A stretch of 64,000 nucleotides of DNA from Congregibacter litoralis KT71 (GTDB taxonomy: Bacteria; Pseudomonadota; Gammaproteobacteria; Pseudomonadales; Halieaceae). The notes beneath the pieces were generated by a model. The model saw only the letters and a list, made by a program, of their open reading frames with translations, was not told where the DNA came from and did no database searches. Made by a program: the position numbers and the translations under genes. Where the stretch lies: the NCBI RefSeq assembly GCF_000153125.2, contig NZ_CM002299.1:3546928-3610927 (forward strand), written 5' to 3'. Positions 1-64,000 of this stretch are shown in pieces (within the stretch, counting starts at the first letter, position 1; each line of letters starts with the position of its first letter).

Positions 1-612
1 CGTACCAAAAAGGAGCGCTGCTACAGCAAGTGACAGCCCCGTGTCCAGAGCACTGAACGCTGCATCATGCCAAGGTATCCACTCTTGCATCGATTGAAGT
101 ACCACTCGTAGCACCACACTCAAGGACAGAGAAACCAGCATGACGAAACCGACCGCGAGTACTATCGTGAGAGATGTCAATCGTTTGCGAATAAGCAGCC
201 AGACTCCACTCCTTGATGGTTTGGGCGCCACACCAAAAATGGCGTTAAGAGAATCTTGCATCTGGCCAAATACCGTAGTCGCCCCGATCAACATAGCACC
301 AAGCCCCGACAGCGTGGCGAAAAGACCATCCTCCTGGTCACGAGCGCGCGCGATCGCCTCCTCTACCGCTTCTGCAGCTTTCGACCCAACCGCTGCTTGA
401 ATTTTTGCTGCGATCTCTCCTTGCGCTGTTTCTTGCCCATAAAAAACACCCACCACGGACACGATCATGATCATCATCGGCGCCATGGAAAATATAGTAA
501 AAAACGCGAGTGCTCCCGCATTTGCGAACGCATTGCTATCTAGCCAATATTCTCCGGCGTCTCGAAGCACAGTCGTCCACCGTTTCAGCCCGACCTTGAG
601 TGTCTTAAACAT
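1..612 (-). CDS. YihY/BrkB family inner-membrane protein (3' part missing)
   Basis: Reading the minus strand from an ATG at 612 gives an open frame of 204 codons that runs off the left edge. The start (MFKTLKVGLKRW) is followed by the family's typical N-terminal region: an amphipathic stretch, then a hydrophobic helix beginning near ALAFFTIFSMAPMMIMI, a soluble loop rich in Ala/Glu, and further hydrophobic segments (LTIVLAVGFVMLVSL). This pattern is that of the YihY/UPF0761 (formerly 'ribonuclease BN') membrane family, whose function is unsettled. The ATG lies 3 bp beyond the stop of the decayed surface-protein gene, so the two overlap slightly. Only about two thirds of a usual protein is visible. 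Confidence 0.85.
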   Translation of the reverse strand, partial: MFKTLKVGLKRWTTVLRDAGEYWLDSNAFANAGALAFFTIFSMAPMMIMIVSVVGVFYGQETAQGEIAAKIQAAVGSKAAEAVEEAIARARDQEDGLFATLSGLGAMLIGATTVFGQMQDSLNAIFGVAPKPSRSGVWLLIRKRLTSLTIVLAVGFVMLVSLSLSVVLRVVLQSMQEWIPWHDAAFSALDTGLSLAVAALLFGT

Positions 613-1497
613 TGCCGCCCGCCGGAACGCTGACGCCGCTTACCTCACCCCGCGCGGCCGCGCCCTGTGTTGGGACCACGGTTCCGCCGCCGGCGACACA
701 GGTACCCGTAGCCGGTGTACCCCTGGGCTCCATCACAGCGCCATTGGCAGCACCGCCTGTTAGACCGCTATCGGGGAACACATCTGTCAGGGCTACGTCA
801 TCAAGAGCAACATTGCTGCGAGGGTTGTTGACGGTGATCGTCAGGGTTCGTGTACTGCCACCCACGACCAGAATATTAGTACTGCTACACGCTTTGCTAA
901 TCGCCGGTCGGTCTACCGCCCGGACAGTAATCATCTGAGGTCCTCCAGTAGCATTCACTCCCTGATCTGAGTTGACTGCGCCCGCCGCTACTTCAAGGTT
1001 CAGCGTGGTGCTGGCACCATCAGTAGAAAAGGCTCCGGTGGAAAGGTCAACGTAGCACTCACCCGAGCCGGCAATGCCATCATCTCGCGTCGGGTTATCT
1101 ACGCCGCTAACAACAATAGAGGAAGACCCCGGCGTGACGGTGAGCGTGCCACTGCCGCAACTGCCGTTCAGCACTCACACCCCCTCTCCAATGACGAGAC
1201 CCGCAGAACCAAAGCTCTGGAAAGCTCCATTAACAGAAACACCGGTGATGGGATTGACGATGGAATTGTTGCTTAGCGTTACGCGCAAGCTGCAAATTTG
1301 CCCAGGAAAACCGCGGTGGAGCTTGGCGCCACAGGGCCAATGTTAACCGTGACATTGAAATCGGGTTTTTGAGACCAGGCGAAGCGCGTGGCGAACAATG
1401 CAAGGAAAAAAACGCCTAGATATCCCAGGAGACGAGGTACATTGCAGCGGGATCCGTTTTTTGCCGCAGGGATAAACCGAAGCTCGCTGGTACGCAT
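605..1497 (-). pseudogene. Decayed DUF11-like repeat surface protein gene
   Basis: From the ATG at 1497 the frame codes for a signal peptide (VFFLALFATRFAWS) and the start of a mature region rich in Val, Thr, Ser and Asn. That frame closes near 1279. The reading that continues the protein is in another frame (GQICSLRVTLSNNSIVNP), then meets an in-frame TGA at 1175-1177, directly followed by a GTG and a 188-residue continuation with Thr/Gly/Val-rich beta-repeat sequence (RTLTITVNNPRSNVALDDV). This is typical of DUF11/DUF7933-like repeats in secreted proteins. One frameshift plus one stop, and a C-terminus that ends abruptly inside a repeat at the next gene, indicate a dead gene. Confidence 0.7.
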
Positions 1498-1880
1498 ATT
1501 TTTATCCGATTTGTGGTACCCGAAGCACGCCAATAAGGCCCTGCTTATTGCACAGCGCACCGTTTTACACCCTTGTCATTGTAATTGAGGATTGGGCGAC
1601 GTTAAAGGCGTTAATCTTAGCAGCTATAAAAGATCTGTGACACGCGCCACTTTGATGAGCAGGGCGGAGACCTGCTCTGTGAGGGACTTGTTAGTTGAGC
1701 TCCTCAACGGCAGCCGACCAATCAGTGCTGTCCAGCTATCGCTGTATCGAAGACCGGTGTCCTAGCGGCGCCTACCTAAATCCCTCACAAACTGTAATGA
1801 TAATTATCCGCATTTGTGTGGTAGCTTATGAGTTCGGCTAACGGTCGATGACCTCTTCTCTGCAAGTAGGCGATGAGACT
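1498..1880. other. Divergent intergenic region
   Basis: Space between the decayed minus-strand surface-protein gene and the plus-strand antiporter. It presumably holds promoters for both directions. No convincing small gene was found; an AT-rich Fur-box-like stretch at 1793-1811 is listed separately. Confidence 0.5.
1793..1811. promoter_or_regulatory. Possible Fur-box-like site
   Basis: The sequence TGTAATGATAATTATCCGC matches 13 of 19 positions of the classical Fur consensus, with the central AATGATAAT intact. It lies about 70-90 bp upstream of the antiporter start. By chance such matches occur in AT-rich promoters, so this is a weak call. Confidence 0.25.
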
Positions 1881-3530
1881 ATGGACAGCTTATTCTTCAA
1901 TGTGGGTCTGATCTTAGGCTTGGCTGCCTGCGGCGGCTTCATTGCAAGATCGTTGAATCAACCTCTGATCGTCGCGTTCATAGCAGTAGGCATAGCGCTT
2001 GGCCCCTCCGCTTTAGGTATTGTTGTTCCCAGCAACGAGATCGAGCTTTTTGCGCGTTTGGGAATTGCTTTACTTCTCTTCGTTGTCGGTTTGCGCCTCG
2101 ACCTACACGTCATTCGTTCCGTAGGTCCCGTCGCTCTTGCCTCAGGCCTTGGTCAGGTCGCGTTTACCACTGCGATTGGTTTTGGCTTGTCCCTCGCCCT
2201 GGGCATGTCGACTACCGTTGCTCTGTATGTCGCGGTAGCACTGACCTTTTCGAGTACGATCATTATCGTAAAGTTGCTTTCGGACAAACGGGAACTGGAG
2301 ACTCTCCATGGCAGAATTGCCATTGGTTTTCTGATTGTTCAGGACATTGTGGTCGTTCTGGTAATGATCGCCCTGACGGCCTTTGGTGGCATGTCCAGCG
2401 GCGATACCTTGCTGCAAGAGGCCCTGGCAGTCGTCGTAAAGGGCGCGCTAATGCTGCTGGCTGTGTTAGCTCTCATGCGCTACGTCCTGCCTCTCATCCT
2501 GCCGCGATTAGCAACGTCTTCAGAGCTATTGATGCTGTTTTCTATCGCCCTGGCAGTGCTAGGGGGAGCAGCTGGAGTAGCCCTTGGGTTCAGTAAGGAG
2601 GTGGGGGCTTTTCTTGCCGGTATATGTCTTGCCTCCACACCCTATCGCGAGCAAATAGCAGCGCGCCTTGTCAGTCTGCGAGACTTTTTACTCCTGTTCT
2701 TCTTTATTGAGTTGGGCGCAACTATTGATCTTCTCCATCTGGGCGCCCAGCTTCCCAGTGCAATCCTCCTATCCCTTTTTGTGTTGATCGGCAATCCTTT
2801 GATTGTCATGGGCATCATGGGCGTGATGGGGTATCGGCGCAGAACCGGTTTCCATGCTGGTTTAACGGTGGCGCAGATCAGCGAGTTCTCTCTCGTGTTG
2901 GCAGCCCTGGGACTTGGATTGGGCCATCTCACCGAGGAAACCGTGGGGCTGATTGCGCTGGTGGGACTAATCACCATCAGCGCGTCGACCTATATGATTT
3001 TGTATTCGCAGCCTCTATACGCGGTCCTTGCTACGCATCTGAAGTTCTTCGAGCGCCAAGACCCTTTCCGTGAGCGCATTGAGGGTGGCGAGCAAGTAGC
3101 CAGCCCCGACATCATTGTCGTTGGACTGGGTCGTTATGGACAGGTTATTGCGGATGGTCTCCATCAGCAGGGGCACAAGATCCTTGCCGTCGATCTTGAT
3201 CCGGCGAAAGTAACGTTGGTGGAGAGCAGTAACGTCGATGTAGCGTATGGCGATGCGTCTGATGCAGAGTTCCTTTCCACACTGCCCTTGAACGAGGCTG
3301 AATGGTTAATCTTCACGGTGCGCGATGCAGGTTTGATCAAAATGGCCATAGAATCGCTGCGACAAGTAGGTCATGAATGCGGCCTGATTATCGCTGCCCC
3401 AGATCGGGAGTCGTCGGCCTGGCTCAGGCAGCACAACGTGGACCTGATTTTGATGCCTTACCGTGACGCTGCAGATTCAGCGCTGAGGCAACTGTCGACA
3501 GTCCTACCCCAGCGAGAATCTCAAGCATGA
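1881..3530 (+). CDS. CPA2-family cation:proton antiporter with TrkA-N (RCK) domain (Kef-type)
   Basis: About 549 residues. The first ~390 are a chain of hydrophobic helices with the Na+/H+ exchanger (CPA2) signature, including ALTFSSTIIIVKLLSDK and the FSKEVGAFLAGICLA region. From about residue 410 there is a soluble nucleotide-binding domain with a Rossmann motif (VVGLGRYGQVIADGL) followed by an acidic residue after the second strand (AVDLD), typical of TrkA-N. It should exchange K+ or Na+ for H+ across the inner membrane under nucleotide or redox control. An upstream ATG at 1848 would add 11 residues; I prefer 1881 because MDSLFFNVGLILGL begins directly at the first helix. The next gene overlaps by 4 bp (ATGA), suggesting co-translation. 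Confidence 0.9.
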   Translation: MDSLFFNVGLILGLAACGGFIARSLNQPLIVAFIAVGIALGPSALGIVVPSNEIELFARLGIALLLFVVGLRLDLHVIRSVGPVALASGLGQVAFTTAIGFGLSLALGMSTTVALYVAVALTFSSTIIIVKLLSDKRELETLHGRIAIGFLIVQDIVVVLVMIALTAFGGMSSGDTLLQEALAVVVKGALMLLAVLALMRYVLPLILPRLATSSELLMLFSIALAVLGGAAGVALGFSKEVGAFLAGICLASTPYREQIAARLVSLRDFLLLFFFIELGATIDLLHLGAQLPSAILLSLFVLIGNPLIVMGIMGVMGYRRRTGFHAGLTVAQISEFSLVLAALGLGLGHLTEETVGLIALVGLITISASTYMILYSQPLYAVLATHLKFFERQDPFRERIEGGEQVASPDIIVVGLGRYGQVIADGLHQQGHKILAVDLDPAKVTLVESSNVDVAYGDASDAEFLSTLPLNEAEWLIFTVRDAGLIKMAIESLRQVGHECGLIIAAPDRESSAWLRQHNVDLILMPYRDAADSALRQLSTVLPQRESQA

Positions 3531-4051
3531 AACGTTTCTCGAACGAAAAAAATCCGAGTACCGTAACCGTGTTTTTGAGGCGACACTGTTACCTCGCATT
3601 GCTCAGCACGCTCTTGATCGGATGTGACGACAGCGGCAACGCGGTGAAGTACGTGTGCACGGAACCATTAAACAGCTATCTTGATCAAGCACGAGTAAAC
3701 ATTACCAACGACTACGAGGTAGAAAGAAGCCAACAGCTTCTCGCGGTGTGCCCGGACCAGGGCTACCACCGCCGATACGAGTTTGAATTCGATGCCAGCG
3801 CCCTGCTCGCAAAAAGACAATCTGACGCAGAAGTAGACGCCAAATGGTGCAACGAAACCACTTCAAGAAAAGTGACCGCCGAACTCGACGCTTCCACCAG
3901 CGTTTTAACTTTCAGCTTCATCTACCCCTGGGCAACATCCACCGGTAAGTACCCCAAGACAAAATTTCGCATAGAGCGAAACTCAATGAGAGGCGGGTTT
4001 TTCAACGACATTGATTGGCAATGTGAGCTGGCCGGTGTCAATCAAGAGTGA
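3527..4051 (+). CDS. Putative lipoprotein coupled to the antiporter gene
   Basis: A 174-residue protein whose ATG overlaps the antiporter stop codon by 4 bp. The N-terminus is basic (RRH), then hydrophobic (YLALLSTLLIGC), with a lipobox-like LIGC placing Cys33 as the lipidated residue; the n-region is long, so a start closer to the hydrophobic core is possible. The mature part has five more cysteines. No family recognised. Its tight coupling suggests a partner or by-stander of the transporter, but nothing in the sequence proves this. Confidence 0.65.
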   Translation: MKRFSNEKNPSTVTVFLRRHCYLALLSTLLIGCDDSGNAVKYVCTEPLNSYLDQARVNITNDYEVERSQQLLAVCPDQGYHRRYEFEFDASALLAKRQSDAEVDAKWCNETTSRKVTAELDASTSVLTFSFIYPWATSTGKYPKTKFRIERNSMRGGFFNDIDWQCELAGVNQE

Positions 4052-4363
4052 AGTGGGGTCGCCAATAGCTGTTTCGCAATCCGCGTCTCAATAGGGTGCA
4101 TTGGATAAACCGAAGGCCACTCGGCAGGAGATGCCTAGGAGGATGGCGCTACCGGACGCGCAGCACCAGTCATGTCGCGCCACTCAAGGTCGAGTAGATC
4201 AAACTTAAGTCAGGTTTTTGTTGAAGTGCGGACCTTTGAACTGCGTCTCGCATGCGCACGCAGCTATTCAAGGTGAGACGCTACAGGTTGCAGGGGTTTG
4301 ACGTGCTGTACTCACCGAGGTAGAGCGCCCCGCCCTACTGCGGGACTGGCGAGCAAACCGGTT
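4052..4363. other. Intergenic region, nothing recognised
   Basis: About 310 bp between two converging genes. I see no supported gene, no clear repeat and no strong hairpin with a T-run. Confidence 0.4.
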
Positions 4364-4738
4364 TCAGCCGTAGTTGTTAGGCTCTGGGTCGCTCGGCTGG
4401 GCGTACCACCACAGCAGTAAAAGGCTGCCAATGATGGGCACGATCTGGATCAAGATCCACCAGCCAGATCGGCCAATGTCATGAAGGCGGCGCACGGCCA
4501 CGGCCAGAGTAGGCAGAAAGATCAGCAGGCTCATCACCAGGCGGAGGGGTTGGCCCGACTCAGGTGCAAACGGCTCAAATCCCAAAGCGGGCGCCAGCAA
4601 TGCGCCTTCGATGATCGCCAGCACAACGGACAGCAGAACGACGCTGAGCATCCAGTACCAAAACTCGGGACGCCGCGCCCGCCCGTTAAAGTCGACGTAC
4701 TTACGAAGCACTGTCTTAATAGCTGCGGTCAGATTCAC
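4364..4738 (-). CDS. DUF805 family membrane protein
   Basis: 124 residues with the standard DUF805 plan: a short N-terminal stretch ending in FNGRARRPEFWYW, two long hydrophobic segments (VVLLSVVLAIIEGALLAP and VMSLLIFLPTLAVAVRRLHD), the family hallmark RRLHDIGRSGWW, a third helix (IVPIIGSLLLLWW) and a polar tail ending PEPNNYG. Length and motif order match complete family members. The function of DUF805 proteins is not known. Confidence 0.92.
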   Translation of the reverse strand: MNLTAAIKTVLRKYVDFNGRARRPEFWYWMLSVVLLSVVLAIIEGALLAPALGFEPFAPESGQPLRLVMSLLIFLPTLAVAVRRLHDIGRSGWWILIQIVPIIGSLLLLWWYAQPSDPEPNNYG

Positions 4739-4839
4739 AGATACTCTCTTATCACGTCAGTCCGCTTTTTATGTCCGTCCACTGTCCGCGCCAGAGCGCT
4801 GTGGGTGCTTTGTGCGCCAAATGAACTCGCGACCGACTA

Positions 4840-5280
4840 TCACTGATATTTGATCAGCGCCGCGTCCATAATCTTCTCTTTGGTATCCGTGGTGATACTC
4901 GTGGAACTTGTCTTGTAGCTGGAGTGATGCTTGACCTCTCCATCTTCAGTGATAACCCACTCAGGACCTTTGTCTTTGCCGTAGGTGGAGGTGTAACTCC
5001 CCGTGGATTCGGTGTGCACGTCCTCGATCACCAGGGCGTCGGCACCTTTGGCCGTAGCCTGATTCTTAAGCTCCAGGACCATGCCCTCGGAATCCCAGCC
5101 GTCCATAGCCGAAGCCTTGATCTTGCCCATCACGGTGTGGGGTCTGTTTACATCGTCCATGCTGTAGAAAACGTCGACGGAGGTCGTCGGCGCATAACTC
5201 TCGCCGACATAATCCGTGTTGACGCATGCGGCGAGAAAAATGGAACAAGCCGTAATACCGATGAGCGTAGTGGCGCGCAT
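4840..5280 (-). CDS. Putative lipoprotein
   Basis: 146 residues. The N-terminus is a lipoprotein signal (MRATTLIGITACSIFLAAC) with a clean lipobox at Cys19. The mature part starts with a polar region and includes a segment (LKNQATAKGADALVIEDV) like that of small envelope proteins where an alpha/beta domain gathers repeated 'A...GA(D/N)A' helices. The C-terminal third is rich in Ser and Thr. No named family assigned. It has its own gene unit, divergent from the next gene across about 160 bp. Confidence 0.75.
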   Translation of the reverse strand: MRATTLIGITACSIFLAACVNTDYVGESYAPTTSVDVFYSMDDVNRPHTVMGKIKASAMDGWDSEGMVLELKNQATAKGADALVIEDVHTESTGSYTSTYGKDKGPEWVITEDGEVKHHSSYKTSSTSITTDTKEKIMDAALIKYQ

Positions 5281-5439
5281 GGAAAAAATCCTTTGGTGAT
5301 GTGGTTTTGTCGATGAGAATCAAACGGTGGGTACTGCGCCATCTGCGTGCTGTCGTCCCCATGGGGTAGCATTATGCGCATTACAGTAGCCCGCCGCGGA
5401 ACGCAGCCCTCGATAGAACCAGTAAAGGATGACAGATAA

Positions 5440-6021
5440 ATGAAACACAGCATTCGATTTTCAAAGTACCTAACGGCCGCTTTCGCAGCGACTTTTCTCC
5501 TCGTTTCGATGGGTGCCGGTGCGGCGGGAAAAATGGACCGCCAGAAAACTTATTCCGACAGTATTTCGAAAACCGCGGCGATCCACGTACACCCCTTTGG
5601 CACCGCAGAAGCAGACCTGGGCAAGCCAAAGTTTCGAGACACGGCGGCCACCATGGCCAAGTCAGCACCCCATCTGCTGGCAACGGATATCGTGGAGAGT
5701 CTTCGCAGGTCAGGGTTTAGCTCCGTAACGCTGGACGAGTCGGAAGAGCCTATTCCTAGCGATGCCATCAACGTGACGGGAAGGTTCACCAAACTTGACC
5801 CCGGCAGCCAGAACCTTCGAGTCTGGATTGGCTTTGGGGCTGGCAAGAGCAAGGTGTGTATCGAAGGGGAGATCACCGACTCCGACGGTAACAAGCTCGC
5901 TGATTTTGCTGACTGCCGTAGCGGCCTGGGTTGGGGCTCGAGCGCACCCCAGGGCAATAAGGGTGCCGAGATCCTTGGAGAGCGCGTAGCTGGCTTCCTC
6001 ATCGACTGGCAGGATTCCTAA
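5440..6021 (+). CDS. Exported DUF4410-like protein
   Basis: 193 residues with a signal peptide (AAFAATFLLVSMGAGAAG). The mature domain has an order seen in DUF4410-type proteins: a short strand, a helix that pairs with 'LLATDIVESLRRSGFSSVTL', then a beta-rich part (INVTGRFTKLDPGSQNLRVW, IGFGAGKSKVCIEGEI) and a final helix (GAEILGERVAGFLIDW). Such proteins sit in the periplasm or on the outer membrane; their role is unknown. Family naming is from pattern memory, so moderate confidence. Confidence 0.65.
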   Translation: MKHSIRFSKYLTAAFAATFLLVSMGAGAAGKMDRQKTYSDSISKTAAIHVHPFGTAEADLGKPKFRDTAATMAKSAPHLLATDIVESLRRSGFSSVTLDESEEPIPSDAINVTGRFTKLDPGSQNLRVWIGFGAGKSKVCIEGEITDSDGNKLADFADCRSGLGWGSSAPQGNKGAEILGERVAGFLIDWQDS

Positions 6022-6181
6022 TCTCCGTTCAGACGAGGGCTTGACTACGTACCTAGAGACCACTTTGCAGGGTTCTGGCTAGTTCATTCCTTCGAATCCG
6101 CCGCAGCGGAAATCGATGGTGTTCATTGACAGAAACCAGCAATCCCAGCCGGTTAGTCTGGCGCTACCTCGCTCCAGCGAC

Positions 6182-8956
6182 CTATCCGTAGCGCTGTTGC
6201 CCCGCACCGCTGGATTGAGAGCCTGTTGCTCGATCGTCCATCATCTCCACCGCCTCTGCCGCAGGCACCGCCTGACTGAACAGATACCCCTGAACGAGCT
6301 CGCAGCCCATGGTCCGTAAAAGCTCCAGCTGTTCCTGTGTTTCTACGCCCTCCGCTACCAGTCGGTAGCCAAAGGACTTTCCGAGATCAATGATCGAACT
6401 CAGAAGTCGACGGTCCACCGCATTAGTGGTGGCGAACTGAATAAAACTACGGTCGACCTTAAGGCTGTCGATGGTCAACGAGCGGAGGGAGGCCAGCGAG
6501 GCGTAACCCGTGCCGAAGTCATCGATGGCTATTTCAACTCCCAGGGCACGCACCGCCAGGGTCGCTTCGCGAATCTCCTCGCCAGATTGGATCCCGGCCT
6601 CGGTAATCTCTATCTCAAGCTGCGATGCCGAGATACCGTGACGGCCCATTGCCTCCCGGAGGTCGCGCGCCACAGTACCTTCACTCATATGGCGGGGGGC
6701 GATATTGATCGACACGCGAGTGTGGGGTCGCTCCTCGCGCTGCCACTGTGCAAGTTGACTGCTCACCGAATCGATAACCCAGCGACCTATATCGGAGACC
6801 AGCCCGATGCGCTCAATGTCGTCGATAAAGGCGTAAGCCGACAGCAGCCCGCGCTCGGGATGTTGCCAACGCAGCAAGGCCTCCCATCCCTCGATGGCAC
6901 CGGACTCGAGACTGATCTGGGGCTGGTAGTGAACAACAAACTCGTCTTCTTTTACGGCCCTGCGAATATCCCGCGACATACGCAGGCGCTCCCGTGCTTC
7001 GGCCGATATCTCATGCTCATGAAACAAATAGCTGTGATCGCCGCGTCGCTTGGCCGCATACATGGCGTTGTCCGCCGCGTTCATAATGCTTTCTGCTGCT
7101 TCGCCATCAACCGGGTAGATCGCAATACCAACACTTGCCATCGGTGTAACCGTTGTGCCGTGTATCTCAACGGCTGCGGACAGCTGATCCAGCAAGCGCT
7201 GGGCGACTTCGGCCACGTCGACCTCGGACGACACATTATCCAGCACCATGCAGAACTCGTCGCCGCCGAGACGCGCAACAAAGTCACTTTCTCGAGCTGC
7301 CGCTCGCAACCGGGAAGCGACCGTGACGAGAAGCTCATCGCCCGCATCGTGTCCTAAGGAGTCGTTGATCTCCTTGAATTTATCGAGATCAATGAACAAG
7401 ACGGCAAAACCCTCCTGACGCCGCCGCGCGGTTCGCACCATTTCGTGAAGGCGCTCGAACAGATACCCGCGTTGGGAGAGACCGGTCAGGGAGTCAAAAT
7501 AGGCGAGGCGGCGAATTTCCTGCTCCGCAAGGCGCTGGCGACTGACGTCTTGCACAGCGGCGACCAAATGAAAGCCTTTGATGGAAGGATCCGACTCGAC
7601 GCGGATAAATTGCCGTATCCAGACTTCGTCGTGGTGAGGCGACGCCGCGCGATAGACATTCTCGACGGAATCATCCTTGCGTTGACAGCTGGCCAGATCG
7701 CGTGCGAATTGATCGCGGCTATCCGGGTGGATCACCGTGTCGGCAAAGCCGCTGCAGTCGAACTCGTGGTCGGGCGGGAGACCGAGCAGGTGCAAGAGCT
7801 CGCTTGAGGCTTCGAACTCCCCGTTTTCGGGGTTACAGCGCCAGTAGCCCAGCCCCGCCATCCGCTGCGCCACGGACAGGTTACTCCGCTCCTCCTCCAG
7901 CTCAACGTTGAGTGACTCTAGAGCCTGTCGCTGCTGGTGCAGATCCTCAAGATGGTGACGGGTAGCCCGCTGTATCTCGCTGAAGTCATGCGCGATACGT
8001 GCCACCTCGCCGGCACTGTTGTCGATCTCGCTGGTGTCAGCCTCTTCCGTGAAACGACTTTCGACATAGCGATTCATTTTTAAGGACAGCGCGGCAAGGG
8101 GGCGGGTGAGAAAGCCCGAAAGAAAGCCGCTGAACAACAAGGCAAATATCGTCACGGAACCCACAATGATCGCCAGCCGCTCGCCGGCCCGGCTAATCAG
8201 CTTTGCCGACTCGGCGGCCACGTTACGCATCAGTTCCTGGTGACTCTGAAACAGCTCGGACTCAAGCATCTGTATCTGACGGTAGAGCCCCGTGTCGCTG
8301 CGTATGCCGATCTCCCGGTCCAGCTCCACCACACGGCTGAACGCGCCGGTATAGGCGTCCAGCAGTTGAAAACCCTGCTGAAGCTCTTCCCCGGAACAGT
8401 CCTCGCAGGCACCAAGGTCGAGGCGGAGAATGGCGGCTCGCTCACGATGCGCGGATGTATAGCGATCGAGGTCACGGATGATGTAATCCTTCTCATGACG
8501 TCGCAGCATCAGGAGGTGTACCAACAATTCCGGCTCGTCGAGGCGTTCTTCGAGAAGGTGTACCGCCTCGCGCATGTCACCGGCAATACCGAAATCCTGA
8601 ATGCCCCGTTCCCGCAACATCGGTGGCAGCTGATCGAGCAATTGCGAGTAGGCACGGAGGTCGCGCTGCATGCTGTCGAGCAGGTCCCGATTGCTGACGG
8701 AGTCGTCACTCAGTAACTGCTCCAGATCATCGTTCGCTGCGGCCAGAGACTGACGCCAACCATTGATCGTGAAGTGATTGCCGGTGCGGTAGAAATCGAG
8801 GCTGCGCTGAGCGAGGTTACCGAACTGGTCTACCGATTGGGCCGCCTGTCCCAACAAAAGACCCAAATCGCGCACGGTATAAAATTGCTCTGTGAGGAGG
8901 GAACGTCTCTCCACATCCCGATAAACCAAAACACCGGCCAACGATGGAATCAACAT
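6182..8956 (-). CDS. PAS-GGDEF-EAL cyclic-di-GMP protein with periplasmic sensor domain
   Basis: 924 residues from the ATG at 8956. Order: part of a first membrane helix (LAGVLVY), a long helical periplasmic domain (~25-255), a second helix (~262-281), HAMP-like linker (~283-335), PAS-like domain (~365-475), GGDEF with intact GGDEF motif at ~564-568, and EAL with EALLRW at ~692 and DDFGTGYASL. Both catalytic sites look active, so it may make and break c-di-GMP. Upstream, the frame continues to an ATG at 9017-9019 but is broken by TAG at 8957-8959. That 20-codon lead would supply the cytoplasmic anchor and first half of helix 1, so the protein as written has a shortened membrane segment. Confidence 0.9.
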   Translation of the reverse strand: MLIPSLAGVLVYRDVERRSLLTEQFYTVRDLGLLLGQAAQSVDQFGNLAQRSLDFYRTGNHFTINGWRQSLAAANDDLEQLLSDDSVSNRDLLDSMQRDLRAYSQLLDQLPPMLRERGIQDFGIAGDMREAVHLLEERLDEPELLVHLLMLRRHEKDYIIRDLDRYTSAHRERAAILRLDLGACEDCSGEELQQGFQLLDAYTGAFSRVVELDREIGIRSDTGLYRQIQMLESELFQSHQELMRNVAAESAKLISRAGERLAIIVGSVTIFALLFSGFLSGFLTRPLAALSLKMNRYVESRFTEEADTSEIDNSAGEVARIAHDFSEIQRATRHHLEDLHQQRQALESLNVELEEERSNLSVAQRMAGLGYWRCNPENGEFEASSELLHLLGLPPDHEFDCSGFADTVIHPDSRDQFARDLASCQRKDDSVENVYRAASPHHDEVWIRQFIRVESDPSIKGFHLVAAVQDVSRQRLAEQEIRRLAYFDSLTGLSQRGYLFERLHEMVRTARRRQEGFAVLFIDLDKFKEINDSLGHDAGDELLVTVASRLRAAARESDFVARLGGDEFCMVLDNVSSEVDVAEVAQRLLDQLSAAVEIHGTTVTPMASVGIAIYPVDGEAAESIMNAADNAMYAAKRRGDHSYLFHEHEISAEARERLRMSRDIRRAVKEDEFVVHYQPQISLESGAIEGWEALLRWQHPERGLLSAYAFIDDIERIGLVSDIGRWVIDSVSSQLAQWQREERPHTRVSINIAPRHMSEGTVARDLREAMGRHGISASQLEIEITEAGIQSGEEIREATLAVRALGVEIAIDDFGTGYASLASLRSLTIDSLKVDRSFIQFATTNAVDRRLLSSIIDLGKSFGYRLVAEGVETQEQLELLRTMGCELVQGYLFSQAVPAAEAVEMMDDRATGSQSSGAGQQRYG

Positions 8957-9138
8957 CTACAGCATGAAGGCGATCATCAGCTTTGAACGGAATGTTCTAA
9001 GGAGCGCTAAATTGGGCATACAAGAGTGATTTCCGGTAAGAGCACGCCTCACCGAGTATGAATGGCGGTCAGGCCACCAAGGGCGCTGTCATCAAAATTT
9101 CACGAATACGTCACAATTGCCAAATGACCGCTGACAAC

Positions 9139-10002
9139 TTAACAGGGCGAAGCTGCCGCTAAAGAAGACGCGGGAAGGGACTGCAATCTATCGCCGTGGA
9201 CCAGAAACTTCTCGTAATCGCCAAGAATCTCCGGTCGCTCAAAGTGCAGGAAATGTCCGACGCCGTCTACCAAGATACAGGTGCAGTCTGGAATGAGCCC
9301 TTCAGCGAGCTGCATGTCGTCGAGGTCGATAATACGATCTTTTGAGCCGTTGACGATGAGCGTTCGCGCCTGGATACGGCTCAGATCAATGGTGTCGGTC
9401 AGATGACCCATTTTCAAGATATTGCGACAGTGAAGATAGAAGGACTCCGCTGAGCTTTGACTTAGACTGGCAAACTGAAGCTCGATCTGGCGCTTGTAAG
9501 TCGGCCCTATTTGCTGACCGAACATTTCTACAATGAGGCCAGCTCCCGCCGCATAATTACCCGTATCGTAAAGCGCTTCGGCGCGCACAATAATGCTCTG
9601 CATCACGGCATTGGGTTTCATACCAAAGCTGCTGAGTATGAGTTGCCGCACAGCCTGGGGTTTTTAGGCTGCGTAGGCAGCGGCTATGGCCGTCCCCCAG
9701 CTACTGCCTGCCAGTAATAGCTCGTCCAGGGGTTGGGCATTCTCGACGAGGGCATCAATCACCTCAAGCTGTTCTTCAATGGTCACATGAGGACTGCCCG
9801 AGAGGATCTCCGAACGCCCGACGCCGGGCATATCGAAAATAATCACACGAAAATGGGGGGCGAACTTTTGCGTTACCGCACGCCAGACAGCCATGGTCTG
9901 GAGCACCCCACTGACACACAACAACACCCCAGGCTTGTCGCCATAGACCCGGTAAGGAATGCGGAACCTCCCATGATCGAGGATTCCTTTGGTAGTCTTC
10001 AT
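9139..10002 (-). pseudogene. RhlA-like alpha/beta hydrolase, interrupted by one TAA
   Basis: Read in a single frame from the ATG at 10002, the gene gives about 287 codons with one TAA at 9664-9666. The N-terminal part has the oxyanion region and nucleophile elbow (AGSSWGTA). After the stop the frame goes on with no shift (KPQAVRQLILSSFG), then shows the acid (NGSKDRIIDLD) and the catalytic histidine (VDGVGHFLHFE). Layout and cap region resemble RhlA, which makes hydroxyalkanoyloxy-alkanoates from ACP-bound acyl chains, but substrate is unproven. The start overlaps the cupin gene stop by 4 bp. Unless the TAA is read through or is a sequence error, the product is two fragments and inactive. Confidence 0.75.
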
Positions 10003-10898
10003 GCGCTTTTTACCTGCGATGCAGCTTGAGCCAGAGCTTCGGCGTGCGTACGTTTCCAACTGTACCACCTCTGTGGGGCAACTTTATTTGCCAGTCGATC
10101 GATGGGAGAGACCACCAGGAGATTGCCCCAACCTTTGATTCGCTCTCGCCAGTGCGGCGATGCAGCACGTAGAGAGACCCCAATGCCGGCCTCCAGATAA
10201 TGAAACTCATGCCACCATCCCGCGGGCATGTACAAGGTCTGTCCCGGCTCTAGGATCACCTCGAAGCAACGTGCCCGGGAAAGCGATGGGGGCAAGGCAG
10301 ATGTGGGCCCATCCAGATCCAGATAGCTTCGCACGGTGAAGGGATGGCGATGGAGCCATACAGAATCCTCGGGCGCAAAGAGGCGAATGCGCCGGCGCCC
10401 GCGCACGACCGCATGGAGCACATCTCCCATATCAATGTCGTAGTGCAGCGGGGTTGTACTGCCTTTGCAGCCGAAGAAACTGAACACAAACTGACGCGAA
10501 AACTTGAGGCCAACCTCGGGCAATACAATATCGTCGAGAAGCTGCGGAATCTGCTGCGAGAGATTGTAGAGAAACATCCGCAGATCTCGTCCCCCATGCA
10601 GGGTTTCCTCAAGAAACTCGGCGAAGGACATGGTATCGATACTGCCCATGTAGTTGCGGCCGGGCGTTCCGAAACTGGCGTCATACACTCGCACAGGCCT
10701 GTTGCCGTACAGCGCAGTCAATTGATCGGGGGTCCATTTTTTCAGGGCCGGCCAACTCGCTGCCAGATCCGTGAGTACCAGGGGCTCGCGACGGGCTATG
10801 GCTTGCTTTAGGGGACTACCGTCAAGGTAGGGAGTGCTTTTGAGATCGAGGGACATCCACAGGGGTGCCTTGTCGTTTGGGTGCTCTGCCTGGCCCAT
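9999..10898 (-). CDS. Cupin-like / JmjC-fold protein
   Basis: 299 residues with the Cupin_8 plan. Early motif REPLVLTDLAASWPALKKW is typical of the family. The metal site is recognisable: HYDIDMGDVLHAVVRG supplies His-x-Asp, and the distal His lies in MPAGWWHEFHYLE. These bind Fe(II) in 2-oxoglutarate-dependent oxygenases, hydroxylating proteins or small molecules; the substrate is unknown. It is the middle gene of a three-gene minus-strand set, 8 bp after the chalcone-isomerase-like gene and overlapping the hydrolase by 4 bp. A shorter start 14 codons in (10856) is possible. Confidence 0.85.
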   Translation of the reverse strand: MGQAEHPNDKAPLWMSLDLKSTPYLDGSPLKQAIARREPLVLTDLAASWPALKKWTPDQLTALYGNRPVRVYDASFGTPGRNYMGSIDTMSFAEFLEETLHGGRDLRMFLYNLSQQIPQLLDDIVLPEVGLKFSRQFVFSFFGCKGSTTPLHYDIDMGDVLHAVVRGRRRIRLFAPEDSVWLHRHPFTVRSYLDLDGPTSALPPSLSRARCFEVILEPGQTLYMPAGWWHEFHYLEAGIGVSLRAASPHWRERIKGWGNLLVVSPIDRLANKVAPQRWYSWKRTHAEALAQAASQVKSA

Positions 10899-10906
10899 TG
10901 TCGGTG

Positions 10907-11530
10907 CTAATCGACCTGTGCAATTGATTGAGCCAATAGCGCATCGATATCACAGGCCGGCTCTTTACCGAACCAGATAGACCAGATGAGCTTGGCAAAG
11001 GCGGTATCGTTTGCAGTGAAGGCAGGTTCACCATTGAACTCGGCAAAGATTCGGCCGCCGGAAAGCCAGTAGAAAATCAACTGATCGCCCTTCTGTGCAT
11101 CACGATCGATGGACGCCATAAACGCGCTGATGGTCCCTTGGGCGTCTTCCAGCCAACCCGGCTGGGCATTCTTACGCAGGCTTCTATCGAGTTCATCACG
11201 AATCTGGTCCCGGCCAAGCTTACGGGAAAACGTGATGGCGATGGCTTTGGCAGGACCGTCATCGATGAGGGACTCGGGCGAGAAGGGCGTGGGAGAAGCC
11301 TCGGCATAATGGGCAATCTCATAGACCCGAAAGATCAGTATTACGCGCTCGGAACTACCCGTGTAATGTAAATTGTGGTTCACCCCGGCGTGAGTGAAGC
11401 CCATGAAGAGAGGAAAGTCCTTGGACTTGGCTGCCAACGCACCCGAGGCCATGCAAAGCAAGCCGATCACAGTCACAAGCCATACAGACCATGCTGGCCG
11501 TAAAGACGCAGAGGCGAAAACTTTGGGCAT
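10907..11530 (-). CDS. Chalcone isomerase-like exported protein
   Basis: 207 residues. It begins with a signal peptide (VIGLLCMASGALA) and continues as a chalcone-isomerase-like domain of the bacterial PF16036 type: G(x)n-strand FTHAGVNHNLHYTG, then RVILIFRVYEIAHYAEA, which corresponds to the family's 'KVYVVALY' region, and a helical stretch DQIRDELDRSLRKN. Bacterial members are exported and lack proof of flavonoid chemistry; they may bind fatty acids. First gene of the set with the cupin and RhlA-like hydrolase, which suggests a shared lipid-related role (inference). Confidence 0.8.
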   Translation of the reverse strand: MPKVFASASLRPAWSVWLVTVIGLLCMASGALAAKSKDFPLFMGFTHAGVNHNLHYTGSSERVILIFRVYEIAHYAEASPTPFSPESLIDDGPAKAIAITFSRKLGRDQIRDELDRSLRKNAQPGWLEDAQGTISAFMASIDRDAQKGDQLIFYWLSGGRIFAEFNGEPAFTANDTAFAKLIWSIWFGKEPACDIDALLAQSIAQVD

Positions 11531-11839
11531 GTGTTGGTCCTGCTTTGAACGAGGCGCTTTTTTCCAGCCCGGGCAGCATAGCCTAAATTGGCGGTAAGCA
11601 CTTCCTCATCGCAGCGTTTTTAGGCGCGTGCTAAGAAGCCATGGCGGTGAGCCTGGAAAAATTGTGATCGGCAAATTGCATGACGCTTGTAGATACTCAT
11701 GGGCCGATTCTATGACAGAGGGCGCCTTAACTTGGCGATACCGGCTGACCGCTCTGAGGCCGAGCATACCCGGCACCGTAGGATCATCTAGCCGCCACAG
11801 GCGCCGTGGCGGGAACGTCAGAACTCTATCCGTTTGCGC
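11531..11839. other. Intergenic region with an IS6 end relic
   Basis: About 310 bp between the chalcone-isomerase-like gene and the nucleotidyltransferase. The only recognised content is the IS6-type end at 11680-11742. Confidence 0.5.
11680..11742 (-). mobile_element. IS6-family end relic (copy B)
   Basis: On the minus strand this segment runs from an inverted-repeat end GGTATCGCCAAGTTAAGG to a transposase start codon at 11700 and the residues MSIYKRH, the usual beginning of IS6-family transposases, after which similarity stops. The same arrangement appears at 20563-20607. Only one end of the element survives. Confidence 0.65.
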
Positions 11840-12382
11840 TCACTCCAGCGCGGCCTCTTTGAAAGCATCGAAATGCTTGGCTTGACCCTCCCGACGATGC
11901 CACACTTTTAGGCTCTGCCAGTCCACAGCTTGTCGGCGCGCCACCATCAGGGCCTGCTCGAAGCACTGCACATCACCCCAATGATAGTAGGCAGCCAACC
12001 TATCCTTAATGCAGTCGGTTGGATTCAGTAGACGAACGACGCCCGCGTCAGTTTCCCTCTTGGCCACCCGCTGCTCCTCGACATGCTCATTGCCAACCAT
12101 GAGCGGGCCAGTCGGGAACTCAATGAACATGTCTGTTTCTGGATGGGTGAAGTAGCGCCCTTTTTGATCTTGAATGAAGCCGATCTCTTTCAGCGCCAAT
12201 CCGATCGCGCGATTGCTGTCCAATCCCAACGTAATGAAATCAAGGTCATTGGACGCGTATTCGTTCTCAGACCACACGGACACGCAGGAGCCTCCCGTCA
12301 GAACCGCGTGTATACCCTTCGATTCCAATGACTCACAAACCCGCGCAGCAAGCTGCTCTACATCAAGATCAGCAAGGCTCAA
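11840..12382 (-). CDS. Nucleotidyltransferase-fold protein (toxin-like partner of an HTH protein)
   Basis: 180 residues. Near the N-terminus AVLTGGSCVSVW followed by SNDLDFITLG gives the GG/GS helix and the D-x-D metal site of the nucleotidyltransferase fold. The later helical part (KDRLAAYYHWGDVQCFEQAL) resembles AbiEii/DUF6036-type proteins. Start is TTG at 12382 and overlaps the upstream HTH stop codon (TTGA), so the pair is co-translated. Such HTH + NTase pairs can act as toxin-antitoxin or abortive-infection modules; whether this one does is inference. Confidence 0.75.
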   Translation of the reverse strand: MSLADLDVEQLAARVCESLESKGIHAVLTGGSCVSVWSENEYASNDLDFITLGLDSNRAIGLALKEIGFIQDQKGRYFTHPETDMFIEFPTGPLMVGNEHVEEQRVAKRETDAGVVRLLNPTDCIKDRLAAYYHWGDVQCFEQALMVARRQAVDWQSLKVWHRREGQAKHFDAFKEAALE

Positions 12383-12708
12383 AGGGTCTTGTCCTTCCTG
12401 CGGGGCCTTCGGCGGGTCATTTTGATACGGTCCTGCATATCTTTGGGATACCGCGACAGCGCGTCTTTAAACAGATCAACTACTGCTGACTTGAAAGCGA
12501 AGCGAGGATTGAATTCGTACACCCGCGTTTTTCCCACATTCACTGCCACCAGTAGCCCATCGCGCTCCATGCGCTCCATGACGCGCTGAACCTGGCTGGG
12601 GGCCACATCGAAGGTTTTGGCTATTTCCCTGGGATAGCCGCGCTCCCGCTCTGCCAGAAACAGAAGAACGCGCTCAGCATTGGGCGATCCAACAAGGGAC
12701 TCCAACAT
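12379..12708 (-). CDS. Winged-helix transcription regulator (antitoxin-like)
   Basis: About 109 residues from ATG 12708, preceded by GGAG 8 bp upstream; an earlier in-frame TTG at 12750 would lie inside an operator, so it is less likely. The sequence LFLAERERGYPREIAKTF / VAPSQVQRVMERMERDGLL is a clear winged helix-turn-helix with recognition helix SQVQRVMERM, followed by a wing (VNVGKTRVYEFNP) and a very basic tail (RRRPRRKDK). Overlaps the nucleotidyltransferase gene by 4 bp. Two palindromes just upstream suggest autorepression. Confidence 0.85.
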   Translation of the reverse strand: MLESLVGSPNAERVLLFLAERERGYPREIAKTFDVAPSQVQRVMERMERDGLLVAVNVGKTRVYEFNPRFAFKSAVVDLFKDALSRYPKDMQDRIKMTRRRPRRKDKTL

Positions 12709-12742
12709 ATACTTGAACTCCGTAAAACCAATAACGCTAACG

Positions 12743-12778
12743 ATACACAAAGTGTTATATAAAATACACTAAGTGTAT
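12743..12778. promoter_or_regulatory. Tandem palindromic operators for the HTH/NTase pair
   Basis: A perfect 7-bp inverted repeat with one central base, ATACACTAAGTGTAT, lies at 12764-12778. A near-copy, ATACACAAAGTGTTAT, lies at 12743-12758. The two are centred about 21 bp apart, two helical turns, on the same DNA face. They sit 35-70 bp upstream of the HTH start codon and are the natural sites for autoregulation by the winged-helix protein. Confidence 0.7.
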
Positions 12779-12806
12779 CTTTAATCACTACCAGATCACG
12801 ACGGGC

Positions 12807-13467
12807 GGTGCTGACAAATTAACTGCGCCAGGTTGATAGCGTTCAGTTCTCGTCCTCAAGCTACTACCTTAATCCATTGATTGAACGCACTCACCCTCAG
12901 AGCTCGACAATGCTGAGCTTTGATCAAGTGCCTCCCTAGATTGAACAAGTTGGATACAGCAGCGTGGGTAGTCAAAAATCTCTGGGCCTGTTTCACCGAC
13001 TTGAACCGCCGCATACCCCGCTCTCTCACTCTAGTCGCCTCATGCCCATGAAGCGGGGCAGACCCTGAGATTACCCAGCCCGATTATTCTCATACTGCTC
13101 CGCACTGTGCACTGTCTCTGGCATCAACTCAGGATGAGCAAGCCCATAACTACGCAACTTATCGGTCACGATCTTCCCGGCTTCACGGTCATTGGTGCGC
13201 AGTAGACGCTTGAAGAATCGCTTAGCCGCCACCCCATCTCGCCTAGCCTGTAGGAAAACGTCAACAACCTCGCCATGCCCAAAGCATTCGCTTCTCTACT
13301 GACTGTAATCCCACGCTCAGCCAGCAAGTCTTCAATATCCCGGTGGCTAAGATTGAAACTGTAGTAAAGCCAAACGGCGTAGCTGATGATATCTGGTGAA
13401 AATCAGTGGCGTATATAGGTATGTACGGGCCGATTCTATCAATTCGGCCGGTTAATTTGTCGGCACC
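12807..13467 (-). mobile_element. Decayed IS6-family element (copy A)
   Basis: Terminal inverted repeats remain: GGTGCTGACAAATTAACTG at the left and, reversed, GGTGCCGACAAATTAACCG at the right (17 of 19 match). Inside, the minus strand encodes the N-terminus of an IS6-type transposase (DIISYAVWLYYSFNLSHRDI), then jumps to its C-terminal part, so the middle with the first catalytic Asp is gone. Length is 661 bp instead of roughly 800. No matching target duplication flanks it (CGACGGGC left, CTCCGTGG right). Confidence 0.85.
12856..13424 (-). pseudogene. IS6-family transposase relic
   Basis: No intact start; a stop lies where residue 7 should be. Recognisable blocks, in order: PDIISYAVWLYYSFNLSH, DIEDLLAERGITVSREA, then after an internal deletion and frame changes AAKRFFKRLLRTND, KIVTDKLRSYGLAHPELMPE, RERGMRRFKSVKQAQRF and LRVSAFNQWIKVVA before a TGA at 12856. 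The order and spacing match IS6/IS26-type transposases, but the catalytic core is incomplete. Confidence 0.8.
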
Positions 13468-13561
13468 CTCCGTGGGGCTTGTGGGCCTTGATGGCTCGAC
13501 TCTGCCAATCTGACTCCGCTATGCTGTCAGCATCAGGGGAGCCGCATCACCGGTTTTCGCG

Positions 13562-14065
13562 TCAACTGTTTTTTACATCATAGGGACTAAAGAGCGCGAT
13601 CTTCCAGTCACCCTCATCACGAACAAGCAAATACAGCGATACGGTTTCGTAGACGACCTCTCCCGCGGCATTCAGTCCGTGACCCACATTGTTAGCGAGT
13701 ATCTTGTTAGGCGTAAGAATCTGCAGCTGTACTCGCTGCCACTCAAGGCGCATTACCTTCTTGCTATCCAACATGTTTACGAAGGCTTCGAAGTTCTTTG
13801 TGAACGCGCTCACAGACGCCGGCACCCTCGGCTTGGTCATTGGCGGCGCTATCATTAAAGGCATCGTGACCAGCTCGCCGAGCTCTTCTCGAAACTTTGC
13901 GCCGCGTTCTGGGTGTCCAAACCTCCTGTTGTAGACCGCCAAATACCGATCCATAAAACCCCTCGCCTCTAGCTCGAGGATTTCTCGGTCACTTGGTTCG
14001 TCGGCGCCCGTGGTACAACAGCTGACAAACATCAGGCTGGCAAAAAGTAGTCTAAGTGCATTCAT
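13562..14065 (-). CDS. Exported or lipid-anchored small protein, NTF2-like possible
   Basis: About 167 residues from ATG 14065, chosen because AGGAG lies 10 bp upstream and the protein then opens with a signal peptide (MNALRLLFASLMFVSCC). The double Cys may be a lipobox. The mature part has an N-terminal helix (FMDRYLAVYNRRFGH) and ends in strands such as LYLLVRDEGDWKIALFSPYDV, an order found in SnoaL/NTF2-like folds that follow 'W.I...' ends. No function can be given. It follows the transporter gene by 23 bp on the same strand. Confidence 0.7.
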   Translation of the reverse strand: MNALRLLFASLMFVSCCTTGADEPSDREILELEARGFMDRYLAVYNRRFGHPERGAKFREELGELVTMPLMIAPPMTKPRVPASVSAFTKNFEAFVNMLDSKKVMRLEWQRVQLQILTPNKILANNVGHGLNAAGEVVYETVSLYLLVRDEGDWKIALFSPYDVKNS

Positions 14066-14088
14066 GAGGGTGTTACTCCTAAGTATCT

Positions 14089-15426
14089 TCAAGGATTGCG
14101 AATGGGGCCCCTGAGAGCGGCCTTTTCTTTGAGTGGGGTTACTTGCAGTAGGTCGATAGCGGAGCCGGAGCGATCGAATCGTCTGCCGAGGAAGAGCGCC
14201 AGCGCGGACCACATAGCAGCGATGCCCGCACCAATTAGAGCGACCGCCGCCAAGCCGAAACCCAGGCCCTCTGTGAGCAGTGCAAACAGCGACCCACTAA
14301 CGGCGTCGCCGCCGCGATACACGACTACGTCGATCACCGCTTTGGCTTTGAAGCGCTCGTCGGTGCTCACCTCCGTGAACAGCAATTCACGGGCTGGCCT
14401 CGTCACCGCGTAGTTACCGACACGGCGTGCGATCTGCAGGCTGAGGAGCACCACGACGATCGGCGCAAAAGCAAGAACAAACAACCCAGTCATCACCAGC
14501 AATGGAACAACCGTGAGCGTGGCCGCCATACCGAGGCGCTGGACAACACGGCCGGTGACGAAAAAGGCACAGAAAAAGGTGAGTACGTTAACCACCCAAT
14601 CAATAGCGCCAAGAATCTCTGCTCGCTCCGGGCGCGAGTACGCCGCCAGAAGATTTTTCTGCTCAAAGTAAACAAACGATCCGATGAAAACGTAAAGGGT
14701 GATGAAAAGCGCGATTGCCAGTAGATAACGATTTCGCACGACATCACGAAATCCAGTCCACCATTGCCCACTGATGCGCTGATCCGCCAAGTCGACGTGT
14801 ACGGTCTGGTTGTCCAGCGCCGTTTCCTTGAGTCGCTGCAAATAAAAAATCAGGGGAACAACAAGCAGCAGGCCAAGGGATGCAATGAGCATCAGAACAT
14901 CAAGCCCCAAAGAGCTTGCAAAAAGTGTCGGTAGACTCGGTCCTACGATTGCGCCAGCGCTTGCCCCGGAACCAATAATTGCGAAGAGTCTTTCACCCTG
15001 CTCGCGACGAAAGGTGTCCGCCATAAATCCCCAAAAGACCGACAGATTGAAAAGGCTGAAGGCCGCGACCCAAAGGTAGAAGGCCTTTTCGGCCATAACC
15101 GGATCAGCCAGCCTGGGTATCGCCAGAACGAATAGCAAAAAGCTCGCGGCGAAGCCGCTGTAAACGACAGGAACCACCCAACGAAAGGGCATTCGCGAAA
15201 CCGCCAGACTGTAAATTGACACGAGACCTGCGCTGATAAAAAACTGGATGTTCCAGAGGAGACTTACCTCCGCGTCACTCCAGTCGCTTGCCATTGCATC
15301 TCGCACCGGTCGCAAAACAAAATACGAAGCCATCAGGAGAAATACCATGGCGAAGGATGCAACAGTGGCACGCAGCTCCTGGGGCCTTATCAGCGTCATC
15401 TGCTCAATGGCTCGCTGAAAAATCAT
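14089..15426 (-). CDS. MFS-type membrane transporter, NTP/NDP-exchange-like
   Basis: 445 residues with about 12 hydrophobic helices. The opening (FAMVFLLMASYFVLRPVRDAMA) carries the YF-LRP-R motif common in bacterial relatives of ADP/ATP translocases of the Npt/Tlc family. The segment FMADTFRREQGERLFAIIG is another family block. Free-living bacteria carry these 'NTP/NDP exchange transporter' relatives with unknown substrates. The start overlaps the upstream short-chain dehydrogenase gene by 4 bp, implying one transcript with it. Confidence 0.85.
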   Translation of the reverse strand: MIFQRAIEQMTLIRPQELRATVASFAMVFLLMASYFVLRPVRDAMASDWSDAEVSLLWNIQFFISAGLVSIYSLAVSRMPFRWVVPVVYSGFAASFLLFVLAIPRLADPVMAEKAFYLWVAAFSLFNLSVFWGFMADTFRREQGERLFAIIGSGASAGAIVGPSLPTLFASSLGLDVLMLIASLGLLLVVPLIFYLQRLKETALDNQTVHVDLADQRISGQWWTGFRDVVRNRYLLAIALFITLYVFIGSFVYFEQKNLLAAYSRPERAEILGAIDWVVNVLTFFCAFFVTGRVVQRLGMAATLTVVPLLVMTGLFVLAFAPIVVVLLSLQIARRVGNYAVTRPARELLFTEVSTDERFKAKAVIDVVVYRGGDAVSGSLFALLTEGLGFGLAAVALIGAGIAAMWSALALFLGRRFDRSGSAIDLLQVTPLKEKAALRGPIRNP

Positions 15427-16388
15427 TCGATTGCCGCCGTTTCAAGGACTTTATCCAGCAGATTCACCAACGCATCGCGGGAAAGCGTGAATGGATGATC
15501 CCGATTGAGTTCCTCCACCCTCTGTAGCGCTCGTCTAATTGCGTAGTGAGCCTCGTTGGCGTCAGGTGCCACCAAGTAACGCCTTTTTGGCTCAGGCGCT
15601 GTCATGAATTTGTAGACTGCATCGGCCACAGGGGTTGGTGGGAGATGTCTAGAGCGGTCGCTCTGCGTGAAACCGGCAAATCGGGTGATCTCATCCTCGA
15701 ACAGCGAACTCCTTTCGCCCGAGTCGATTTCCGCCATGCGCTGTCGCATGTTTTCCATGATGTTAGAGCGAAAGTTTCCGGGCTCTACGACGCTAACCTG
15801 CACTCCAAACTTGCTCATCTCAGCAGCGAGGGAATCGGCATAGCTTTCCACGGCATGCTTACTCATGCCGTAAGGCCCCATAAGCGCGCCCGAGAAAATA
15901 CCTGAAAGGGAGCCTATCGTGGTGATCCGGCCTTGATGCTCAATCAATAGCGGCGCAAACGCCTTGGTGACCCTGTAGGGACCAAACACGTTTACATCCA
16001 TGACAAACCGCATATCGCGTTCGCTAACTTCGATAAGTGGGTCGAAGACGAAAACCCCCGCGTTATTGACGAGGCCGTGCAAACCACGCCCGCTCTGCTC
16101 AATGGTCTCAACGGCTGCATCGATGTCCGCCTGTATCGTCACGTCCAGACGTATTCCGCGCATGTTGTCGATCTTGCTGAGAGCCTCGATATCAGCGGAC
16201 TTACGGGCTCCTGCGTATACAAAAAATCCGCGGCGCGATAGCGTAAGCGCTATCTCTTTACCGATTCCCGACGTGGCACCCGTGACCAAAATGGCTCGCT
16301 GAGGGGTGGCACCAGACGTGCCGGATTCAAGCGCAGATGCCGAAAAACTCAACGTGCAGGTAATGATGATCAGAATTAGTCGCTTCAT
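15423..16388 (-). CDS. Short-chain dehydrogenase/reductase with signal peptide
   Basis: About 321 residues from ATG 16388 with GGAG 6 bp upstream. It has all classical SDR marks: nucleotide loop TGATSGIGKEIA, NNAGVFVFDP, catalytic Ser (IGSLSGIF) and YGMSK with catalytic Tyr and Lys. Unusually there is a hydrophobic N-terminal leader (LILIIITCTLSFSASA) ahead of the domain, so it may be exported or membrane-anchored, odd for a cofactor-using enzyme. The substrate is unknown; the closest general type is the retinol/steroid-dehydrogenase-like SDR. Co-transcribed with the transporter (4-bp overlap). Confidence 0.9.
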   Translation of the reverse strand: MKRLILIIITCTLSFSASALESGTSGATPQRAILVTGATSGIGKEIALTLSRRGFFVYAGARKSADIEALSKIDNMRGIRLDVTIQADIDAAVETIEQSGRGLHGLVNNAGVFVFDPLIEVSERDMRFVMDVNVFGPYRVTKAFAPLLIEHQGRITTIGSLSGIFSGALMGPYGMSKHAVESYADSLAAEMSKFGVQVSVVEPGNFRSNIMENMRQRMAEIDSGERSSLFEDEITRFAGFTQSDRSRHLPPTPVADAVYKFMTAPEPKRRYLVAPDANEAHYAIRRALQRVEELNRDHPFTLSRDALVNLLDKVLETAAIE

Positions 16389-16592
16389 GCGCACTCCAGA
16401 GAAGAGAAAGAGGCGCTGACCCTATCCGCTTGGCCTCACTCCGGAATTCCCGCGAAGACCAAAAGCAGAGATTTATCGACGAACACTGCCCTGCACCTAG
16501 AACAGCGGTTCGTCGACGAATCCTTGGGGTTGGTCCACATAATGGGCGACAACATCGTGGTAGGTCTTGTTAAAACGGGGAAGTAGTTTAGA

Positions 16593-17699
16593 TTGCGCAG
16601 ATTATTGACCAGCAGATGGATAGTCGTGACAGTACGCGTGAATCGAGCGCTTGCAGGGTTTCATTCGGCCTTCTGGTCGGTTGTCTTCCTCCTTAACGTT
16701 GGACCTGATTGGCACCGCTACTCTTCGACACGAGAGGTATTGGAAGTCGCCGGGACCACCACAGCCTTACAAGCAATGGTCGCTTTCATTGCCCTTAATT
16801 TTCTCGTGCCGCGGTGGCTGGACCGAGGCCACATCCGCTTATTCGGTCTGTTGCTGCTCGCGGCCCTATTCCTGGCTGCGGAAAGCAACATTCTGTTCAG
16901 CTACTTTTATCTGGAGCCCGCTTATCCCGAATCCTATGGCAAGTATTATCAAATATTGAGTGAACTCAGCCTTTTGGAGCGCCTCGGATTTTCGTCGACG
17001 ATCCGATGGATTGTGTTCTCCAAGCTACCGCTCCTCGCGTTTCCAGCTGCCGTTCTCGTTGCGGTCAGCTATTACCAGAGGCAGCAAGCCGTGCTGGCAT
17101 TACGCGAGCAGAAACGAGTCGCCGAGTTGGAGGCGCTGAAGCGTCAGCTAAACCCCCATTTTATTTTCAATACCTTGAACAACATTTATGCTCTCGCCAT
17201 CAAGCAATCTGAGCAGACACCTGAAGCAATAGCCAAGCTGTCAGGTATCCTCGACTATGTGCTTTATCGCTGTAATAACGAGTACGTCTCTCTTGAAGAT
17301 GAAGTGGAAATGATTGATGACTATATCGCCCTTGAGCGTTTGCGCTTTGGAGAACGTCTGAATGTTAGTTTCAGCAAGGAGCTTTGTGCCGGGGTGATGG
17401 TTGCCCCCCTGATGTTTCTCACCCTGATCGAAAACGCTTTTAAGCACGGCGCCAGTCAACAGCTTGACCAAGCATTTATTGATATCTCTTTGAAAGCCAC
17501 GGCCGAGACCATCGTGTTTACCGTAAGTAACTCTAAGTCGGCAAAGATAAAGCCGAAGGAAAGTTGCGAAGAAAAAATCGGACTGGCCAATCTGCGGCGG
17601 CAGCTAGCCCTGCTCTACCCCCGGACGCACAAGCTTGATCTAGAAGAAACACCTGAGCACTATTCCTCGCGCATTTACCTACAGCGGCAAGTGGCATGA
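16593..17699 (+). CDS. LytS-like sensor histidine kinase (His_kinase family)
   Basis: 368 residues: four hydrophobic helices up to ~165, a coiled linker (YYQRQQAVLALREQKRVAEL), then the PF06580 core with phospho-acceptor His in LKRQLNPHFIFNTLNNI and an ATPase domain with the N box (LIENAFKHG). Kinases of this group pass phosphate to LytTR regulators, as the next gene indicates. The start is uncertain: TTG at 16593 has GGGGAAG about 10 bp upstream; GTG at 16626 is the alternative. The stop codon overlaps the regulator's ATG by 4 bp. Confidence 0.9.
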   Translation: MRRLLTSRWIVVTVRVNRALAGFHSAFWSVVFLLNVGPDWHRYSSTREVLEVAGTTTALQAMVAFIALNFLVPRWLDRGHIRLFGLLLLAALFLAAESNILFSYFYLEPAYPESYGKYYQILSELSLLERLGFSSTIRWIVFSKLPLLAFPAAVLVAVSYYQRQQAVLALREQKRVAELEALKRQLNPHFIFNTLNNIYALAIKQSEQTPEAIAKLSGILDYVLYRCNNEYVSLEDEVEMIDDYIALERLRFGERLNVSFSKELCAGVMVAPLMFLTLIENAFKHGASQQLDQAFIDISLKATAETIVFTVSNSKSAKIKPKESCEEKIGLANLRRQLALLYPRTHKLDLEETPEHYSSRIYLQRQVA

Positions 17700-18409
17700 C
17701 GGATGCACGCGTTCGCTGCCTGATCGTCGATGACGAACATCTTGGCCGCGAACTTATTGAGGGTCATGTGGCCCAGCTGCAACAGCTGCAGCTGGTCGCG
17801 TCTTGTGCCAATGCACTGGAAGCAGGCGAAACACTGGCCAGCGAGTCCGTTGACCTGCTTTTTCTTGATATTGAAATGCCGATGCTCAAGGGCACCGATT
17901 TTTATCAGGGACTCCGCCATCCGCCGGCGGTGATCTTCACGACAGCATACCGTGAGTATGCCCTGGAGGGCTTCGAGCTTGAGGCCATCGACTATTTGCT
18001 AAAACCTGTCACCTTCCCGCGGTTTTTCAAAGCCGTCAATCGGTTCCTGAATGCGCGACGGGCAAGGGCTACTACTGATGAGCTTCCCCGGGGCTTGGCG
18101 AGGGACTTTGTTTTTGTACGCTGCGACCGTAAAGATGTACGTTTATGTATCGCGGACATCGAGTATGTCCAAGGGCTTAAAGACTACATTCGTATCCATA
18201 CACAGAGAAAGATATACACGGTGAAGGAAACCATGCAGTCCTTCAGCGAGCGAGCAGGCTCCGAACTTGTCCGTGTGCACCGATCCTACCTCGTGAATCG
18301 GCTTCGCGTCACGGCCCTCGCCAGCATGGATGTAGAAGTTGGTGATATCGAAATCCCTCTCGGGGAGACGTACCGAGCAGAGGCCCTACGCAAGCTCGGC
18401 GACTCCTGA
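17696..18409 (+). CDS. LytTR-family response regulator
   Basis: 237 residues. The receiver domain (~5-120) has the acidic pair (IVDDE), the phospho-acceptor Asp in LLFLDIEMPMLKG, the Thr in IFTTAYREYA and the Lys in YLLKPV. The C-terminal LytTR DNA-binding domain (~140-235) shows FVRCDRKDVRLCIADIEYV and VRVHRSYLVN. It is translated with its kinase through a 4-bp overlap. Target genes are not visible here. Confidence 0.93.
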   Translation: MTDARVRCLIVDDEHLGRELIEGHVAQLQQLQLVASCANALEAGETLASESVDLLFLDIEMPMLKGTDFYQGLRHPPAVIFTTAYREYALEGFELEAIDYLLKPVTFPRFFKAVNRFLNARRARATTDELPRGLARDFVFVRCDRKDVRLCIADIEYVQGLKDYIRIHTQRKIYTVKETMQSFSERAGSELVRVHRSYLVNRLRVTALASMDVEVGDIEIPLGETYRAEALRKLGDS

Positions 18410-18464
18410 AGCGTTATCATCAATCGAGTTTAGTGAGTCACGGTTTATCCCCCGTTAAGTGGGG

Positions 18465-18505
18465 AGAGCCGTAGAGCCGAGAGCCAGTGGGTAGAGCCTA
18501 GAGCC
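18465..18505. repeat. Short direct repeat, five AGAGCC units
   Basis: AGAGCC occurs at 18465, 18473, 18480, 18493 and 18500, spaced 7-13 bp. It lies just after the LytTR gene and before the tRNA fragment. No known function; it may be slippage or recombination debris. Confidence 0.5.
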
Positions 18506-18537
18506 CCTGCTAAGATACTGAAAATAAAGAAGAAAGT

Positions 18538-18590
18538 TGGTAGCTACGGGTGGACTTGAACCACCGACCCCAGCATTATGAATTGTGCTG
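18538..18590 (-). pseudogene. 3' fragment of a tRNA-Met gene (possible attachment site)
   Basis: On the minus strand, from 18590 to 18538: an anticodon-arm-like CAGCA...TGCTG enclosing CAT, a variable loop, a perfect T-arm (GGTGG TTCAAGT CCACC) and an acceptor 3' half CGTAGCTACCA. This matches the last two thirds of elongator tRNA-Met. The anticodon loop holds three extra bases and the D arm and 5' acceptor strand are missing. Such 3' fragments are left at the far end of integrated islands; the matching full tRNA would lie elsewhere. Confidence 0.7.
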
Positions 18591-18742
18591 GATTTGTTTA
18601 ACTTATTGATTTTATTAACTTAAATTCGAGCACCCACAGCGTACTTTGCACCGTTGAGCACAACGAAGCACAGCAAGTCCCGCAAATCCCCCGCAAGCAG
18701 CGGGCGGGCTTCCCCGCCAACCTCCACTCCGCTAGACCTTAT

Positions 18743-18784
18743 TGGCATATATTGCCAGCACTGCTAGTATCTGAATCAATTCAG
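18743..18784. promoter_or_regulatory. Palindromes upstream of parDE
   Basis: TGGCATATATTGCCA (18743-18757) has a 5-bp inverted repeat around TATAT, and CTGAATCAATTCAG (18771-18784) is a perfect 6-bp repeat around CA. Both lie within 55 bp of the parD start. ParD antitoxins bind such palindromes to repress their own promoter. A GAGGTG ribosome site follows. Confidence 0.55.
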
Positions 18785-18795
18785 TGAGGTGACAT

Positions 18796-19071
18796 ATGCC
18801 AACCAGAAACGTGGTCTTAACAGAACAGCAGGAGATCTTCGTAGGAAAACTGGTCGAAAACGGCCGGTATCAAAATGCGAGCGAGGTCCTGCGCGACGGA
18901 CTGCGGTTGTTAGAGGATCGGGCGCAGCAACGGGAAACGGAGCTGGCAAATATCCAGGCCGGCGTTATCGCCGGGCTTGATCAAGTGGAGCGAGGAGAAT
19001 TCGCCAAGGGGTCAGGTGAAGAGGCCATTGAAAGAGCATTTAGCCGAGCTGTCCTTAAGCAGGGTCAATGA
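18796..19071 (+). CDS. parD: ParD-family antitoxin
   Basis: 91 residues. The N-terminal strand-helix-helix (VVLTEQQEIFVGKLVENGRY, then QNASEVLRDGLRLLED) is the ribbon-helix-helix DNA-binding and dimer unit of ParD antitoxins; the acidic C-terminal helix (GSGEEAIERAFSRAVLK) is the part that wraps the toxin. Length is usual. It starts after GAGGTG and overlaps the toxin gene by 4 bp, the standard order for co-expression. It neutralises ParE and represses the promoter. Confidence 0.93.
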   Translation: MPTRNVVLTEQQEIFVGKLVENGRYQNASEVLRDGLRLLEDRAQQRETELANIQAGVIAGLDQVERGEFAKGSGEEAIERAFSRAVLKQGQ

Positions 19072-19391
19072 GGGGTTATCGGTTATCCCCGCAGGCCGAA
19101 CAGACCCTTGAGGATGTTATCAGCTGGACGATCGAACACTTCGGTGTCGGACAGGCGGAGCGTTATAAAGATCAACTGATCAGTCGGTTAGCGGAACTTG
19201 CCGCCAACGAAATGCCACATGGGCTGACGTGCAGTGGTCTCCTTGCAGGGCAACGCGACGTGGTTGATCTTGAGTACTATCGAGAAGGCCGGCACTACAT
19301 CATTTACCGCAATACCTTCGATGAAATTCTGGTGCTCGACTTTGTCCATGGTTCTCGTGATCTCAAGGCAATTCTTGATGAATTGAGCTGA
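19068..19391 (+). CDS. parE: ParE-family toxin
   Basis: 107 residues of the RelE/ParE fold: YRLSPQAEQTLEDVISWTIEHFG, then the two helices, and the beta-sheet end RHYIIYRNTFDEILVLDFVHGSRDL. ParE toxins typically poison DNA gyrase; family members differ, so the target is an inference. It is complete and overlaps parD by 4 bp. The location beside a tRNA fragment and IS relics fits a mobile origin. Confidence 0.93.
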   Translation: MRGYRLSPQAEQTLEDVISWTIEHFGVGQAERYKDQLISRLAELAANEMPHGLTCSGLLAGQRDVVDLEYYREGRHYIIYRNTFDEILVLDFVHGSRDLKAILDELS

Positions 19392-19462
19392 ACACTCAGG
19401 CCAGCCTGCGCGTTTAGAATTGATAGGAAATTGCGAGCAACAAACTGCAGTGGAGCACCACG

Positions 19463-20254
19463 ATGCGGTTTTCACCACGCCGTGGGCGCAAACCTGGTCC
19501 CAAGGGACCGTCAGCCGAAATAATTCATGCCATCGGTGAGATGAAAAGGCGGAACCCTCGTTTTGGCTGCCCTCGGATTGCCCAGCAGACTAAGCTGACA
19601 TTTGGTTTGGATCTAAATAAAGACACGGTACGGCGCGTAATTGCGGCACATTACAAGCGAGAACCGAGCAATCGTGGGCCATCATGGCTCACTACGATGG
19701 GTCACGCCATAAATAGCCCATGGAGCGTTGATCTCTTCAGGTGTGAATCCATCGTGCTGAAAAGCCACTGGGTAATGGTGGTCATGGATCAATACACGCG
19801 CAGGATTATCGGTTTCGGCGTGCATGCTGCTCACGTTGATGGGCCGATACTGTGCAGGATGTTCAACGAAGCAACATCTGGAAAAAGCTAGCCGACATAC
19901 CTTAGCTCCGATAACGACCCACTGTTTCAATACCACCGGTGGAAAGCGAATATGCGCATACTTGATATTGAAGAAATCAAATCATTGCCATACGCACCTA
20001 TGTCTCATCCATTTGTAGAACGACCGATTGGTAGTGTTCGGCGAGAACTACTAGATCAAACTTTGTTCTGGACAGCGACTGACCTGAAGAACAACCTGCG
20101 TGAATATCAGTGCTGTTTCAACGAGTCCCGGACTCATTCTGGGCTCGGTGGCGTTACTTCAGTAGATTTAGGCGCCGGAAAGATCGTTGATATCAATCAC
20201 CGCCGATGGAAGAGGCATTGCCGCGGATTGTTTGAGCTACCCATTGCCGCTTGA
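19463..20254 (+). pseudogene. Broken DDE integrase-core transposase
   Basis: A single frame from 19463 to 20254 encodes an integrase-core protein (WSVDLFRCES with a first acidic residue, VVMDQYTRRIIGFGVH, SSDNDPLFQYHRW, SHPFVERPIGSVRRELLD, ending HCRGLFELPIAA). A TAG at 19889-19891 breaks it after SGKS; the same frame then resumes PTYLSSDNDPL. Relatives are longer at the N-terminus, so 5' sequence is also missing. Related to IS3/IS481-type integrases, often found as single genes. Confidence 0.8.
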
Positions 20255-20257
20255 ATT

Positions 20258-20607
20258 TGTAATTCGCAGGGACAACTGCTCGCCAAATGTAATGCTGATT
20301 GCCATTGCGCTTTACAAAAACTTCGTCGATAAAGACGGTCGCCGTAGCCTCGATGCTTTTGCCTCAGCCGGCCGGCGTAAATAGCTCCAAACTTTATGCT
20401 CCCGAGCTTCACGGCTGACGGTGATGCTTCGTTCTGCGAGGAGATCCTCGATGTCTCGGTGACTGAGATTGAATCTGTAGTAGAGCCAAAGAACCTGCCC
20501 CGCTTTATGGGTACTAAGTAGGAGATGATTTCAGGCGGGAATCGGTGGCGCTTGTAAATATTCATGGGGCGAGTCTATAAATTTGGGGCACTTAACTTGG
20601 CGATACC
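20258..20607 (-). mobile_element. IS6-family relic (copy C)
   Basis: The minus strand carries the inverted-repeat end GGTATCGCCAAGTTAAG near 20607, the transposase start MNIYKRHRFPPEIISY at 20565, then, in shifting frames, STTDSISVTETSRISS equivalents of YYRFNLSHRDIEDLLAE, and TVFIDEVFVKRNGNQHYIW with the first catalytic Asp. The remaining two thirds are missing; the relic abuts the end of the broken integrase gene. The end sequence matches that of the relic at 11680-11742. Confidence 0.75.
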
Positions 20608-20626
20608 GCGTAAACGACTGATGAAA

Positions 20627-23134
20627 TTACTTGTACTTTTGCATGATCGCTTGCACTCGCTTCTTGTGCTCGCCCCGTAGCGCGACCAACTCCTGCTGCA
20701 TCTCTGCGCGTACTTGCATCAATTCTGCGCGCGATCCACTTTGTTGCACCTGCAAAAGCCTATGATTCATTGCAAGAGCCTCTTTCTGATATTGCTGCTG
20801 AAGGTCAGCAAGCTCCTGACGCATTCTCTGCTGTTTAACCGCCGGGGACATGGTTGCAATCGCATTTGATTTATCGCTACTCGAGGTTTGCGCGCCGGAA
20901 CCCGTCGCTTGTTGAACACCATTCTTTGAAGCCGTTGGTAGACCCTGCTCAGCTTGCACTTTATTAAACATGTCTTGCAACACGGATTTTCCCGCAGCAA
21001 CTGAGTCGCGAGAAAAATCATCTTGACGACGCTCTTCTGCTGATCGACTTCTTGGCGGGTTGGTACTGATACTTACCAAACCCGAAGAAGCCACTGGCAT
21101 AGACGTCGGCATCAATCGTGCTATAGAAGAGACGCTTACCGAGCTCGCTACCCGTTCTGGTTCTGAAAAAGGCTCGGCCATCGTCGCGGAAACTTCGGGT
21201 GGCCGATTTTCCGCTGCTACCGACAGCGTTCCCGGGCTCTCTAAAATCTGGAAAGTAATACGTCTAAGTTGCTGTTCAAATTCCTTGACCTCGGGACTAT
21301 CGCAGGCGTATCGCTGCTTCATATCCTCCAAACCAAAAAACAGCTCTCTTGTCATCAACGTATGGGTTGCACTGCTTGCATCTGCACTTCCCGATGCGCC
21401 GGCAATCCGATCACGTAGCGGGAAAAACTCCGGGTTCAAGCTATAGACTGCCGACGACGTACCTCCGCCATACTCTTCGGTATAACCATATTCATCAGTA
21501 ACGATGTAGGTCGGATAGGTTATTGAATATTCCTTATCTTCAGCACCTTCAACAAAACAGGTCTTCCCCCACTTCTTGTAGCTGTACATATACTTATTCG
21601 CGGCGCCGCGCATTAGATGCGCCGTTTCCACCATTTGTTTTATGCCAAATAACGCATTGAATGCCTCATTGCCTTTACTATCCGGAAAAAGATCATCGGC
21701 TGTATCGCGGAATTTGTCTTGAGCAAGTTTATCCATTTGGCGAATTTGACTGTCATCACCGCGATAAATAGCGTTTAAGTATCTCCCTGCGCGAAGCTCG
21801 CAAAAGACCCCCTCAGTGCAGCTCGGACCAAACATATTGTCTGCCTTCCACTTACGGTAACTCTTGGCGGCATCGCTCTCATACAAGCTCTGTAACTGAT
21901 AGTCTTTGGCATCGGCAAAAACAGATTGTGACGCCGGCTGGAAACTAAAGATCATACTATCCCAGTATTCATCGTCACCGAGTCGATAATTGTCGACCGT
22001 TGCGCTTCTGGGTGTATCGCATTGCTCAAACGCGATTCTTTGAACAAGTTGTCCGATGAAGTTCTGATATCCCTCGCCATTGCGACTCAACTGATCGTCG
22101 CGGCGTTCATGGTTAATACGGTAAATAGCGTCGTATCTCGGCGAGCTACAGTTGCTATTACGCGCAGCGAATACTTGGATTAAGTCGGTCTTCAACAAGG
22201 GTACACGCGTAGCCAAGAATGCATCTTGCGACTGACCTTGGCTGATACGTGCACTTGCAGCTATCTTGCCGGCTAAGTCATCAGCCAAAATAAAAGGGTC
22301 GAGGTCAAAACCTGGAAAATTTGTGCGTAAAAAACGGGGTGTCACATCGCTAAACGCAATCACCTCGGACCTGGCGTCCTCGCCTTGTAAAGCACAGGGT
22401 CTTCGGGTGATCGTCACATAGTCACCAATGACAGGGATTTTTAGATCAAATGCGCCCCAAAGAGCGTAACCCTCAAGTGCGTTATCGCAAGTACCATCGG
22501 CTTGCTCGTTGCCAACTTCATAAAAGTATCCACGAACCAAATAATGTGACAGCCGATCGGGAGAACTTTCGTGGAAATGTTTTTCTACATGATTGGCCAC
22601 CAAATGGCCGCCCAGCTGATTACCATAGATCCCGTCAAAACGACCATTTTCGAACCGAACAAACACGCGCTCATGAAACGGTGCTCTACCTATCGCTGGA
22701 AGATAGCCGGCATCCAACAGATGTTTAAACAATGTGTGTCGAGTTGAGACATCCGATACTTGCCAATTGCTTTTTCGCTCAAGCGTAAATTGATAGTTAT
22801 TCTCAAGCGTTGACGGACTGTCTTGGACATAGGCTTGAATGGTCTGTACGCGCGGACACCGGACTATTAGCAACGGAGCAGAATCACGCGCGTACTGAGC
22901 AATCTCATCGAGCGACTCTTCTACAGACCTCGAGCTCGTTATCGAAATACGTATGTTTACTCGCTCAGCACACGCTCCTGAGAATTGCATTCCATAAGCC
23001 ACACGAGACGATCCGTAGCCTACTTGGTAGGCGGCCTCCGCCATGTGGACATCTGCGTGTACCAACTGGCCTTTGAAAACTGCTAGAAAAACACTGGTTT
23101 GGACGAATATTCGAGCAATAGGTTTTACATTCAT
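20627..23134 (-). CDS. Large exported protein of unknown function
   Basis: 835 residues. It starts with a signal peptide (ARIFVQTSVFLAVF...VHA). Middle region lacks motifs I recognise; it contains about a dozen Cys, which would pair in the periplasm. From ~650 there is a Ser/Pro-rich linker, and the last ~70 residues are a charged coiled coil (QRMRQELADLQQQYQKEA and QQELVALRGEHKKRVQ). First of a long run of exported, functionally unknown proteins. No family assigned. Confidence 0.65.
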   Translation of the reverse strand: MNVKPIARIFVQTSVFLAVFKGQLVHADVHMAEAAYQVGYGSSRVAYGMQFSGACAERVNIRISITSSRSVEESLDEIAQYARDSAPLLIVRCPRVQTIQAYVQDSPSTLENNYQFTLERKSNWQVSDVSTRHTLFKHLLDAGYLPAIGRAPFHERVFVRFENGRFDGIYGNQLGGHLVANHVEKHFHESSPDRLSHYLVRGYFYEVGNEQADGTCDNALEGYALWGAFDLKIPVIGDYVTITRRPCALQGEDARSEVIAFSDVTPRFLRTNFPGFDLDPFILADDLAGKIAASARISQGQSQDAFLATRVPLLKTDLIQVFAARNSNCSSPRYDAIYRINHERRDDQLSRNGEGYQNFIGQLVQRIAFEQCDTPRSATVDNYRLGDDEYWDSMIFSFQPASQSVFADAKDYQLQSLYESDAAKSYRKWKADNMFGPSCTEGVFCELRAGRYLNAIYRGDDSQIRQMDKLAQDKFRDTADDLFPDSKGNEAFNALFGIKQMVETAHLMRGAANKYMYSYKKWGKTCFVEGAEDKEYSITYPTYIVTDEYGYTEEYGGGTSSAVYSLNPEFFPLRDRIAGASGSADASSATHTLMTRELFFGLEDMKQRYACDSPEVKEFEQQLRRITFQILESPGTLSVAAENRPPEVSATMAEPFSEPERVASSVSVSSIARLMPTSMPVASSGLVSISTNPPRSRSAEERRQDDFSRDSVAAGKSVLQDMFNKVQAEQGLPTASKNGVQQATGSGAQTSSSDKSNAIATMSPAVKQQRMRQELADLQQQYQKEALAMNHRLLQVQQSGSRAELMQVRAEMQQELVALRGEHKKRVQAIMQKYK

Positions 23135-23493
23135 GGTTATCTGCTCTGAATGAATAGACTAAGAACCGAAGCTACCACTGAATTTTGCAGTAAGGCAACG
23201 TATGCACTCGGTTTCCGACATTCTTGCATTTGTGAGCGACTGCTAGCCGCAGCGTGCTCGGCACTGATTGGTGCGATCTGCAGCAACGCTTTGACACCAT
23301 CAACCGCACCGACTGCTAGCAGCTCAGTAAACAACTTTCTTTGTTTACGCGTGCGGCTCGAAGCAGTTGGCCTTAGCTTTCTTGATTAAGCTCCCGTCGC
23401 TGTACTGTACGGCTGGTCTGCACTCGAGCAAGCTAGCACCCATTAATCGCCGGAGCTCTTTTAGGTTCTCTAGTTCAACCACAGGCTCAGGCG
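23135..23493. other. Intergenic region, nothing recognised
   Basis: About 360 bp between two minus-strand genes. Short frames occur on both strands but none has a supported start or recognisable product. Confidence 0.35.
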
Positions 23494-24240
23494 TCACAGG
23501 CCGATGAGCTGGACTTCTTGGTTCGGATAGTAAGCTAAAGCCATTGTTCTAATCACTTCCGCTTCCTCGTCTCGATTGATCGCCGATAAAGCACTAATAA
23601 GGTTGGTCACACGTTCAAGATAGCGTTTGTCGATCAACTCCAAATGCTTCGGCGAATTCAGTTTGGCATTTACCTTTGCTAAGGCTAGATGAGTTTCTCT
23701 ACTGTCACGCAAACGTTCAAATTTTGCGACGGGATCATCCAAATATTTAGCTATGCTTTCATACTTGCCGAACTGCATCAGAAGATCCTCAGCGACGCTG
23801 TAATATGAGCGCGCCTGCGCCGGATACGTCGTATCGAGAGCTATGAACAGATCTACGGTCGCCCACCCTTCACCTAGACCTCGGTTTATTGCGGCTAATT
23901 CATGGAAATTGCCAAATGTACCCGTGCCCGCGAGCAACACTTCGGTGTTTGTATCTCTTATTTCTTTAAGTGCATCAAGCGCTGGCGGGTACTTTGTGCC
24001 CAGCTTTACCCATGCACTGATGGCGTAAGACAACCGGACCGCTCCCATACCTATGGCTTTTTTTGACTCTTCATGAAACCAGAGGTGTTTATCTAATGCC
24101 TTCTGATACTGCCCAGCATCTGCTAATTCTCGTATTGCATGCAGGTCATCATTACCGACGCGAGTTGATGCAAGGAATGCCAGTCCGATGGCGGCTAGCA
24201 AAAAAAGAACAAGCGCTTTCATCAATTTTCTATGCTTCAC
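23494..24240 (-). CDS. Membrane-anchored helical-repeat protein, unknown function
   Basis: 248 residues. One N-terminal hydrophobic helix (LVLFLLAAIGLAFLAST) is either an anchor or a signal peptide. The rest is all-helical with TPR-like pairs, for example LHAIRELADAGQYQKALDKH and YSVAEDLLMQFGKYESIAKY. It likely serves as a protein-binding scaffold in the periplasm. The divergent neighbour begins about 150 bp away. No family name can be given. Confidence 0.6.
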   Translation of the reverse strand: MKHRKLMKALVLFLLAAIGLAFLASTRVGNDDLHAIRELADAGQYQKALDKHLWFHEESKKAIGMGAVRLSYAISAWVKLGTKYPPALDALKEIRDTNTEVLLAGTGTFGNFHELAAINRGLGEGWATVDLFIALDTTYPAQARSYYSVAEDLLMQFGKYESIAKYLDDPVAKFERLRDSRETHLALAKVNAKLNSPKHLELIDKRYLERVTNLISALSAINRDEEAEVIRTMALAYYPNQEVQLIGL

Positions 24241-24394
24241 GCACCTCTGAGTTTTACCCTAATGTAACAGGGATCGCGCATTCGAAGAGGCCTAGGTTTT
24301 GAGTGTAAGCTGAACTCAGTAAATGACTAGCGGACTACACATGCGTGGTCTATGCTTTTCAAGGCGAGTCTTTAGAGCAATAGAGCTTGGCAAT

Positions 24395-25243
24395 ATGATG
24401 CTTCGATTATTTTTCATTTTCTTATTCGCTAGCGCTGTCAACGCAGAAGAGACATGCTGTGTTGACGAAGACATCGCGATAGCCTTTTTCACGTACACCA
24501 GCTACAGCCGCAGTTGGCCGGATTCCTTCCCCTTCGACATCGACACCCCAAATCTGGAGTTCATTGCGAGCAGCAAGCGTCGCGACGGTTTGAACACGAC
24601 CGTGGGCTGGAAAAGTGGATTGAACCCCGACGACGCAAGACAGCTTTTATCAAACGCCTTGAGGCGAGATAACTGGATAGCCATACCCCAAGGTGAGGAT
24701 CGACGCAGGATGTATCAGCGAGGCTTCGTACCGCGCCAACCTAACGCGGTGATGGACAATCAACAGTTTTGCCGTAACAGAGACGGTCAGCTGACTGTCT
24801 TATCTCGATCCACCGATATCGGAACTGTCGTCACGCTGGCTCATTACGACAATCGCGGCAAGCAAGACTGCAAGGAGATGATTGCTGCCCACACCGGTGC
24901 CCGGAGATACGACAGCGGGGTAATAAAGTATCTCCCAGCACTGACACTTCCGAAATCAATAGAAACGTCGCCGTTTCTGGGCAGCGGTAGCGGCGGTGGC
25001 GGTAACGAAGCACATGCATCCATATCCTTACAGACCACGGTCTCTAGTGACAATCTTATGACTGGGTTCGATAGACAAATGGCAGAACAGGGATGGCGAA
25101 TGGACGCGAACTTCCAAGGCAATACGGTGGTAGGACGCACTTGGCTCCGCGATGTTGGGGGTCTTCAACTCACCTGCATTGTCACGGCGACATCGGGCTC
25201 AGACAACAATGTTCGGCTGCGAATGCACCTTGAGTCTATCTAA
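24395..25243 (+). CDS. Exported protein of unknown function
   Basis: About 282 residues from ATG 24395; an upstream ATG at 24323 would put a polar stretch in front of the signal peptide MLRLFFIFLFASAVNA, so the inner start is preferred. The mature part begins EETCCVDEDIAIAFF. The middle carries a Gly/Ser run (FLGSGSGGGGNEAHASIS) and the end is a beta-rich domain (TWLRDVGGLQLTCIVTA). Oriented opposite to most neighbours. No family recognised. Confidence 0.55.
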   Translation: MMLRLFFIFLFASAVNAEETCCVDEDIAIAFFTYTSYSRSWPDSFPFDIDTPNLEFIASSKRRDGLNTTVGWKSGLNPDDARQLLSNALRRDNWIAIPQGEDRRRMYQRGFVPRQPNAVMDNQQFCRNRDGQLTVLSRSTDIGTVVTLAHYDNRGKQDCKEMIAAHTGARRYDSGVIKYLPALTLPKSIETSPFLGSGSGGGGNEAHASISLQTTVSSDNLMTGFDRQMAEQGWRMDANFQGNTVVGRTWLRDVGGLQLTCIVTATSGSDNNVRLRMHLESI

Positions 25244-25382
25244 GCTCAAGATAAGCGCTCGATTCCGTACGCTGGACTCGTATTACGCTCTCTCAACACC
25301 GACCAGTTAGTTTGGTTCCATCTGAGGCAACCACGTGTTCAACAGCCACTAAGTCTTGTTGGTTACTGTAAGTATTCGCATT

Positions 25383-26840
25383 TTAGGGCGCCAAAATAGG
25401 CGCCACTGTCTTTGCAGAGAGCACTCTTGGCAAACAGGCTACATTCAACGGTGGAGCCTTACAGCCAGCTTTAACGAAGCGCTCGAGCGGCGCCCTAAAT
25501 GCAATCAGGGGTATGTTGTGCAAAACGGCGCGGTCCAACATCCGCCGAAACGAACTAACGAGCGTATGGTGAGGGATACGCGAGTGATGCTCTCTTTCAA
25601 GGAATGGACGATAAGCGGCCACGCCATTGCTGGACAGTGGAAACACAGATATTTGGACAGGTATATCTGGACCTTGTTTCCTAAAAGAAGCCACCAAGTC
25701 AACGACATCCGGAAGATCGTCGACGTTACTTTCCATCAGAACAAAAGAGAATCCCACCGGTATATTGAATCTCTCGCTGCTTGCCCGTTCAAAATAACCG
25801 CGTACATTGCTAGCGAGACGCTCGAAACAAACACCCTGTCGAACGCGCTCTACGGTGGCGGGTGTGCCGCCGTCTAAACTGATGTTGAGCTTACTCAAAA
25901 GTCTGTTTTCGATGAGATGGTGGGAATTTGAGGGCGTAAGTAAAATTCCATTCGTAGAAATACGAAGCTCCGATCCGATGCTACGCAGATAAGAGGCCAC
26001 CTGCTTCCACTGTGGATACAGCAGAAACTCACTACCATTCATAAAAAAGTCTAAAACCGAGTCGCTCTCCGTCAGCGCTAACTCCAGTTCATCTTGAGGC
26101 ATTCTGGACCGGAACTTTCCATCAGGCATACGAAAACCGCGCACAATTTCTTGTGAGAACAATCCTGGACAATGAATACATCGCGCGTTGCACACGCTGA
26201 TCAAGTTGATTTCTCTGACGGGAGCTACTGCTCGTGGCCGAAGTTCACCACCAAGAAATGACTCGACGGTTTGTCCAATGATTTGTAGCTTTTCGACGGC
26301 AGCTTTTCCATCTGTTGAACGCACGCTACGAGAAAGCGATTGCAGTTTTCGTTGATATCTCTTTAGGAGCGCCTTCTCGATTAGAGAAAGACGAATGCTT
26401 TTCATGCATAAGAGAAGACCCAGCAGCGGCCAATTCCGACCATAGAATGTGAGCCGCGAGCATGCCCACTCACGCCTTAACGTGGCGACGTGACGCCAAA
26501 ATGGCTTAGCCAATGATTGTGAAAGCGAGAGGTTATAGCCATTCTTGACGCACGCGTCGCAATGCGCGTTTGGAAACTTGCCCTCTCGAACGTTCGCTCT
26601 GAAGCTGGCAGCGGAATCACTTCGCCAGACCGTGCTCAGACCCTGAGTCTTCCAGTTTCCGTAATCAAAGTCGCTGCGGCAACAGGGTTGTGTTCGACCA
26701 TTCTGTCGCAGCACACCATGGGTCCAAGGGGCGGCGCAAAAGCTTTTACCGGGAGAGTGAGACATTCGCTGCCAGTCTGAGCGAACACGCGTGATGGCTA
26801 AACCTAGATATTGTAGGGACGGGCCCAGCAACTTTTGCAT
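25383..26840 (-). CDS. Radical SAM protein with N-terminal SPASM/twitch-like domain
   Basis: About 485 residues from ATG 26840, with AGGTGG upstream. Residues ~35-100 form a Cys-rich unit (FCAAPWTHGVLRQNG, QPCCRSDF, CDACVKNG) like SPASM/twitch auxiliary Fe-S domains. The radical SAM core begins near 210 with the CNARCIHC motif (CxxxCxxC) that binds the 4Fe-4S cluster, followed by LDFFMNGSEFLLYP and LNISLDGGTPATVERV. The chemistry needs S-adenosylmethionine; substrate unknown. The SPASM-like part preceding the core is opposite to the usual order. I find no RiPP precursor next to it. Confidence 0.85.
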   Translation of the reverse strand: MQKLLGPSLQYLGLAITRVRSDWQRMSHSPGKSFCAAPWTHGVLRQNGRTQPCCRSDFDYGNWKTQGLSTVWRSDSAASFRANVREGKFPNAHCDACVKNGYNLSLSQSLAKPFWRHVATLRREWACSRLTFYGRNWPLLGLLLCMKSIRLSLIEKALLKRYQRKLQSLSRSVRSTDGKAAVEKLQIIGQTVESFLGGELRPRAVAPVREINLISVCNARCIHCPGLFSQEIVRGFRMPDGKFRSRMPQDELELALTESDSVLDFFMNGSEFLLYPQWKQVASYLRSIGSELRISTNGILLTPSNSHHLIENRLLSKLNISLDGGTPATVERVRQGVCFERLASNVRGYFERASSERFNIPVGFSFVLMESNVDDLPDVVDLVASFRKQGPDIPVQISVFPLSSNGVAAYRPFLEREHHSRIPHHTLVSSFRRMLDRAVLHNIPLIAFRAPLERFVKAGCKAPPLNVACLPRVLSAKTVAPILAP

Positions 26841-27296
26841 TAATACCAACCACCTTTGAGTAGCAGCTGCTCAAAACATCATTGAGTATCGACAACTTAA
26901 CTCTTTGAGATCATGAAAAGATAGCTCTTGGTCGCACGCAATCGCTCAAACCCGCCATCGAAAGCAGCTACCCCAATATCGCGGAATTGCTTAGTGCTGA
27001 CCTTGCGGCCATCTAAGCTAGATATCCCGGCATCAGTAGCTGAATAACGCTAGAACTGCCTGGCAGATTTCAACCAGTCCTTCCTCAAAATTCGATCGCT
27101 CTGATTCAATTGACTATCCCTAGAAACCGATAAAGGATGGATGGTCTGACATCCTTTATTCTAGCGGTCAAATTTTTACGTGAGACCGATAACGAAACGC
27201 CGTACTACACGAGCTCCGAGCACTGCCCCGTTGTTGGGGCAATTTCACGGTATCGTGTTTCGGGCCGGTTGGATCTCCAAGCTGGGTAGTCATTTG
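26841..27296. other. Divergent intergenic region with a hairpin
   Basis: Between the radical SAM gene (minus) and the EF-hand gene (plus). Holds a perfect 10-bp inverted repeat at 27130-27159; otherwise nothing recognised. Confidence 0.4.
27130..27159. terminator. Hairpin ATAAAGGATG...CATCCTTTAT
   Basis: A perfect 10-bp stem with a 10-base loop (GATGGTCTGA) in the middle of the divergent region. No T-run follows, so it may be a terminator for read-through, an operator, or an RNA structure; the terminator type is only a placeholder. Confidence 0.35.
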
Positions 27297-27716
27297 GTGA
27301 ATCAAGCGCATAGAGTAAAGACGCTGAGTGCCGCTAAGTTAGGTTATTTGCTTGGAGTTGTTTTGACCTGTATGTCGCTCATTTCTTGCCTAGATCGTCA
27401 ATCAAGCTTTTTCTCGGGCCTCGACGCCAACTTTGATAACAAAATTTCCTTTGCTGAGTGGTGGCACTACTATGGTAGTGGCCAAAAAGATCTAATCTCA
27501 TCATCACGCAGAGACTTTTATCTTGCCGACTGTGACAAAGACGACCTACTGAGTTGGGATGAGTATTGGAACCATCGTAAGAGACACAACTACTGCCCTC
27601 ATTTTGACGCACTGAGGCAGGCTGGAATAAACGCTACCCTCGTATATTTGATTAGCGAAGAACAGCGATTACTGGAGAAAACCTATTCGGCTGAAGGAGC
27701 AGGGGCTACGAATTAG
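27297..27716 (+). CDS. EF-hand lipoprotein
   Basis: About 139 residues from GTG 27297; an open frame begins at 27180 but its extra 39 residues carry no signal features. A hydrophobic stretch LGYLLGVVLTCMSLISC ends in a lipobox. Two EF-hand loops follow: DANFDNKISFAEW and DCDKDDLLSWDEYW, each with Asp/Asn at the Ca2+ positions and Glu at 12. It should bind calcium at the cell surface or periplasm. The role is unknown. Confidence 0.6.
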   Translation: MNQAHRVKTLSAAKLGYLLGVVLTCMSLISCLDRQSSFFSGLDANFDNKISFAEWWHYYGSGQKDLISSSRRDFYLADCDKDDLLSWDEYWNHRKRHNYCPHFDALRQAGINATLVYLISEEQRLLEKTYSAEGAGATN

Positions 27717-27815
27717 CTGCGGCGACTGAGGCGATGACCATGGCCATTGCAAAACCGTCTCGCTATTCGGATCACGCGTATCTAATGAATCGGTAGTAAG
27801 TGGCCCACCAAGCTC

Positions 27816-28319
27816 TCACTGACAGTCCTTTGGAACCGATTTCGCGATCCGTTCGAGCAGCGTCTGAAGTGCTTGCAGGTCTTTGTATCTTTTCGAGCCA
27901 CACCAGTAGGGCTGTAGCGAGATTGAGAATTGGTTCGCTCGCCCGGTATCCAACGTGTAATCAAACCAAAACGTCGGACCATCACCCGTATCACTCACCG
28001 TACAGCTGAGTTCCACCGCAGGCGTCAGCTCATAGCGTCTGAGCACAGGCACGAGAGTGTCATGTAGATCATCGAGCACCTCCTTATCCAGATACTTAAT
28101 GTCCCGCTTGCAGGTCCCCAAACGGTCTTTGTAATCGAGGAATTCATAGCGTCCACTGGATGCGATCAACATATCCGGATCGTTCATCATCTGTCCCCAA
28201 CCGCCATAGTCCGGTCGGTCAAAGAAAATAGACCACTGTGTGACCTGCTGCGCTTGAACCGCCTGTACCGCCGCGCAGATCAAACCGAGTCCTAAGACGA
28301 CAGACCTTGAAAGATTCAT
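27816..28319 (-). CDS. Exported protein of unknown function
   Basis: 167 residues with a signal peptide (VVLGLGLICAAVQAVQA). The mature part has four Cys, spaced as two likely disulfides, and mixed strands and helices (LQALQTLLERIAKSVPKDC at the end). It overlaps the upstream gene by 4 bp (ATGA), so both are translated together; both have the same type of length and exported nature and may form a pair. Confidence 0.6.
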   Translation of the reverse strand: MNLSRSVVLGLGLICAAVQAVQAQQVTQWSIFFDRPDYGGWGQMMNDPDMLIASSGRYEFLDYKDRLGTCKRDIKYLDKEVLDDLHDTLVPVLRRYELTPAVELSCTVSDTGDGPTFWFDYTLDTGRANQFSISLQPYWCGSKRYKDLQALQTLLERIAKSVPKDCQ

Positions 28320-28921
28320 TTGCGCCCTTCTGATAAATTTTTGCTGCAGCGATCCGCACGACTATCTCGCAAATCAATCAACATGCTCGTCAACGCAAAG
28401 AGGTCTGGATAAACCGCTTGAATCATCCCTAGATCGAGATAAGTCAGATACACACGCCGCGATGAGGCCGGGTCATCATCAACCCATGACTGAGTTACAA
28501 TGTTTAGGTGGGTGTAAGGGGAATCGACGCTGTTCAATCGATCATAAACAGCTGAACCCTGCCCCGGGTATACACCGAGGCGGTCATCAAGAGCAGCAGT
28601 TTCATGGCGAAATGCTGCGACTAGCCCAGCAACCTCCCCTTGCTCCTGATCGCTCAGACGCGTTTCACAGGAAAAACGAAAGCTATTGACCGGTTCTACA
28701 AAGGCTATCCCGCCGGTCGATACGACAACAACACTCCCTAGATCACCACCCATCCACGGATCTATGTATGGTCTTTGGAGCTGAAGGTGGATACGCCAGC
28801 CATCGTTGCGCCCCGACTGCTCGGAGCTCGCCGACGCGGACACGGTTGGCAGGACTGTCACGAAGAGAAGGAGCCTCGCAAAGAAAATGGCCGAGCTTTG
28901 ACTCGCGGACCGCAATAGCAT
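28316..28921 (-). CDS. Exported protein of unknown function
   Basis: About 201 residues from ATG 28921, where the hydrophobic leader ARLLLFVTVLPTVSASA starts; a longer reading frame upstream would overlap the preceding gene. The ending (LTYLDLGMIQAVYPDLFALT and SMLIDLRDSRADRCS) resembles the end of the downstream partner (paired short strands, then two helices), so the two may be distant duplicates. Four-base overlap with that partner. Confidence 0.6.
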   Translation of the reverse strand: MLLRSASQSSAIFFARLLLFVTVLPTVSASASSEQSGRNDGWRIHLQLQRPYIDPWMGGDLGSVVVVSTGGIAFVEPVNSFRFSCETRLSDQEQGEVAGLVAAFRHETAALDDRLGVYPGQGSAVYDRLNSVDSPYTHLNIVTQSWVDDDPASSRRVYLTYLDLGMIQAVYPDLFALTSMLIDLRDSRADRCSKNLSEGRK

Positions 28922-28964
28922 TAACAGAGACCACTGCGTCGCCTGTGATAAACACTTCGCCACC

Positions 28965-31580
28965 CTAAGTTGCCTCCTGCTCGGCACGCAGCGCAGCGAG
29001 GCGATCAACTAACTTCACGAACGCTGTTCGACTGAGGCCCTCCAGGGCAAGCGGCTCCATGGCCTCGGCGTAATCGGTAGGCCGAAAACCTTGCAAGGCC
29101 CCGCCACTAATGGTCATGGACGGCACACGGCCATACGCCATTTCAAACTCATTTGGTGACAGCCTGACTCTCGGCGACTCGTTCGCATAACCTGCCTCGA
29201 CGATATCAAGCAGCAAGCGCAGCGTATGTTCAGCCGCCCGCAAACGGTCCGCAATAGTGTCAGAAGTATCCGAGTATTCGACCATCACTAGCGCTCCCGT
29301 GACGGCATAAACACGATGCCGCAGCTCTTCCATGATGCGAAGGTGCGGCGCGACCTGCTCAATAATAATGTCCGCCAGCTCTTCGACGTCATCCGGATGT
29401 GCACGAAACCACAGCTGCCCGGGCGCATTAACGAGCGTGTATTGGGGTCGCTCGTAGTCTTGCCTGGGTTCGCGTGGAAATTCGATACCCGGATCTCCTT
29501 CTTCCAGCAAAATATCGATTTGCTGTTGCTCCCAGCCAATAGCATTGGTTGCTTGAATCGCTTCGAACAGCCTATCAGTCGATAGACTAAACACACGATC
29601 CGCATCCGCGGCGCAGCCGGGGCGCGACAGTGAAAACGTTGGCGACTTTCGAACAACGATTGACACATTCCCGACAGGCCTTCTTCGCTGAACGGCTGGC
29701 CCCTCAAGCGGTTTGCATGCATCGGCGCGGGACACGGCTTCAGCGGCGTCGATCACCAGTAGTGCTCCGACCGCCTGCTGAGACCGGTAATGCTGCGCAA
29801 ACCACTGGGGCGTCGTGAGGTACAAGTTATCTCCCAGCGGCATTGGAATTATGAACTCCTGTCTATCAGACCCGGCGTCCACCAGCTGACTCCACAGTGT
29901 TTTGCCCTCCATGGAGAGCTCACCCACAATCGAATCAGAACCTTCAGTAGCTCTGTACAACAAGGTTGCCTTCTGCGTGAGTGCTACCGCGTAGCCTCTA
30001 GGCACAACCATCTCATCAACACGCTTCTGCGAAAGAAAATGCCAACTACGCAGATAGGTCCCACGCCTATCGGCTGACCACGCACTTCCCCCAAGCGCAA
30101 AAGCCTTACTGCCAATCAGGCCGAGCAACTCAGGTCGGAAGAAACTCTCTTCATCAACCAGTACATGCTCCTGTGCCTGCCCCTCTGAACCCACGCGAAG
30201 CAGTGAATACTGGGGGCGATTAACAGGGTCCTGATAGAAACCACGACGAAGCAGGACTGCAAGCTCACCTTCTACCGAGAGCGTGAGGTCTTCCACGGCT
30301 ACTCCAGGCTCTAGAGCGAGACGCCACGCGGGCGATCCATCCAGCGCCGAGGCAACAATAAAGCTTTGATCAAAATCGCTGTAATAGTGGACGATGCGAC
30401 TCACATCCGCCGACACGGCAATCGCGGCGCCCGCCGGAATCGACCACTCTGGATACGTCTTGATCTGCTCGCCTGTTTTCCCACTCAGGATGATCGTGCT
30501 CACCGTTTGCTGCTGCGCGTCCGGTCGATCAACCCGCACCAGTGCAACGTCAGTTCCAGTGGAGAGTATGTGCGTTCTGCCAATCCCATCGGCGCGAACC
30601 TGCCAAAGCGTCTCCCCGGCTAGTGAGATGGCATGGAGCATACCGGGATACGACTCTCCCGGATCGTAGTCGCTATCCGGACTCCAAAGCAAAGTTGTTC
30701 TATCAGCGAGGCTCGCTGCTACCGGCCTGGTTCCCGCGGGCAGTCCGCTGATGATGGTTTTTCGCTCTCTTGCGCCATGCGGCTCAAAGAAGGGAATATG
30801 CGGAGGAGAAACGCATGCGTAGGCTGCTTCGCGTGTACGTGCATTAACCGTTGTAACACCGCATTCTCTATGCGACAGCAACACTGTTGGTCCGCTTGCA
30901 TCATAGTAGCGATCAATTCGAAACACCTCACGTCTTGGACTACTGCGATCACCCCCCGACTTTAGAAAGGCGGCGTCTGCTACGCGCAGTGCCTCCTCGT
31001 CGGTCGGCCAGTGCGACGCCTCCAACCCAGGGGATTGGCTTTCCAGCAGACTCACGCCAGCTTCTTCAAGAACGCCTGAGATACTTAGTCGTATGCTGAC
31101 ATGCGTGTTACGGGTCGTGACCCCTGCAATTGTCTGCTCGCAGCTCAGTCCGAAATGCTCAATGTCGTTTTCCATTGGGAAGCGCTGGACCCTACAACTT
31201 AAGTCGCCAGCTATCGGAGCGGTTACACACTCTCCGTGCAACCTCAAGTCGGAAAGAAGCTCTCTCCCAGCCGCATCTGGATCTTTTACGAGCAGCGTGG
31301 GATCGATCGAGAAGGCTGGCATTAGGACTGCCGGTGGTGTGGGCGTCGAATCAGGCGAGAGTTCGGCTCGGACCACCCCGCCGTGAGCGCGATAATCAAG
31401 GCTCCACATGGCGTCGTACCGCGCCTCACGAAAACCTCCGTCCGGATTGCCATGATTAGACGAACACTGATCAGCGCCCACTGCGCCTGCGCTTAAGAGT
31501 CCAGCGGCAGTGACTGTCAAAAGGATTCGAAAGTAGCGGGGTCTGGAAACAACAGACAGACCTTCCGTATTCCGCTTCAT
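28965..31580 (-). CDS. Large exported beta-propeller-like protein, unknown function
   Basis: About 871 residues from ATG 31580; upstream frame to 31658 gives no added signal. Signal peptide near residues 15-35 (LLTVTAAGLLSAGAVGA). In the middle, repeated blade-like blocks with G-x-W and D-G-x-P-x-W patterns (SLAGETLWQVRADG, ALDGSPAWRLALEPG, SMEGKTLWSQLVDAG) look like a PQQ-type propeller. The C-terminal ~150 residues are helical. No catalytic motif seen. Divergent from the small membrane gene at 31873. Confidence 0.6.
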   Translation of the reverse strand: MKRNTEGLSVVSRPRYFRILLTVTAAGLLSAGAVGADQCSSNHGNPDGGFREARYDAMWSLDYRAHGGVVRAELSPDSTPTPPAVLMPAFSIDPTLLVKDPDAAGRELLSDLRLHGECVTAPIAGDLSCRVQRFPMENDIEHFGLSCEQTIAGVTTRNTHVSIRLSISGVLEEAGVSLLESQSPGLEASHWPTDEEALRVADAAFLKSGGDRSSPRREVFRIDRYYDASGPTVLLSHRECGVTTVNARTREAAYACVSPPHIPFFEPHGARERKTIISGLPAGTRPVAASLADRTTLLWSPDSDYDPGESYPGMLHAISLAGETLWQVRADGIGRTHILSTGTDVALVRVDRPDAQQQTVSTIILSGKTGEQIKTYPEWSIPAGAAIAVSADVSRIVHYYSDFDQSFIVASALDGSPAWRLALEPGVAVEDLTLSVEGELAVLLRRGFYQDPVNRPQYSLLRVGSEGQAQEHVLVDEESFFRPELLGLIGSKAFALGGSAWSADRRGTYLRSWHFLSQKRVDEMVVPRGYAVALTQKATLLYRATEGSDSIVGELSMEGKTLWSQLVDAGSDRQEFIIPMPLGDNLYLTTPQWFAQHYRSQQAVGALLVIDAAEAVSRADACKPLEGPAVQRRRPVGNVSIVVRKSPTFSLSRPGCAADADRVFSLSTDRLFEAIQATNAIGWEQQQIDILLEEGDPGIEFPREPRQDYERPQYTLVNAPGQLWFRAHPDDVEELADIIIEQVAPHLRIMEELRHRVYAVTGALVMVEYSDTSDTIADRLRAAEHTLRLLLDIVEAGYANESPRVRLSPNEFEMAYGRVPSMTISGGALQGFRPTDYAEAMEPLALEGLSRTAFVKLVDRLAALRAEQEAT

Positions 31581-31872
31581 AATGGCAACCTCAAAGTAGA
31601 GCGGGACCGTCCTGCTCATGGCAGCAGATAGAAGTCGGTACCATTGAAACTTCTTCATCGTTTTACTCTATCTATGTGACAGCCTTGATACGGCAATTAT
31701 TGACCCATTTAGTGATAACCCCCACCACAAGCGTGATTTTCTTGTATTTTCCTCTAGACTGGAAATGCGGGCGAAGAGGTTTTAGCGCAATACATGAGCG
31801 ATACCGTGGACTTTTAAAAGCCGCGAATACTGTGACGAGCTTACTCAGCTTAGATCTCGAGGAGAACGAAAA

Positions 31873-32190
31873 GTGGATAACGTACAAGCGCAACTGGTTT
31901 ACGAAGATGCGAGGCGGAAGGAATCAGCTTTACAAGAGTTCGAATCTCTCCGCCCCACCTACAATCCTATCGTATCGGCCGTTGCCCAAGTGATGTGCAT
32001 CGCGCTGTTTATGTGGTTCATCAACTCACAGGGAGTAGGAAGTTCCTCGGATAACAACATCGTGTTCATGGCCATGTTCATGCTCATCCTAGGCAATCAA
32101 TACTTCACCCTCGAGCTGCATCGTCGGACGCACACGAGAATTGATGCCTTTCACCGCCTGATGAGTCGCAGTATAAAAGAGAGGGCGTGA
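31873..32190 (+). CDS. Small two-helix membrane protein
   Basis: 105 residues starting at GTG 31873, chosen because GAGGAG is 9 bp upstream. A soluble N-terminal part (YEDARRKESALQEFESLRP) precedes two membrane helices (IVSAVAQVMCIALFMWFI and NIVFMAMFMLILGNQYF), and a polar tail with HRRTHTRIDAFHRLM. No family recognised. Confidence 0.6.
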   Translation: MDNVQAQLVYEDARRKESALQEFESLRPTYNPIVSAVAQVMCIALFMWFINSQGVGSSSDNNIVFMAMFMLILGNQYFTLELHRRTHTRIDAFHRLMSRSIKERA

Positions 32191-32331
32191 ATACAGATCG
32201 TAGTGGCATCATAAGTCTATGGAGCGATGCGACAACTATTTACGACGCGTCAGGCAGCTCATGTGACAAAACCTCGAGTGAAGGACTGGCAAACGACTAT
32301 GCTTGCCGTTGTTTCGATAGGTCGCCCTGCG

Positions 32332-33495
32332 TCACTCATTGTCGACGACACATCGTAACTCCGGTCGACGCTCAAGAATTTTGTCGGCCGCGACCCCCAT
32401 CTGTGCTCTCGCCCCCGCCTCGCCAACACTTCTCAGCGCGGCCAAATACTCGGCAAACAGTTCCGGCGTGCTGAGCATCACGAGTTCATGCACTGGGCTG
32501 TAGGGGCGACTCTTCATTAACTCCCGTTCGCGCTGAATCCCCGCTTCCATGGCTGCTGCTCGCTCGACTTCACCCAAGGCAGCCAGCATGATCTGTTGTA
32601 GACGTCTCGCTATCGCAAGTGACAAATCGTTTTTCCCTTGGCGCTCCAGAAGCTCGCCATACGCGAGGCAGGCGTACCCCCAAGATTTGTCGGCAGCCGA
32701 CTGTTCTCTGCACAGCGACACAACTGGCCCATAAGCCGGTAACGGTGCTATTCCAAACGCATAGGATGCTCGTTGCAGAAACGATTGGTTGGTACCTGCC
32801 GCCAAACCACGCTCGATTGCAGCGATGTATTCAGGCCAATAAACGGTGGACTGGGACACTGACGCCGCCTGCTCCAATGCCTGTAAGGCACCGACAGTGT
32901 CGCCAGACGCATGGCGACTGACGGCCGCACGAGCCCACACCTCGCTGTTCTGGCTATCGGCGGCCAATAACTGAGACTCCCATGCATCAGTATTGCAGCC
33001 GATATCACCGTCTACCTTGGAGCATATCTGTACCGCACTCCACAGCATCATAGGATCGGTCGGCGTAATGGCTAGAGCGCGATTGATCAACGCCACGCTT
33101 TTTACTGGATCGTCCTCGAGGAGCGCTGCCACATGCAAGTGTTCTGCAGACGCAGACTGAGAGAGCACACTCGTCATATCAGCCTGCCATCCTGCAAATT
33201 CCTCCTCAGTTTGGACATCAAGCAGGGCATTGATAGCTTCGTTGCAGTCCATACTGTCCTTACTCAATTCGTCATCAGAGCTAATCGACGGTAACAGAAG
33301 ACGCGCGACGTCCGGAGCTAGATAAGGTAAGAAGCGTTGTTCTGGCGACCCTGTATTTGTTGAGTCTTGGGAGACTTCTACGGAGCTAACGCCAAATGGC
33401 TCGGTCGACCACGCCATCCATCCGATGCATAGCACAACTGCGATAACGGATGACACCGCTGCCCTTTGAGCAGAGCTCACGCGGCAACTTCCCAA
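32332..33495 (-). CDS. TPR-like membrane-anchored protein, unknown function
   Basis: 387 residues. One N-terminal hydrophobic helix (VSSVIAVVLCIGWMAWS) anchors or exports it. From ~130 there are helix pairs of TPR character (HVAALLEDDPVKSVALINRA, AVSRHASGDTVGALQALEQAA). The start codon is TTG or a GTG five codons later. Function unknown. Confidence 0.6.
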   Translation of the reverse strand: MGSCRVSSAQRAAVSSVIAVVLCIGWMAWSTEPFGVSSVEVSQDSTNTGSPEQRFLPYLAPDVARLLLPSISSDDELSKDSMDCNEAINALLDVQTEEEFAGWQADMTSVLSQSASAEHLHVAALLEDDPVKSVALINRALAITPTDPMMLWSAVQICSKVDGDIGCNTDAWESQLLAADSQNSEVWARAAVSRHASGDTVGALQALEQAASVSQSTVYWPEYIAAIERGLAAGTNQSFLQRASYAFGIAPLPAYGPVVSLCREQSAADKSWGYACLAYGELLERQGKNDLSLAIARRLQQIMLAALGEVERAAAMEAGIQRERELMKSRPYSPVHELVMLSTPELFAEYLAALRSVGEAGARAQMGVAADKILERRPELRCVVDNE

Positions 33496-33550
33496 GCGCT
33501 AATTTTCACCAAAGCCTTCGTAAGGTCGCATGAGCACTCATCTGAGCGCA

Positions 33551-33871
33551 TCACAAGTCGTCAGCGTGCGAGATGGGTCCACCAGGCAGGTAATCAACAG
33601 AGCATTCCTGGAGGACTCCTCCTGGTGTGCGTCCAGTGATGCGAAAAAGCACAACGCCGTAAAACACCTTGGCGTCGATAACTGACGTATTTCGACGGTT
33701 ATGCACAACATACCGTTTTGGAACGAGGCCAGCGAGAGGCGCATCTAGACAGACCAAAAGCTGCTCCTGCATTTTGGGAGGCAGGTCATAAGCGGACATG
33801 CCGTAAAACAAATGAAACTGAATGAAAGCTGCAAAAACCAAGAGCGCACCGGCAAGCAACGTTAGACGCAC
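33551..33871 (-). CDS. Small exported protein, unknown function
   Basis: 106 residues from GTG 33871. Hydrophobic N-terminus (LTLLAGALLVFAAFIQFHLF) is a signal or anchor. Mature part includes VFYGVVLFRITGRTPGGVLQ, a short beta-rich segment. No family recognised. Confidence 0.5.
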   Translation of the reverse strand: MRLTLLAGALLVFAAFIQFHLFYGMSAYDLPPKMQEQLLVCLDAPLAGLVPKRYVVHNRRNTSVIDAKVFYGVVLFRITGRTPGGVLQECSVDYLPGGPISHADDL

Positions 33872-33926
33872 TCCGCAAGCCCGCCTTGTCTTACACAGAA
33901 CACACTTAACGGAGCACGTGAAGCGC

Positions 33927-34472
33927 TCATGATTGACCTTCTTGGAATGAAGACCTCGGCGGAAGCAAACCGGACTTCGATCGCACGTGAATACGAAACT
34001 CCGTCTTCACCGGCTGCGCACTCGGGCAAAGGTAGACAACAGCAAACGATACGCTGCCCGCATGGCGTGCGACGTAGCTCTCTTGATCGAACGCTGGGTC
34101 ATGATAGATCACGTTTGAATCGACTTCTCCGGTGATAACAATCGGCACCGACGGGATAAACTCACCGTTATCATCCAGCGCATTCACCAACAGTTTACTT
34201 AGGGTGAACGTATCACCGACATCGAGTTCCAGATCTTTGGCAACGAGTGACACCGGCATATGAGGCTGAGAGCATGCCTTTTCAAGCGAGTAGATGGTAA
34301 ACATCCGAAAACCCGTCTCGATAGAACCATCCACTACTGAAGCGGAATAGCCCTCAGCAAGAGTCGACCCGGCACTCGCCTGCGATAGTGTCATTGCCAA
34401 GAATACAACTAGGATCAACTCACAATGACGACGATAACAAGCCACAGACACTAAAGCTTGTCGAACTAGCAT
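33927..34472 (-). CDS. Exported protein of unknown function
   Basis: 181 residues, signal peptide (LILVVFLAMTLSQASA). The mature part contains blocks like LELDVGDTFTLSKLLVNALD and AGSVSFAVVYLCPS that read as Ig-like or cadherin-like strands. GGAG lies about 12 bp before the ATG. No family assigned. Confidence 0.55.
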   Translation of the reverse strand: MLVRQALVSVACYRRHCELILVVFLAMTLSQASAGSTLAEGYSASVVDGSIETGFRMFTIYSLEKACSQPHMPVSLVAKDLELDVGDTFTLSKLLVNALDDNGEFIPSVPIVITGEVDSNVIYHDPAFDQESYVARHAGSVSFAVVYLCPSAQPVKTEFRIHVRSKSGLLPPRSSFQEGQS

Positions 34473-34829
34473 ACGTATGACCGCTCCTCGCCTCGTTGTC
34501 TAACGGGTACAGCATGCCGGATATTCACGACGCAAACTATGAGTGCCACAACCAACTCCAGGAAGATCAGTCTGAGTGAACCGCTTTCGAAAAAAGTCTA
34601 CATCTACCAGTTTGCCGCCATCGATCCATCGATAAAAAGACGAGACCGTCGCTTGCGCCCAACACCTTCTAGTCATAAGGCGTAGCTACACCTGGGTCAA
34701 AGTATTATCACTAGGGGAGTGGCCGAAAAGGGCAACAAATCGCCCTGGCCGACAGCCAACTCAAGCTCAATGCTGGCCGAGGGATAAAGCGCCAATACCC
34801 TACCCTAGTACTGGAGGGCCACGGTATTG
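34473..34829. other. Intergenic region, nothing recognised
   Basis: About 355 bp between two minus-strand genes; no supported gene or repeat seen. Confidence 0.35.
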
Positions 34830-35588
34830 TCAGCGCAGGTCGTTCGTGAGCTCCCAGCTTTCGGCAAGGTCGAGATTCGCATCAGGCTCGTGTCTGAAAA
34901 AAAAGGACCCCTCGCCGGCCAGACAAGATTCGGAGCCGAATATTGCAAAGGCCTGATCGTTCCTCATCCGCTGAAACTTAATCAAGACATTCCTTTCCTC
35001 TAGCGGCACCTCGCTTTCTACAGCAAGGCCTATATTCTTGATAACGTGTAATCCTGCGTCCGAGATCTCTCCAACCACAGTGACCTTGCATTCCTGATCG
35101 TCTAGCTCCACATACTGCCTAAACACTACGGGATCGCAGGACCAACCCAACGTTGGCTCAGCCGCTGCTGGACCTTGAACGGGAGCTTTGCATCTAACAA
35201 AAGCGCCATCACCACGACCGGCGTGTTCTCTAAAGGGTTCAAAATAGATATCGGCTTGAGGGCGTTGACAGCTTACCTGCGGACTAAGGGACTCAAGCTG
35301 TTTTTGGATTTCTTCCATGGAGCTTCCCGTCACGGCGGCCCATACTGTTTTCCCGCCCGACTTGTCTTCATCCGTCTCTTCACAACCGGGCGTGCCCACG
35401 CTAGGCATGAAATGCGAATACTTTATACCGGGACTAGCGGCAAGTTCCGGGTGTCGGCCGACGACGATGGTCTTTATCGCCAGATAGTCCGCCTCACTAA
35501 CAGGACTTGGACTAATGTACTCCTCACCAAAGCAGCTAAGGCCCCCAACAAGTAATGGTAGAGAAGCCAAAAAAATAGGTCGTCGCAT
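34830..35588 (-). CDS. Putative lipoprotein, unknown function
   Basis: 252 residues. The leader FLASLPLLVGGLSC ends in a lipobox-like LSC (Cys19). Mature part with six further Cys, likely disulfides, and sequence like YLAIKTIVVGRHPELAASPG. No family assigned. Confidence 0.6.
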   Translation of the reverse strand: MRRPIFLASLPLLVGGLSCFGEEYISPSPVSEADYLAIKTIVVGRHPELAASPGIKYSHFMPSVGTPGCEETDEDKSGGKTVWAAVTGSSMEEIQKQLESLSPQVSCQRPQADIYFEPFREHAGRGDGAFVRCKAPVQGPAAAEPTLGWSCDPVVFRQYVELDDQECKVTVVGEISDAGLHVIKNIGLAVESEVPLEERNVLIKFQRMRNDQAFAIFGSESCLAGEGSFFFRHEPDANLDLAESWELTNDLR

Positions 35589-35833
35589 ACCAATACGCTC
35601 CGCAATCCATGGAAACTCACTCGAACATCATGACAGAAACCATAAAGCCGCCCCTCAGTCGTGTCTACATCGTTCACTTTCTTCCGTGGTCAGTGTGCCG
35701 CGCATTGCTTTGCCTAAGCATTGAAAGACCAACAACTCAACACAGACCAACTCCACTGTTATCGACATGGCAACCAGAACAACCGGTGCAATGCTCGCGA
35801 TGCCCCAAAGATTCAAAGGTGAGCAGGCTCAAC

Positions 35834-36637
35834 TTAGTCATCCGCCCTCACAATATTTATTCCAGCCTTGTTGCCTTGCTGTGAGACGCCCGGCTCCCTT
35901 CCCCTATTTGCTAGTTCCCGGACAATCGCTTCAATTTGGGGCTTCATCTCTTCGATATCCGGCATAAAGCCTGCCTGCCCCCCAAGCTCCGTGGCAAGCT
36001 CATCCGATATCTGTTCACTCTGCTGGGCATACGTATCCCACGCGTGAGCGTCACGCTGTGTAACAAGGCACAAGTCATCGATTCGGGGGCGAAGCCGTTT
36101 TATCAATCGGTTTGGCGTATCCAAGCTTAAGCCAAAGTGTTGAAGATCTAGACGCTTATAGTCGCAGCCATCATCTTGGAGCCAAAAGTGAGCTGTGTAC
36201 CGATCTCTTGCTCGGCGGCACGCAGTTGCGTCACCGCCGTCAATTACGGCAGGAATCTCGGCTCGCAGCCTTTGCATTGTATTATCAAATTCGCTGCCAT
36301 CCTGAGTCTGAGAGCCTCCGTCACACGCCGCGCTGGATAAAAAACGGGCTCTGAAACGAGCTTCTACACCAGGCCGGTCGAGAATTTGTAGCGATGTTCG
36401 CAAACTAGGTGTCCTGCGACCTTCATCGAACATAAGCGCATCGAGGTCGTGTATCACACTGTAAAAAAGCGTATCGGTGCAGACATCAAAACCCGTTGCT
36501 GCGAGACCATTTTCCCGAATCGCAGGATACTGCCCCAACCTCAGCGCTTGTGTAACTCGCCACTTACGAATAATGCTCACCATGAACGCTACGAGGTGAT
36601 CCGTATGCTTTATGAGTTTCTTATCATCACCGTTCAT
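35834..36637 (-). CDS. HEPN/AbiU2-like candidate protein
   Basis: About 267 residues from ATG 36637 with GGAGG 5 bp upstream. All helical, no signal peptide, in contrast to its neighbours. Features: KLIKHTDHLVAFMVSIIRKW, then a helix pair, and RRARDRYTAHFWLQDD, whose R-x(4-6)-H spacing is that of HEPN RNases such as AbiU2. Such proteins act in abortive infection or toxin systems. Assigned from motif spacing and overall layout only; the match could be accidental. Confidence 0.4.
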   Translation of the reverse strand: MNGDDKKLIKHTDHLVAFMVSIIRKWRVTQALRLGQYPAIRENGLAATGFDVCTDTLFYSVIHDLDALMFDEGRRTPSLRTSLQILDRPGVEARFRARFLSSAACDGGSQTQDGSEFDNTMQRLRAEIPAVIDGGDATACRRARDRYTAHFWLQDDGCDYKRLDLQHFGLSLDTPNRLIKRLRPRIDDLCLVTQRDAHAWDTYAQQSEQISDELATELGGQAGFMPDIEEMKPQIEAIVRELANRGREPGVSQQGNKAGINIVRADD

Positions 36638-36843
36638 GAAGCCTCCGCTACCGACGCCCTTCACTGTTACTCACAGCGTTACTACAAGGGTCACAATCAG
36701 TAAAATACAAAACGTCACACCTAACCAACACTGCAAGCCAACCACAATCGCCGTAGCCATGCGCGACAGCTTGGGTCTTTATCAGCTGAAGCTGCGCTGT
36801 TACCTAGGCTTAGAGACACGCAACCTTAGACCGGTTGCCTCCA

Positions 36844-37863
36844 CTAAAAATTCCCTGATTTCCAGTAAGCTGCATTGTCCCGTCGATCTTCCAAAATCGC
36901 GCCAGACATGCCGCCAAAACCGCCGACCTTCCTTTCGTTGCCGTCGTCCTGGCGAAGAAACAGCTCCGCCGAGATACCTTCTTTGCCCGATGCCACTTCG
37001 AGTAAGGCAATGAACCGCGTGGCAAGCAGCTCCAACTCGAAAGGGGTGTTCTCGACAAGTAACGTAAGCTGACCATCCTGGCTTACGGCTCCTTTGAACG
37101 CCACCTCACTTTCGGCATTACGACTCGTAACGACCAATCGATACTGCTGCATCAAGCGTGGGTCCTCCTGCAGTGACTCACTACCTGGTGATCCGGCCAC
37201 CCACTGGGGCTTTTTTTCGCTCTCTACGGCAGAGATCTTCGCTTGTATGTCACGAAGCTCAGTGTCAGCCTTCTTTTGTTGCGCAGCAAAGTGCCCGATC
37301 GCGGCCTCCCGCGCGCGCTCCTGCGAGTAGCCGGCGTCAAGCAAAGTTTCACTGGCGAAGCTGTCGTTTTGCTCCATGATGGCAGCGAGTACATCGAGGC
37401 AAGACATAACACGCCGTTGTTCTTCTGATCGAAGGTTCATGGTCTTGTTTCGGAGCAGCTCGCGAACCTTGGGATCTGGATCAGCACGCCGACCTTGCTC
37501 ACTCTTTGGCTGGGCATCCAAGTACATTTCGAGTTGATGTAACACTGCTGGCACGTCGACGCTCGCACGTTCAAGTTCGGCGCGTACATCATCATCAGAT
37601 AGTAGGTTTTGAGTTATCCGCTCGACACTTAACGTGATGTCCCCCGCAACCGACGCTTGGTAGGCAGCGGCCTCAATCGCTCGCTCCAATTGGGGCTCGG
37701 CACTGCGGCCGCCCCCAGAGGCCATAGGATGAAACATCAGCTCATCAGAAAGCTTCGAGTCTGCCATTGATCCATCCGCTAAAAAAACAAACCAGGCGAT
37801 GCAGCACAGCGTGCCTCGAATGACTACTGGAGTGACCTTGGTATTCCGCCATTCTCGCCGCAT
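36844..37863 (-). CDS. Exported or anchored Clp_N-like double-repeat protein
   Basis: About 339 residues from ATG 37863, where a hydrophobic leader lies (GTLCCIAWFVFLADGSMA). Two tandem helical blocks resemble the Clp protease N-domain: block 1 (~55-110) AIEAAAYQASVAGDITLSVE...LLSDDDVRAELE, and block 2 (~125-190) with MSCLDVLAAIMEQNDSFA and LLDAGYSQERAREAA, close to the ClpA pattern. No AAA+ ATPase follows; instead a C-terminal beta-rich region. A Clp adaptor fold outside the cytoplasm is unusual. Upstream frame from 38007 is probably untranslated. Confidence 0.55.
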   Translation of the reverse strand: MRREWRNTKVTPVVIRGTLCCIAWFVFLADGSMADSKLSDELMFHPMASGGGRSAEPQLERAIEAAAYQASVAGDITLSVERITQNLLSDDDVRAELERASVDVPAVLHQLEMYLDAQPKSEQGRRADPDPKVRELLRNKTMNLRSEEQRRVMSCLDVLAAIMEQNDSFASETLLDAGYSQERAREAAIGHFAAQQKKADTELRDIQAKISAVESEKKPQWVAGSPGSESLQEDPRLMQQYRLVVTSRNAESEVAFKGAVSQDGQLTLLVENTPFELELLATRFIALLEVASGKEGISAELFLRQDDGNERKVGGFGGMSGAILEDRRDNAAYWKSGNF

Positions 37864-38250
37864 ACTCTGGCACTCATACGTAGCCCGCTTGATAAACCAA
37901 ACTATCAAAACATCGTGATTAAGACCAAATTCTCGGAGGGTCAAGGCGAAACCGTGACGCTGGAGGCTGACTATTACTATAACGTTACACACTGCCGCCT
38001 CCGACAAGTAAGCCTCATGCTGGGACCGAAATTCGCTTCATAATTAACAACATGAACACGATGAGATGCAGTGCTTGCATCTGGGGCATCGCAAACGCCG
38101 CTCGAACCTGCGCTTTAGATTTGAAGCAAGCTGTTTGACTTAATCTTCGCCGCGGTACTGGGTGCTAGTGCCATCAAGTCATCCGCCAACCCACTAGGCA
38201 ATAGAAAAGCAATCGTAAAAATGCCTGGCAGCATTAATTGTCTGCAACGA
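37864..38250. other. Intergenic region, nothing recognised
   Basis: About 385 bp upstream of the Clp_N-like gene, towards the next minus-strand lipoprotein. No supported gene; contains the promoter region of 36844-37863. Confidence 0.35.
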
Positions 38251-39135
38251 CTAAAAGCTGACGTCGGAACTCAAGATTGGTCGCCGCTCACCCTCTATCC
38301 GAAGCGGAAACGCAAGCACTAAATCCGTCGGCACAAGCGGATAGACGTCTAGCGGCCCCTCCAACATTCCACACTCTGCGCCTCTTTGGTTGGGGGCCGA
38401 AAATGGCTGCGCTAATGTTGTCAGGGTACCTTCTGGATCGGGAATCATTACCCTGCCGGTCGAATCCAAGTACGCAAATGATGGGCGATCTCCCCCATCG
38501 ACAGGCGCCGCGAACACTGGATCATCCGCATCGCAGGCACTTGAACCGTAGAAGATATCAAAACGTGTTTCCCGAGGTTGTGCTGGCGTTACGATCAACG
38601 TTATGTTTTCAAAATACAGGGTATACGTTTCGGGACGATTCCTAAAATGCACGGATACGAAGTAGCCCAGACGACCATTAAAAACAGGTTGTATAGAGCC
38701 GATGGCCACGCCGCTTGCATCCCTCAAAACAGGCTCTCCTGCTATGGGCCTGAACTCCAGCTCAAAGGCACCGTCAGGCACTTCCCAAACGACAGGAGCG
38801 ATCGTCAACACTCTATTACTGGCAACAAAAGCAATAGCGGATTCACTTTGAGCAAGGCCCGCATTGGACAATCGGCAAGCACCCCTCAGCGCTGAACAAA
38901 GGCCATGAGTCTGTCGGCTCCATTGTAGAAATCGGTACCCCTGTGCTACTTGCACATCGAAGGTCTCATCAAACTGAAAATCTACAACGTCGATTTCGCA
39001 ATTTTCACCCGATCTGCACACCAACCCCGATGCGGCGGTCACGGTGGCGCCCGAAGGCACCTGAACTTCAAGTTTGCACGCGCTCAATGCAGTGATGCTC
39101 ATCGATAATGCCAAATAAACCAGCCGTGTTTTCAT
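38251..39135 (-). CDS. Putative lipoprotein, unknown function
   Basis: About 294 residues from ATG 39135. Leader LVYLALSMSITALSAC with lipobox at Cys20. Mature part rich in strands (DVVDFQFDETFDVQVA, QGYRFLQWSRQTHGLCS) that resemble an InlB-type beta-repeat ('Y.F..WS') early on. Six or more Cys. No function known. Confidence 0.6.
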   Translation of the reverse strand: MKTRLVYLALSMSITALSACKLEVQVPSGATVTAASGLVCRSGENCEIDVVDFQFDETFDVQVAQGYRFLQWSRQTHGLCSALRGACRLSNAGLAQSESAIAFVASNRVLTIAPVVWEVPDGAFELEFRPIAGEPVLRDASGVAIGSIQPVFNGRLGYFVSVHFRNRPETYTLYFENITLIVTPAQPRETRFDIFYGSSACDADDPVFAAPVDGGDRPSFAYLDSTGRVMIPDPEGTLTTLAQPFSAPNQRGAECGMLEGPLDVYPLVPTDLVLAFPLRIEGERRPILSSDVSF

Positions 39136-39214
39136 AACTGTCTCACTAACTCGCCACACACTAAGATAGCCATGCGGGTGTTGCAGAAGGCACCGTTACC
39201 GCGGTAGACGCCGC

Positions 39215-41149
39215 TCATAACTTATCGCATGCAGGTGTTTCAAAGAGAAGTGCCGCTAACAGCTCCGCATCCGCCATCGGTGCGTCCGCGCGGGCTTGCT
39301 GCATCTCTAACACGTATGTCGAGCTACAATTAAGCTCTCGAGTCGTGAAGACTGTTTGCGCCCCAGTTAAAACAACAGGGACGCATCGGGCATCACCGCA
39401 TTTGTCAGCGGTGTTATCGACGCCGAACCGTGTCTCGGAGGTGCCATTGCTTACATCGAGCAGGGTAATGTTCAAAGTGCAAGTATCGGTAGGCTGCGGA
39501 GGTGAACCCTCGCCACAGCGCGGCCCGGTCCAGTAGACGCCAACGCTTGCACGGACTAAACCAGAAGCCTCGTCCAAAGAAAAATCCAGCGAGTCCGTAT
39601 CAAAAACCGCACCATCCGGCCGCGTGAAGGAGGGCTCATTATCGATAGCGAACTCGGTATACGCGCAGGGGAGTTCGCAAGGCGGAACGATCTCAAGACT
39701 GGTAGACGGAGGGGTTGTGGTTCCAGAGCAAAAGCCTGACAGCGCCAGTGCATCTAATGTTCTGCCCTCTGTCTCTGCAAAGAGGGTACTGGCGCTCGAA
39801 CCTATCGCGCACTGCGGTGCGGCAATGCGTAGGTCATACATTCCATCCGAGGGTGAGACGATGGTACACGCCCACGGTGCGTCCTCTTCTGCGCAAACGA
39901 CTCCCGTAATAGTGACCGTGCCATCAGCCAGCGCAAAAGGCACCGCGACGTTGATCGTCGTGTCTCCCGAACAGCCCACCGTCGAGAGTGTCGCACCAAT
40001 TTCGAGTACGGTGTCGCTCTCACTGAATAATGTCGCTCCCTGAAACTGCGCTAAGCACAACCCCCCCTGTGGAGGCGAGACATTCTGGCAAGCCATCATA
40101 TTCTCCGTCTCCGTACCGACCTGGATAAAGCCCTCACTGCAAATCGGAGGCCCTACAAAGCCCTCTTCCAGTTCCTCCGAACACGCCACAATGACATTCG
40201 ATGGATTAGTTATCAGACAAATTCCAATTCTTGAAGGGGCACTGACGTTCTCACCAAAAAATCGAGCTAGGGATGTGTTGTTGGGGTCGTAGGTTTCGGG
40301 TTTCGCGGCTTGAAGTGCACGCCATACGCCGCCCTCTGGCTCTCCAAAAAAGTCAGCTGAATCAAGATCCGTGAGCGCGACATCGCTGATGATGTCCCCC
40401 GGCAGTCCGGGAGCGAAATCCGACGTCGTTGCGTCATAGACGAACGCACGGTACACGCCGTCGGCAATCGCAAATTGAATGTCAGGAGCATTTTCGGACA
40501 GATAGAAATTGGCGACGAGAAACGGGTCCAGTCGTCTAGCAAGAACATCGAGCGTCGCCGAGCCATAGCGTCCGTCCACTCCAATTTCTCGCGAGGCTAC
40601 TTCTGAGCCCGTGACGTAGGGCACCGAGATATTTTCTCGATATTGGAAAACTTCACTACAGGTATCAAGTATGGGCTCACCCTCAATTGTAAGGCACACT
40701 CGAATGTACGTCCCATTGTCCAGATCCCTAGATCGAAGGTCGGTATCGATGCGAGTACTGGCATTGCTTTCCACCGTGATACTGCTGAGAGTGTCTATTA
40801 ACACGGGTGATCGTGTATCGACTCGCATTGGCGAAAGGTCTTGACGAGGCACCGCATTGATATGAGGACCAAGAAAAACCGCCCACTCAGCATCTTGATT
40901 GCCAATAAACTGTGACTGGCCTTGGTTTTTTAGCTCGATACGCAGCGCGTAATTTTGCCCGATAGAACTAGTCCTGAAGAAACTGACGACTGCCAAGAGG
41001 TCATCAATATCGGTGGTAGTGCTAGGCGAAGGTGCAGGAGCAAAAGCGGGAGGAGTGGCAGGGTTGCTAGCTCCGCCACCTCCGCCGCCACCGCAGGCAA
41101 CAAGCGCCAAAAACGTACACGCCGCGGCTACTCGAAGGAGTGGATACAT
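39215..41149 (-). CDS. Large lipoprotein with Gly-run after the lipobox
   Basis: About 644 residues from ATG 41149, directly followed by a leader LLRVAAACTFLALVAC and a run of seven Gly, the 'ACGGGGG' lipoprotein start typical of some marine gammaproteobacteria. Upstream frame to 41401 is non-coding-like. The mature protein is beta-rich, many Thr/Ser/Val, and about 20 Cys. Repeated blocks (SEVFQYRENISVP, SEELEEGFVGPPICSEG) without a family match. Likely surface-exposed. Confidence 0.65.
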   Translation of the reverse strand: MYPLLRVAAACTFLALVACGGGGGGGASNPATPPAFAPAPSPSTTTDIDDLLAVVSFFRTSSIGQNYALRIELKNQGQSQFIGNQDAEWAVFLGPHINAVPRQDLSPMRVDTRSPVLIDTLSSITVESNASTRIDTDLRSRDLDNGTYIRVCLTIEGEPILDTCSEVFQYRENISVPYVTGSEVASREIGVDGRYGSATLDVLARRLDPFLVANFYLSENAPDIQFAIADGVYRAFVYDATTSDFAPGLPGDIISDVALTDLDSADFFGEPEGGVWRALQAAKPETYDPNNTSLARFFGENVSAPSRIGICLITNPSNVIVACSEELEEGFVGPPICSEGFIQVGTETENMMACQNVSPPQGGLCLAQFQGATLFSESDTVLEIGATLSTVGCSGDTTINVAVPFALADGTVTITGVVCAEEDAPWACTIVSPSDGMYDLRIAAPQCAIGSSASTLFAETEGRTLDALALSGFCSGTTTPPSTSLEIVPPCELPCAYTEFAIDNEPSFTRPDGAVFDTDSLDFSLDEASGLVRASVGVYWTGPRCGEGSPPQPTDTCTLNITLLDVSNGTSETRFGVDNTADKCGDARCVPVVLTGAQTVFTTRELNCSSTYVLEMQQARADAPMADAELLAALLFETPACDKL

Positions 41150-41436
41150 ATGCTCGGTTCTCACAGCAGGCAAATAGACAGGGACAGTCTGCCGACTTGC
41201 ATGACTTAACAATGGATTGAGCTTATCGCAGACAACAGTTATTGGGAATTTTTCAAGTGGTATCAGCTGCCTAGGCAACGGCCCTAGATACTTCTTGTGA
41301 TTATCAGTTGCGCTTGCAATGACGCCCGCAACCGGCGGCTCTAGGGCTCGTTCTGTAAGAGCGAGCGAGGGGTAAGGCAGCGGGCTTGGCCTTTTTCCCA
41401 AAAAACGCCAAAACCAACCTGAAACTAACCTGCCCC

Positions 41437-42288
41437 TTACTCATGCAGACCTAGAGCAACCCAGTCCTTAGCCGTGATACACCGCTCGTAATAGTCTGCA
41501 ATAGCGACAACATCGTCAATCTCGGTAATGCCATAGCCCTCAAGTAAGTGGTCAGCGAACATCTTTATCGTGCAAGCTTGGCTGTATTTGCATGATAGGT
41601 ACTCCCATGGGAGTTCATCCGTCTCGCTGCGAAGCGCCCTGAGAGCATGTTCATGTTCCGCAGAAATCACTTCATAATCAGACGCTCCGATAGCTGCAGA
41701 CTCGTCATATCGAAACTTCCTGTGTACCTGAAAAATGGCCGCTTGCTTCAGCCGCTGATCCCCATGTTCATAGGCTTCCGAAAGCGCCCCACATAACAGC
41801 TCTTCAAAATTGTCCATACATGGCTTTTCGACAACCTCTTCGGTCAGCCCTTTGCTTCTGAGCTGTCGGTTGAAGGTGTATCGTTTCGACTCTTCATCCA
41901 AAGCGATGAGCTTGGCTAACACTGACCCACCTTTTACGGATTTTTGAAGCCACCTGCGCCTCTGCGCGCTGTATCCCTCCTCGCTTTTGAAGGATGTGAT
42001 CAGCGTGCCACACTTGTCGTACTGCCGACGAACATCTACTTCCCATTCATCAAAGAAGTCATCGTTGTTTGCCTTTACGCTTTCAACCATCGCCTCAAAT
42101 TCCTGCGAATCGGCGATACCTAGCAAAGATTTACAGTCATCAAGAATGAGCTTTAACTTCAGCTGCGCTAGCGAAGAGTGCTCAGCTTCTTTTCGAAGAC
42201 CGTTGTACTCGTCGAGTGCATTTTTGGCGTTTACGGGAGACGCAGCTATCAGACAAATCAAGAGCAAGGTGCGGTGAATAGACTGCAT
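41437..42288 (-). CDS. Exported protein of unknown function
   Basis: About 283 residues from ATG 42288 (AAAGAG just before). Signal peptide HRTLLLICLIAASPVNA. Mature part mostly helical, charged, with Cys pairs (LKLILDDCKSLLG, CMDNFEELLCGALSEAYEHG). The last pattern recalls LprI/DUF1311-type Cys spacing but is not close. No function given. Confidence 0.55.
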   Translation of the reverse strand: MQSIHRTLLLICLIAASPVNAKNALDEYNGLRKEAEHSSLAQLKLKLILDDCKSLLGIADSQEFEAMVESVKANNDDFFDEWEVDVRRQYDKCGTLITSFKSEEGYSAQRRRWLQKSVKGGSVLAKLIALDEESKRYTFNRQLRSKGLTEEVVEKPCMDNFEELLCGALSEAYEHGDQRLKQAAIFQVHRKFRYDESAAIGASDYEVISAEHEHALRALRSETDELPWEYLSCKYSQACTIKMFADHLLEGYGITEIDDVVAIADYYERCITAKDWVALGLHE

Positions 42289-42385
42289 CTCTTTAATCCT
42301 GTCGTAGATAGCGTTAGTGGGTGACGCTTGTAAGTGCTCGTCCGCAGATCCTAACAACCTAAAGCGGTTAACCTATCAGAACTCT

Positions 42386-43555
42386 TCAGTGGTTAGGTGA
42401 TTGCTCGAGCCAGCGCCGAAAATCGCGCTCGAGACGGACAACGCCACCGGGATACTCGGAGGGTGTTAAGCCCTGCTTCGCAGAGCGTTTTTTGCAGCGT
42501 ACGGCATGAGCTTGCTGTGCAAGATCGGTCAACGCGGCTCGTCCTGCGTCGGTTGTGGTCATAAACGTCACCAAGGCGCCGGCGGTGGCGTAGCGCTGAC
42601 CGATATTCCCAGAAAACCACTCAGCTGCGTTTAAAGCGAGCAGTTCGCTAAGCCCCATAGCGCCGTCCCGAGCGACCCGCTGGCGCCAGGCGTCCGCTGA
42701 GCGAAACTGGGCAGACTGCCATTCCACATCCATTGTCTCGAAATACTCGGCTATCCCCTCGCCGTACCATGTCGGCAGCGAGCCCACCTGCCAGGTAGAG
42801 ATCAAGTGAGCGAGCTCATGAAACGCGACCTGAAGCAGTTTTGCCTCACTCGTTCTGGCCGAATCGTAAAAAATGACGGCTTCATTGCGTATCAGACTGT
42901 AAAATCCGTTGGGTATTGGGCCCCCGGGGTCGCCTCCCCAATCACGCAAAAAGGCGTCACGATTACTCGTGATACGCAGAGTAATCCGACTTCGCACCAA
43001 GGCGTCATAGCCGATCCACTCTCCCCATTGATCATAGATGCGCATGGCCCCGGCGCGGATCCGACCTTCAAACGTTCGGTTGGGCGACACACCCTCCCAA
43101 CGCAAGCTGAGGGTGAAGTCCCGATCCCCTTCATCCATACCGAAGGTTTGGGCGGATGCCGACGATGGCGCGTTGTCGCCAAAGCTACGTACACCGTCCT
43201 CATTCACCCAGGTGTACGCTGTTCGCTCGGACCAGAGGGGCACCTCTTCTACGCCCGGCACACCGCAGAGACTGGCGCTTTCTCCAACGGACTGGTGCCA
43301 AGCGCCGCCGCCCGCCTGTATCACGGTTGATCCGCTGATTGTTGAGGCTGAAGCTTCCGCAGACGGCTTCGAGGACAGGCCGGCTATTTTTTTAGCCAAC
43401 CGTAGAAGGGGTGGTATTGCGGACACTATCCGCTCCACAGTCGGCCGTATCGGGCTGTCTACCCCCAAGTACGTATTCATTAGTCCAACGGTCAATATTG
43501 CAAGGAGTAGCGCTATCGTTAGGTACAGTGCAAGGTTTTTCAGGATTCGAAGCAT
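42386..43555 (-). CDS. DUF4124/peptidase-MA-like metallopeptidase, membrane anchored
   Basis: 389 residues. One N-terminal helix (LALYLTIALLLAILTVGLM). A DUF4124-like strand block (TAYTWVNEDGVRSFGDNAP) comes near 110. The catalytic part has HELAHLIS, a zinc HExxH-type motif, followed ~15 residues on by YGEGIAEYFE, where Glu completes the gluzincin site. This is the pattern of peptidase-MA/DUF1570 proteins, which cleave peptides or the cell wall in the envelope; substrate unknown. It is the last non-cassette gene before the integron array. Confidence 0.7.
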   Translation of the reverse strand: MLRILKNLALYLTIALLLAILTVGLMNTYLGVDSPIRPTVERIVSAIPPLLRLAKKIAGLSSKPSAEASASTISGSTVIQAGGGAWHQSVGESASLCGVPGVEEVPLWSERTAYTWVNEDGVRSFGDNAPSSASAQTFGMDEGDRDFTLSLRWEGVSPNRTFEGRIRAGAMRIYDQWGEWIGYDALVRSRITLRITSNRDAFLRDWGGDPGGPIPNGFYSLIRNEAVIFYDSARTSEAKLLQVAFHELAHLISTWQVGSLPTWYGEGIAEYFETMDVEWQSAQFRSADAWRQRVARDGAMGLSELLALNAAEWFSGNIGQRYATAGALVTFMTTTDAGRAALTDLAQQAHAVRCKKRSAKQGLTPSEYPGGVVRLERDFRRWLEQSPNH

Positions 43556-43567
43556 CCTAGGACTCGA

Positions 43568-43765
43568 TCAAGACTCTGCGGACCACACGGCAACCGCGTG
43601 CTCCGGAGCATCTTTGTGTAAGCGCACTCTTTCGAGGCGTAATGTGGTCACTGAAAAGAACTCTCGAAACTCTGCGGTGCCCAGCGTGTAGGCATCGTCT
43701 CTTTGCAACCTAGCAAGCGCTATTGCCCGATTAACGTGGTTGTAGGCTTCAATAAAAGAAAGCAT
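43568..43765 (-). CDS. Terminal cassette-like ORF at the distal end of the integron
   Basis: 65 residues; the ATG at 43765 follows directly after the attC crossover sequence GTTAG, as in many cassettes. No attC is found after its stop; the peptidase gene begins 12 bp further on. So it is either the last cassette without its own attC or a truncated relic. Sequence AIALARLQRDDAYTLGTAEF is not recognised. Confidence 0.45.
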   Translation of the reverse strand: MLSFIEAYNHVNRAIALARLQRDDAYTLGTAEFREFFSVTTLRLERVRLHKDAPEHAVAVWSAES

Positions 43766-43862
43766 CTAACGGCGGTACTCAGGCATTTTTGAGGCGATGC
43801 GTACCTTTGGAACGGCACAAGGGTCCCCCAGGGCAAAGGTGGAGCGCAGCACCCTGTTAGGT
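43764..43862 (-). repeat. attC 1 (array end)
   Basis: 99 bp. R' side CATCTAACGG at 43764, R'' side GTTAGGT at 43856-43862. Last recognisable attC; follows the nucleotidyltransferase gene. Confidence 0.85.
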
Positions 43863-44537
43863 ACCCGTGCCACGCGGGGTATCGAAACCGCTGGCACCCT
43901 CTGGATCTGGAACAGACGCATTCAAGACACGGTCTACAGCAATCTCGATTGAGGTGATCGGCGCGCCAGGCTCAAGCGCGGCCTCCAATGCCTTCAACGT
44001 CGCTGAATCGTGGGTGCGGAGCCAAGACAGGGCCTTTTTCGGCCCTTCAAACCACAAGCCGCGAAGATGGAAGTAATCTTCTAACAACGCTGTAAGTAAC
44101 CAGTGACGGCGATAGTTGCCTTCGGCGTCTGCGCGCTGCATGCGAGCCACCATCTTCGTTGCCCAGATTCTGCGAACCGTGATCTCGTCCGCCGGCAAAG
44201 GTGCTGGGCCTGACACGTAGAGTTCATCCAGACGCTCGAACAACACCGCCGCAGATTCGGTCTTTTGAAAGAGAATCTCAGCACCCCGAAACCTTAGATG
44301 CTCTTCTTCAGGGGCATCAAGTACGGACTCCGGGTAGATGAATGCATCAATAAAGATGCCATCTTGAATCTCCGCTACTCGGGTCACCCTATCTACGGGG
44401 CTAAAAGCGGCGATATCGAGATCACTATCGGCGTTCGCCGATCCATCCGCCAATGAACCGTAAAGCAGGATCGTGTAGGCGTCGTATTGCGCTTTCAGAC
44501 GCTCACAGACCGTTTCCAAAAAATCTCGAGCCTTCAT
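43857..44537 (-). CDS. Nucleotidyltransferase-domain protein (integron cassette)
   Basis: 226 residues. Near residue 25: LLYGSLADGSANADSDLDI gives the GS...SDxD nucleotidyltransferase signature; after it a helical C-terminal domain (RRHWLLTALLEDYFHLRG). Closest in plan to aminoglycoside-adenylyltransferase or MNT-like families, but shorter, and I do not call it a resistance gene. Start ATG overlaps the preceding 61-residue gene by 4 bp. The stop codon TAA is supplied by the attC R'' (CCTAAC). Confidence 0.8.
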   Translation of the reverse strand: MKARDFLETVCERLKAQYDAYTILLYGSLADGSANADSDLDIAAFSPVDRVTRVAEIQDGIFIDAFIYPESVLDAPEEEHLRFRGAEILFQKTESAAVLFERLDELYVSGPAPLPADEITVRRIWATKMVARMQRADAEGNYRRHWLLTALLEDYFHLRGLWFEGPKKALSWLRTHDSATLKALEAALEPGAPITSIEIAVDRVLNASVPDPEGASGFDTPRGTGT

Positions 44538-44719
44538 TTTTCGGGCCTAACGCCGAAAGCAGACGTATGGGAGCCATATAAGCATATATCTATATATGCA
44601 TCGCCAAAGGCCCATCGATATCGCCGCTCCAGTCTTTCTCGGCGTTTATGCTTCATTGGCGCGGCTGCAGCGTCAACAATCGCATCTGCCATTCGAGTCG
44701 ATTGTTCTTTAGCTATCAT
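44534..44719 (-). CDS. Small protein, first gene of a two-gene cassette
   Basis: 61 residues, basic (MKHKRRERLERRYRW). It overlaps the nucleotidyltransferase by 4 bp, so they are co-translated. An IS3 element is inserted 15 bp upstream of its ATG, between the start and attC 2, so its own expression may now depend on IS promoters. Two-gene cassettes with an NTase are often toxin-antitoxin modules (inference). Confidence 0.55.
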   Translation of the reverse strand: MIAKEQSTRMADAIVDAAAAPMKHKRRERLERRYRWAFGDAYIDICLYGSHTSAFGVRPEK

Positions 44720-44797
44720 CTTGCGTCTACCATGTGAATCGCCACCAGTTTGCTAGACACCTTTCAGCCATACAAAATGGCTATCAGAGAGGTGTTT

Positions 44798-45076
44798 ATG
44801 AGCAACAAGCGTTACCCCGAAGAATTCAAGAGAGAAGCCGTTCGCCAGATCACGGATCGCGGCTACAGCGTGGCGGACGTGGCCAGTCGGCTGGGCGTGA
44901 CGACGCACAGTCTGTATGCCTGGGTGAAGAAGTACGGGCCGGCTGCTGAGCAACATCGAGTGGAGGCTGATGATCAGGCCGAGATTCGTCGGCTACAAAA
45001 AGAGCTTAAGCGTGTCACGGAGGAGCGTGACATTCTAAAAAAAGCCGCGGCGTACTTCGCGAGCCAATCCGAGTGA
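44798..45076 (+). CDS. IS3-family OrfA (transposase HTH subunit)
   Basis: 92 residues from ATG 44798. HTH (YSVADVASRLGVTTHSLYAW) followed by a leucine-zipper-like helix (RRLQKELKRVTEERDILKKA). It binds the IS ends. An A7 run at 45037-45043 (A AAA AAG type slippery site) lets ribosomes shift -1 into orfB to make OrfAB. Confidence 0.95.
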   Translation: MSNKRYPEEFKREAVRQITDRGYSVADVASRLGVTTHSLYAWVKKYGPAAEQHRVEADDQAEIRRLQKELKRVTEERDILKKAAAYFASQSE

Positions 45077-45945
45077 GGTACGCTTTTATTCAATCCCATC
45101 GCCACCAGTTGCCGGTGCGGCATCTGTGTTCTTTGCTTAACGTTCACCCCAGCGGTTTCTATGCGTGGCGTCGACAGCCGCTATCGGCTCGCGGTTGTGA
45201 GGACAAGCGGCTCTCTGGCCTGATCAAGCAGTTCTGGCTCGAGTCCGGTGCTGTGTATGGCTATCGGAAGATCCATCGTGATTTGCATGAAATAGGCGAG
45301 TGTTGCGGCCCCAACCGTGTCCACCGTCTCATGAAAGACGCTGGAATCAGGGCGCAGGTTGGATATCGCAAGCCACGGCATAAGGTTGGCAAAGCGCATG
45401 ATGTGACGCCTAACGTACTGCAGAGACAGTTTAATCCGGCTGCGCCGAACGAGCGATGGGCGACCGACATCACCCATATTCGGACCCACGAAGGCTGGTT
45501 GTACCTGGCCGTGGTCATCGACTTATTCTCGCGCCGGGTGATTGGCTGGTCGATGCAATCACGGATCACGAGCGATCTGGTTCTAGATGCCTTGTTGATG
45601 TCGGTGTGGCGTCGCAAGCCGGTGAGCAAGGTACTTGTTCATTCGGACCAGGGCAGTCAATACACAAGCTATGACTGGAGCGCGTTTCTACGCGCAAACG
45701 GCCTTGAGGGCAGTATGAGCAGACGCGGCAACTGCCATGACAACGCAGTCGCTGAAAGCTTCTTCCAGCTACTGAAACGCGAGCGCGTGAAGCGCAAGAT
45801 ATATCCGACCCGGCAGGATGCCCGGGCCGATATCTTTGACTATATCGAGATGTTCTACAACGTCAGACGCCGGCATGGCTCGAACAGCCTGCTGTCACCT
45901 GTAGACTACGAACAGCATCACGAAAAACAGCTGGAAAGTGTCTAG
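45073..45945 (+). CDS. IS3-family OrfB transposase (DDE)
   Basis: 290 residues. Catalytic triad: Asp in WATDITHIRT, Asp in HSDQGSQYTS, and Glu in VAESFFQLLKRE. GTG start overlaps the orfA stop by 4 bp, and the -1 frame is open from the slippery A run to it. Intact, so the element is probably active. Confidence 0.95.
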   Translation: MRYAFIQSHRHQLPVRHLCSLLNVHPSGFYAWRRQPLSARGCEDKRLSGLIKQFWLESGAVYGYRKIHRDLHEIGECCGPNRVHRLMKDAGIRAQVGYRKPRHKVGKAHDVTPNVLQRQFNPAAPNERWATDITHIRTHEGWLYLAVVIDLFSRRVIGWSMQSRITSDLVLDALLMSVWRRKPVSKVLVHSDQGSQYTSYDWSAFLRANGLEGSMSRRGNCHDNAVAESFFQLLKRERVKRKIYPTRQDARADIFDYIEMFYNVRRRHGSNSLLSPVDYEQHHEKQLESV

Positions 45946-45968
45946 AGAACTGGTGGCGATTCAATGAC

Positions 45969-46026
45969 ACCTAACACTTTAAGCAGCGGCGCGCGGAGGG
46001 CGCGTCCAATTAACTTAATTTTTTAG
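45969..46026 (-). repeat. attC 2
   Basis: 58 bp. R' ACCTAAC at 45969-45975; the R'' side is worn (TTAACTTAATTTTTTAGG), so this site may not recombine well. Belongs to the HD-protein cassette. Confidence 0.65.
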
Positions 46027-46607
46027 GATGCATCCAACCATCCCTGCTCCACCGCAGCCTCAACCTTCGATGTTAGCCAGGACCAAATTTCAGGACTTTC
46101 ATCAGCTATAAATCCATGCATTTTTAACACCTGGCTTTTGCAAATGCCGTTCTCCTGCCACGCACGACCGTTGCTTGTGATGTTGTGCAAAAAGGGTAGC
46201 AAACGATCCATTACTTTCAGCAAGACTGCTTCTTTAGTAGTGCCGGTCTCTTGCTCTTCCCATAGCTGAACCAAATCGCTAATCGCGTTTCCAGCGAATG
46301 CCGCTGTGTTGCCGACACTCTCGCGCTTGGCAACATGTGCAACTTCCCTGGTGTCCGCATAGAGAAACGTGTCTCCAGCCCCAATCTCCCCAAGATCATG
46401 GACAAGCGCGAGTTTGATCAAACGGTCCACGTCGAAATCGTCATGGAGAGATTCTGCATAACACCAGCACGCCATCGCTAGATGCCATGAATGCTCCGCG
46501 GAATTTTCACGGCGCTCACCACCTCTAACGTAAGTTCGGCGTTCCACGGTTTTGAGTTCATCCAGATGTAGAAAAAAAGCTGCAAAATTATCGACCTGAA
46601 ATGACAT
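46023..46607 (-). CDS. HD-domain hydrolase, YfbR/HDDC2-like (integron cassette)
   Basis: About 194 residues from ATG 46607. HD motif set: AEHSWHLAMACW (His), LALVHDLGEIGAGD (HD), and a later Asp in VMDRLLPFL. This order is that of HDDC2/YfbR-type metal phosphohydrolases, which act on nucleoside monophosphates. A nucleotide-cleaving cassette could limit phage DNA synthesis (inference). Confidence 0.85.
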   Translation of the reverse strand: MSFQVDNFAAFFLHLDELKTVERRTYVRGGERRENSAEHSWHLAMACWCYAESLHDDFDVDRLIKLALVHDLGEIGAGDTFLYADTREVAHVAKRESVGNTAAFAGNAISDLVQLWEEQETGTTKEAVLLKVMDRLLPFLHNITSNGRAWQENGICKSQVLKMHGFIADESPEIWSWLTSKVEAAVEQGWLDAS

Positions 46608-46616
46608 ATAGAAGCG

Positions 46617-46690
46617 TCCTATCGTCGCGAGGTGCGGCGGCAAACCGCAGGTTTGACTTCCAACGAAGCGGCTTGCCTAGCCTTAGTAGA
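46617..46690 (-). repeat. attC 3 (degenerate)
   Basis: 74 bp. R' side CCTATCG instead of CCTAACG, R'' side CCTTAGTAGA. Position and core GCAACCGC-type stem pattern fit, but both recombination boxes are mutated. Confidence 0.55.
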
Positions 46691-46692
46691 TG

Positions 46693-47394
46693 TCATAAAT
46701 CAGAAATTGAAATAAAACGAATCAACCCTTTTCCGAGATCTGTAGACCTAGACTCATAAGTACCAGACGCAGTCATCATAGTGTGTAGACCATCAGTGGA
46801 TAGTAATCCCTTCAGGTATAGGTCCTTTGAGATAAAGTCATAGAATTCTCTTCGCCCAGCTAGCTCGGGGAAGGCTTTTTCAAGCAATGCGCCCAAGCTG
46901 CTGGTCATCGTAAACTCGGGAGACTTTCGGCCGTGATCCATGAACCATTGCCGCGGATCATGAAAGAGAGAAAGAACTCGAAGATGCCAAGACGTTAGAT
47001 CGTCTACAAAGCGTAGATAGATATTCTGTAAGGAGGCTTCCGGCGGATTGGGCAGAGCAGAGTTAATCACAGCATTCTTCAGCGCGGCTTTCTTCTCGGT
47101 TACTGAAGTGCGAAGAACGATCTGCGTAGCTTCGATTAGTACATCGATAAATTCTTCGTGTTCCAGAAGGGATTGCAGGGATATTTGATCACTCTGAGCA
47201 AGGCGTTGAAGCTCTGCAGCCACATCCTGCATCTATTCGGATTTCCGACGTTCGATTGGAGGCGTCACCAACGAAGTAAACAGCTCCGATGCCGCTGCAC
47301 CGACAATAGGCACGGATGCGAGCGCTGCCCTATTTACCGCGTGAGCATGATCACGCGAGTCTGTTGTTGGAACTTTTAGCTCAGTATCACCCAT
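46693..47394 (-). pseudogene. Cassette gene of unknown function, broken by one TAG
   Basis: One frame from ATG 47394 to 46693, 233 codons, with a single TAG at 47233-47235 between RRKSE and MQDVAAELQRL. Known relatives, from memory, read 'PPLEKRRDEWM...VA..L..L', so the TAG replaces a Trp codon (TGG to TAG). The rest (FHDPRQWFMDHGRKSPEF, TMTSSLGALLEKAFPEL) is helical. Translation could restart at ATG 47232, giving a 179-residue product. Confidence 0.7.
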
Positions 47395-47401
47395 ACTCTG
47401 A

Positions 47402-47483
47402 CCTCTAACGTCTGCAACAGGGGTCGGGCGCGAAGCGGCGGGTCCAGCCCCCGAAGGCCGCGGCTTGCTCGAACTGGTTAGCT
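47402..47483 (-). repeat. attC 4
   Basis: 82 bp. R' CTCTAACG, R'' GTTAGCT at 47477-47483. Confidence 0.9.
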
Positions 47484-48021
47484 AGCCTGATCCTGGAACG
47501 ATCGAATAAACGGCAGCAGGCAGCGGCACGCCCTTGTGCATAATTCTATTCTTGGCAATGCATTCCAAAGTTGCTCCGACTTTCTCAGCAACCCGACGAC
47601 TTGATGAGTTATCGACCATAGTGACAATCTCCAACCTCACCAAGCCAAGGGTATTCATGCCAAACTCAATAATCGCCTCGGTTGCCATTGTGCACAAGCC
47701 ACGATTCTGCATTGATTCCCGAACCCAGTAACCGACATAGCCGATTCGATAATCAGGGTCGATGCGATTGACGGAGATACCGCCAATAAACGTGCTTCCA
47801 TCGGTCTGAAAAATTCCGACATCATAAGCCTTTTGGGCCGTGATGCCTTCTGCGCAGGATGCAAAAAACTTGCTCGCATCTTTCGCTGAGTAGTCTGGCT
47901 TCCACCACGGCATGGTTGGTTCGAGAGTAGTGGCAGTTTCGTGAACAGCGGCTACAAACCGACTCACGTCTCTAGCCTCAAACGGCCGGATCAAAAAGTC
48001 GTCAGTATGCAGCGGAGTCAT
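47482..48021 (-). CDS. GNAT acetyltransferase, RimJ/RimL type (integron cassette)
   Basis: 179 residues. Opens with FLIRPFEARDVSRF, the usual start of RimJ/RimL-like N-acetyltransferases; acetyl-CoA site near VGYWVRESMQNRGLCTMATEA and the end motif VEKVGATLE-like (VAEKVGATLECIAKNRI). It should transfer acetyl from acetyl-CoA to an amine; the acceptor is unknown. Stop codon lies in the attC. Confidence 0.9.
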   Translation of the reverse strand: MTPLHTDDFLIRPFEARDVSRFVAAVHETATTLEPTMPWWKPDYSAKDASKFFASCAEGITAQKAYDVGIFQTDGSTFIGGISVNRIDPDYRIGYVGYWVRESMQNRGLCTMATEAIIEFGMNTLGLVRLEIVTMVDNSSSRRVAEKVGATLECIAKNRIMHKGVPLPAAVYSIVPGSG

Positions 48022-48028
48022 TCTTGCT

Positions 48029-48089
48029 AGCTAACGCTTCAAGCTAGTGGCGGCGTTTTTAAGCCGTGCACTTCGATTGCTGGTTAGCA
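48029..48089 (-). repeat. attC 5
   Basis: 61 bp. R' AGCTAACG, R'' GTTAGCA at 48083-48089. The membrane-protein gene upstream ends 30 bp inside this site. Confidence 0.9.
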
Positions 48090-48388
48090 TTACTTTGCTC
48101 GTCATTTGTATCTAATTGCTCAGAAGAACTCGCTACACTTTTTGTTACTAAATGCACAAAAGCAGCCATAGCGCCAAAACTAGCAGCTTCGTTTGAAAAT
48201 ATTCTAATACTTGGAATAGCCCCCAGAAACGCGACAAATGCAATAGAAACAATTAGACCTAGTAGCGCATACAAAAGCGAAATTTTCGTCGTTGAGCTCT
48301 TATCGTTTCTTTCCTGTAATGTTAACGCCGTGTGCTGACGCCACATCTTGTGAGGCGGGGAACACAGATGACTACGAAAACTCAACAT
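48059..48388 (-). CDS. Small membrane protein (integron cassette)
   Basis: 109 residues, two hydrophobic helices (ISLLYALLGLIVSIAFVAFL and SFGAMAAFVHLVT). The last ~10 codons, QSKCTA and before, are coded by attC DNA. Start ATG 48388 overlaps the next upstream gene by 17 bp; ATG 48346 is an alternative. The overlap suggests the two form one cassette. Confidence 0.6.
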   Translation of the reverse strand: MLSFRSHLCSPPHKMWRQHTALTLQERNDKSSTTKISLLYALLGLIVSIAFVAFLGAIPSIRIFSNEAASFGAMAAFVHLVTKSVASSSEQLDTNDEQSNANQQSKCTA

Positions 48389-48713
48389 TGCTTCGAAGTC
48401 CAGCTATAAAAGAAATTAATAGTGCGACGCTGAGAGCAACACCCAACACAAAGAACGTTAGCAACAAGCTATCGCCCGCCCGGGATGAATGACCCAGAGT
48501 GAAGAAAGCGACCGAGGAACAAAGAGACCAGTATATGGCGAGAAAACCAGTGCGCCGCCTCCCTGTCACCCACCCCACGACTCCAAGCGGCAGTGTAATG
48601 GTTACAGCCACGACGGCTGGAGTGAACGGTGCGGACGCCAAGAAAGCACAGAGAGCCGCGAGAATTTGCGAGAAAAACATGACCGCCGTCCACAGCTTGC
48701 TCACGACATTCAA
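48372..48713 (-). CDS. Small membrane protein (integron cassette)
   Basis: 113 residues with four hydrophobic stretches (LWTAVMFFSQILAALCAFLA, FTPAVVAVTITLPLGVVGWV, FLAIYWSLCSSVAFFTLG, LLTFFVLGVALSVALLI). TTG start at 48713, right after attC 6. Two-gene cassette with the membrane protein downstream. Confidence 0.6.
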   Translation of the reverse strand: MNVVSKLWTAVMFFSQILAALCAFLASAPFTPAVVAVTITLPLGVVGWVTGRRRTGFLAIYWSLCSSVAFFTLGHSSRAGDSLLLTFFVLGVALSVALLISFIAGLRSNVEFS

Positions 48714-48720
48714 TGCCCCC

Positions 48721-48808
48721 GCCTAACGCTTCAAGCTGAGGCCGCTTGACCGCGCAGCGGTTACGACGTCCCGGCGCGAAGCGCACTTGCAGCCTTTACT
48801 TGTTACGT
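48721..48808 (-). repeat. attC 6
   Basis: 88 bp. R' CGCCTAACG, R'' GTTACGT at 48802-48808. Near-identical to attC 27 (61257-61344), its partner in the duplicated cassette pair. Confidence 0.92.
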
Positions 48809-48820
48809 GTGCGACCAAGC

Positions 48821-49159
48821 TCAAGCCTCGATAACGAGAAGCGTGATTTTTGTGCTACCCATTTCTAACTCGGACTCAATATTAGGATCAACTAGCACAG
48901 AAAATGCGTGATTCTCGCTTGATAGGCTTAGGCTGCCACTAAGTAAAATTTTACCGCTCTCTTCGGGCGACGCCTGTAACGACAAATCGTACGTCTCATC
49001 CACCGATATGGCAGCCCCTGCACCACGCTTCATCGAGATGCTTGGCGCATCAATGAGCTCGCCTTCAGAGTAAATCTTTGCCGCTACATGTAGTTTCGCG
49101 TCAGCTAAAGACTGAAGCGGGAATAGAATTAAAAGCAATAAGCAAAAAGCTTTCTTCAT
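48821..49159 (-). CDS. Small exported protein (integron cassette), copy 1
   Basis: 112 residues. Signal peptide KAFCLLLLILFPLQSLADA. Mature part is beta-rich (TYDLSLQASPEESGKILLS, SGSLSLSSENHAFSVLVD). Complete, unlike the duplicate at 61357-61695, which has a premature TAG and a GTG start. Confidence 0.75.
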   Translation of the reverse strand: MKKAFCLLLLILFPLQSLADAKLHVAAKIYSEGELIDAPSISMKRGAGAAISVDETYDLSLQASPEESGKILLSGSLSLSSENHAFSVLVDPNIESELEMGSTKITLLVIEA

Positions 49160-49188
49160 GGTAAATACTCCTTCGATATCCTCGAGTA

Positions 49189-49264
49189 CACAATACGCTT
49201 CAATAACCGGCGTGCTGCAAGCATGTCAGGCGCCGAAGGCGTGTGGTTGATTCACTTGTTAAGT
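49189..49264 (-). repeat. attC 7
   Basis: 76 bp. R' side CACAATACG instead of CACATAACG, R'' GTTAAGT at 49258-49264. Paired with attC 28. Confidence 0.8.
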
Positions 49265-49284
49265 GACCGAATCCTCTGCCATCG

Positions 49285-49512
49285 CTAATGACATTCGCAG
49301 CTCCTGGATCTACCAGAACTACTGAATCCTCTATAGGCTCTTTTCAAAATCGGTGCCGTGTACGAATAGCGCTGACCCAATTCTTCACATTTCTCCTGGC
49401 ACCTGCGTTCGTCCCACATAAGCCATGCCTTTGCCAAAATTACTAAGGCACACAACAGAATGACCCAAGCAAAGTAATGCCCGTCGTTAATCTGTTCGCT
49501 TGAGGGGGTCAC
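49285..49512 (-). CDS. Small membrane protein (integron cassette), copy 1
   Basis: 75 residues, one membrane helix (HYFAWVILLCALVILAKAWL), then a basic, Cys-containing tail (RRCQEKCEELGQRYSYTA). Start GTG lies two bases into the cassette after GTTAG. Duplicate at 61822-62049 differs by about one residue. Confidence 0.7.
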   Translation of the reverse strand: MTPSSEQINDGHYFAWVILLCALVILAKAWLMWDERRCQEKCEELGQRYSYTAPILKRAYRGFSSSGRSRSCECH

Positions 49513-49598
49513 CTAACGCTTCAAGCTGGGGCGGCGGAACCGCGCAGCGGTTACAACATCCCGTCGCGAGGCGCCTTTACAGCCTCCACTTGTTAGGT
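49511..49598 (-). repeat. attC 8
   Basis: 88 bp. R' ACCTAACG, R'' GTTAGGT at 49592-49598. Differs from attC 29, the matching neighbour in copy 2. Confidence 0.9.
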
Positions 49599-49622
49599 GT
49601 GCGAAAACACTGCGGACTATAT

Positions 49623-49823
49623 TCATGGTGAACCACCGACATCGTCGTAAGCATTCTCGGGGCCGCGAGGTGCCAACGAGAATTCGACGAAAACTTTCCC
49701 TTTATTGGAACCGAACTTCCAGTTCTCGAATGGATCCATGTCGACAGAAACATAACGCCGCAGAAACTCAATTATCGCTACAAATTCGCTACTGGTTAGA
49801 CTTTCCATTTCGCTAACACTCAT
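49623..49823 (-). CDS. Small cassette protein of unknown function
   Basis: About 66 residues from ATG 49823. Helix-rich start (SVSEMESLTSSEFVAIIEFL), then FENWKFGSNKGKVFVEFSLA. A longer frame from 49862 would start inside attC R', so 49823 is preferred. No family recognised. Confidence 0.55.
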   Translation of the reverse strand: MSVSEMESLTSSEFVAIIEFLRRYVSVDMDPFENWKFGSNKGKVFVEFSLAPRGPENAYDDVGGSP

Positions 49824-49850
49824 CGATTCACCAAAGCCGTCTTCGAGTAC

Positions 49851-49931
49851 ACATAACGCCAAGCTTTAGATCGGGCTGCGCAGCAGGCCGTCCCACCAGC
49901 CGAAGGCTGCGACAACAGCGCCTTGTTAGGC
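49851..49931 (-). repeat. attC 9
   Basis: 81 bp. R' ACATAACG, R'' GTTAGGC at 49925-49931. Confidence 0.92.
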
Positions 49932-50264
49932 ATTTGCACGGAGTTTGCTACGCAAGCGATTTTGTGTAGTTTCATTACCGCTCTCCCACGCCTTAAAAAA
50001 CCCAAACCAGTACAACCGTTCGTTTACTGTTAAGCCGCCAATATTATCTATTGCGGCACGTTTGAAACTTTGAAATTCAGAGTGGAACTTGTTTGAAGCA
50101 TCCGTTTCTTAGAACCGAACATTTCCGTGCCACTTGCCAATTAGACTAACAAGCGCCTCAATATCTTTATCATCTTGCTTCCATTCTTCGACCCAGCACG
50201 AGAGGCTCTCTCTCAAATCGCTTTCACGCACTGAGTTTACTAGCTCATCTAGGTTCAGTGAGAT
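49926..50264 (-). pseudogene. Cassette gene broken by one in-frame TAA
   Basis: The frame from the attC boundary reads ...SLIGKWHGNVRF, meets TAA at 50109-50111, then continues in the same frame ETDASNKFHSEFQSFKRAAI..., including NERLYWFGFFKAWESGN, and stops at 49926 in attC R''. The start is not clear (GTG at 50231 is possible). The second half resembles common small cassette proteins with RLYWFG-type motifs. If the TAA is real, the gene is dead. Confidence 0.6.
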
Positions 50265-50335
50265 GCCTAACGCTTGCGGCTGGGGCGGCGAGCCGAGTAG
50301 CGGGTTGACGCCCCGCCAGCCCGCATTGGTTAGCT
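50265..50335 (-). repeat. attC 10
   Basis: 71 bp. R' GCCTAACG at 50265, R'' GTTAGCT at 50329-50335. Confidence 0.92.
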
Positions 50336-50773
50336 GCACACTGCTTCAAGGTAACTCCTCAGCCGAGAAACCAGCGCTGGAACAGCTTGTGGATGCGCGA
50401 GAAAGTCTTCAATCTGCATCAAGTCCCAGTATTGCCCCTCTGCACCAAACACGATGGCATCTATCTCGAAGTGAAATCCTTTCGCTACGAAGAAGTACGA
50501 GCTACCTATGCCACTTGTGCTGGTCACCCTACGCCTATAAGCAAGCCGAGTAGCAGGGATAGAGAGCGCAAACTCTTCATACAATTCACGTAGAACACAC
50601 TCTTCTGGTGACTCTTGGCCTTCGCGACCACCTCCAGGGAAATCCCAGCAGCCCGGGAACGGAATATGTTCGAAATTATCGCGCTTGTAGACTAGGACCT
50701 TACTCCCAAAAAGCAGTGCTAGCTTAGAACCCGAAAATTCAACGTTCACGTCCTTGGTTCCAAGTTCGATCAA
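50330..50773 (-). CDS. Nudix hydrolase (integron cassette)
   Basis: 147 residues. Nudix box complete: GGGREGQESPEECVLRELYE followed by E, as G-x5-E-x7-REUxEExGU. Beta strand VLVYKRDNFEHIPFPGCWDF precedes it. It would cleave a nucleoside diphosphate linked to another group, perhaps to clean up nucleotides; substrate unknown. Stop codon lies in the attC. Confidence 0.92.
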   Translation of the reverse strand: MIELGTKDVNVEFSGSKLALLFGSKVLVYKRDNFEHIPFPGCWDFPGGGREGQESPEECVLRELYEEFALSIPATRLAYRRRVTSTSGIGSSYFFVAKGFHFEIDAIVFGAEGQYWDLMQIEDFLAHPQAVPALVSRLRSYLEAVCS

Positions 50774-50777
50774 GGGC

Positions 50778-50852
50778 AGCTAACGCTTCAAGCAGGGGCC
50801 GCTGTAAAGCGGTACGTGCGTGAAGCGCCCTTGCCGCCTTGACTTGCTAGGC
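50778..50852 (-). repeat. attC 11
   Basis: 75 bp. R' CAGCTAACG, R'' GCTAGGC in place of GTTAGGC at 50846-50852. Confidence 0.85.
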
Positions 50853-51520
50853 GCCGGATTCATTCAGACCCAGCAACTCGCGAATCGACTCATTGGAAGT
50901 ACGGCTACGGTGCATTAGCCACAAGAGCGCAGTGTGGGCAAAAACCTGCGAAATCGCCCCTATTGCCTCCAAGTGCAATAGCGCTACCTGGGACCTCTTT
51001 TCAGGTTCAATTACAGTTTCCAATTTACCAAGCAAATCTAGAGACACCGCTCGATAGAAAACAGTGTATATGTCGAAAATGCCTGACTCTCTAGCTTGCT
51101 GCTCAATCGCGACACCCTTTGGAGGCTTCTCTCTGCCATGGAAAAGCCTTCTGTCTGATCTGAATCGTCACTTGCTGATCTTACAGTCAGCAGCCCAGAT
51201 TTCATTTGGAGCAACGCTATCCGTTCGAGCTCGTCTTTCGCGAAGTTGGTATACCGCTGAGCCCTAGCCGGGCTCGAGATCACCCAATGGAGAGAAATGC
51301 ATAACTCTAGAAACTTTCGGCAGACTATCCCAAGAACCGTCGGATTTTCAGATATACCTAAGTCGACAGCCCCCCAAACAATCTCTACTCCGCGAGTCAA
51401 TATAGCTCGGACGGACTCATCAATAGGAGAAGGTGTATCTGACCAAACTTCCGAACGCGACTGGGCAAGCATGTTGGAATGCGTCCTCAGGGTCTCACAC
51501 ACATCGTCGAGTTTTGGCAT
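50847..51520 (-). pseudogene. DUF5677-like cassette gene with a frameshift
   Basis: The first frame (51520 to about 51140) has helical text (VDLGISENPTVLGIVCRKFL). In the A-run at 51142-51145 the sense switches to the -1 frame, which goes on VAIEQQARESGIFDIYTVFY, then RAVSLDLLG to the end at 50847. Adding one T on the coding strand restores one frame of about 224 codons. The layout resembles DUF5677, unknown role. Either decay or sequence error. Confidence 0.65.
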
Positions 51521-51530
51521 AGAATTAGCT

Positions 51531-51618
51531 GCCTAACGCCTTACGCAGCGGCACAACAACCGCGCAGCGGTTTGCGTATCCGGCCCCAGAAGGGGCAACC
51601 TGACGGTACTTGTTATGT
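51531..51618 (-). repeat. attC 12
   Basis: 88 bp. R' GCCTAACG, R'' GTTATGT at 51612-51618. Confidence 0.92.
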
Positions 51619-51897
51619 GTCGTGGTCCGATAGGTTCTCACGATTCTGCTCCTTCGCAGCCTCCTCGCCTTGTTCTAGATTGCGCTCCTGAATTGAAACG
51701 AATTCACTTTTCCCCTCTGCTTCTAGCTGCATACGATTCAGTTCATGGATCATGTACGGGATTGGCGTGTTACCGCAGTTACGGCCTTCAAACTTTAGTA
51801 AACCATCTTCGTCTACAACAATAGTGGGTTTCTGCGCCATCGCTACCGCAGTCCAAAATGCTATAAGAAGAACCGCGCAGTTCCGAAACTTGCTCAT
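51613..51897 (-). CDS. Small exported protein (integron cassette)
   Basis: About 94 residues from ATG 51897. Signal peptide FRNCAVLLIAFWTAVAMA, then a short domain (TIVVDEDGLLKFEGRNCGNT) and a charged, helical end (SIQERNLEQGEEAAKEQN). Stop codon ACATAA comes from attC R''. Unknown role. Confidence 0.65.
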   Translation of the reverse strand: MSKFRNCAVLLIAFWTAVAMAQKPTIVVDEDGLLKFEGRNCGNTPIPYMIHELNRMQLEAEGKSEFVSIQERNLEQGEEAAKEQNRENLSDHDT

Positions 51898-51900
51898 AGA

Positions 51901-51985
51901 CACGTAACGCCGCCAACTGCGACGAGTGAAACGTAGTGTAGCGAGTCCGGCAGACGGAGGCTGCGAACTCCTTGGCCTTATTGAT
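51901..51985 (-). repeat. attC 13
   Basis: 85 bp. R' ACGTAACG; R'' side degenerate (CTTATTGATAC). Confidence 0.7.
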
Positions 51986-51991
51986 ACTTCG

Positions 51992-52411
51992 CTACGAGTC
52001 ATATTCGAGCCGCTTACCTAAGCCAACGACATTATCATTTTCGTAACCCATAGCAGAGTAAAATGCTATGACCGACTCATTGGCGCTGCGAACCTGTAAG
52101 TTGATTTTAGGACAACCTTTTCCTTTTAAGAGAATCTCAACGGCTTGCATGATAGCTTGCCCATAACCCTTGCGTTGTTCGCTGGGTTTAACAGCCAAAT
52201 AGTTAATCCAGCCGCGATGGCCTTCATACCCACCCATTACTGAGGCGACAATCTCGCTCTCGCTGACACCAACTAGAAATAGGTCTGGGTCAACTTTTAG
52301 CTTTCGCTCAATATCTTTAGCAGCATCATTTTGTGCAACTGTAAGACCACAATCACCCCAAAGTGAAATGACCTCATTTTTGTCGTTTTCGTTGTATGCA
52401 CGTATTTTCAT
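51992..52411 (-). CDS. GNAT acetyltransferase (integron cassette)
   Basis: About 139 residues from ATG 52411. Motif A: YLAVKPSEQRKGYGQAIMQA, the acetyl-CoA pyrophosphate loop R/Q-x-x-G-x-G/A; ending AFYSAMGYENDNVVGLGKRL is typical. Similar to YpeA-type N-acetyltransferases. Substrate unknown. Confidence 0.92.
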   Translation of the reverse strand: MKIRAYNENDKNEVISLWGDCGLTVAQNDAAKDIERKLKVDPDLFLVGVSESEIVASVMGGYEGHRGWINYLAVKPSEQRKGYGQAIMQAVEILLKGKGCPKINLQVRSANESVIAFYSAMGYENDNVVGLGKRLEYDS

Positions 52412-52416
52412 AAGAG

Positions 52417-52494
52417 TATTAACGCTGACCGCAGCGGGCTCGCAGTAAGCGCGTCCGGCGACCAACGGAAGCGAACTGCCCATTCTTGTTATGT
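52417..52494 (-). repeat. attC 14
   Basis: 78 bp. R' TATTAACG, R'' GTTATGT at 52488-52494. Confidence 0.9.
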
Positions 52495-52510
52495 GCCGGA
52501 CAAATACACA

Positions 52511-52867
52511 CTACTTCATACCTGCGCCAACGGTTGCACGTACTGGAATACCAGCGGAATCGAAGTCCTCTAGGCAGAACACATTTACCCCGAAATAATC
52601 AGGAGTAACGCGCTTTCGATGAAACGGATAAATGCCACACACTTTACAGAAGTAATGCTCCGCTGTGTGACTGTGAAATTGATAAGTACCCAGGCAATCT
52701 TGGCCGGAGGTAATGCGCATTGATGATTCGTGTACCTTTACCATCAGCGCGTTTTTACGAACGCAGAGTGAGCAATCGCAGGTGGTGAGCTCCGGAAAGT
52801 CTGAGTCAATTTCAAATCTGATCGCTTGGCAGTGACAGGAACCCTTAAAGGTCAATTTTTTCCTCAT
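52511..52867 (-). CDS. GFA/CENP-V-family zinc protein (integron cassette)
   Basis: 118 residues. Zn-binding Cys pattern: GSCHCQAI, CDCSLCVRK and HYFCKVCGIYPFHR, the glutathione-dependent formaldehyde-activating (GFA) plan. Members bind two Zn ions and may handle S-hydroxymethylglutathione; the true substrate is often unknown. Complete. Confidence 0.93.
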   Translation of the reverse strand: MRKKLTFKGSCHCQAIRFEIDSDFPELTTCDCSLCVRKNALMVKVHESSMRITSGQDCLGTYQFHSHTAEHYFCKVCGIYPFHRKRVTPDYFGVNVFCLEDFDSAGIPVRATVGAGMK

Positions 52868-52889
52868 GAGTTAACTCTCGCGCTCAAGC

Positions 52890-52947
52890 ACATAACGCTT
52901 CAGGCTGGGGCGGCCGTTAGGCCGTCCCAAGCCCTGACTTGTTATGT
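52890..52947 (-). repeat. attC 15
   Basis: 58 bp. R' ACATAACG, R'' GTTATGT at 52941-52947. The HEPN-like gene ends inside this site (52917). Confidence 0.92.
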
Positions 52948-53444
52948 GTTCTTTGACGATTCTTAGCTTCATCAATTACCACCACTAGCAATGTGTGTAG
53001 TGTAACCACGATGAATAGAAATTGTTCCTTCTCCCCAAGCTTCCGAAATTCCACCTCGAGCGGCTTTTCCACTTGCCGTTCAGTTGATTCGAAAGCCTGT
53101 AAAAGCATCTCCCGGTCCTTTGCCGAGAGTGAACCGTATAACGCGTTGATTGAATCGGAGCCGAGTTGCGCGTAAGGGTTGTGAGCAAATTTATTCCGAA
53201 TTTTGTCCACAGCCAGAAGTGGAGCGCGAAGATCTGACGAAAGGCCCAGCGCATGAGCCAAATCAAGCTTCAAGCCGAATCTCGCCCGATCCAAATTAAT
53301 CTCGCTAGGATATGGCAGCAAGCATTCCACAATCGTGAGAATTGCTGCCTCCAAGTAGAGATGACCGCGAACTACTACCCCGAGCACATCTTCTCCCAAA
53401 AGTGCTTGTCGCAAATCAGTCGTACTCTTGGGAATTTCTATCAT
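52917..53444 (-). CDS. HEPN-like protein (integron cassette)
   Basis: 175 residues. All-helical, with VDKIRNKFAHNPYAQLG giving the R-x4-H motif of HEPN RNases and MltR/DUF4145-like proteins. Earlier helix LVVVRGHLYLEAAI-type (VRGHLYLEAAILTIVECLLP). The C-terminal ten codons are attC DNA. HEPN proteins often cut RNA in toxin or defence systems; here that is inference. Confidence 0.6.
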   Translation of the reverse strand: MIEIPKSTTDLRQALLGEDVLGVVVRGHLYLEAAILTIVECLLPYPSEINLDRARFGLKLDLAHALGLSSDLRAPLLAVDKIRNKFAHNPYAQLGSDSINALYGSLSAKDREMLLQAFESTERQVEKPLEVEFRKLGEKEQFLFIVVTLHTLLVVVIDEAKNRQRTHNKSGLGTA

Positions 53445-53458
53445 GCTAAGAACCGGAC

Positions 53459-53513
53459 ACGTAACGCCTAAGGAACCGGCGGCTTTGCTGACCGGTTGCC
53501 CTACTTGTTATGT
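53459..53513 (-). repeat. attC 16
   Basis: 55 bp, the shortest. R' ACGTAACG, R'' GTTATGT at 53507-53513. Confidence 0.92.
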
Positions 53514-53541
53514 GGCGTCCCGAAATTGACACGGCCACTAC

Positions 53542-53892
53542 TCAGAGGGCCTGATCTGAGTAAACGACTTGGCATTGGCCAGAGACACACTCTGCTCGCT
53601 TGTCAGTGCGACAAGCTGGTACGGCGATGCAAGTGTTGCCATCTAAAAAACCCCGAGATCTCATGTATTGCTTCTCCAGGTGCTCCAGCCGATGAATATT
53701 CTCTGGATTCACAGCTGCATCGCCACAAGGTAGCCAGCAATCTGACTCAACTAGCACGCACTGTAAATCCTCAACGCAACTATTCCCCTCCTGTAACAAA
53801 GACCAAAATTCGCTTTCTAACGATTCTGAGCTAGCGCACCCCATAAATGCGAGTATCAGGAATGACAGGCAGAGCCTCTGATTTAGTTGCAT
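53542..53892 (-). CDS. Cys-rich lipoprotein (integron cassette)
   Basis: 116 residues. Leader LCLSFLILAFMGC with lipobox. Mature part has eight Cys in pairs (CVEDLQCVLVESDCWLPCG, CIAVPACRTDKRAECVSG), probably disulfide-linked and extracytoplasmic. Family unknown. Confidence 0.7.
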   Translation of the reverse strand: MQLNQRLCLSFLILAFMGCASSESLESEFWSLLQEGNSCVEDLQCVLVESDCWLPCGDAAVNPENIHRLEHLEKQYMRSRGFLDGNTCIAVPACRTDKRAECVSGQCQVVYSDQAL

Positions 53893-53904
53893 CGCAATTG
53901 GGCC

Positions 53905-53979
53905 ACATAACGCTTCAAGCTGGAGCGCGCGTTAGCGCGTCCCGGCGCGAAGCGCCCTTGCAGCCTTGACTTGTTATGT
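53905..53979 (-). repeat. attC 17
   Basis: 75 bp. R' ACATAACG, R'' GTTATGT at 53973-53979. Confidence 0.93.
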
Positions 53980-54345
53980 GCACGGGACGCTCACTCCGTG
54001 AGCGGATTTACCCCCAACATCAATCTCTGATGCTTTTGTTAAGAACATCACCCCATCGTAGCCCACTTTAGCCTCATCAAGAAACACACCATCCACCGCG
54101 ACGTGCTTAAGGATCGTATCCTCTTCCGACCAGTAGCCGTGTTCCAAAACCTCAACCACATCAGGATTGGCGATGACGAAGAAAGAGCCTCTAGGTACGT
54201 CCCACCGATCATGGCCACAGCTTGGGATAAATGCGCTTAACTTTGCGGTTCTCTGATACACCCCGACATACAACTGCTCGCCGTGATGAGCATTGCCGTG
54301 CTGAGCCACTAGCAACACCAATAGAAAAGCTGCGACGCTTCTCAT
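53974..54345 (-). CDS. Small exported protein (integron cassette)
   Basis: 123 residues with a signal peptide (VAAFLLVLLVAQHGNA). Beta-rich mature part (LYVGVYQRTAKLSAFIPSCG, GVFLDEAKVGYDGVMFLT). Stop TAA from attC R''. Unknown. Confidence 0.65.
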   Translation of the reverse strand: MRSVAAFLLVLLVAQHGNAHHGEQLYVGVYQRTAKLSAFIPSCGHDRWDVPRGSFFVIANPDVVEVLEHGYWSEEDTILKHVAVDGVFLDEAKVGYDGVMFLTKASEIDVGGKSAHGVSVPCT

Positions 54346-54355
54346 GAGTCAGTGC

Positions 54356-54427
54356 ACATAACGCCGCGAGTTGCGGGCGAGACAACCGCGCAGCGGTTTT
54401 GGAGTCCGTAACCTCGCCTTGTTAGGC
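54356..54427 (-). repeat. attC 18
   Basis: 72 bp. R' ACATAACG, R'' GTTAGGC at 54421-54427. Confidence 0.93.
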
Positions 54428-54852
54428 GGCGATAAATACACCCAACGCATCTCCAGCATAGTTGAACAATAACCCGAGAAAATACAGCACGAACGCCACA
54501 ACTACACCTCCTATAACTGCCTGCTTAAGCCAAGCAACTCTGTCCTTACCGGGCCGGTAGAAGCGTACTTGCGGGAATGCCGACTTGACCAGATTGCGAA
54601 GCCCCTGACTCAAAGGCGTCCATAGATTGGAGAATACGAGAAGTACAAGTAGGAAACTTACAAGAAAAGCATTATCAATTTGCAGCTTAGGTGCAATCTT
54701 AGACCCACCCCAGAGGCTCAATACGAAGCCCGATAATACGCCCGTGATTTGAATGAGCAGGTAAATGAATGGGTTCTTAAGCCATGCATTGAGGTCGGTC
54801 GGAATTCGTGGAGTCCATCGGATCGTTTATCTTTACGATCTGGAGGACAACG

Positions 54853-55155
54853 ATGGAAAGAATCCCCAAGGCATCTTACACGCCGGAGTTCCGGGCTGAG
54901 GCCGTGAAGCTGGTTGAGTCGACCGGCATGTCGGTGGCGAAGGCGGCAGAGCGGCTGTCGATCCCCAAGAGCAGTCTCAGTAACTGGGTGCGTGCAGCCC
55001 GGGCAGGAAAGCTGAAGCAGGTGGGTGAGCATCAGCGCGCACCCACAGAGCTTGAGATGGAGCTGGCCCGTGCCCGGCGTGAGCTCGCTGAGGTCAAGCA
55101 GGAGCGCGATCTGCTAAAAAAGTTTGCGGCGTACTTCGCGAAGGAATCCCGGTGA
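54853..55155 (+). CDS. IS3-family OrfA (transposase HTH subunit)
   Basis: 100 residues from ATG 54853 with GGAGGA upstream. HTH (TGMSVAKAAERLSIPKSSLS) and a leucine-rich coiled tail (ELARARRELAEVKQERDLLK). A slippery A AAA AAG at 55116-55122 fits programmed -1 frameshifting. Confidence 0.93.
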   Translation: MERIPKASYTPEFRAEAVKLVESTGMSVAKAAERLSIPKSSLSNWVRAARAGKLKQVGEHQRAPTELEMELARARRELAEVKQERDLLKKFAAYFAKESR

Positions 55156-56028
55156 GGTACGCGCAGATTCACCGGCTACGGCACGAGCACTCTGTCGCCG
55201 CGATGTGCCGTCTGCTGGACGTATCCGAGAGCGGCTACTACGCCTGGCGCAAGCGGCCGCCCGTCACCACGGTCGAAGGCGAACGCGCGTTTGACGCTGG
55301 AGATCAAGGCGGCTCACGAGCGCACGCGCAGGACGTATGGTCCCGAGCGACTTCAGTCCGATCTTGCCGACAACGGTATTCGTGTCGGCGTACACCGCAT
55401 CAAGCGTATTCGCCGCGAGCAGGGCCTTCGCTGCAAGCAGAAGCGGCGGTTCCGTGTGACCACGGACTCGAAGCACAGGCTGCCTGTGGCGCCGAACCGG
55501 CTTGCCAGACAGTTCTCCGTCGATGTGCCGAACAAGGTGTGGCTGACGGATCTCACCTACGTCGACACCGCCGAGGGCTGGCTGTACCTGGCAGGCATCA
55601 AAGACCTGTTCAACGGGGAGCTTGTCGGATACGCGATGTCGGAACGGATGACGGTTAACCTGACGGAGACGGCACTGCGCCGTGCGATCGATGTCAGGCA
55701 ACCAGGTCCTGGGCTTCTTCATCATTCCGATCGCGGCAGTCAGTACTGTGCGAGGAGCTATCAGCAGCTGCTACGGCAGCACCAGATGCTGTCGTCCATG
55801 AGCCGCAAAGGAAACTGTTGGGACAACGCGCCGATGGAGAGCGTTTGGGGAATCCTGAAGTCGGAGCTCATTCACCATGAACGCTTTGAGACGCGTGCGC
55901 AGGCGAGAGCAGCGATCCGGGAGTATATTGAGATCTTCTACAACCGGACTCGGAAACAAGCGCGCCTCGGTTACCTATCCCCGGTACAGTACGCTACGCA
56001 GCACCGCCACAGTCAGGTGGCATATTGA
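55152..56028 (+). pseudogene. IS3-family OrfB transposase with frameshift
   Basis: Frame 1 reads from 55152 (YAQIHRLRHEHSVAAMCRLL, then ESGYYAWRKRP) to about 55287. The rest is in the +1 frame from about 55291: LTLEIKAAHERTRRTYGPER, WLTDLTYVDTAEGW (Asp 1), HHSDRGSQYC (Asp 2), APMESVWGILKSE (Glu). So catalytic residues remain, but one base change at ~55287-55292 breaks the protein; the programmed orfA/orfB shift is elsewhere. Confidence 0.88.
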
Positions 56029-56517
56029 GCCGGTGGACTCTACGAAAACCGACCGACCCCACATTGCGATTCTTATGCTGATATATGGCGTCGTCTATGG
56101 CTGCAAACGTGCCTTGCATCCAAGACTCATCATCTGAAGATACGGTCAAAAAGCAAGATACATTGTCACTACGATCCAGCCTCAGATCAGCGTAACTGCC
56201 AGTTTGACGGTTGGTTCGAAGGCTATCGCCAGTGAAAACTTCGAAGATCACTCGCTCTACATCCTTGGCGTCGTTGAAATAGCGCAGCAGACTTTCCAGA
56301 TCAAAAGTCCGATATCCTTTCTCGTCAAACCTGATCGTGACGGCCAAAGCCCCGTCACGATTTTCTGGATCGGACGCTAAGTACTCTGGCATTCGAGAAC
56401 CGTTAACTGCGAACGCTTGAAATATCTGTCGAAGCGCGCTGGCGTCAATCGTGATGTTTCGAATCTGTTTATCACGTAAATATCTTGCCATGAATTCTCT
56501 TCCGGATTATCCGAGCC

Positions 56518-56604
56518 GCCTAACGCTGCAAGTTGGGGCGGCAGAACCGACGCGCAGCGGCGGTTTTGACGTCCCAGCGAAGCGGCAACCTTGCATTGTT
56601 AGAA
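56518..56604 (-). repeat. attC 19
   Basis: 87 bp. R' GCCTAACG, R'' GTTAGAA at 56598-56604. Confidence 0.92.
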
Positions 56605-57114
56605 GTCATAGCGTTTTTCAAGGAGCTCCAATCCCTTCGACACGAGCTTCCCCGCCTCGAAGTTAAATACAAATGCCTCCACATCATACCCAAGCGTATC
56701 TCCAACTGAGTAGTGCTCCGGATCCACACCTTCTCTGTAGATGTAGTTTTTCTCACCTACTGGAAGAACTAAACTTCCAGTGAACCATGCAGCCTTAATC
56801 GGATAGCTCTTCAGCCTAAACAACACTTGAGCATCAACTGATTCGTATCGTTTACTGCATGGATTCATTTGAATGTGGGAGAGCCATAGGTACTCATCTT
56901 TTAGCGTCCATGTAGCGCGATAACCTCTCCAGCTAGCTGTGCACATTTCTGGCTCAAGAGTCTCGATCAGATCGTCTCGTGAAATGCGCTGCTCGAGAGG
57001 TCGCTCATCAATTAGATAATGCGCATCTCCGACCAAGAAAACATCGTCGATTTGTTCGGTTGTATTTCCACTCGAAGCGATAATCAAAAGAAAAAGATAT
57101 ATGAAAATGCGCAT
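56599..57114 (-). CDS. Exported protein (integron cassette)
   Basis: 171 residues; signal peptide (FIYLFLLIIASSG). Mature part with aromatic-rich strands (TWLKDEYLWLSHIQMNPC-type, YPIKAAWFTGSLVLPVG). Stop in attC R''. Unknown role. Confidence 0.65.
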   Translation of the reverse strand: MRIFIYLFLLIIASSGNTTEQIDDVFLVGDAHYLIDERPLEQRISRDDLIETLEPEMCTASWRGYRATWTLKDEYLWLSHIQMNPCSKRYESVDAQVLFRLKSYPIKAAWFTGSLVLPVGEKNYIYREGVDPEHYSVGDTLGYDVEAFVFNFEAGKLVSKGLELLEKRYDF

Positions 57115-57133
57115 AGCGTTGATGACCGTAGAC

Positions 57134-57226
57134 TTCTAACGCTGCCGTAACTGGCCGGAAAACCGCGCAGCGGTTTGGAGGTCCGAGCACTGCGAAGCAG
57201 TGCGGTAGTTGACGGCCTTGTTATGC
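57134..57226 (-). repeat. attC 20
   Basis: 93 bp. R' TTCTAACG, R'' GTTATGC at 57220-57226. Confidence 0.92.
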
Positions 57227-57796
57227 GCGACGTGCAGCACTAGCAATAGCTTTGAGCAAGACCTGACCCCGTTGCTCGATAGTTTCCTGAGCCGCAACAA
57301 ACGGGCCATAGTATTTTGAACCACCTGTATTTCCAGCCTTAAATTGACGCTTGTGTTGCGCAGAAATCGCGTTGAGCAGCGTCCGTGCTTCAATTACCGA
57401 ATCGTACTCGGGTTTTACAGGAAGACCGTGGATGTTGACTATCATCTCCAATCGCTGAAAATCATGCTCGTTCGCGCCTGCGTTTTCGATTACGTGTTCC
57501 AAGTGCGAGTTGTAATCGATCTTTTCCTGCATTACTAAGTTCAGATTTAGATACACGCCGGCTAAGCCGTTGAGCCAATGCTCAACTAGAACGTACAGCT
57601 CTTCATACCGTTCGCGAGCCAGCTCTCTCTCCTTCGCCTCACGCTCATGGCTAAGTTGATACTTGAGATGTCGCAGAGTGCTTCTGTTTGAAAGCCAAAC
57701 CCCAAGCACGCTCAATAAAGCACCTATACAAACCCCAACAAGCCCGACCCATGCTTCCGCCGGTACAGATTTAAATATCGTTGCGGTTTCTTCCAT
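57221..57796 (-). CDS. Membrane-anchored coiled-coil protein (integron cassette)
   Basis: About 191 residues. One N-terminal helix (WVGLVGVCIGALLSVLGVWL), then a charged coiled coil (LSHEREAKERELARERYEEL), then helices with no family. Similar in plan to small membrane proteins found beside defence effectors, but that is only a resemblance. Stop in attC. Confidence 0.65.
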   Translation of the reverse strand: MEETATIFKSVPAEAWVGLVGVCIGALLSVLGVWLSNRSTLRHLKYQLSHEREAKERELARERYEELYVLVEHWLNGLAGVYLNLNLVMQEKIDYNSHLEHVIENAGANEHDFQRLEMIVNIHGLPVKPEYDSVIEARTLLNAISAQHKRQFKAGNTGGSKYYGPFVAAQETIEQRGQVLLKAIASAARRA

Positions 57797-57822
57797 CACG
57801 TAAAAGAGTGCTCGGCGCCAGG

Positions 57823-57910
57823 CGCATAACGTCTACCGCTGCGGCGCGGAAACCGCGTAGCGGTTTTTGCGTCCGGCCCCGAAGGGGCGCACAGCCGGTA
57901 CTTGTTAATA
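57823..57910 (-). repeat. attC 21
   Basis: 88 bp. R' CGCATAACG, R'' GTTAATA at 57904-57910. Confidence 0.92.
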
Positions 57911-58333
57911 GGCCTCTCCTTGTGACCGATGCATTATTGCGACTGGCAAACCCTCTTCGACGTAGCTAGCCAAGCGCTTGGAAAGGAAAGACGGTGCCTC
58001 ATTCTGATCGATTACGTTGAAACCAGCCCTACCGTAGAAACTAAATAGATTATCCCTGGGAATACAAAATGACTCGGTTTCGGACAAAGGCGGTTCAATT
58101 GCTTTCAGTAGACGCCTGCCAATTCCTTGTCGCAAATAATCGGGATGCATGTACATTCCACGGAGCACTTGGACCCCATCTATGCTTTCAATACGAACTG
58201 CTCCGTAAATCATACCAGCGTCTTCGGCCACAAAGACTCTATCTGATTCGGAAACTGGTCGCTTATATGTCGTCAGCTGATAGAACGCGTTTACTTTAGG
58301 GCGCTCTGATGGGTCTAACTCTCCGAACTTCAT
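57905..58333 (-). CDS. GNAT acetyltransferase (integron cassette)
   Basis: About 142 residues from ATG 58333. Motif A: LRGMYMHPDYLRQGIGRRLL. Ends with a helix-strand (NLFSFYGRAGFNVIDQNEA). Substrate unknown. Stop codon in attC. Confidence 0.9.
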   Translation of the reverse strand: MKFGELDPSERPKVNAFYQLTTYKRPVSESDRVFVAEDAGMIYGAVRIESIDGVQVLRGMYMHPDYLRQGIGRRLLKAIEPPLSETESFCIPRDNLFSFYGRAGFNVIDQNEAPSFLSKRLASYVEEGLPVAIMHRSQGEAY

Positions 58334-58349
58334 GCAACCTCTCCAAGGC

Positions 58350-58437
58350 CCATTAACGCATGCCGCAGCGGCGGCGAAACCGCACAGCGGTTTTAACGTC
58401 CGGGCCCGCAGGGCCGAACTGCCGGTTCTTGTTATGC
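58350..58437 (-). repeat. attC 22
   Basis: 88 bp. R' CATTAACG, R'' GTTATGC at 58431-58437. Confidence 0.92.
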
Positions 58438-58956
58438 TGCACAACACTTGTGGAACACTAAGTCGCCCGGATCGTAGCTATACAGCGGACTAGCAGGAGG
58501 CGCAGCCAAATGGTAGCCAGAGCGTTGCAGCAGCCGCTGGCACCGGACGTTGGCCGGGGTAGTTGTAGCCCAGAAGTCGGTAACGCCGACGGAGGCGATA
58601 AGCTCCTCATGCAACCAATGAAGCCCGCGACTTGCGAGCCCGCGCCCCCACCAGTACCGACCGAACAGGAATGCAACCTCGGCCAGGCCGTGGTGGACCG
58701 TGGCTTCCAACCGCCCGATCATTGAGCCCGAGGACTCTCGAACCAAGAAGTTAAGCCATAGCTCCGCAGCATGGGACGGCCCAGGCCCTGCGATGGCGCG
58801 CTCTAGGCCAAGCTTGAAATCCTGTGCCGATGGAAGCTTATCCTCGATGTGCTCATAGATCACCGGGTGAAGCAAAACGGCGGATAGCTCTTCAAGATGT
58901 TCAACTTTCAGCGGTTCGAAGCGCAACGAATCAATCATGAGCGTGTTGTGCTGCAT
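58432..58956 (-). CDS. GNAT acetyltransferase, RimJ/RimL-like (integron cassette)
   Basis: 174 residues. Starts SLRFEPLKVEHLEELSAVLL; acetyl-CoA loop near FGRYWWGRGLASRGLHWL; final strand block TPANVRCQRLLQRSGYHLA. ATG 58956 lies within the R' end; a later ATG at 58938 is possible. Substrate unknown. Confidence 0.9.
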   Translation of the reverse strand: MQHNTLMIDSLRFEPLKVEHLEELSAVLLHPVIYEHIEDKLPSAQDFKLGLERAIAGPGPSHAAELWLNFLVRESSGSMIGRLEATVHHGLAEVAFLFGRYWWGRGLASRGLHWLHEELIASVGVTDFWATTTPANVRCQRLLQRSGYHLAAPPASPLYSYDPGDLVFHKCCAA

Positions 58957-59030
58957 AACGCTTCAAGCTGGGGCGGCCGCGCAGCGGACGTCCCGGCGCG
59001 AAGCGCCCTTGCAGCCTTGACTGGTTATGT
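58953..59030 (-). repeat. attC 23
   Basis: 78 bp. R' GCATAACG, R'' GTTATGT at 59024-59030. Confidence 0.93.
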
Positions 59031-59408
59031 GCTCTGTTTGACGATTTCTGGTGTTTTTGAACATGCCTTTTCTATCGCTTTAGTTGTTACGGCGACTACG
59101 CCCTCGGGGTAGTCGATCGAGACCTTACGTTCCAATTTCTTCGACAGCTCGGATAAACCTAAGCCTAAACCAGTACACGATAGATCGGCAGCTGCCTGAA
59201 CGAAAGCTTCTACCACTACCGGGTCAGCGTCGGGTAGCTCAAGGAGAACGCCACTCCGAACCTTATCTTCGAAGGAAGGTTCGGCGATTATCTTCTCAAT
59301 CAAGCTGAACACATGATCGCAGTCGCAGTCTGATTCTTGAGCGATTGAAGAAAAAGGCGCGAAACCCGCAAGAGATACCGTCAAAACAACAATGATCAGA
59401 AGTTTAAT
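59025..59408 (-). CDS. Exported cassette protein with a non-standard ATT start
   Basis: The reading frame has no ATG, GTG or TTG at the start of its signal peptide. AGGA lies 8 bp before ATT AAA CTT (59406-59408), where the peptide I/M-KLLIIVVLTVSLAGFAP begins. The ATT is best read as a mutated ATG, or a rare start. Mature part DCDCDHVFSLIEKIIAEP then helices to KACSKTPEIVKQST. About 127 residues. Stop in attC. Confidence 0.55.
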   Translation of the reverse strand: MKLLIIVVLTVSLAGFAPFSSIAQESDCDCDHVFSLIEKIIAEPSFEDKVRSGVLLELPDADPVVVEAFVQAAADLSCTGLGLGLSELSKKLERKVSIDYPEGVVAVTTKAIEKACSKTPEIVKQST

Positions 59409-59445
59409 TGTGCTATTCCTCGCGCACGGTGTCGGATGAAGCGGC

Positions 59446-59520
59446 ACATAACGCTGCCAGCACGGGCGAGCAGCCGAAGGTTGCGAGTCCAGCGAAGCGG
59501 CGTGCCTAGCCTTGTTAGGG
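59446..59520 (-). repeat. attC 24
   Basis: 75 bp. R' ACATAACG, R'' GTTAGGG at 59514-59520. Confidence 0.92.
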
Positions 59521-59530
59521 TGCCTGTAAA

Positions 59531-59818
59531 TCAACTGAGGTACACCCCAACTGCCTGAAGAGAGAAGCCGATGGCCACAATAAGCAGGCCCCACTTCGCG
59601 GCACATCGTTCCCGTTTGCCCCATTGAGCAAAACCCTCAGTGACGACTGGCTTAGGCGAATCAAGATCCTCAAATTTTCTACTCTGCTCTATTGGTTCAC
59701 CGGTGTACGGGAAAAAAACTGCGTACCCGATTAGGCATACGCCAACAATGTCTGCCATGAGGCCTATGATAGTTAGGACCTTAGGATCCGTAAGTAACTC
59801 TGGCGTCACCACGAGCAA
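59531..59818 (-). CDS. Small two-helix membrane protein (integron cassette)
   Basis: 95 residues. Helices VLTIIGLMADIVGVCLIGYA and KWGLLIVAIGFSLQAVGVYL with a polar loop between. TTG or GTG start near 59812-59818. No family. Confidence 0.6.
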   Translation of the reverse strand: MLVVTPELLTDPKVLTIIGLMADIVGVCLIGYAVFFPYTGEPIEQSRKFEDLDSPKPVVTEGFAQWGKRERCAAKWGLLIVAIGFSLQAVGVYLS

Positions 59819-59822
59819 GGCA

Positions 59823-59927
59823 CTCTAACGCCTTTCTTCAGCGGCCAATGCATGATGGCGTGACTTTTGCGTTTTTTGCAGAAGGCATGACAACATGATT
59901 TGGTCCGACTGCAAGGATTTGTTAGGC
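59823..59927 (-). repeat. attC 25
   Basis: 105 bp, the longest. R' CTCTAACG, R'' GTTAGGC at 59921-59927. Confidence 0.92.
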
Positions 59928-59934
59928 CTGCTCA

Positions 59935-60891
59935 CTATAAAACCTTCAGAAACGGCTGCTTCGCTACGACAGCTGCCTGCGACTTCTTTCGTAGAAACTT
60001 AAGAAGGTCTGTTTCGTTCTGCAGGAGCATCACCAGTTCCTGGAGCGAGCACAGAAACATTGTCCGTTGATTGAGTGCGTTGGCACACTCTTTAAGAACA
60101 GGTTCAGTGAACTCGCTATTGGAAATAAAGATGCCGTTCGCGTTTGCGCGACTGAACAGCCGAACCAAATGTGGTGAAAAGTCAGCAATGCCTACTGGAT
60201 CCTTTAGCCATTTCATCTCGACAAGATGAATGGTTCCATCTAATAGAATCACTCCATCAACTTGTTCGAGGACGGTGTTTGAATCGGGGTCTCGTCGCTT
60301 GAAGTCCTCATGCACAAGTATGCCGTAAGCTCTGAATATACCATTGAGTACTACTTCCAGTTTTTTCCCACGAATCTGTGGTTTGTCCTCAAGGGCAAAT
60401 AGAGAAAAGAGTTGATCTTTGAGGTCACTTATCTGCTTTTTCCTCGCATGCTCTGCTGCTCGCTCAGCTTGCACCGCGGCCTGCACGTGAGCTTTCTCGG
60501 AATCACGCTCCTGCTTCATGCGAGTAAAAGAGTCCTTAACATTTACAACGCGGCGTACTTCAGAAACCGCTCCCTTAGCCTTGAGCTGGTCTGCTGGCCA
60601 GCAGGACGAGAAATCTTCAAATTCAACTACTCTTTTTATGATTTCACGACGCGGTGCGAGAGTTGGATCGCCGCGAGAATTAAGAGATTCAATAACTGTC
60701 CGTGCTATCTGATACTTGTTTACTGACTTCGAATCAGCGCGCAATTGATTCGTGAGTGGAGTCAGAATGGCCTCCGGTGTACCAGCTCCACGGAAGAAGA
60801 CAAGAACGTCATTCTTGCTCCTACAGAGAAGAGGAATGGTGTCTACCAGAAGGGAGAGTAGCTCAGGTGGATAGTGGTAAGTGTCAGCCAT
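59935..60891 (-). CDS. Mrr-like restriction endonuclease with N-terminal helical domain (integron cassette)
   Basis: 318 residues. C-terminal half (~165-318) has a Mrr_cat-like nuclease core: KKLEVVLNGIFRAYGILVHE, EQVDGVILLDGTIHLVEMKW (D...E-x-K), then VRLFSRANANGIFISNSEF. The N-terminal ~140 residues are a separate helical block (LLSLLVDTIPLLCRSKNDVL, IIKRVVEFEDFSSCW, VVNVKDSFTRMKQER) joined by a coiled stretch (AAVQAERAAEHARKKQISDL). It probably cuts DNA and protects against phage, with the N-domain choosing or sensing the target. Single-gene cassette, no methylase, so it may be modification-dependent. Confidence 0.8.
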   Translation of the reverse strand: MADTYHYPPELLSLLVDTIPLLCRSKNDVLVFFRGAGTPEAILTPLTNQLRADSKSVNKYQIARTVIESLNSRGDPTLAPRREIIKRVVEFEDFSSCWPADQLKAKGAVSEVRRVVNVKDSFTRMKQERDSEKAHVQAAVQAERAAEHARKKQISDLKDQLFSLFALEDKPQIRGKKLEVVLNGIFRAYGILVHEDFKRRDPDSNTVLEQVDGVILLDGTIHLVEMKWLKDPVGIADFSPHLVRLFSRANANGIFISNSEFTEPVLKECANALNQRTMFLCSLQELVMLLQNETDLLKFLRKKSQAAVVAKQPFLKVL

Positions 60892-60926
60892 GCTTTAATT
60901 TTCAGTCTCGGGTGGATAACTTGGTG

Positions 60927-61001
60927 GCCTAACGCTTCGGTTTGGGGCGGACCACGCAGTGGGCCGTCCCAGCCGAAGGCGCCAACACCGACTTGTTATG
61001 T
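60927..61001 (-). repeat. attC 26
   Basis: 75 bp. R' GCCTAACG, R'' GTTATGT at 60995-61001. Confidence 0.92.
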
Positions 61002-61004
61002 GTC

Positions 61005-61247
61005 CTAAGCTGGAACATAGAAACACCATACACAATTACTAAGTTCGCCAGCGGCAAACTCTATGGTATTACCGCCCACCTCAATAGAGTAAGGCCACAA
61101 CGTATGGCGCTGGGAAGGGTAGGTAGGATGAGGCACCTCTAATGCTGAATCATCCAATCGCGACCACTCAAAGTCCCACACGTTCGCGCCCTCTAATTCT
61201 AAAGGCTCTCCATCATGAACTACTTCAAGTAACTTCCAGTCTCTCAT
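61005..61247 (-). CDS. Small Trp-rich cassette protein
   Basis: 80 residues. WKLLEVVHDGEPLELEGANV, WDFEWSRLDDSALE, then IEVGGNTIEFAAGELSNCVW. Soluble, no signal peptide, about four Trp. Family unknown. Confidence 0.6.
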   Translation of the reverse strand: MRDWKLLEVVHDGEPLELEGANVWDFEWSRLDDSALEVPHPTYPSQRHTLWPYSIEVGGNTIEFAAGELSNCVWCFYVPA

Positions 61248-61256
61248 CGGGTAGAC

Positions 61257-61344
61257 ACATAACGCTTCAAGCTGAGGCGGCTTGACCGCGCAGCGGTTAC
61301 GACGTCCCGGCGCGAAGCGCCCTTGCAGCCTTGACTTGTTATGT
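61257..61344 (-). repeat. attC 27
   Basis: 88 bp. R' ACATAACG, R'' GTTATGT at 61338-61344. Near-identical to attC 6. Confidence 0.93.
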
Positions 61345-61356
61345 GTGCGACCAAGC

Positions 61357-61695
61357 TCAAGCCTCGATAACGAGAAGCGTGATTTTTGTGCTACCCATTT
61401 CTAACTCGGCCTCAATACTATGATCAACTAGCACAGAAAGTGCGTGATTCTAGCTTGATAGGCTTAGGCTGCCACTAAGTAAACTTTTACCGCTCTCTTC
61501 GAGCGACGCCTGTAACGACAAATCGTACGTCCCATCCACCGATATGGCAGCCCCTGCACCACGCTTCATCGAGATGCTTGGCGCACCAATGAGCTCGCCT
61601 TCAGAGTAAATCTTTGCCGCTACATGTAGTTTCGCGTCAGCTAAAGACTGAAGCGGGAATAGAATTAAAAGCAATAAGCAAAAAGCTTTCTTCAC
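61357..61695 (-). pseudogene. Copy 2 of the 112-residue exported cassette protein, broken by TAG
   Basis: Same 339-bp frame length as copy 1 (48821-49159), but a TAG at 61450-61452 replaces GAG, giving 81 residues instead of 112, ending SLSLSS. The start codon is GTG where copy 1 has ATG. Several conservative changes (D to G, P to L). The signal peptide remains. Confidence 0.85.
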
Positions 61696-61725
61696 GGCAA
61701 ATACTCCTTTTATATCCTCGAGTAC

Positions 61726-61800
61726 ACATAACTCTTCAATAACTGGCGTGCTGCAAGCATGTCCGGCGCCGAGGGCGCGTAGTTGATTGAATTGTTAGGT
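61726..61800 (-). repeat. attC 28
   Basis: 75 bp. R' ACATAACT, R'' GTTAGGT at 61794-61800. Paired with attC 7. Confidence 0.85.
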
Positions 61801-61821
61801 GACCGAAATCCTCTGCCATCG

Positions 61822-62049
61822 CTAATGACATTCGCAACTCCTAGATCTACCAGAACTCCTGAATCCTCTATAGGCTCTTTTCAAAATCGGTGCCGTGTAC
61901 GAATAGCGCTGACCCAATTCTTCACATTTCTCCTGGCACCTGCGTTCGTCCCACATAAGCCATGCCTTTGCCAAAATTACTAAGGCACACAACAGAATGA
62001 CCCAGGCAAAGTAATGCCCGTCGTTAATCTGCTCGCTTGAGGGGGTCAC
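61822..62049 (-). CDS. Small membrane protein (integron cassette), copy 2
   Basis: 75 residues, near-identical to the protein at 49285-49512 (YRGFRSSGRS in place of YRGFSSSGRS). One helix HYFAWVILLCALVILAKAWL. GTG start two bases after the attC crossover. Confidence 0.7.
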   Translation of the reverse strand: MTPSSEQINDGHYFAWVILLCALVILAKAWLMWDERRCQEKCEELGQRYSYTAPILKRAYRGFRSSGRSRSCECH

Positions 62050-62143
62050 CTAACGCCCACGGCAGCGAGCGGCCAAACGGGTGCGAAAGACCTGCTTGGA
62101 CGTCCGGCGAGCGCAGGGAGCGCGCTGCCCGTTCTTGTTATGT
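62048..62143 (-). repeat. attC 29
   Basis: 96 bp. R' ACCTAACG, R'' GTTATGT at 62137-62143. Confidence 0.92.
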
Positions 62144-62150
62144 TTGCGGC

Positions 62151-62447
62151 CTACCATAGATGCTGATTTTCGCCGTTTTCGTTTGTCGGTGGTTCCACAA
62201 ACACCTCTCCACACACTCGACAAGCATGATTCAGCAAAGGAGTAACCCGTCCGACATTCTCGCCGCAGCTCGGACACTTAGAAGACATTATTCTCCAAGC
62301 TAAATACCACCAAGAAAGCAACGCTAACAAAAGCAGTATCGCTAGTGGCGGGAAAAAAAACGCGCCTAGCGCGAAAACAGCCATAAAAAGGAAGGCAGAC
62401 CGCTGCCTGCTTACTAATCTGATCTGGCGTTCTAGGTACGGAGTCAT
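62151..62447 (-). CDS. Membrane protein with zinc-ribbon tail (integron cassette)
   Basis: 98 residues. Two or more helices (LFMAVFALGAFFFPPLAILL, LLALLSWWYLAW) then CPSCGENVGRVTPLLNHACRVCG, a CxxC-x(n)-CxxC zinc-ribbon. A short acidic, Asn/Glu-rich tail follows. No family. Confidence 0.7.
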   Translation of the reverse strand: MTPYLERQIRLVSRQRSAFLFMAVFALGAFFFPPLAILLLLALLSWWYLAWRIMSSKCPSCGENVGRVTPLLNHACRVCGEVFVEPPTNENGENQHLW

Positions 62448-62457
62448 GACCTAGTAC

Positions 62458-62547
62458 ACATAACGCCTGCGGCAGCGAGCGCACCAACCGCGCAGCGGTT
62501 TGGGCGTCCGGCGACCGAAGGGAGAGTACTGCCCGCACTTGTTAACT
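62458..62547 (-). repeat. attC 30
   Basis: 90 bp. R' ACATAACG, R'' GTTAACT at 62541-62547. Confidence 0.92.
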
Positions 62548-62967
62548 GTATGCCTTGATAAACCGTCGCTCATCTTCTACGTACCCCAATGACTTATAGA
62601 AAGCGTGTGCATCGCCGCGATGCTCGCCACTCGTGACCTCGGAGCGAATACACCCGGCCCTTTGAAAGAACTCTTCCGCTGCTTCGATGAGACTACGGCC
62701 TATACCAGTATTTCGGTGCTCTTCATCTACTACGAAGCTAGTAATGCGACCCAACGAGCCATCCTGGTGAAAAAGGCTCGTAAGGTGACATGAGACAACG
62801 CCACAAACCGCTCCGCCAGACTCGGCTACAAATACCTGATCGAGCGCCTCGGTCTCAAACGTTTCGAGCTTTTCAGATATCAGGCCTGCACTCGTGGCGT
62901 ATCCCAGTTGGGCCATCAAGTTGCAGATGTGGTTTGCGTCTTCCAGTGTGGCAGTTCGTATGAGCAT
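62542..62967 (-). CDS. GNAT acetyltransferase (integron cassette)
   Basis: 141 residues. Opens IRTATLEDANHICNLMAQLG. Motif A in ITSFVVDEEHRNTGIGRSLI, then EVTSGEHRGDAHAFYKSLGY. Complete and of usual length. Substrate unknown. Stop codon in attC. Confidence 0.92.
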   Translation of the reverse strand: MLIRTATLEDANHICNLMAQLGYATSAGLISEKLETFETEALDQVFVAESGGAVCGVVSCHLTSLFHQDGSLGRITSFVVDEEHRNTGIGRSLIEAAEEFFQRAGCIRSEVTSGEHRGDAHAFYKSLGYVEDERRFIKAYS

Positions 62968-62969
62968 AC

Positions 62970-63054
62970 AGTTAACGCTGCCGGCACGGGCGAGTGTAAC
63001 GCAGTGTAGCGAGTCCAGCGCACGTCGTGCGCGGCGTGCCCGGCCTTGTTAAGT
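62970..63054 (-). repeat. attC 31
   Basis: 85 bp. R' AGTTAACG, R'' GTTAAGT at 63048-63054. Confidence 0.9.
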
Positions 63055-63057
63055 GCG

Positions 63058-63450
63058 TCATTTGAGTACTGCCCAGATTGAAACCGACAGTGCGACACAA
63101 GAGATGGCCATTGGAAACATGAAACGGTTAAACGAGAGCTTGTGCTCGGCGAGCACAGCAGCAAGCAAAGGAAAGTTCACAGCGTGACGGTCTTTACCTA
63201 CTTTGAAGGCGAAAAGATACACCTTGCTCCCGTCCTCCTGCGTATACCGGTACTTCTGGTCCAGATGGTAGTACAAGCGGCCAAATAGTAGGTGCTCATC
63301 CATCCGTAGACGCCTTGCTAGTAGCTCACAATCTATCGGGACATAGATTTTCGAACTCCTGGAGTTGGGAGTCTGCTCGTACTGCTGAAATTCAGCGTAG
63401 TACTCTTTAAAAATAGTGTCGAGGATATTACCGTCGCTCGGATTCTTCAT
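63058..63450 (-). CDS. C-terminally anchored cassette protein
   Basis: About 130 residues from ATG 63450. Soluble front (ILDTIFKEYYAEFQQYEQTP, LARRLRMDEHLLFGRLYYHL) and a C-terminal helix (MFPMAISCVALSVSIWAVLK), so likely tail-anchored. No family recognised. Confidence 0.65.
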   Translation of the reverse strand: MKNPSDGNILDTIFKEYYAEFQQYEQTPNSRSSKIYVPIDCELLARRLRMDEHLLFGRLYYHLDQKYRYTQEDGSKVYLFAFKVGKDRHAVNFPLLAAVLAEHKLSFNRFMFPMAISCVALSVSIWAVLK

Positions 63451-63458
63451 TGGCAGGC

Positions 63459-63531
63459 ACTTAACGCCCACAGCAGCGGCGCGCGTTAGCGCGTCCAGCC
63501 CGCAGGGCGATGCTGACTTTGCTTGTTATGT
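63459..63531 (-). repeat. attC 32
   Basis: 73 bp. R' ACTTAACG, R'' GTTATGT at 63525-63531. Confidence 0.92.
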
Positions 63532-63831
63532 GTTTTGCCATTGAATACCACCTGTAACTTTTGATTCGGCCGCTGCAATGGCTTCATTTATATTTTGGAA
63601 ACCTTGGGAGTCAACCCAAGTTGGTTCTTGGCTCTCACCTGCATTTCGGAACCGCACATAATAAAGAACACCATGTTCATTTAGCGGTTCTGGCTCTTCG
63701 TCTGGTTCTAACATGTCGTCAGCTTTAGCTAAGCTATACCACCAGTCATAAGGGAGATTGATTATATCGACTGGTTTCTTAGCCACACCGTCGTATAACC
63801 AAACTCCTCTTCTTTCTATGGTGATGCTCAT
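63526..63831 (-). CDS. Small cassette protein of unknown function
   Basis: 101 residues, soluble. RRGVWLYDGVAKKPVDIINL, YDWWYSLAKADDMLEPDEEP, then a C-terminal helix (NINEAIAAAESKVTGGI). Stop from attC R''. No family. Confidence 0.65.
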   Translation of the reverse strand: MSITIERRGVWLYDGVAKKPVDIINLPYDWWYSLAKADDMLEPDEEPEPLNEHGVLYYVRFRNAGESQEPTWVDSQGFQNINEAIAAAESKVTGGIQWQNT

Positions 63832-63847
63832 TCAGACTTACTCGTAC

Positions 63848-63937
63848 ACATAACGCTGCCAGCAGCGGGCGTCCAAGCCGCGCAGCGGTTTGGACGTCCA
63901 GCGACCGAAGGGAGCGAACTGCCTGGCCTGGTTAAGT
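63848..63937 (-). repeat. attC 33
   Basis: 90 bp. R' ACATAACG, R'' GTTAAGT at 63931-63937. The last site before the right edge. Confidence 0.93.
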
Positions 63938-64000
63938 GGCTGACTGCACACGTGTAGCGCCCCACGCAATAGCGACAACGACCCCGAGCACGATACCGGC
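63932..64000 (-). CDS. 3' end of a cassette membrane protein (cut by window edge)
   Basis: The last 22 codons (AGIVLGVVVAIAWGATRVQS...) and a TAA supplied by attC 33. It is a hydrophobic C-terminus; the rest lies beyond the window. Confidence 0.65.
   Translation of the reverse strand, partial: AGIVLGVVVAIAWGATRVQSAT

Follow-up and report, generated by a model that had tools for sequence, protein, structure and literature searches.

The question raised by this locus is whether the long row of repeats between small genes is an integron, and whether its gene cassettes can still move. The window is the whole stretch of DNA that was analysed, 64,000 nucleotides in length. The initial annotation described the distal 20 kb of a large chromosomal integron, with 33 attC sites in one direction from 43764 to 64000 and the integrase gene outside the window to the right. 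Thirty-three attC-like sites were found on the minus strand, in a cassette array at 43764..63937, and their lengths (55-105 bp) were as annotated. A 34th attC lies beyond the window, giving 34 stored cassettes in total. The proposed search to the right of 64000 located intI, broken by two stop codons, about 1.06 kb past the window end and 698 bp from the nearest attC. The cassettes point away from intI, with their genes on the minus strand. Because the integrase starts so close, there is no much larger array of which this would be the distal part. The window holds nearly the whole array and lacks the 34th attC, the presumed attI junction and, between the two, the first cassette. The array and the adjoining intI are located on a single 4.35 Mb contig, in agreement with the predicted sedentary chromosomal integron. 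In itself the array is ordinary: its type is the sedentary chromosomal integron, and its integrase has been inactivated. Very probably it is native, its cassettes were captured by IntI, and with its own integrase now a pseudogene it is frozen by its own means.

The attC sites were searched for with a covariance model trained on 27 sites. Twenty-five of these came from the window, so most of the matches are not independent. The model recovered 31 window sites at E ≤ 5, including 29 at E < 0.01. The sites starting at 59823 and 43764 emerged only with filters off, on short stretches. Seven sites were weak at 10-28 bits (43764, 45969, 46617, 47403, 48029, 51902 and 59823), and without them the window count is 26. 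An arm-profile scan of 43001-66000 gave no plus-strand attC. At equal threshold it gave 31 matches in the real 23 kb compared to 0-2 in ten first-order shuffles. Positions 1-43000 gave no minus-strand and three weak plus-strand matches. One of the 31 matches (49750-49801) had no covariance-model match and was left uncounted. No Rfam match at gathering scores was obtained over the window and 20 kb from window-equivalent position 60074. A strict RYYYAAC/GTTRRRY search requiring full R-box pairing returned just three candidates in the array region. This failure was itself instructive, since the outer bases come from the neighbouring cassette.

The sites have the anatomy of attC, with R and L boxes, an unpaired spacer, an extrahelical base and a variable middle. 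The annotated self-complementarity of the middles was seen in the fold, where 86.2% of cells were paired compared to 67.7% in shuffles. The covariation score was 0.439 compared to 0.143 in shuffles (0 of 500 shuffles as high), and the L box covaries. Two of five fold measures, pairs changed on both sides and the number of further pair types, were not above shuffles. The covariance model bore out the description of a coherent attC family. The absence of intI and of attC-type hairpins with extrahelical bases had been named as grounds for abandoning the integron reading; intI and the fold were both found.

The outer R-box bases matched the tail at the start of their own cassette in 92 of 102 cases, compared to 49 of 102 for the adjacent tail and 46 of 99 for the next distal tail. 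None of 10,000 permutations reached 92. Twenty-eight of the 32 informative sites favoured this swap, three favoured the opposite and one was a tie. Before two site boundaries were corrected the count was 87 of 102 compared to 48. The rule was broken in nine of the 34 sites, at one or two of the three bases. The swap is the footprint left when circular cassettes recombine by G^TT crossover. The attI is presumed from a single core site. This GTTAAAT lies where the first cassette starts and is fitted 3/3 by that cassette's own R box. Another repeat family, such as REP- or MITE-like palindromes between small genes, would also give palindromic repeats beside ORFs. Such a family can practically be dismissed, as it is contradicted by the R-box swap and also by the single orientation of all 33 sites, the unpaired spacer, extrahelical base and covarying L box, and the intI homologue with a LexA box at the array end.

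Folding of the attC strand in the cell and joining at attI are established properties of integrons. In the proposed history the IntI tyrosine recombinase would have cut the R box of the single-stranded folded attC at G^TT, and circular cassettes would have been joined at attI, beside intI. Cassettes would thus have accumulated, and those at the left end, with decayed attCs, are presumably the oldest. With intI broken the array should be frozen by its own means.

Table 1. Features of the cassette array and its integrase end, in window positions (WE, window-equivalent position beyond the window end).
Feature	Position	Strand	Remarks
Terminal, most distal attC	43764..43862	-	Degenerate; 10.2 bits; outer R-box bases fit intI-side tail 3/3
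Nucleotidyltransferase-domain gene	43857..44537	-	Last cassette
IS3-family element	44735..45963	+	Within array; 100% identical over 1229 bp to copy at 2.18 Mb of the KT71 genome (G000)
attC	45969..46028	-	Degenerate; 22.3 bits
HD-domain cassette gene	46023..46643	-	HD_3, YfbR-like
attC	46617..46691	-	Degenerate; 16.4 bits
Distal cassettes	47403..48808	-	GNAT 47482-48021; ORF 48372-48713
attCs of these distal cassettes	47403-47483, 48029-48089, 48721-48808	-
Two-cassette block, duplication copy 1	48724..49519	-	95.7% identity over 797 bp; first ORF 112 aa
NUDIX hydrolase cassette gene	50330..50773	-
GFA-domain cassette gene	52511..52867	-
Second IS3-family element	54808..56028	+	Within array; extent from ORFs only
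Long attC, 105 bp	59823..59927	-	Degenerate; 14.7 bits
Best-scoring attC	61257..61344	-	93 bits
Two-cassette block, duplication copy 2	61260..62056	-	First ORF 81 aa
GNAT acetyltransferase cassette gene	62542..62967	-	One of 5 in array
34th attC	WE 64281-64364	-	Outside window
First cassette gene, DUF4019	WE 64368-64784		Outside window
Presumed attI core	WE ~64782
Predicted LexA box	WE 65055-65070		CTGT-N8-ACAG, 0 mismatches; at intI start
intI pseudogene	WE 65063-66076	+

The cargo was mostly without recognised function, as annotated, and 26 of the 36 cassette ORFs had no Pfam match over the cut-off. When the 36 ORFs were compared to PADLOC defence models, only the NUDIX (E 3.6e-11) and nucleotidyltransferase-domain (E 1.7e-6) genes matched candidate models. 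The GNAT cassettes were considered as aminoglycoside acetyltransferases. Their NCBIfam matches were weak (best 1.6e-7 among the matches listed, which cover 25 of 40 families) and they were read as generic GNAT genes.

The array IntI scored 426.9 bits against TIGR02249 (cut-off 265), a cut-off passed by none of 14 control genomes. The gene has two in-frame stops, at codons 38 and 155, and is therefore not functional as it stands. Sequencing error is unlikely, as the genome is a single contig and the gene has both stops but no frameshift. At four of 120 columns the sequence departs from otherwise invariant residues, and one of the four is a stop. It looks like a recent pseudogene, with two stops in an otherwise nearly intact frame and its LexA box kept. 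This predicted box is that of the SOS-controlled integron integrases of the Cambray et al. 2011 type. In a tree of 70 IntI sequences the array IntI was sister to that of the same-genus genome G003 (100/92), and both belonged to a family clade of 29 rows (100/98). As judged from this tree and the single contig, the array intI is chromosomal and vertically inherited. The array thus differs from mobile integrons (class 1-5) in its location and in having an IntI of the family's own clade; two IS3 elements lie inside it.

The further a site lies from intI, the lower its attC score tends to be (Spearman -0.52, p 0.0017), a correlation that is partly circular because eight of the 34 sites, low-scoring and including the five most distal, were outside the training set. 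The mean score was 18.5 bits for the last five sites compared to 63.7 for the first ten. These degenerate distal sites, the two IS elements inside the array and the 4.3% divergence of the duplicated block would fit a CALIN-like relic, a decaying attC cluster long without a working integrase. The same-genus genome G002 would fit it too, with no intI match and at least four attCs kept. It matches the distal array at 47406-48210 (93% nucleotide identity) and 48409-48805 (89%). A relic of this kind is quite improbable, since unlike a CALIN the array adjoins an intI pseudogene with only four invariant columns changed, and the proximal attCs are near perfect, so that the decay looks recent. A sedentary integron with an integrase that looks recently inactivated is preferred. 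It is a clean case for the fate of a stored gene collection once its recombinase dies: the genome is in one contig, the cell also has an intact integrase of foreign type, and G002, of the same genus, shares a distal stretch of the array but has no intI.

That intact intI, at 1.148 Mb of the same chromosome, encodes 349 aa and has one cassette and one attC. The protein scored 425.6 bits against TIGR02249, above the cut-off, and was sister to a Zhongshania marina IntI (99/93; same tree of 70). At least four stray attCs were found, at 2.185 Mb and at 3.721-3.722 Mb. Stray counts are lower bounds because 150 of 2,177-2,957 candidates were scored per genome; the search recovered 30 of the 34 sites of the array itself. 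The suggestion of one host-specific array thus held for its coherence and failed for its being the sole integron. The foreign IntI could still excise and insert array cassettes in trans, leaving the array alive. Its open frame favours this, as do its attC, of the same structural family (60.7 bits; a training site), and the stray sites, which place cassettes elsewhere. Recognition of attC is structural. Against it, the second integron and the array had no cassette in common at blastn E ≤ 1e-8, and no LexA box with ≤ 1 mismatch was present in 450 bp around the second intI start. For the four stray sites and the second integron, the tail expected where the cassette starts was also not present as an exact copy in the searched stretch. 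Activity in trans is a tentative possibility and somewhat unlikely.

Across the family intI directly precedes dnaE2, which encodes an SOS mutagenic polymerase, in 24 of the 36 genomes with an IntI match and in 13 of 15 genera. In 12 of the 24 paired genomes the intI start carries a perfect LexA box and the 450 bp before dnaE2 have none; the number is 14 with two genomes whose box-like site lies about 300 bp inside intI. In these genomes the intI stop and the dnaE2 start are no more than about 20 bp apart. Both observations argue against mere neighbourhood without common transcription. A perfect LexA box of its own precedes dnaE2 in eight of the 24, as mere neighbourhood would predict; that reading is unlikely. 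Literature searches found no report of the pairing. If confirmed, the intI-dnaE2 unit is an interesting lead beyond the ordinary array. It would physically link two SOS-controlled sources of variation, gene shuffling and mutation, that are usually treated separately, and makes their joint selection a testable question.

The pairing is absent in KT71, where dnaE2 lies 177 kb from the array intI with its own LexA box. The genes are paired in the same-genus genomes G001 and G003, and the array intI was probably once the first gene of such an SOS-controlled unit. We infer that a rearrangement split it from dnaE2 and that intI decayed afterwards. In blastn the broken intI can be aligned to the G003 locus up to 5 bp past its stop codon. 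About 80 bp beyond that point lies a fragment, 210 bp long, of a repeated element carrying a tyrosine recombinase. Protection of intI from decay by dnaE2 linkage was considered and the counts give it no support. Linkage alone is no predictor of intactness because seven of nine native-type loci unlinked to dnaE2 (including G017, absent from the tree) had an open intI and two linked loci (G059 and G072) were damaged. There is about an even chance that intI and dnaE2 form one LexA-controlled unit in the family, with DNA damage triggering cassette shuffling and error-prone synthesis from one promoter, and that KT71 is a break-up of it, with intI cut off and dead, dnaE2 under its own box and the orphan array possibly taken over by the foreign IntI.

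The Vibrio superintegron, which in V. cholerae exceeds 150 cassettes (PMC3323433, available part), resembles the array in an intI divergent from a one-direction array, mostly unknown cassettes, coherent attCs and a LexA box at intI. The KT71 array differs in its 34 cassettes, broken integrase and second, foreign-type intI in the chromosome. In the available part of PMC12444791, Xanthomonas integrons at ilvD are described as a vertically inherited platform beside a fixed gene, often with the integrase inactivated by stops or deletions, with additional clusters of attC sites in other parts of the genome, and with some foreign intI. All these traits appear similar in KT71. Compared to that description the usual neighbour in the family is dnaE2, downstream of intI, and intI keeps a LexA box. 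The imuA-imuB-dnaE2 SOS mutagenesis cassette, as described in the available part of PMC3323433, is similar in that the family's dnaE2 is LexA-controlled, as predicted from the boxes. Unlike that cassette, the paired genomes have intI directly upstream of dnaE2, at the expected place of imuB. Each of the four genomes of the genus had one match to PF00817 (Y-family), either far away from dnaE2 or on a different contig.

The initial annotation placed 33 attC sites, all in one direction, between 43764 and 64000, and an arm-profile scan combined with a covariance model bore this out. The model was trained on 27 attC sites, of which 25 lie in the window, one immediately past it and one elsewhere in the genome, and it found 31 window sites at E ≤ 5. 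Two more were seen only with filters off, at 59823-59927 (14.7 bits) and 43764-43862 (10.2 bits). The 33 sites are all on the minus strand and range in length from 55 to 105 bp, as had been described; seven score no more than 28 bits. When the region was shuffled ten times, 0 to 2 profile hits were obtained, compared with 31 in the real sequence at the same threshold, one of the 31 being subsequently excluded as an attC. The expected hairpin fold with extrahelical bases was seen, comprising an R box, an unpaired spacer, an L box, one extra base and a variable middle. On the L-box side all eight pairs showed changes on both sides. The covariation score and percentage paired were matched by none of 500 shuffles, while the count of pairs changed on both sides and the number of pair types were not above shuffle level in the attC alignment. 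The attC array is real and its identification as an integron is right.

The genome is a single contig of 4,351,117 bases, of which the window spans positions 3546928 to 3610927. An integrase gene had been predicted to the right of the window. An IntI homologue (426.9 bits, above the TIGR02249 cut-off) was found there, encoded on the plus strand from window-equivalent 65063 onwards and divergent from the cassettes. A single attC, the first cassette and a candidate attI junction lie between the window end and intI. The window therefore holds 33 of the 34 attC sites in the array, which is nearly complete here and not the distal part of a larger array as first thought. The intI gene contains TGA at codon 38 and TAG at codon 155 without a frameshift. 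A perfect LexA box (CTGT-N8-ACAG) overlaps its start. The protein deviates at four of 120 otherwise invariant columns, one deviation being a stop, and the maximum among the compared family loci (22 of the other 29) was three columns. With so few columns altered and no frameshift, intI looks like a recent pseudogene, and on its sequence the array's integrase is dead. Inactivated integrases are common, at 43% of 1,135 homologues in Cambray et al. 2011 (PMC3108266).

Coordinates of features at the proximal end of the array and elsewhere in the genome
Feature	Position	Details
34th attC	window-equivalent 64281-64364	between window end and intI
First cassette		between window end and intI; 138 aa, DUF4019
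Core site, candidate attI junction	window-equivalent 64782	between window end and intI
Repeated element, fragment behind broken intI	window-equivalent 66155-66364	
Repeated element, copies elsewhere	window-equivalent 74212-76766; L104:11940-14498 (extracted locus)	
Second integron	L020:17212-18972 (= genome 1147212-1148972)	
Second intI, intact	genome 1147923-1148972	349 aa, 425.6 bits
Stray attC sites	genome 2185143-2186182 and 3721200-3722332	
dnaE2	genome 3789978-3793085	

In the expected mechanism, circular cassettes are integrated after cleavage between G and TT. Within an array, the final six bases of an attC would then derive from the neighbouring cassette on the side away from intI, and the tail belonging to each cassette would be found at that cassette's intI-proximal start. 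On this model, the three outer bases of the R box are predicted to pair with the tail found at the start of the cassette and not with the adjacent one. Over the 34 sites, the tail at the cassette's own start paired at 92 of 102 positions. The adjacent tail paired at 49 of 102 and the next distal tail at 46 of 99. Random tail assignment gave 45.8 pairs (standard deviation 4.3), and none of 10,000 permutations reached 92. This swap is the trace that such a G^TT exchange would leave. The boundaries of sites 51902 and 59823 were corrected after the initial result was known, and the uncorrected boundaries gave 87 of 102 against 48 of 102. With corrected boundaries nine sites deviate at one or two of the three bases.

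The second integron has a single cassette (DUF3024) and a single attC, which belongs to the array's family. Around the start of its intI no LexA box was found, one mismatch being allowed. Among 70 integrases placed in a tree, the array IntI was sister to that of the same-genus genome G003 (100/92), inside a 29-row clade of the family Halieaceae (100/98). The second IntI was sister to a Zhongshania marina integrase (99/93) and grouped with Porticoccaceae, Spongiibacteraceae and Microbulbifer. By these placements the array integrase is native to the family and the intact one was probably acquired. At least four stray attC sites were also located in two places, a lower bound as 150 of 2,578 genome candidates were scored. 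One stray site in each pair resembles the array attCs (90% to site 63848 and 82% to site 57137). For the second integron's cassette and the four stray sites, the expected tail was not found as an exact match in the stretch searched. From a coherent attC family the initial annotation had suggested one host-specific array. The array is not the sole integron, with a second intI and stray attCs elsewhere.

dnaE2 encodes an SOS-controlled mutagenic polymerase, and its family-wide pairing with intI is the part that specialists may not expect. In the same-genus genomes G001 and G003 dnaE2 lies 15 bp downstream of intI in the same direction. IntI matches at E ≤ 1e-40 were present in 36 of 140 family genomes, and in 24 of the 36, from 13 of 15 genera, dnaE2 was directly downstream (no more than about 80 bp from the stop). 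Examples are L102:2825-6973 and L100:11157-15371, the latter from G001, plus 22 more family genomes. One genome (G140) had dnaE2 448 bp after intI. Eleven of the 36, the window's genome included, had no dnaE2 downstream of intI within the 1.8 kb or more examined; two of them (G045 and G046) carry integrases of another type, with 49-50% identity to that of G003. In twelve of the 24 linked genomes a perfect LexA box was found at the start of intI, and the 450 bp ahead of dnaE2 contain none; G132 and G139, both among the twelve, have a one-mismatch LexA-like site inside intI. G047 and G048 are the same except for a box-like site approximately 300 bp inside intI. A perfect box stands just before dnaE2 in eight of the 24, and in G010 at intI also. 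No perfect box was seen in G059 and G073, linked genomes in which intI is damaged or contig-cut. In G004 and G072 intI is partial, so an absent box at its start says little. A lone attC and a small ORF (110 aa) were observed beyond dnaE2 in G001 (L100:10575-11203).

In 1.5 to 10.4 kb examined, dnaE2 was downstream of intI in none of 44 named-collection loci (mostly Microbulbifer, Porticoccaceae and Spongiibacteraceae, some unplaced) and none of four other-family loci of the order. Within the family clade the fewest linkage changes on the tree was five, a count from which direction is unreadable. Seven of nine unlinked native-type intI genes were open and those of G059 and G072 were damaged despite linkage, so linkage is no simple predictor of an intact integrase. 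In the open-access literature, passages of PMC3108266, PMC13114513, PMC3323433 and PMC9578287 bearing on this question do not describe an intI-dnaE2 unit. Open-access papers on integrons or integrases together with dnaE2, imuB, imuC or error-prone polymerase, or on genomic context, were mainly reviews and SOS papers. In Vibrionaceae an imuA-imuB-dnaE2 cassette is associated with the superintegron-bearing chromosome, according to PMC3323433.

In the window's genome dnaE2 has its own LexA box and is 177 kb from the broken intI. In the same-genus genome G002 dnaE2, also with its own box, is 190 kb from an attC remnant. The blastn match of the broken intI to the G003 locus stops 5 bp past the stop codon, and approximately 80 bp later lies a 210-bp fragment from a repeated element that encodes a tyrosine recombinase. 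The simplest reading of these sequences is that an insertion or rearrangement just past the intI stop separated intI from dnaE2, and we infer that intI decayed after the pairing was lost. The repeated element, with its 400-aa recombinase, has two copies about 100 kb apart which are 90% identical.

The array as such belongs to a known kind of integron, with the corrections that it is almost whole, has a dead integrase and is not alone in the genome. The nearest parallel is the Xanthomonas integron, with an often inactivated intI and extra attC clusters elsewhere; there intI is located at ilvD (PMC12444791).

The mean attC score was 18.5 bits for the five most distal sites and 63.7 bits for the ten nearest intI, a contrast which is partly circular as the five were outside the training set. 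A two-cassette block is duplicated at 48724-49519 and 61260-62056 (95.7% over 797 bp). Two IS3-family elements interrupt the array, one of them matching a copy at 2.18 Mb with 100% identity across 1,229 bp. G002 had no IntI match at E ≤ 1e-40 and retains four attCs, three at E ≤ 0.05 and a degenerate fourth. The distal stretch 47406-48805 has 93% and 89% nucleotide identity to G002 (L121:8375-10224) compared to 72-80% for the other stretches compared between the two genomes, and on this basis may have been exchanged. The intI genes of G001 and G003 are open. In the G003 stretches compared, that genome's array matched the window at attC sites alone, with no cassette genes. Most cargo had been described as lacking a recognised function, and 26 of 36 cassette ORFs indeed had no Pfam match above cut-off. 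The other ten were five GNAT acetyltransferases, NUDIX, GFA, HD_3, NTP_transf_2 and DUF4019. Elsewhere in the window, a 488-aa ORF at 25383-26849 on the minus strand has a CxxxCxxC motif by eye and is possibly a radical-SAM protein.
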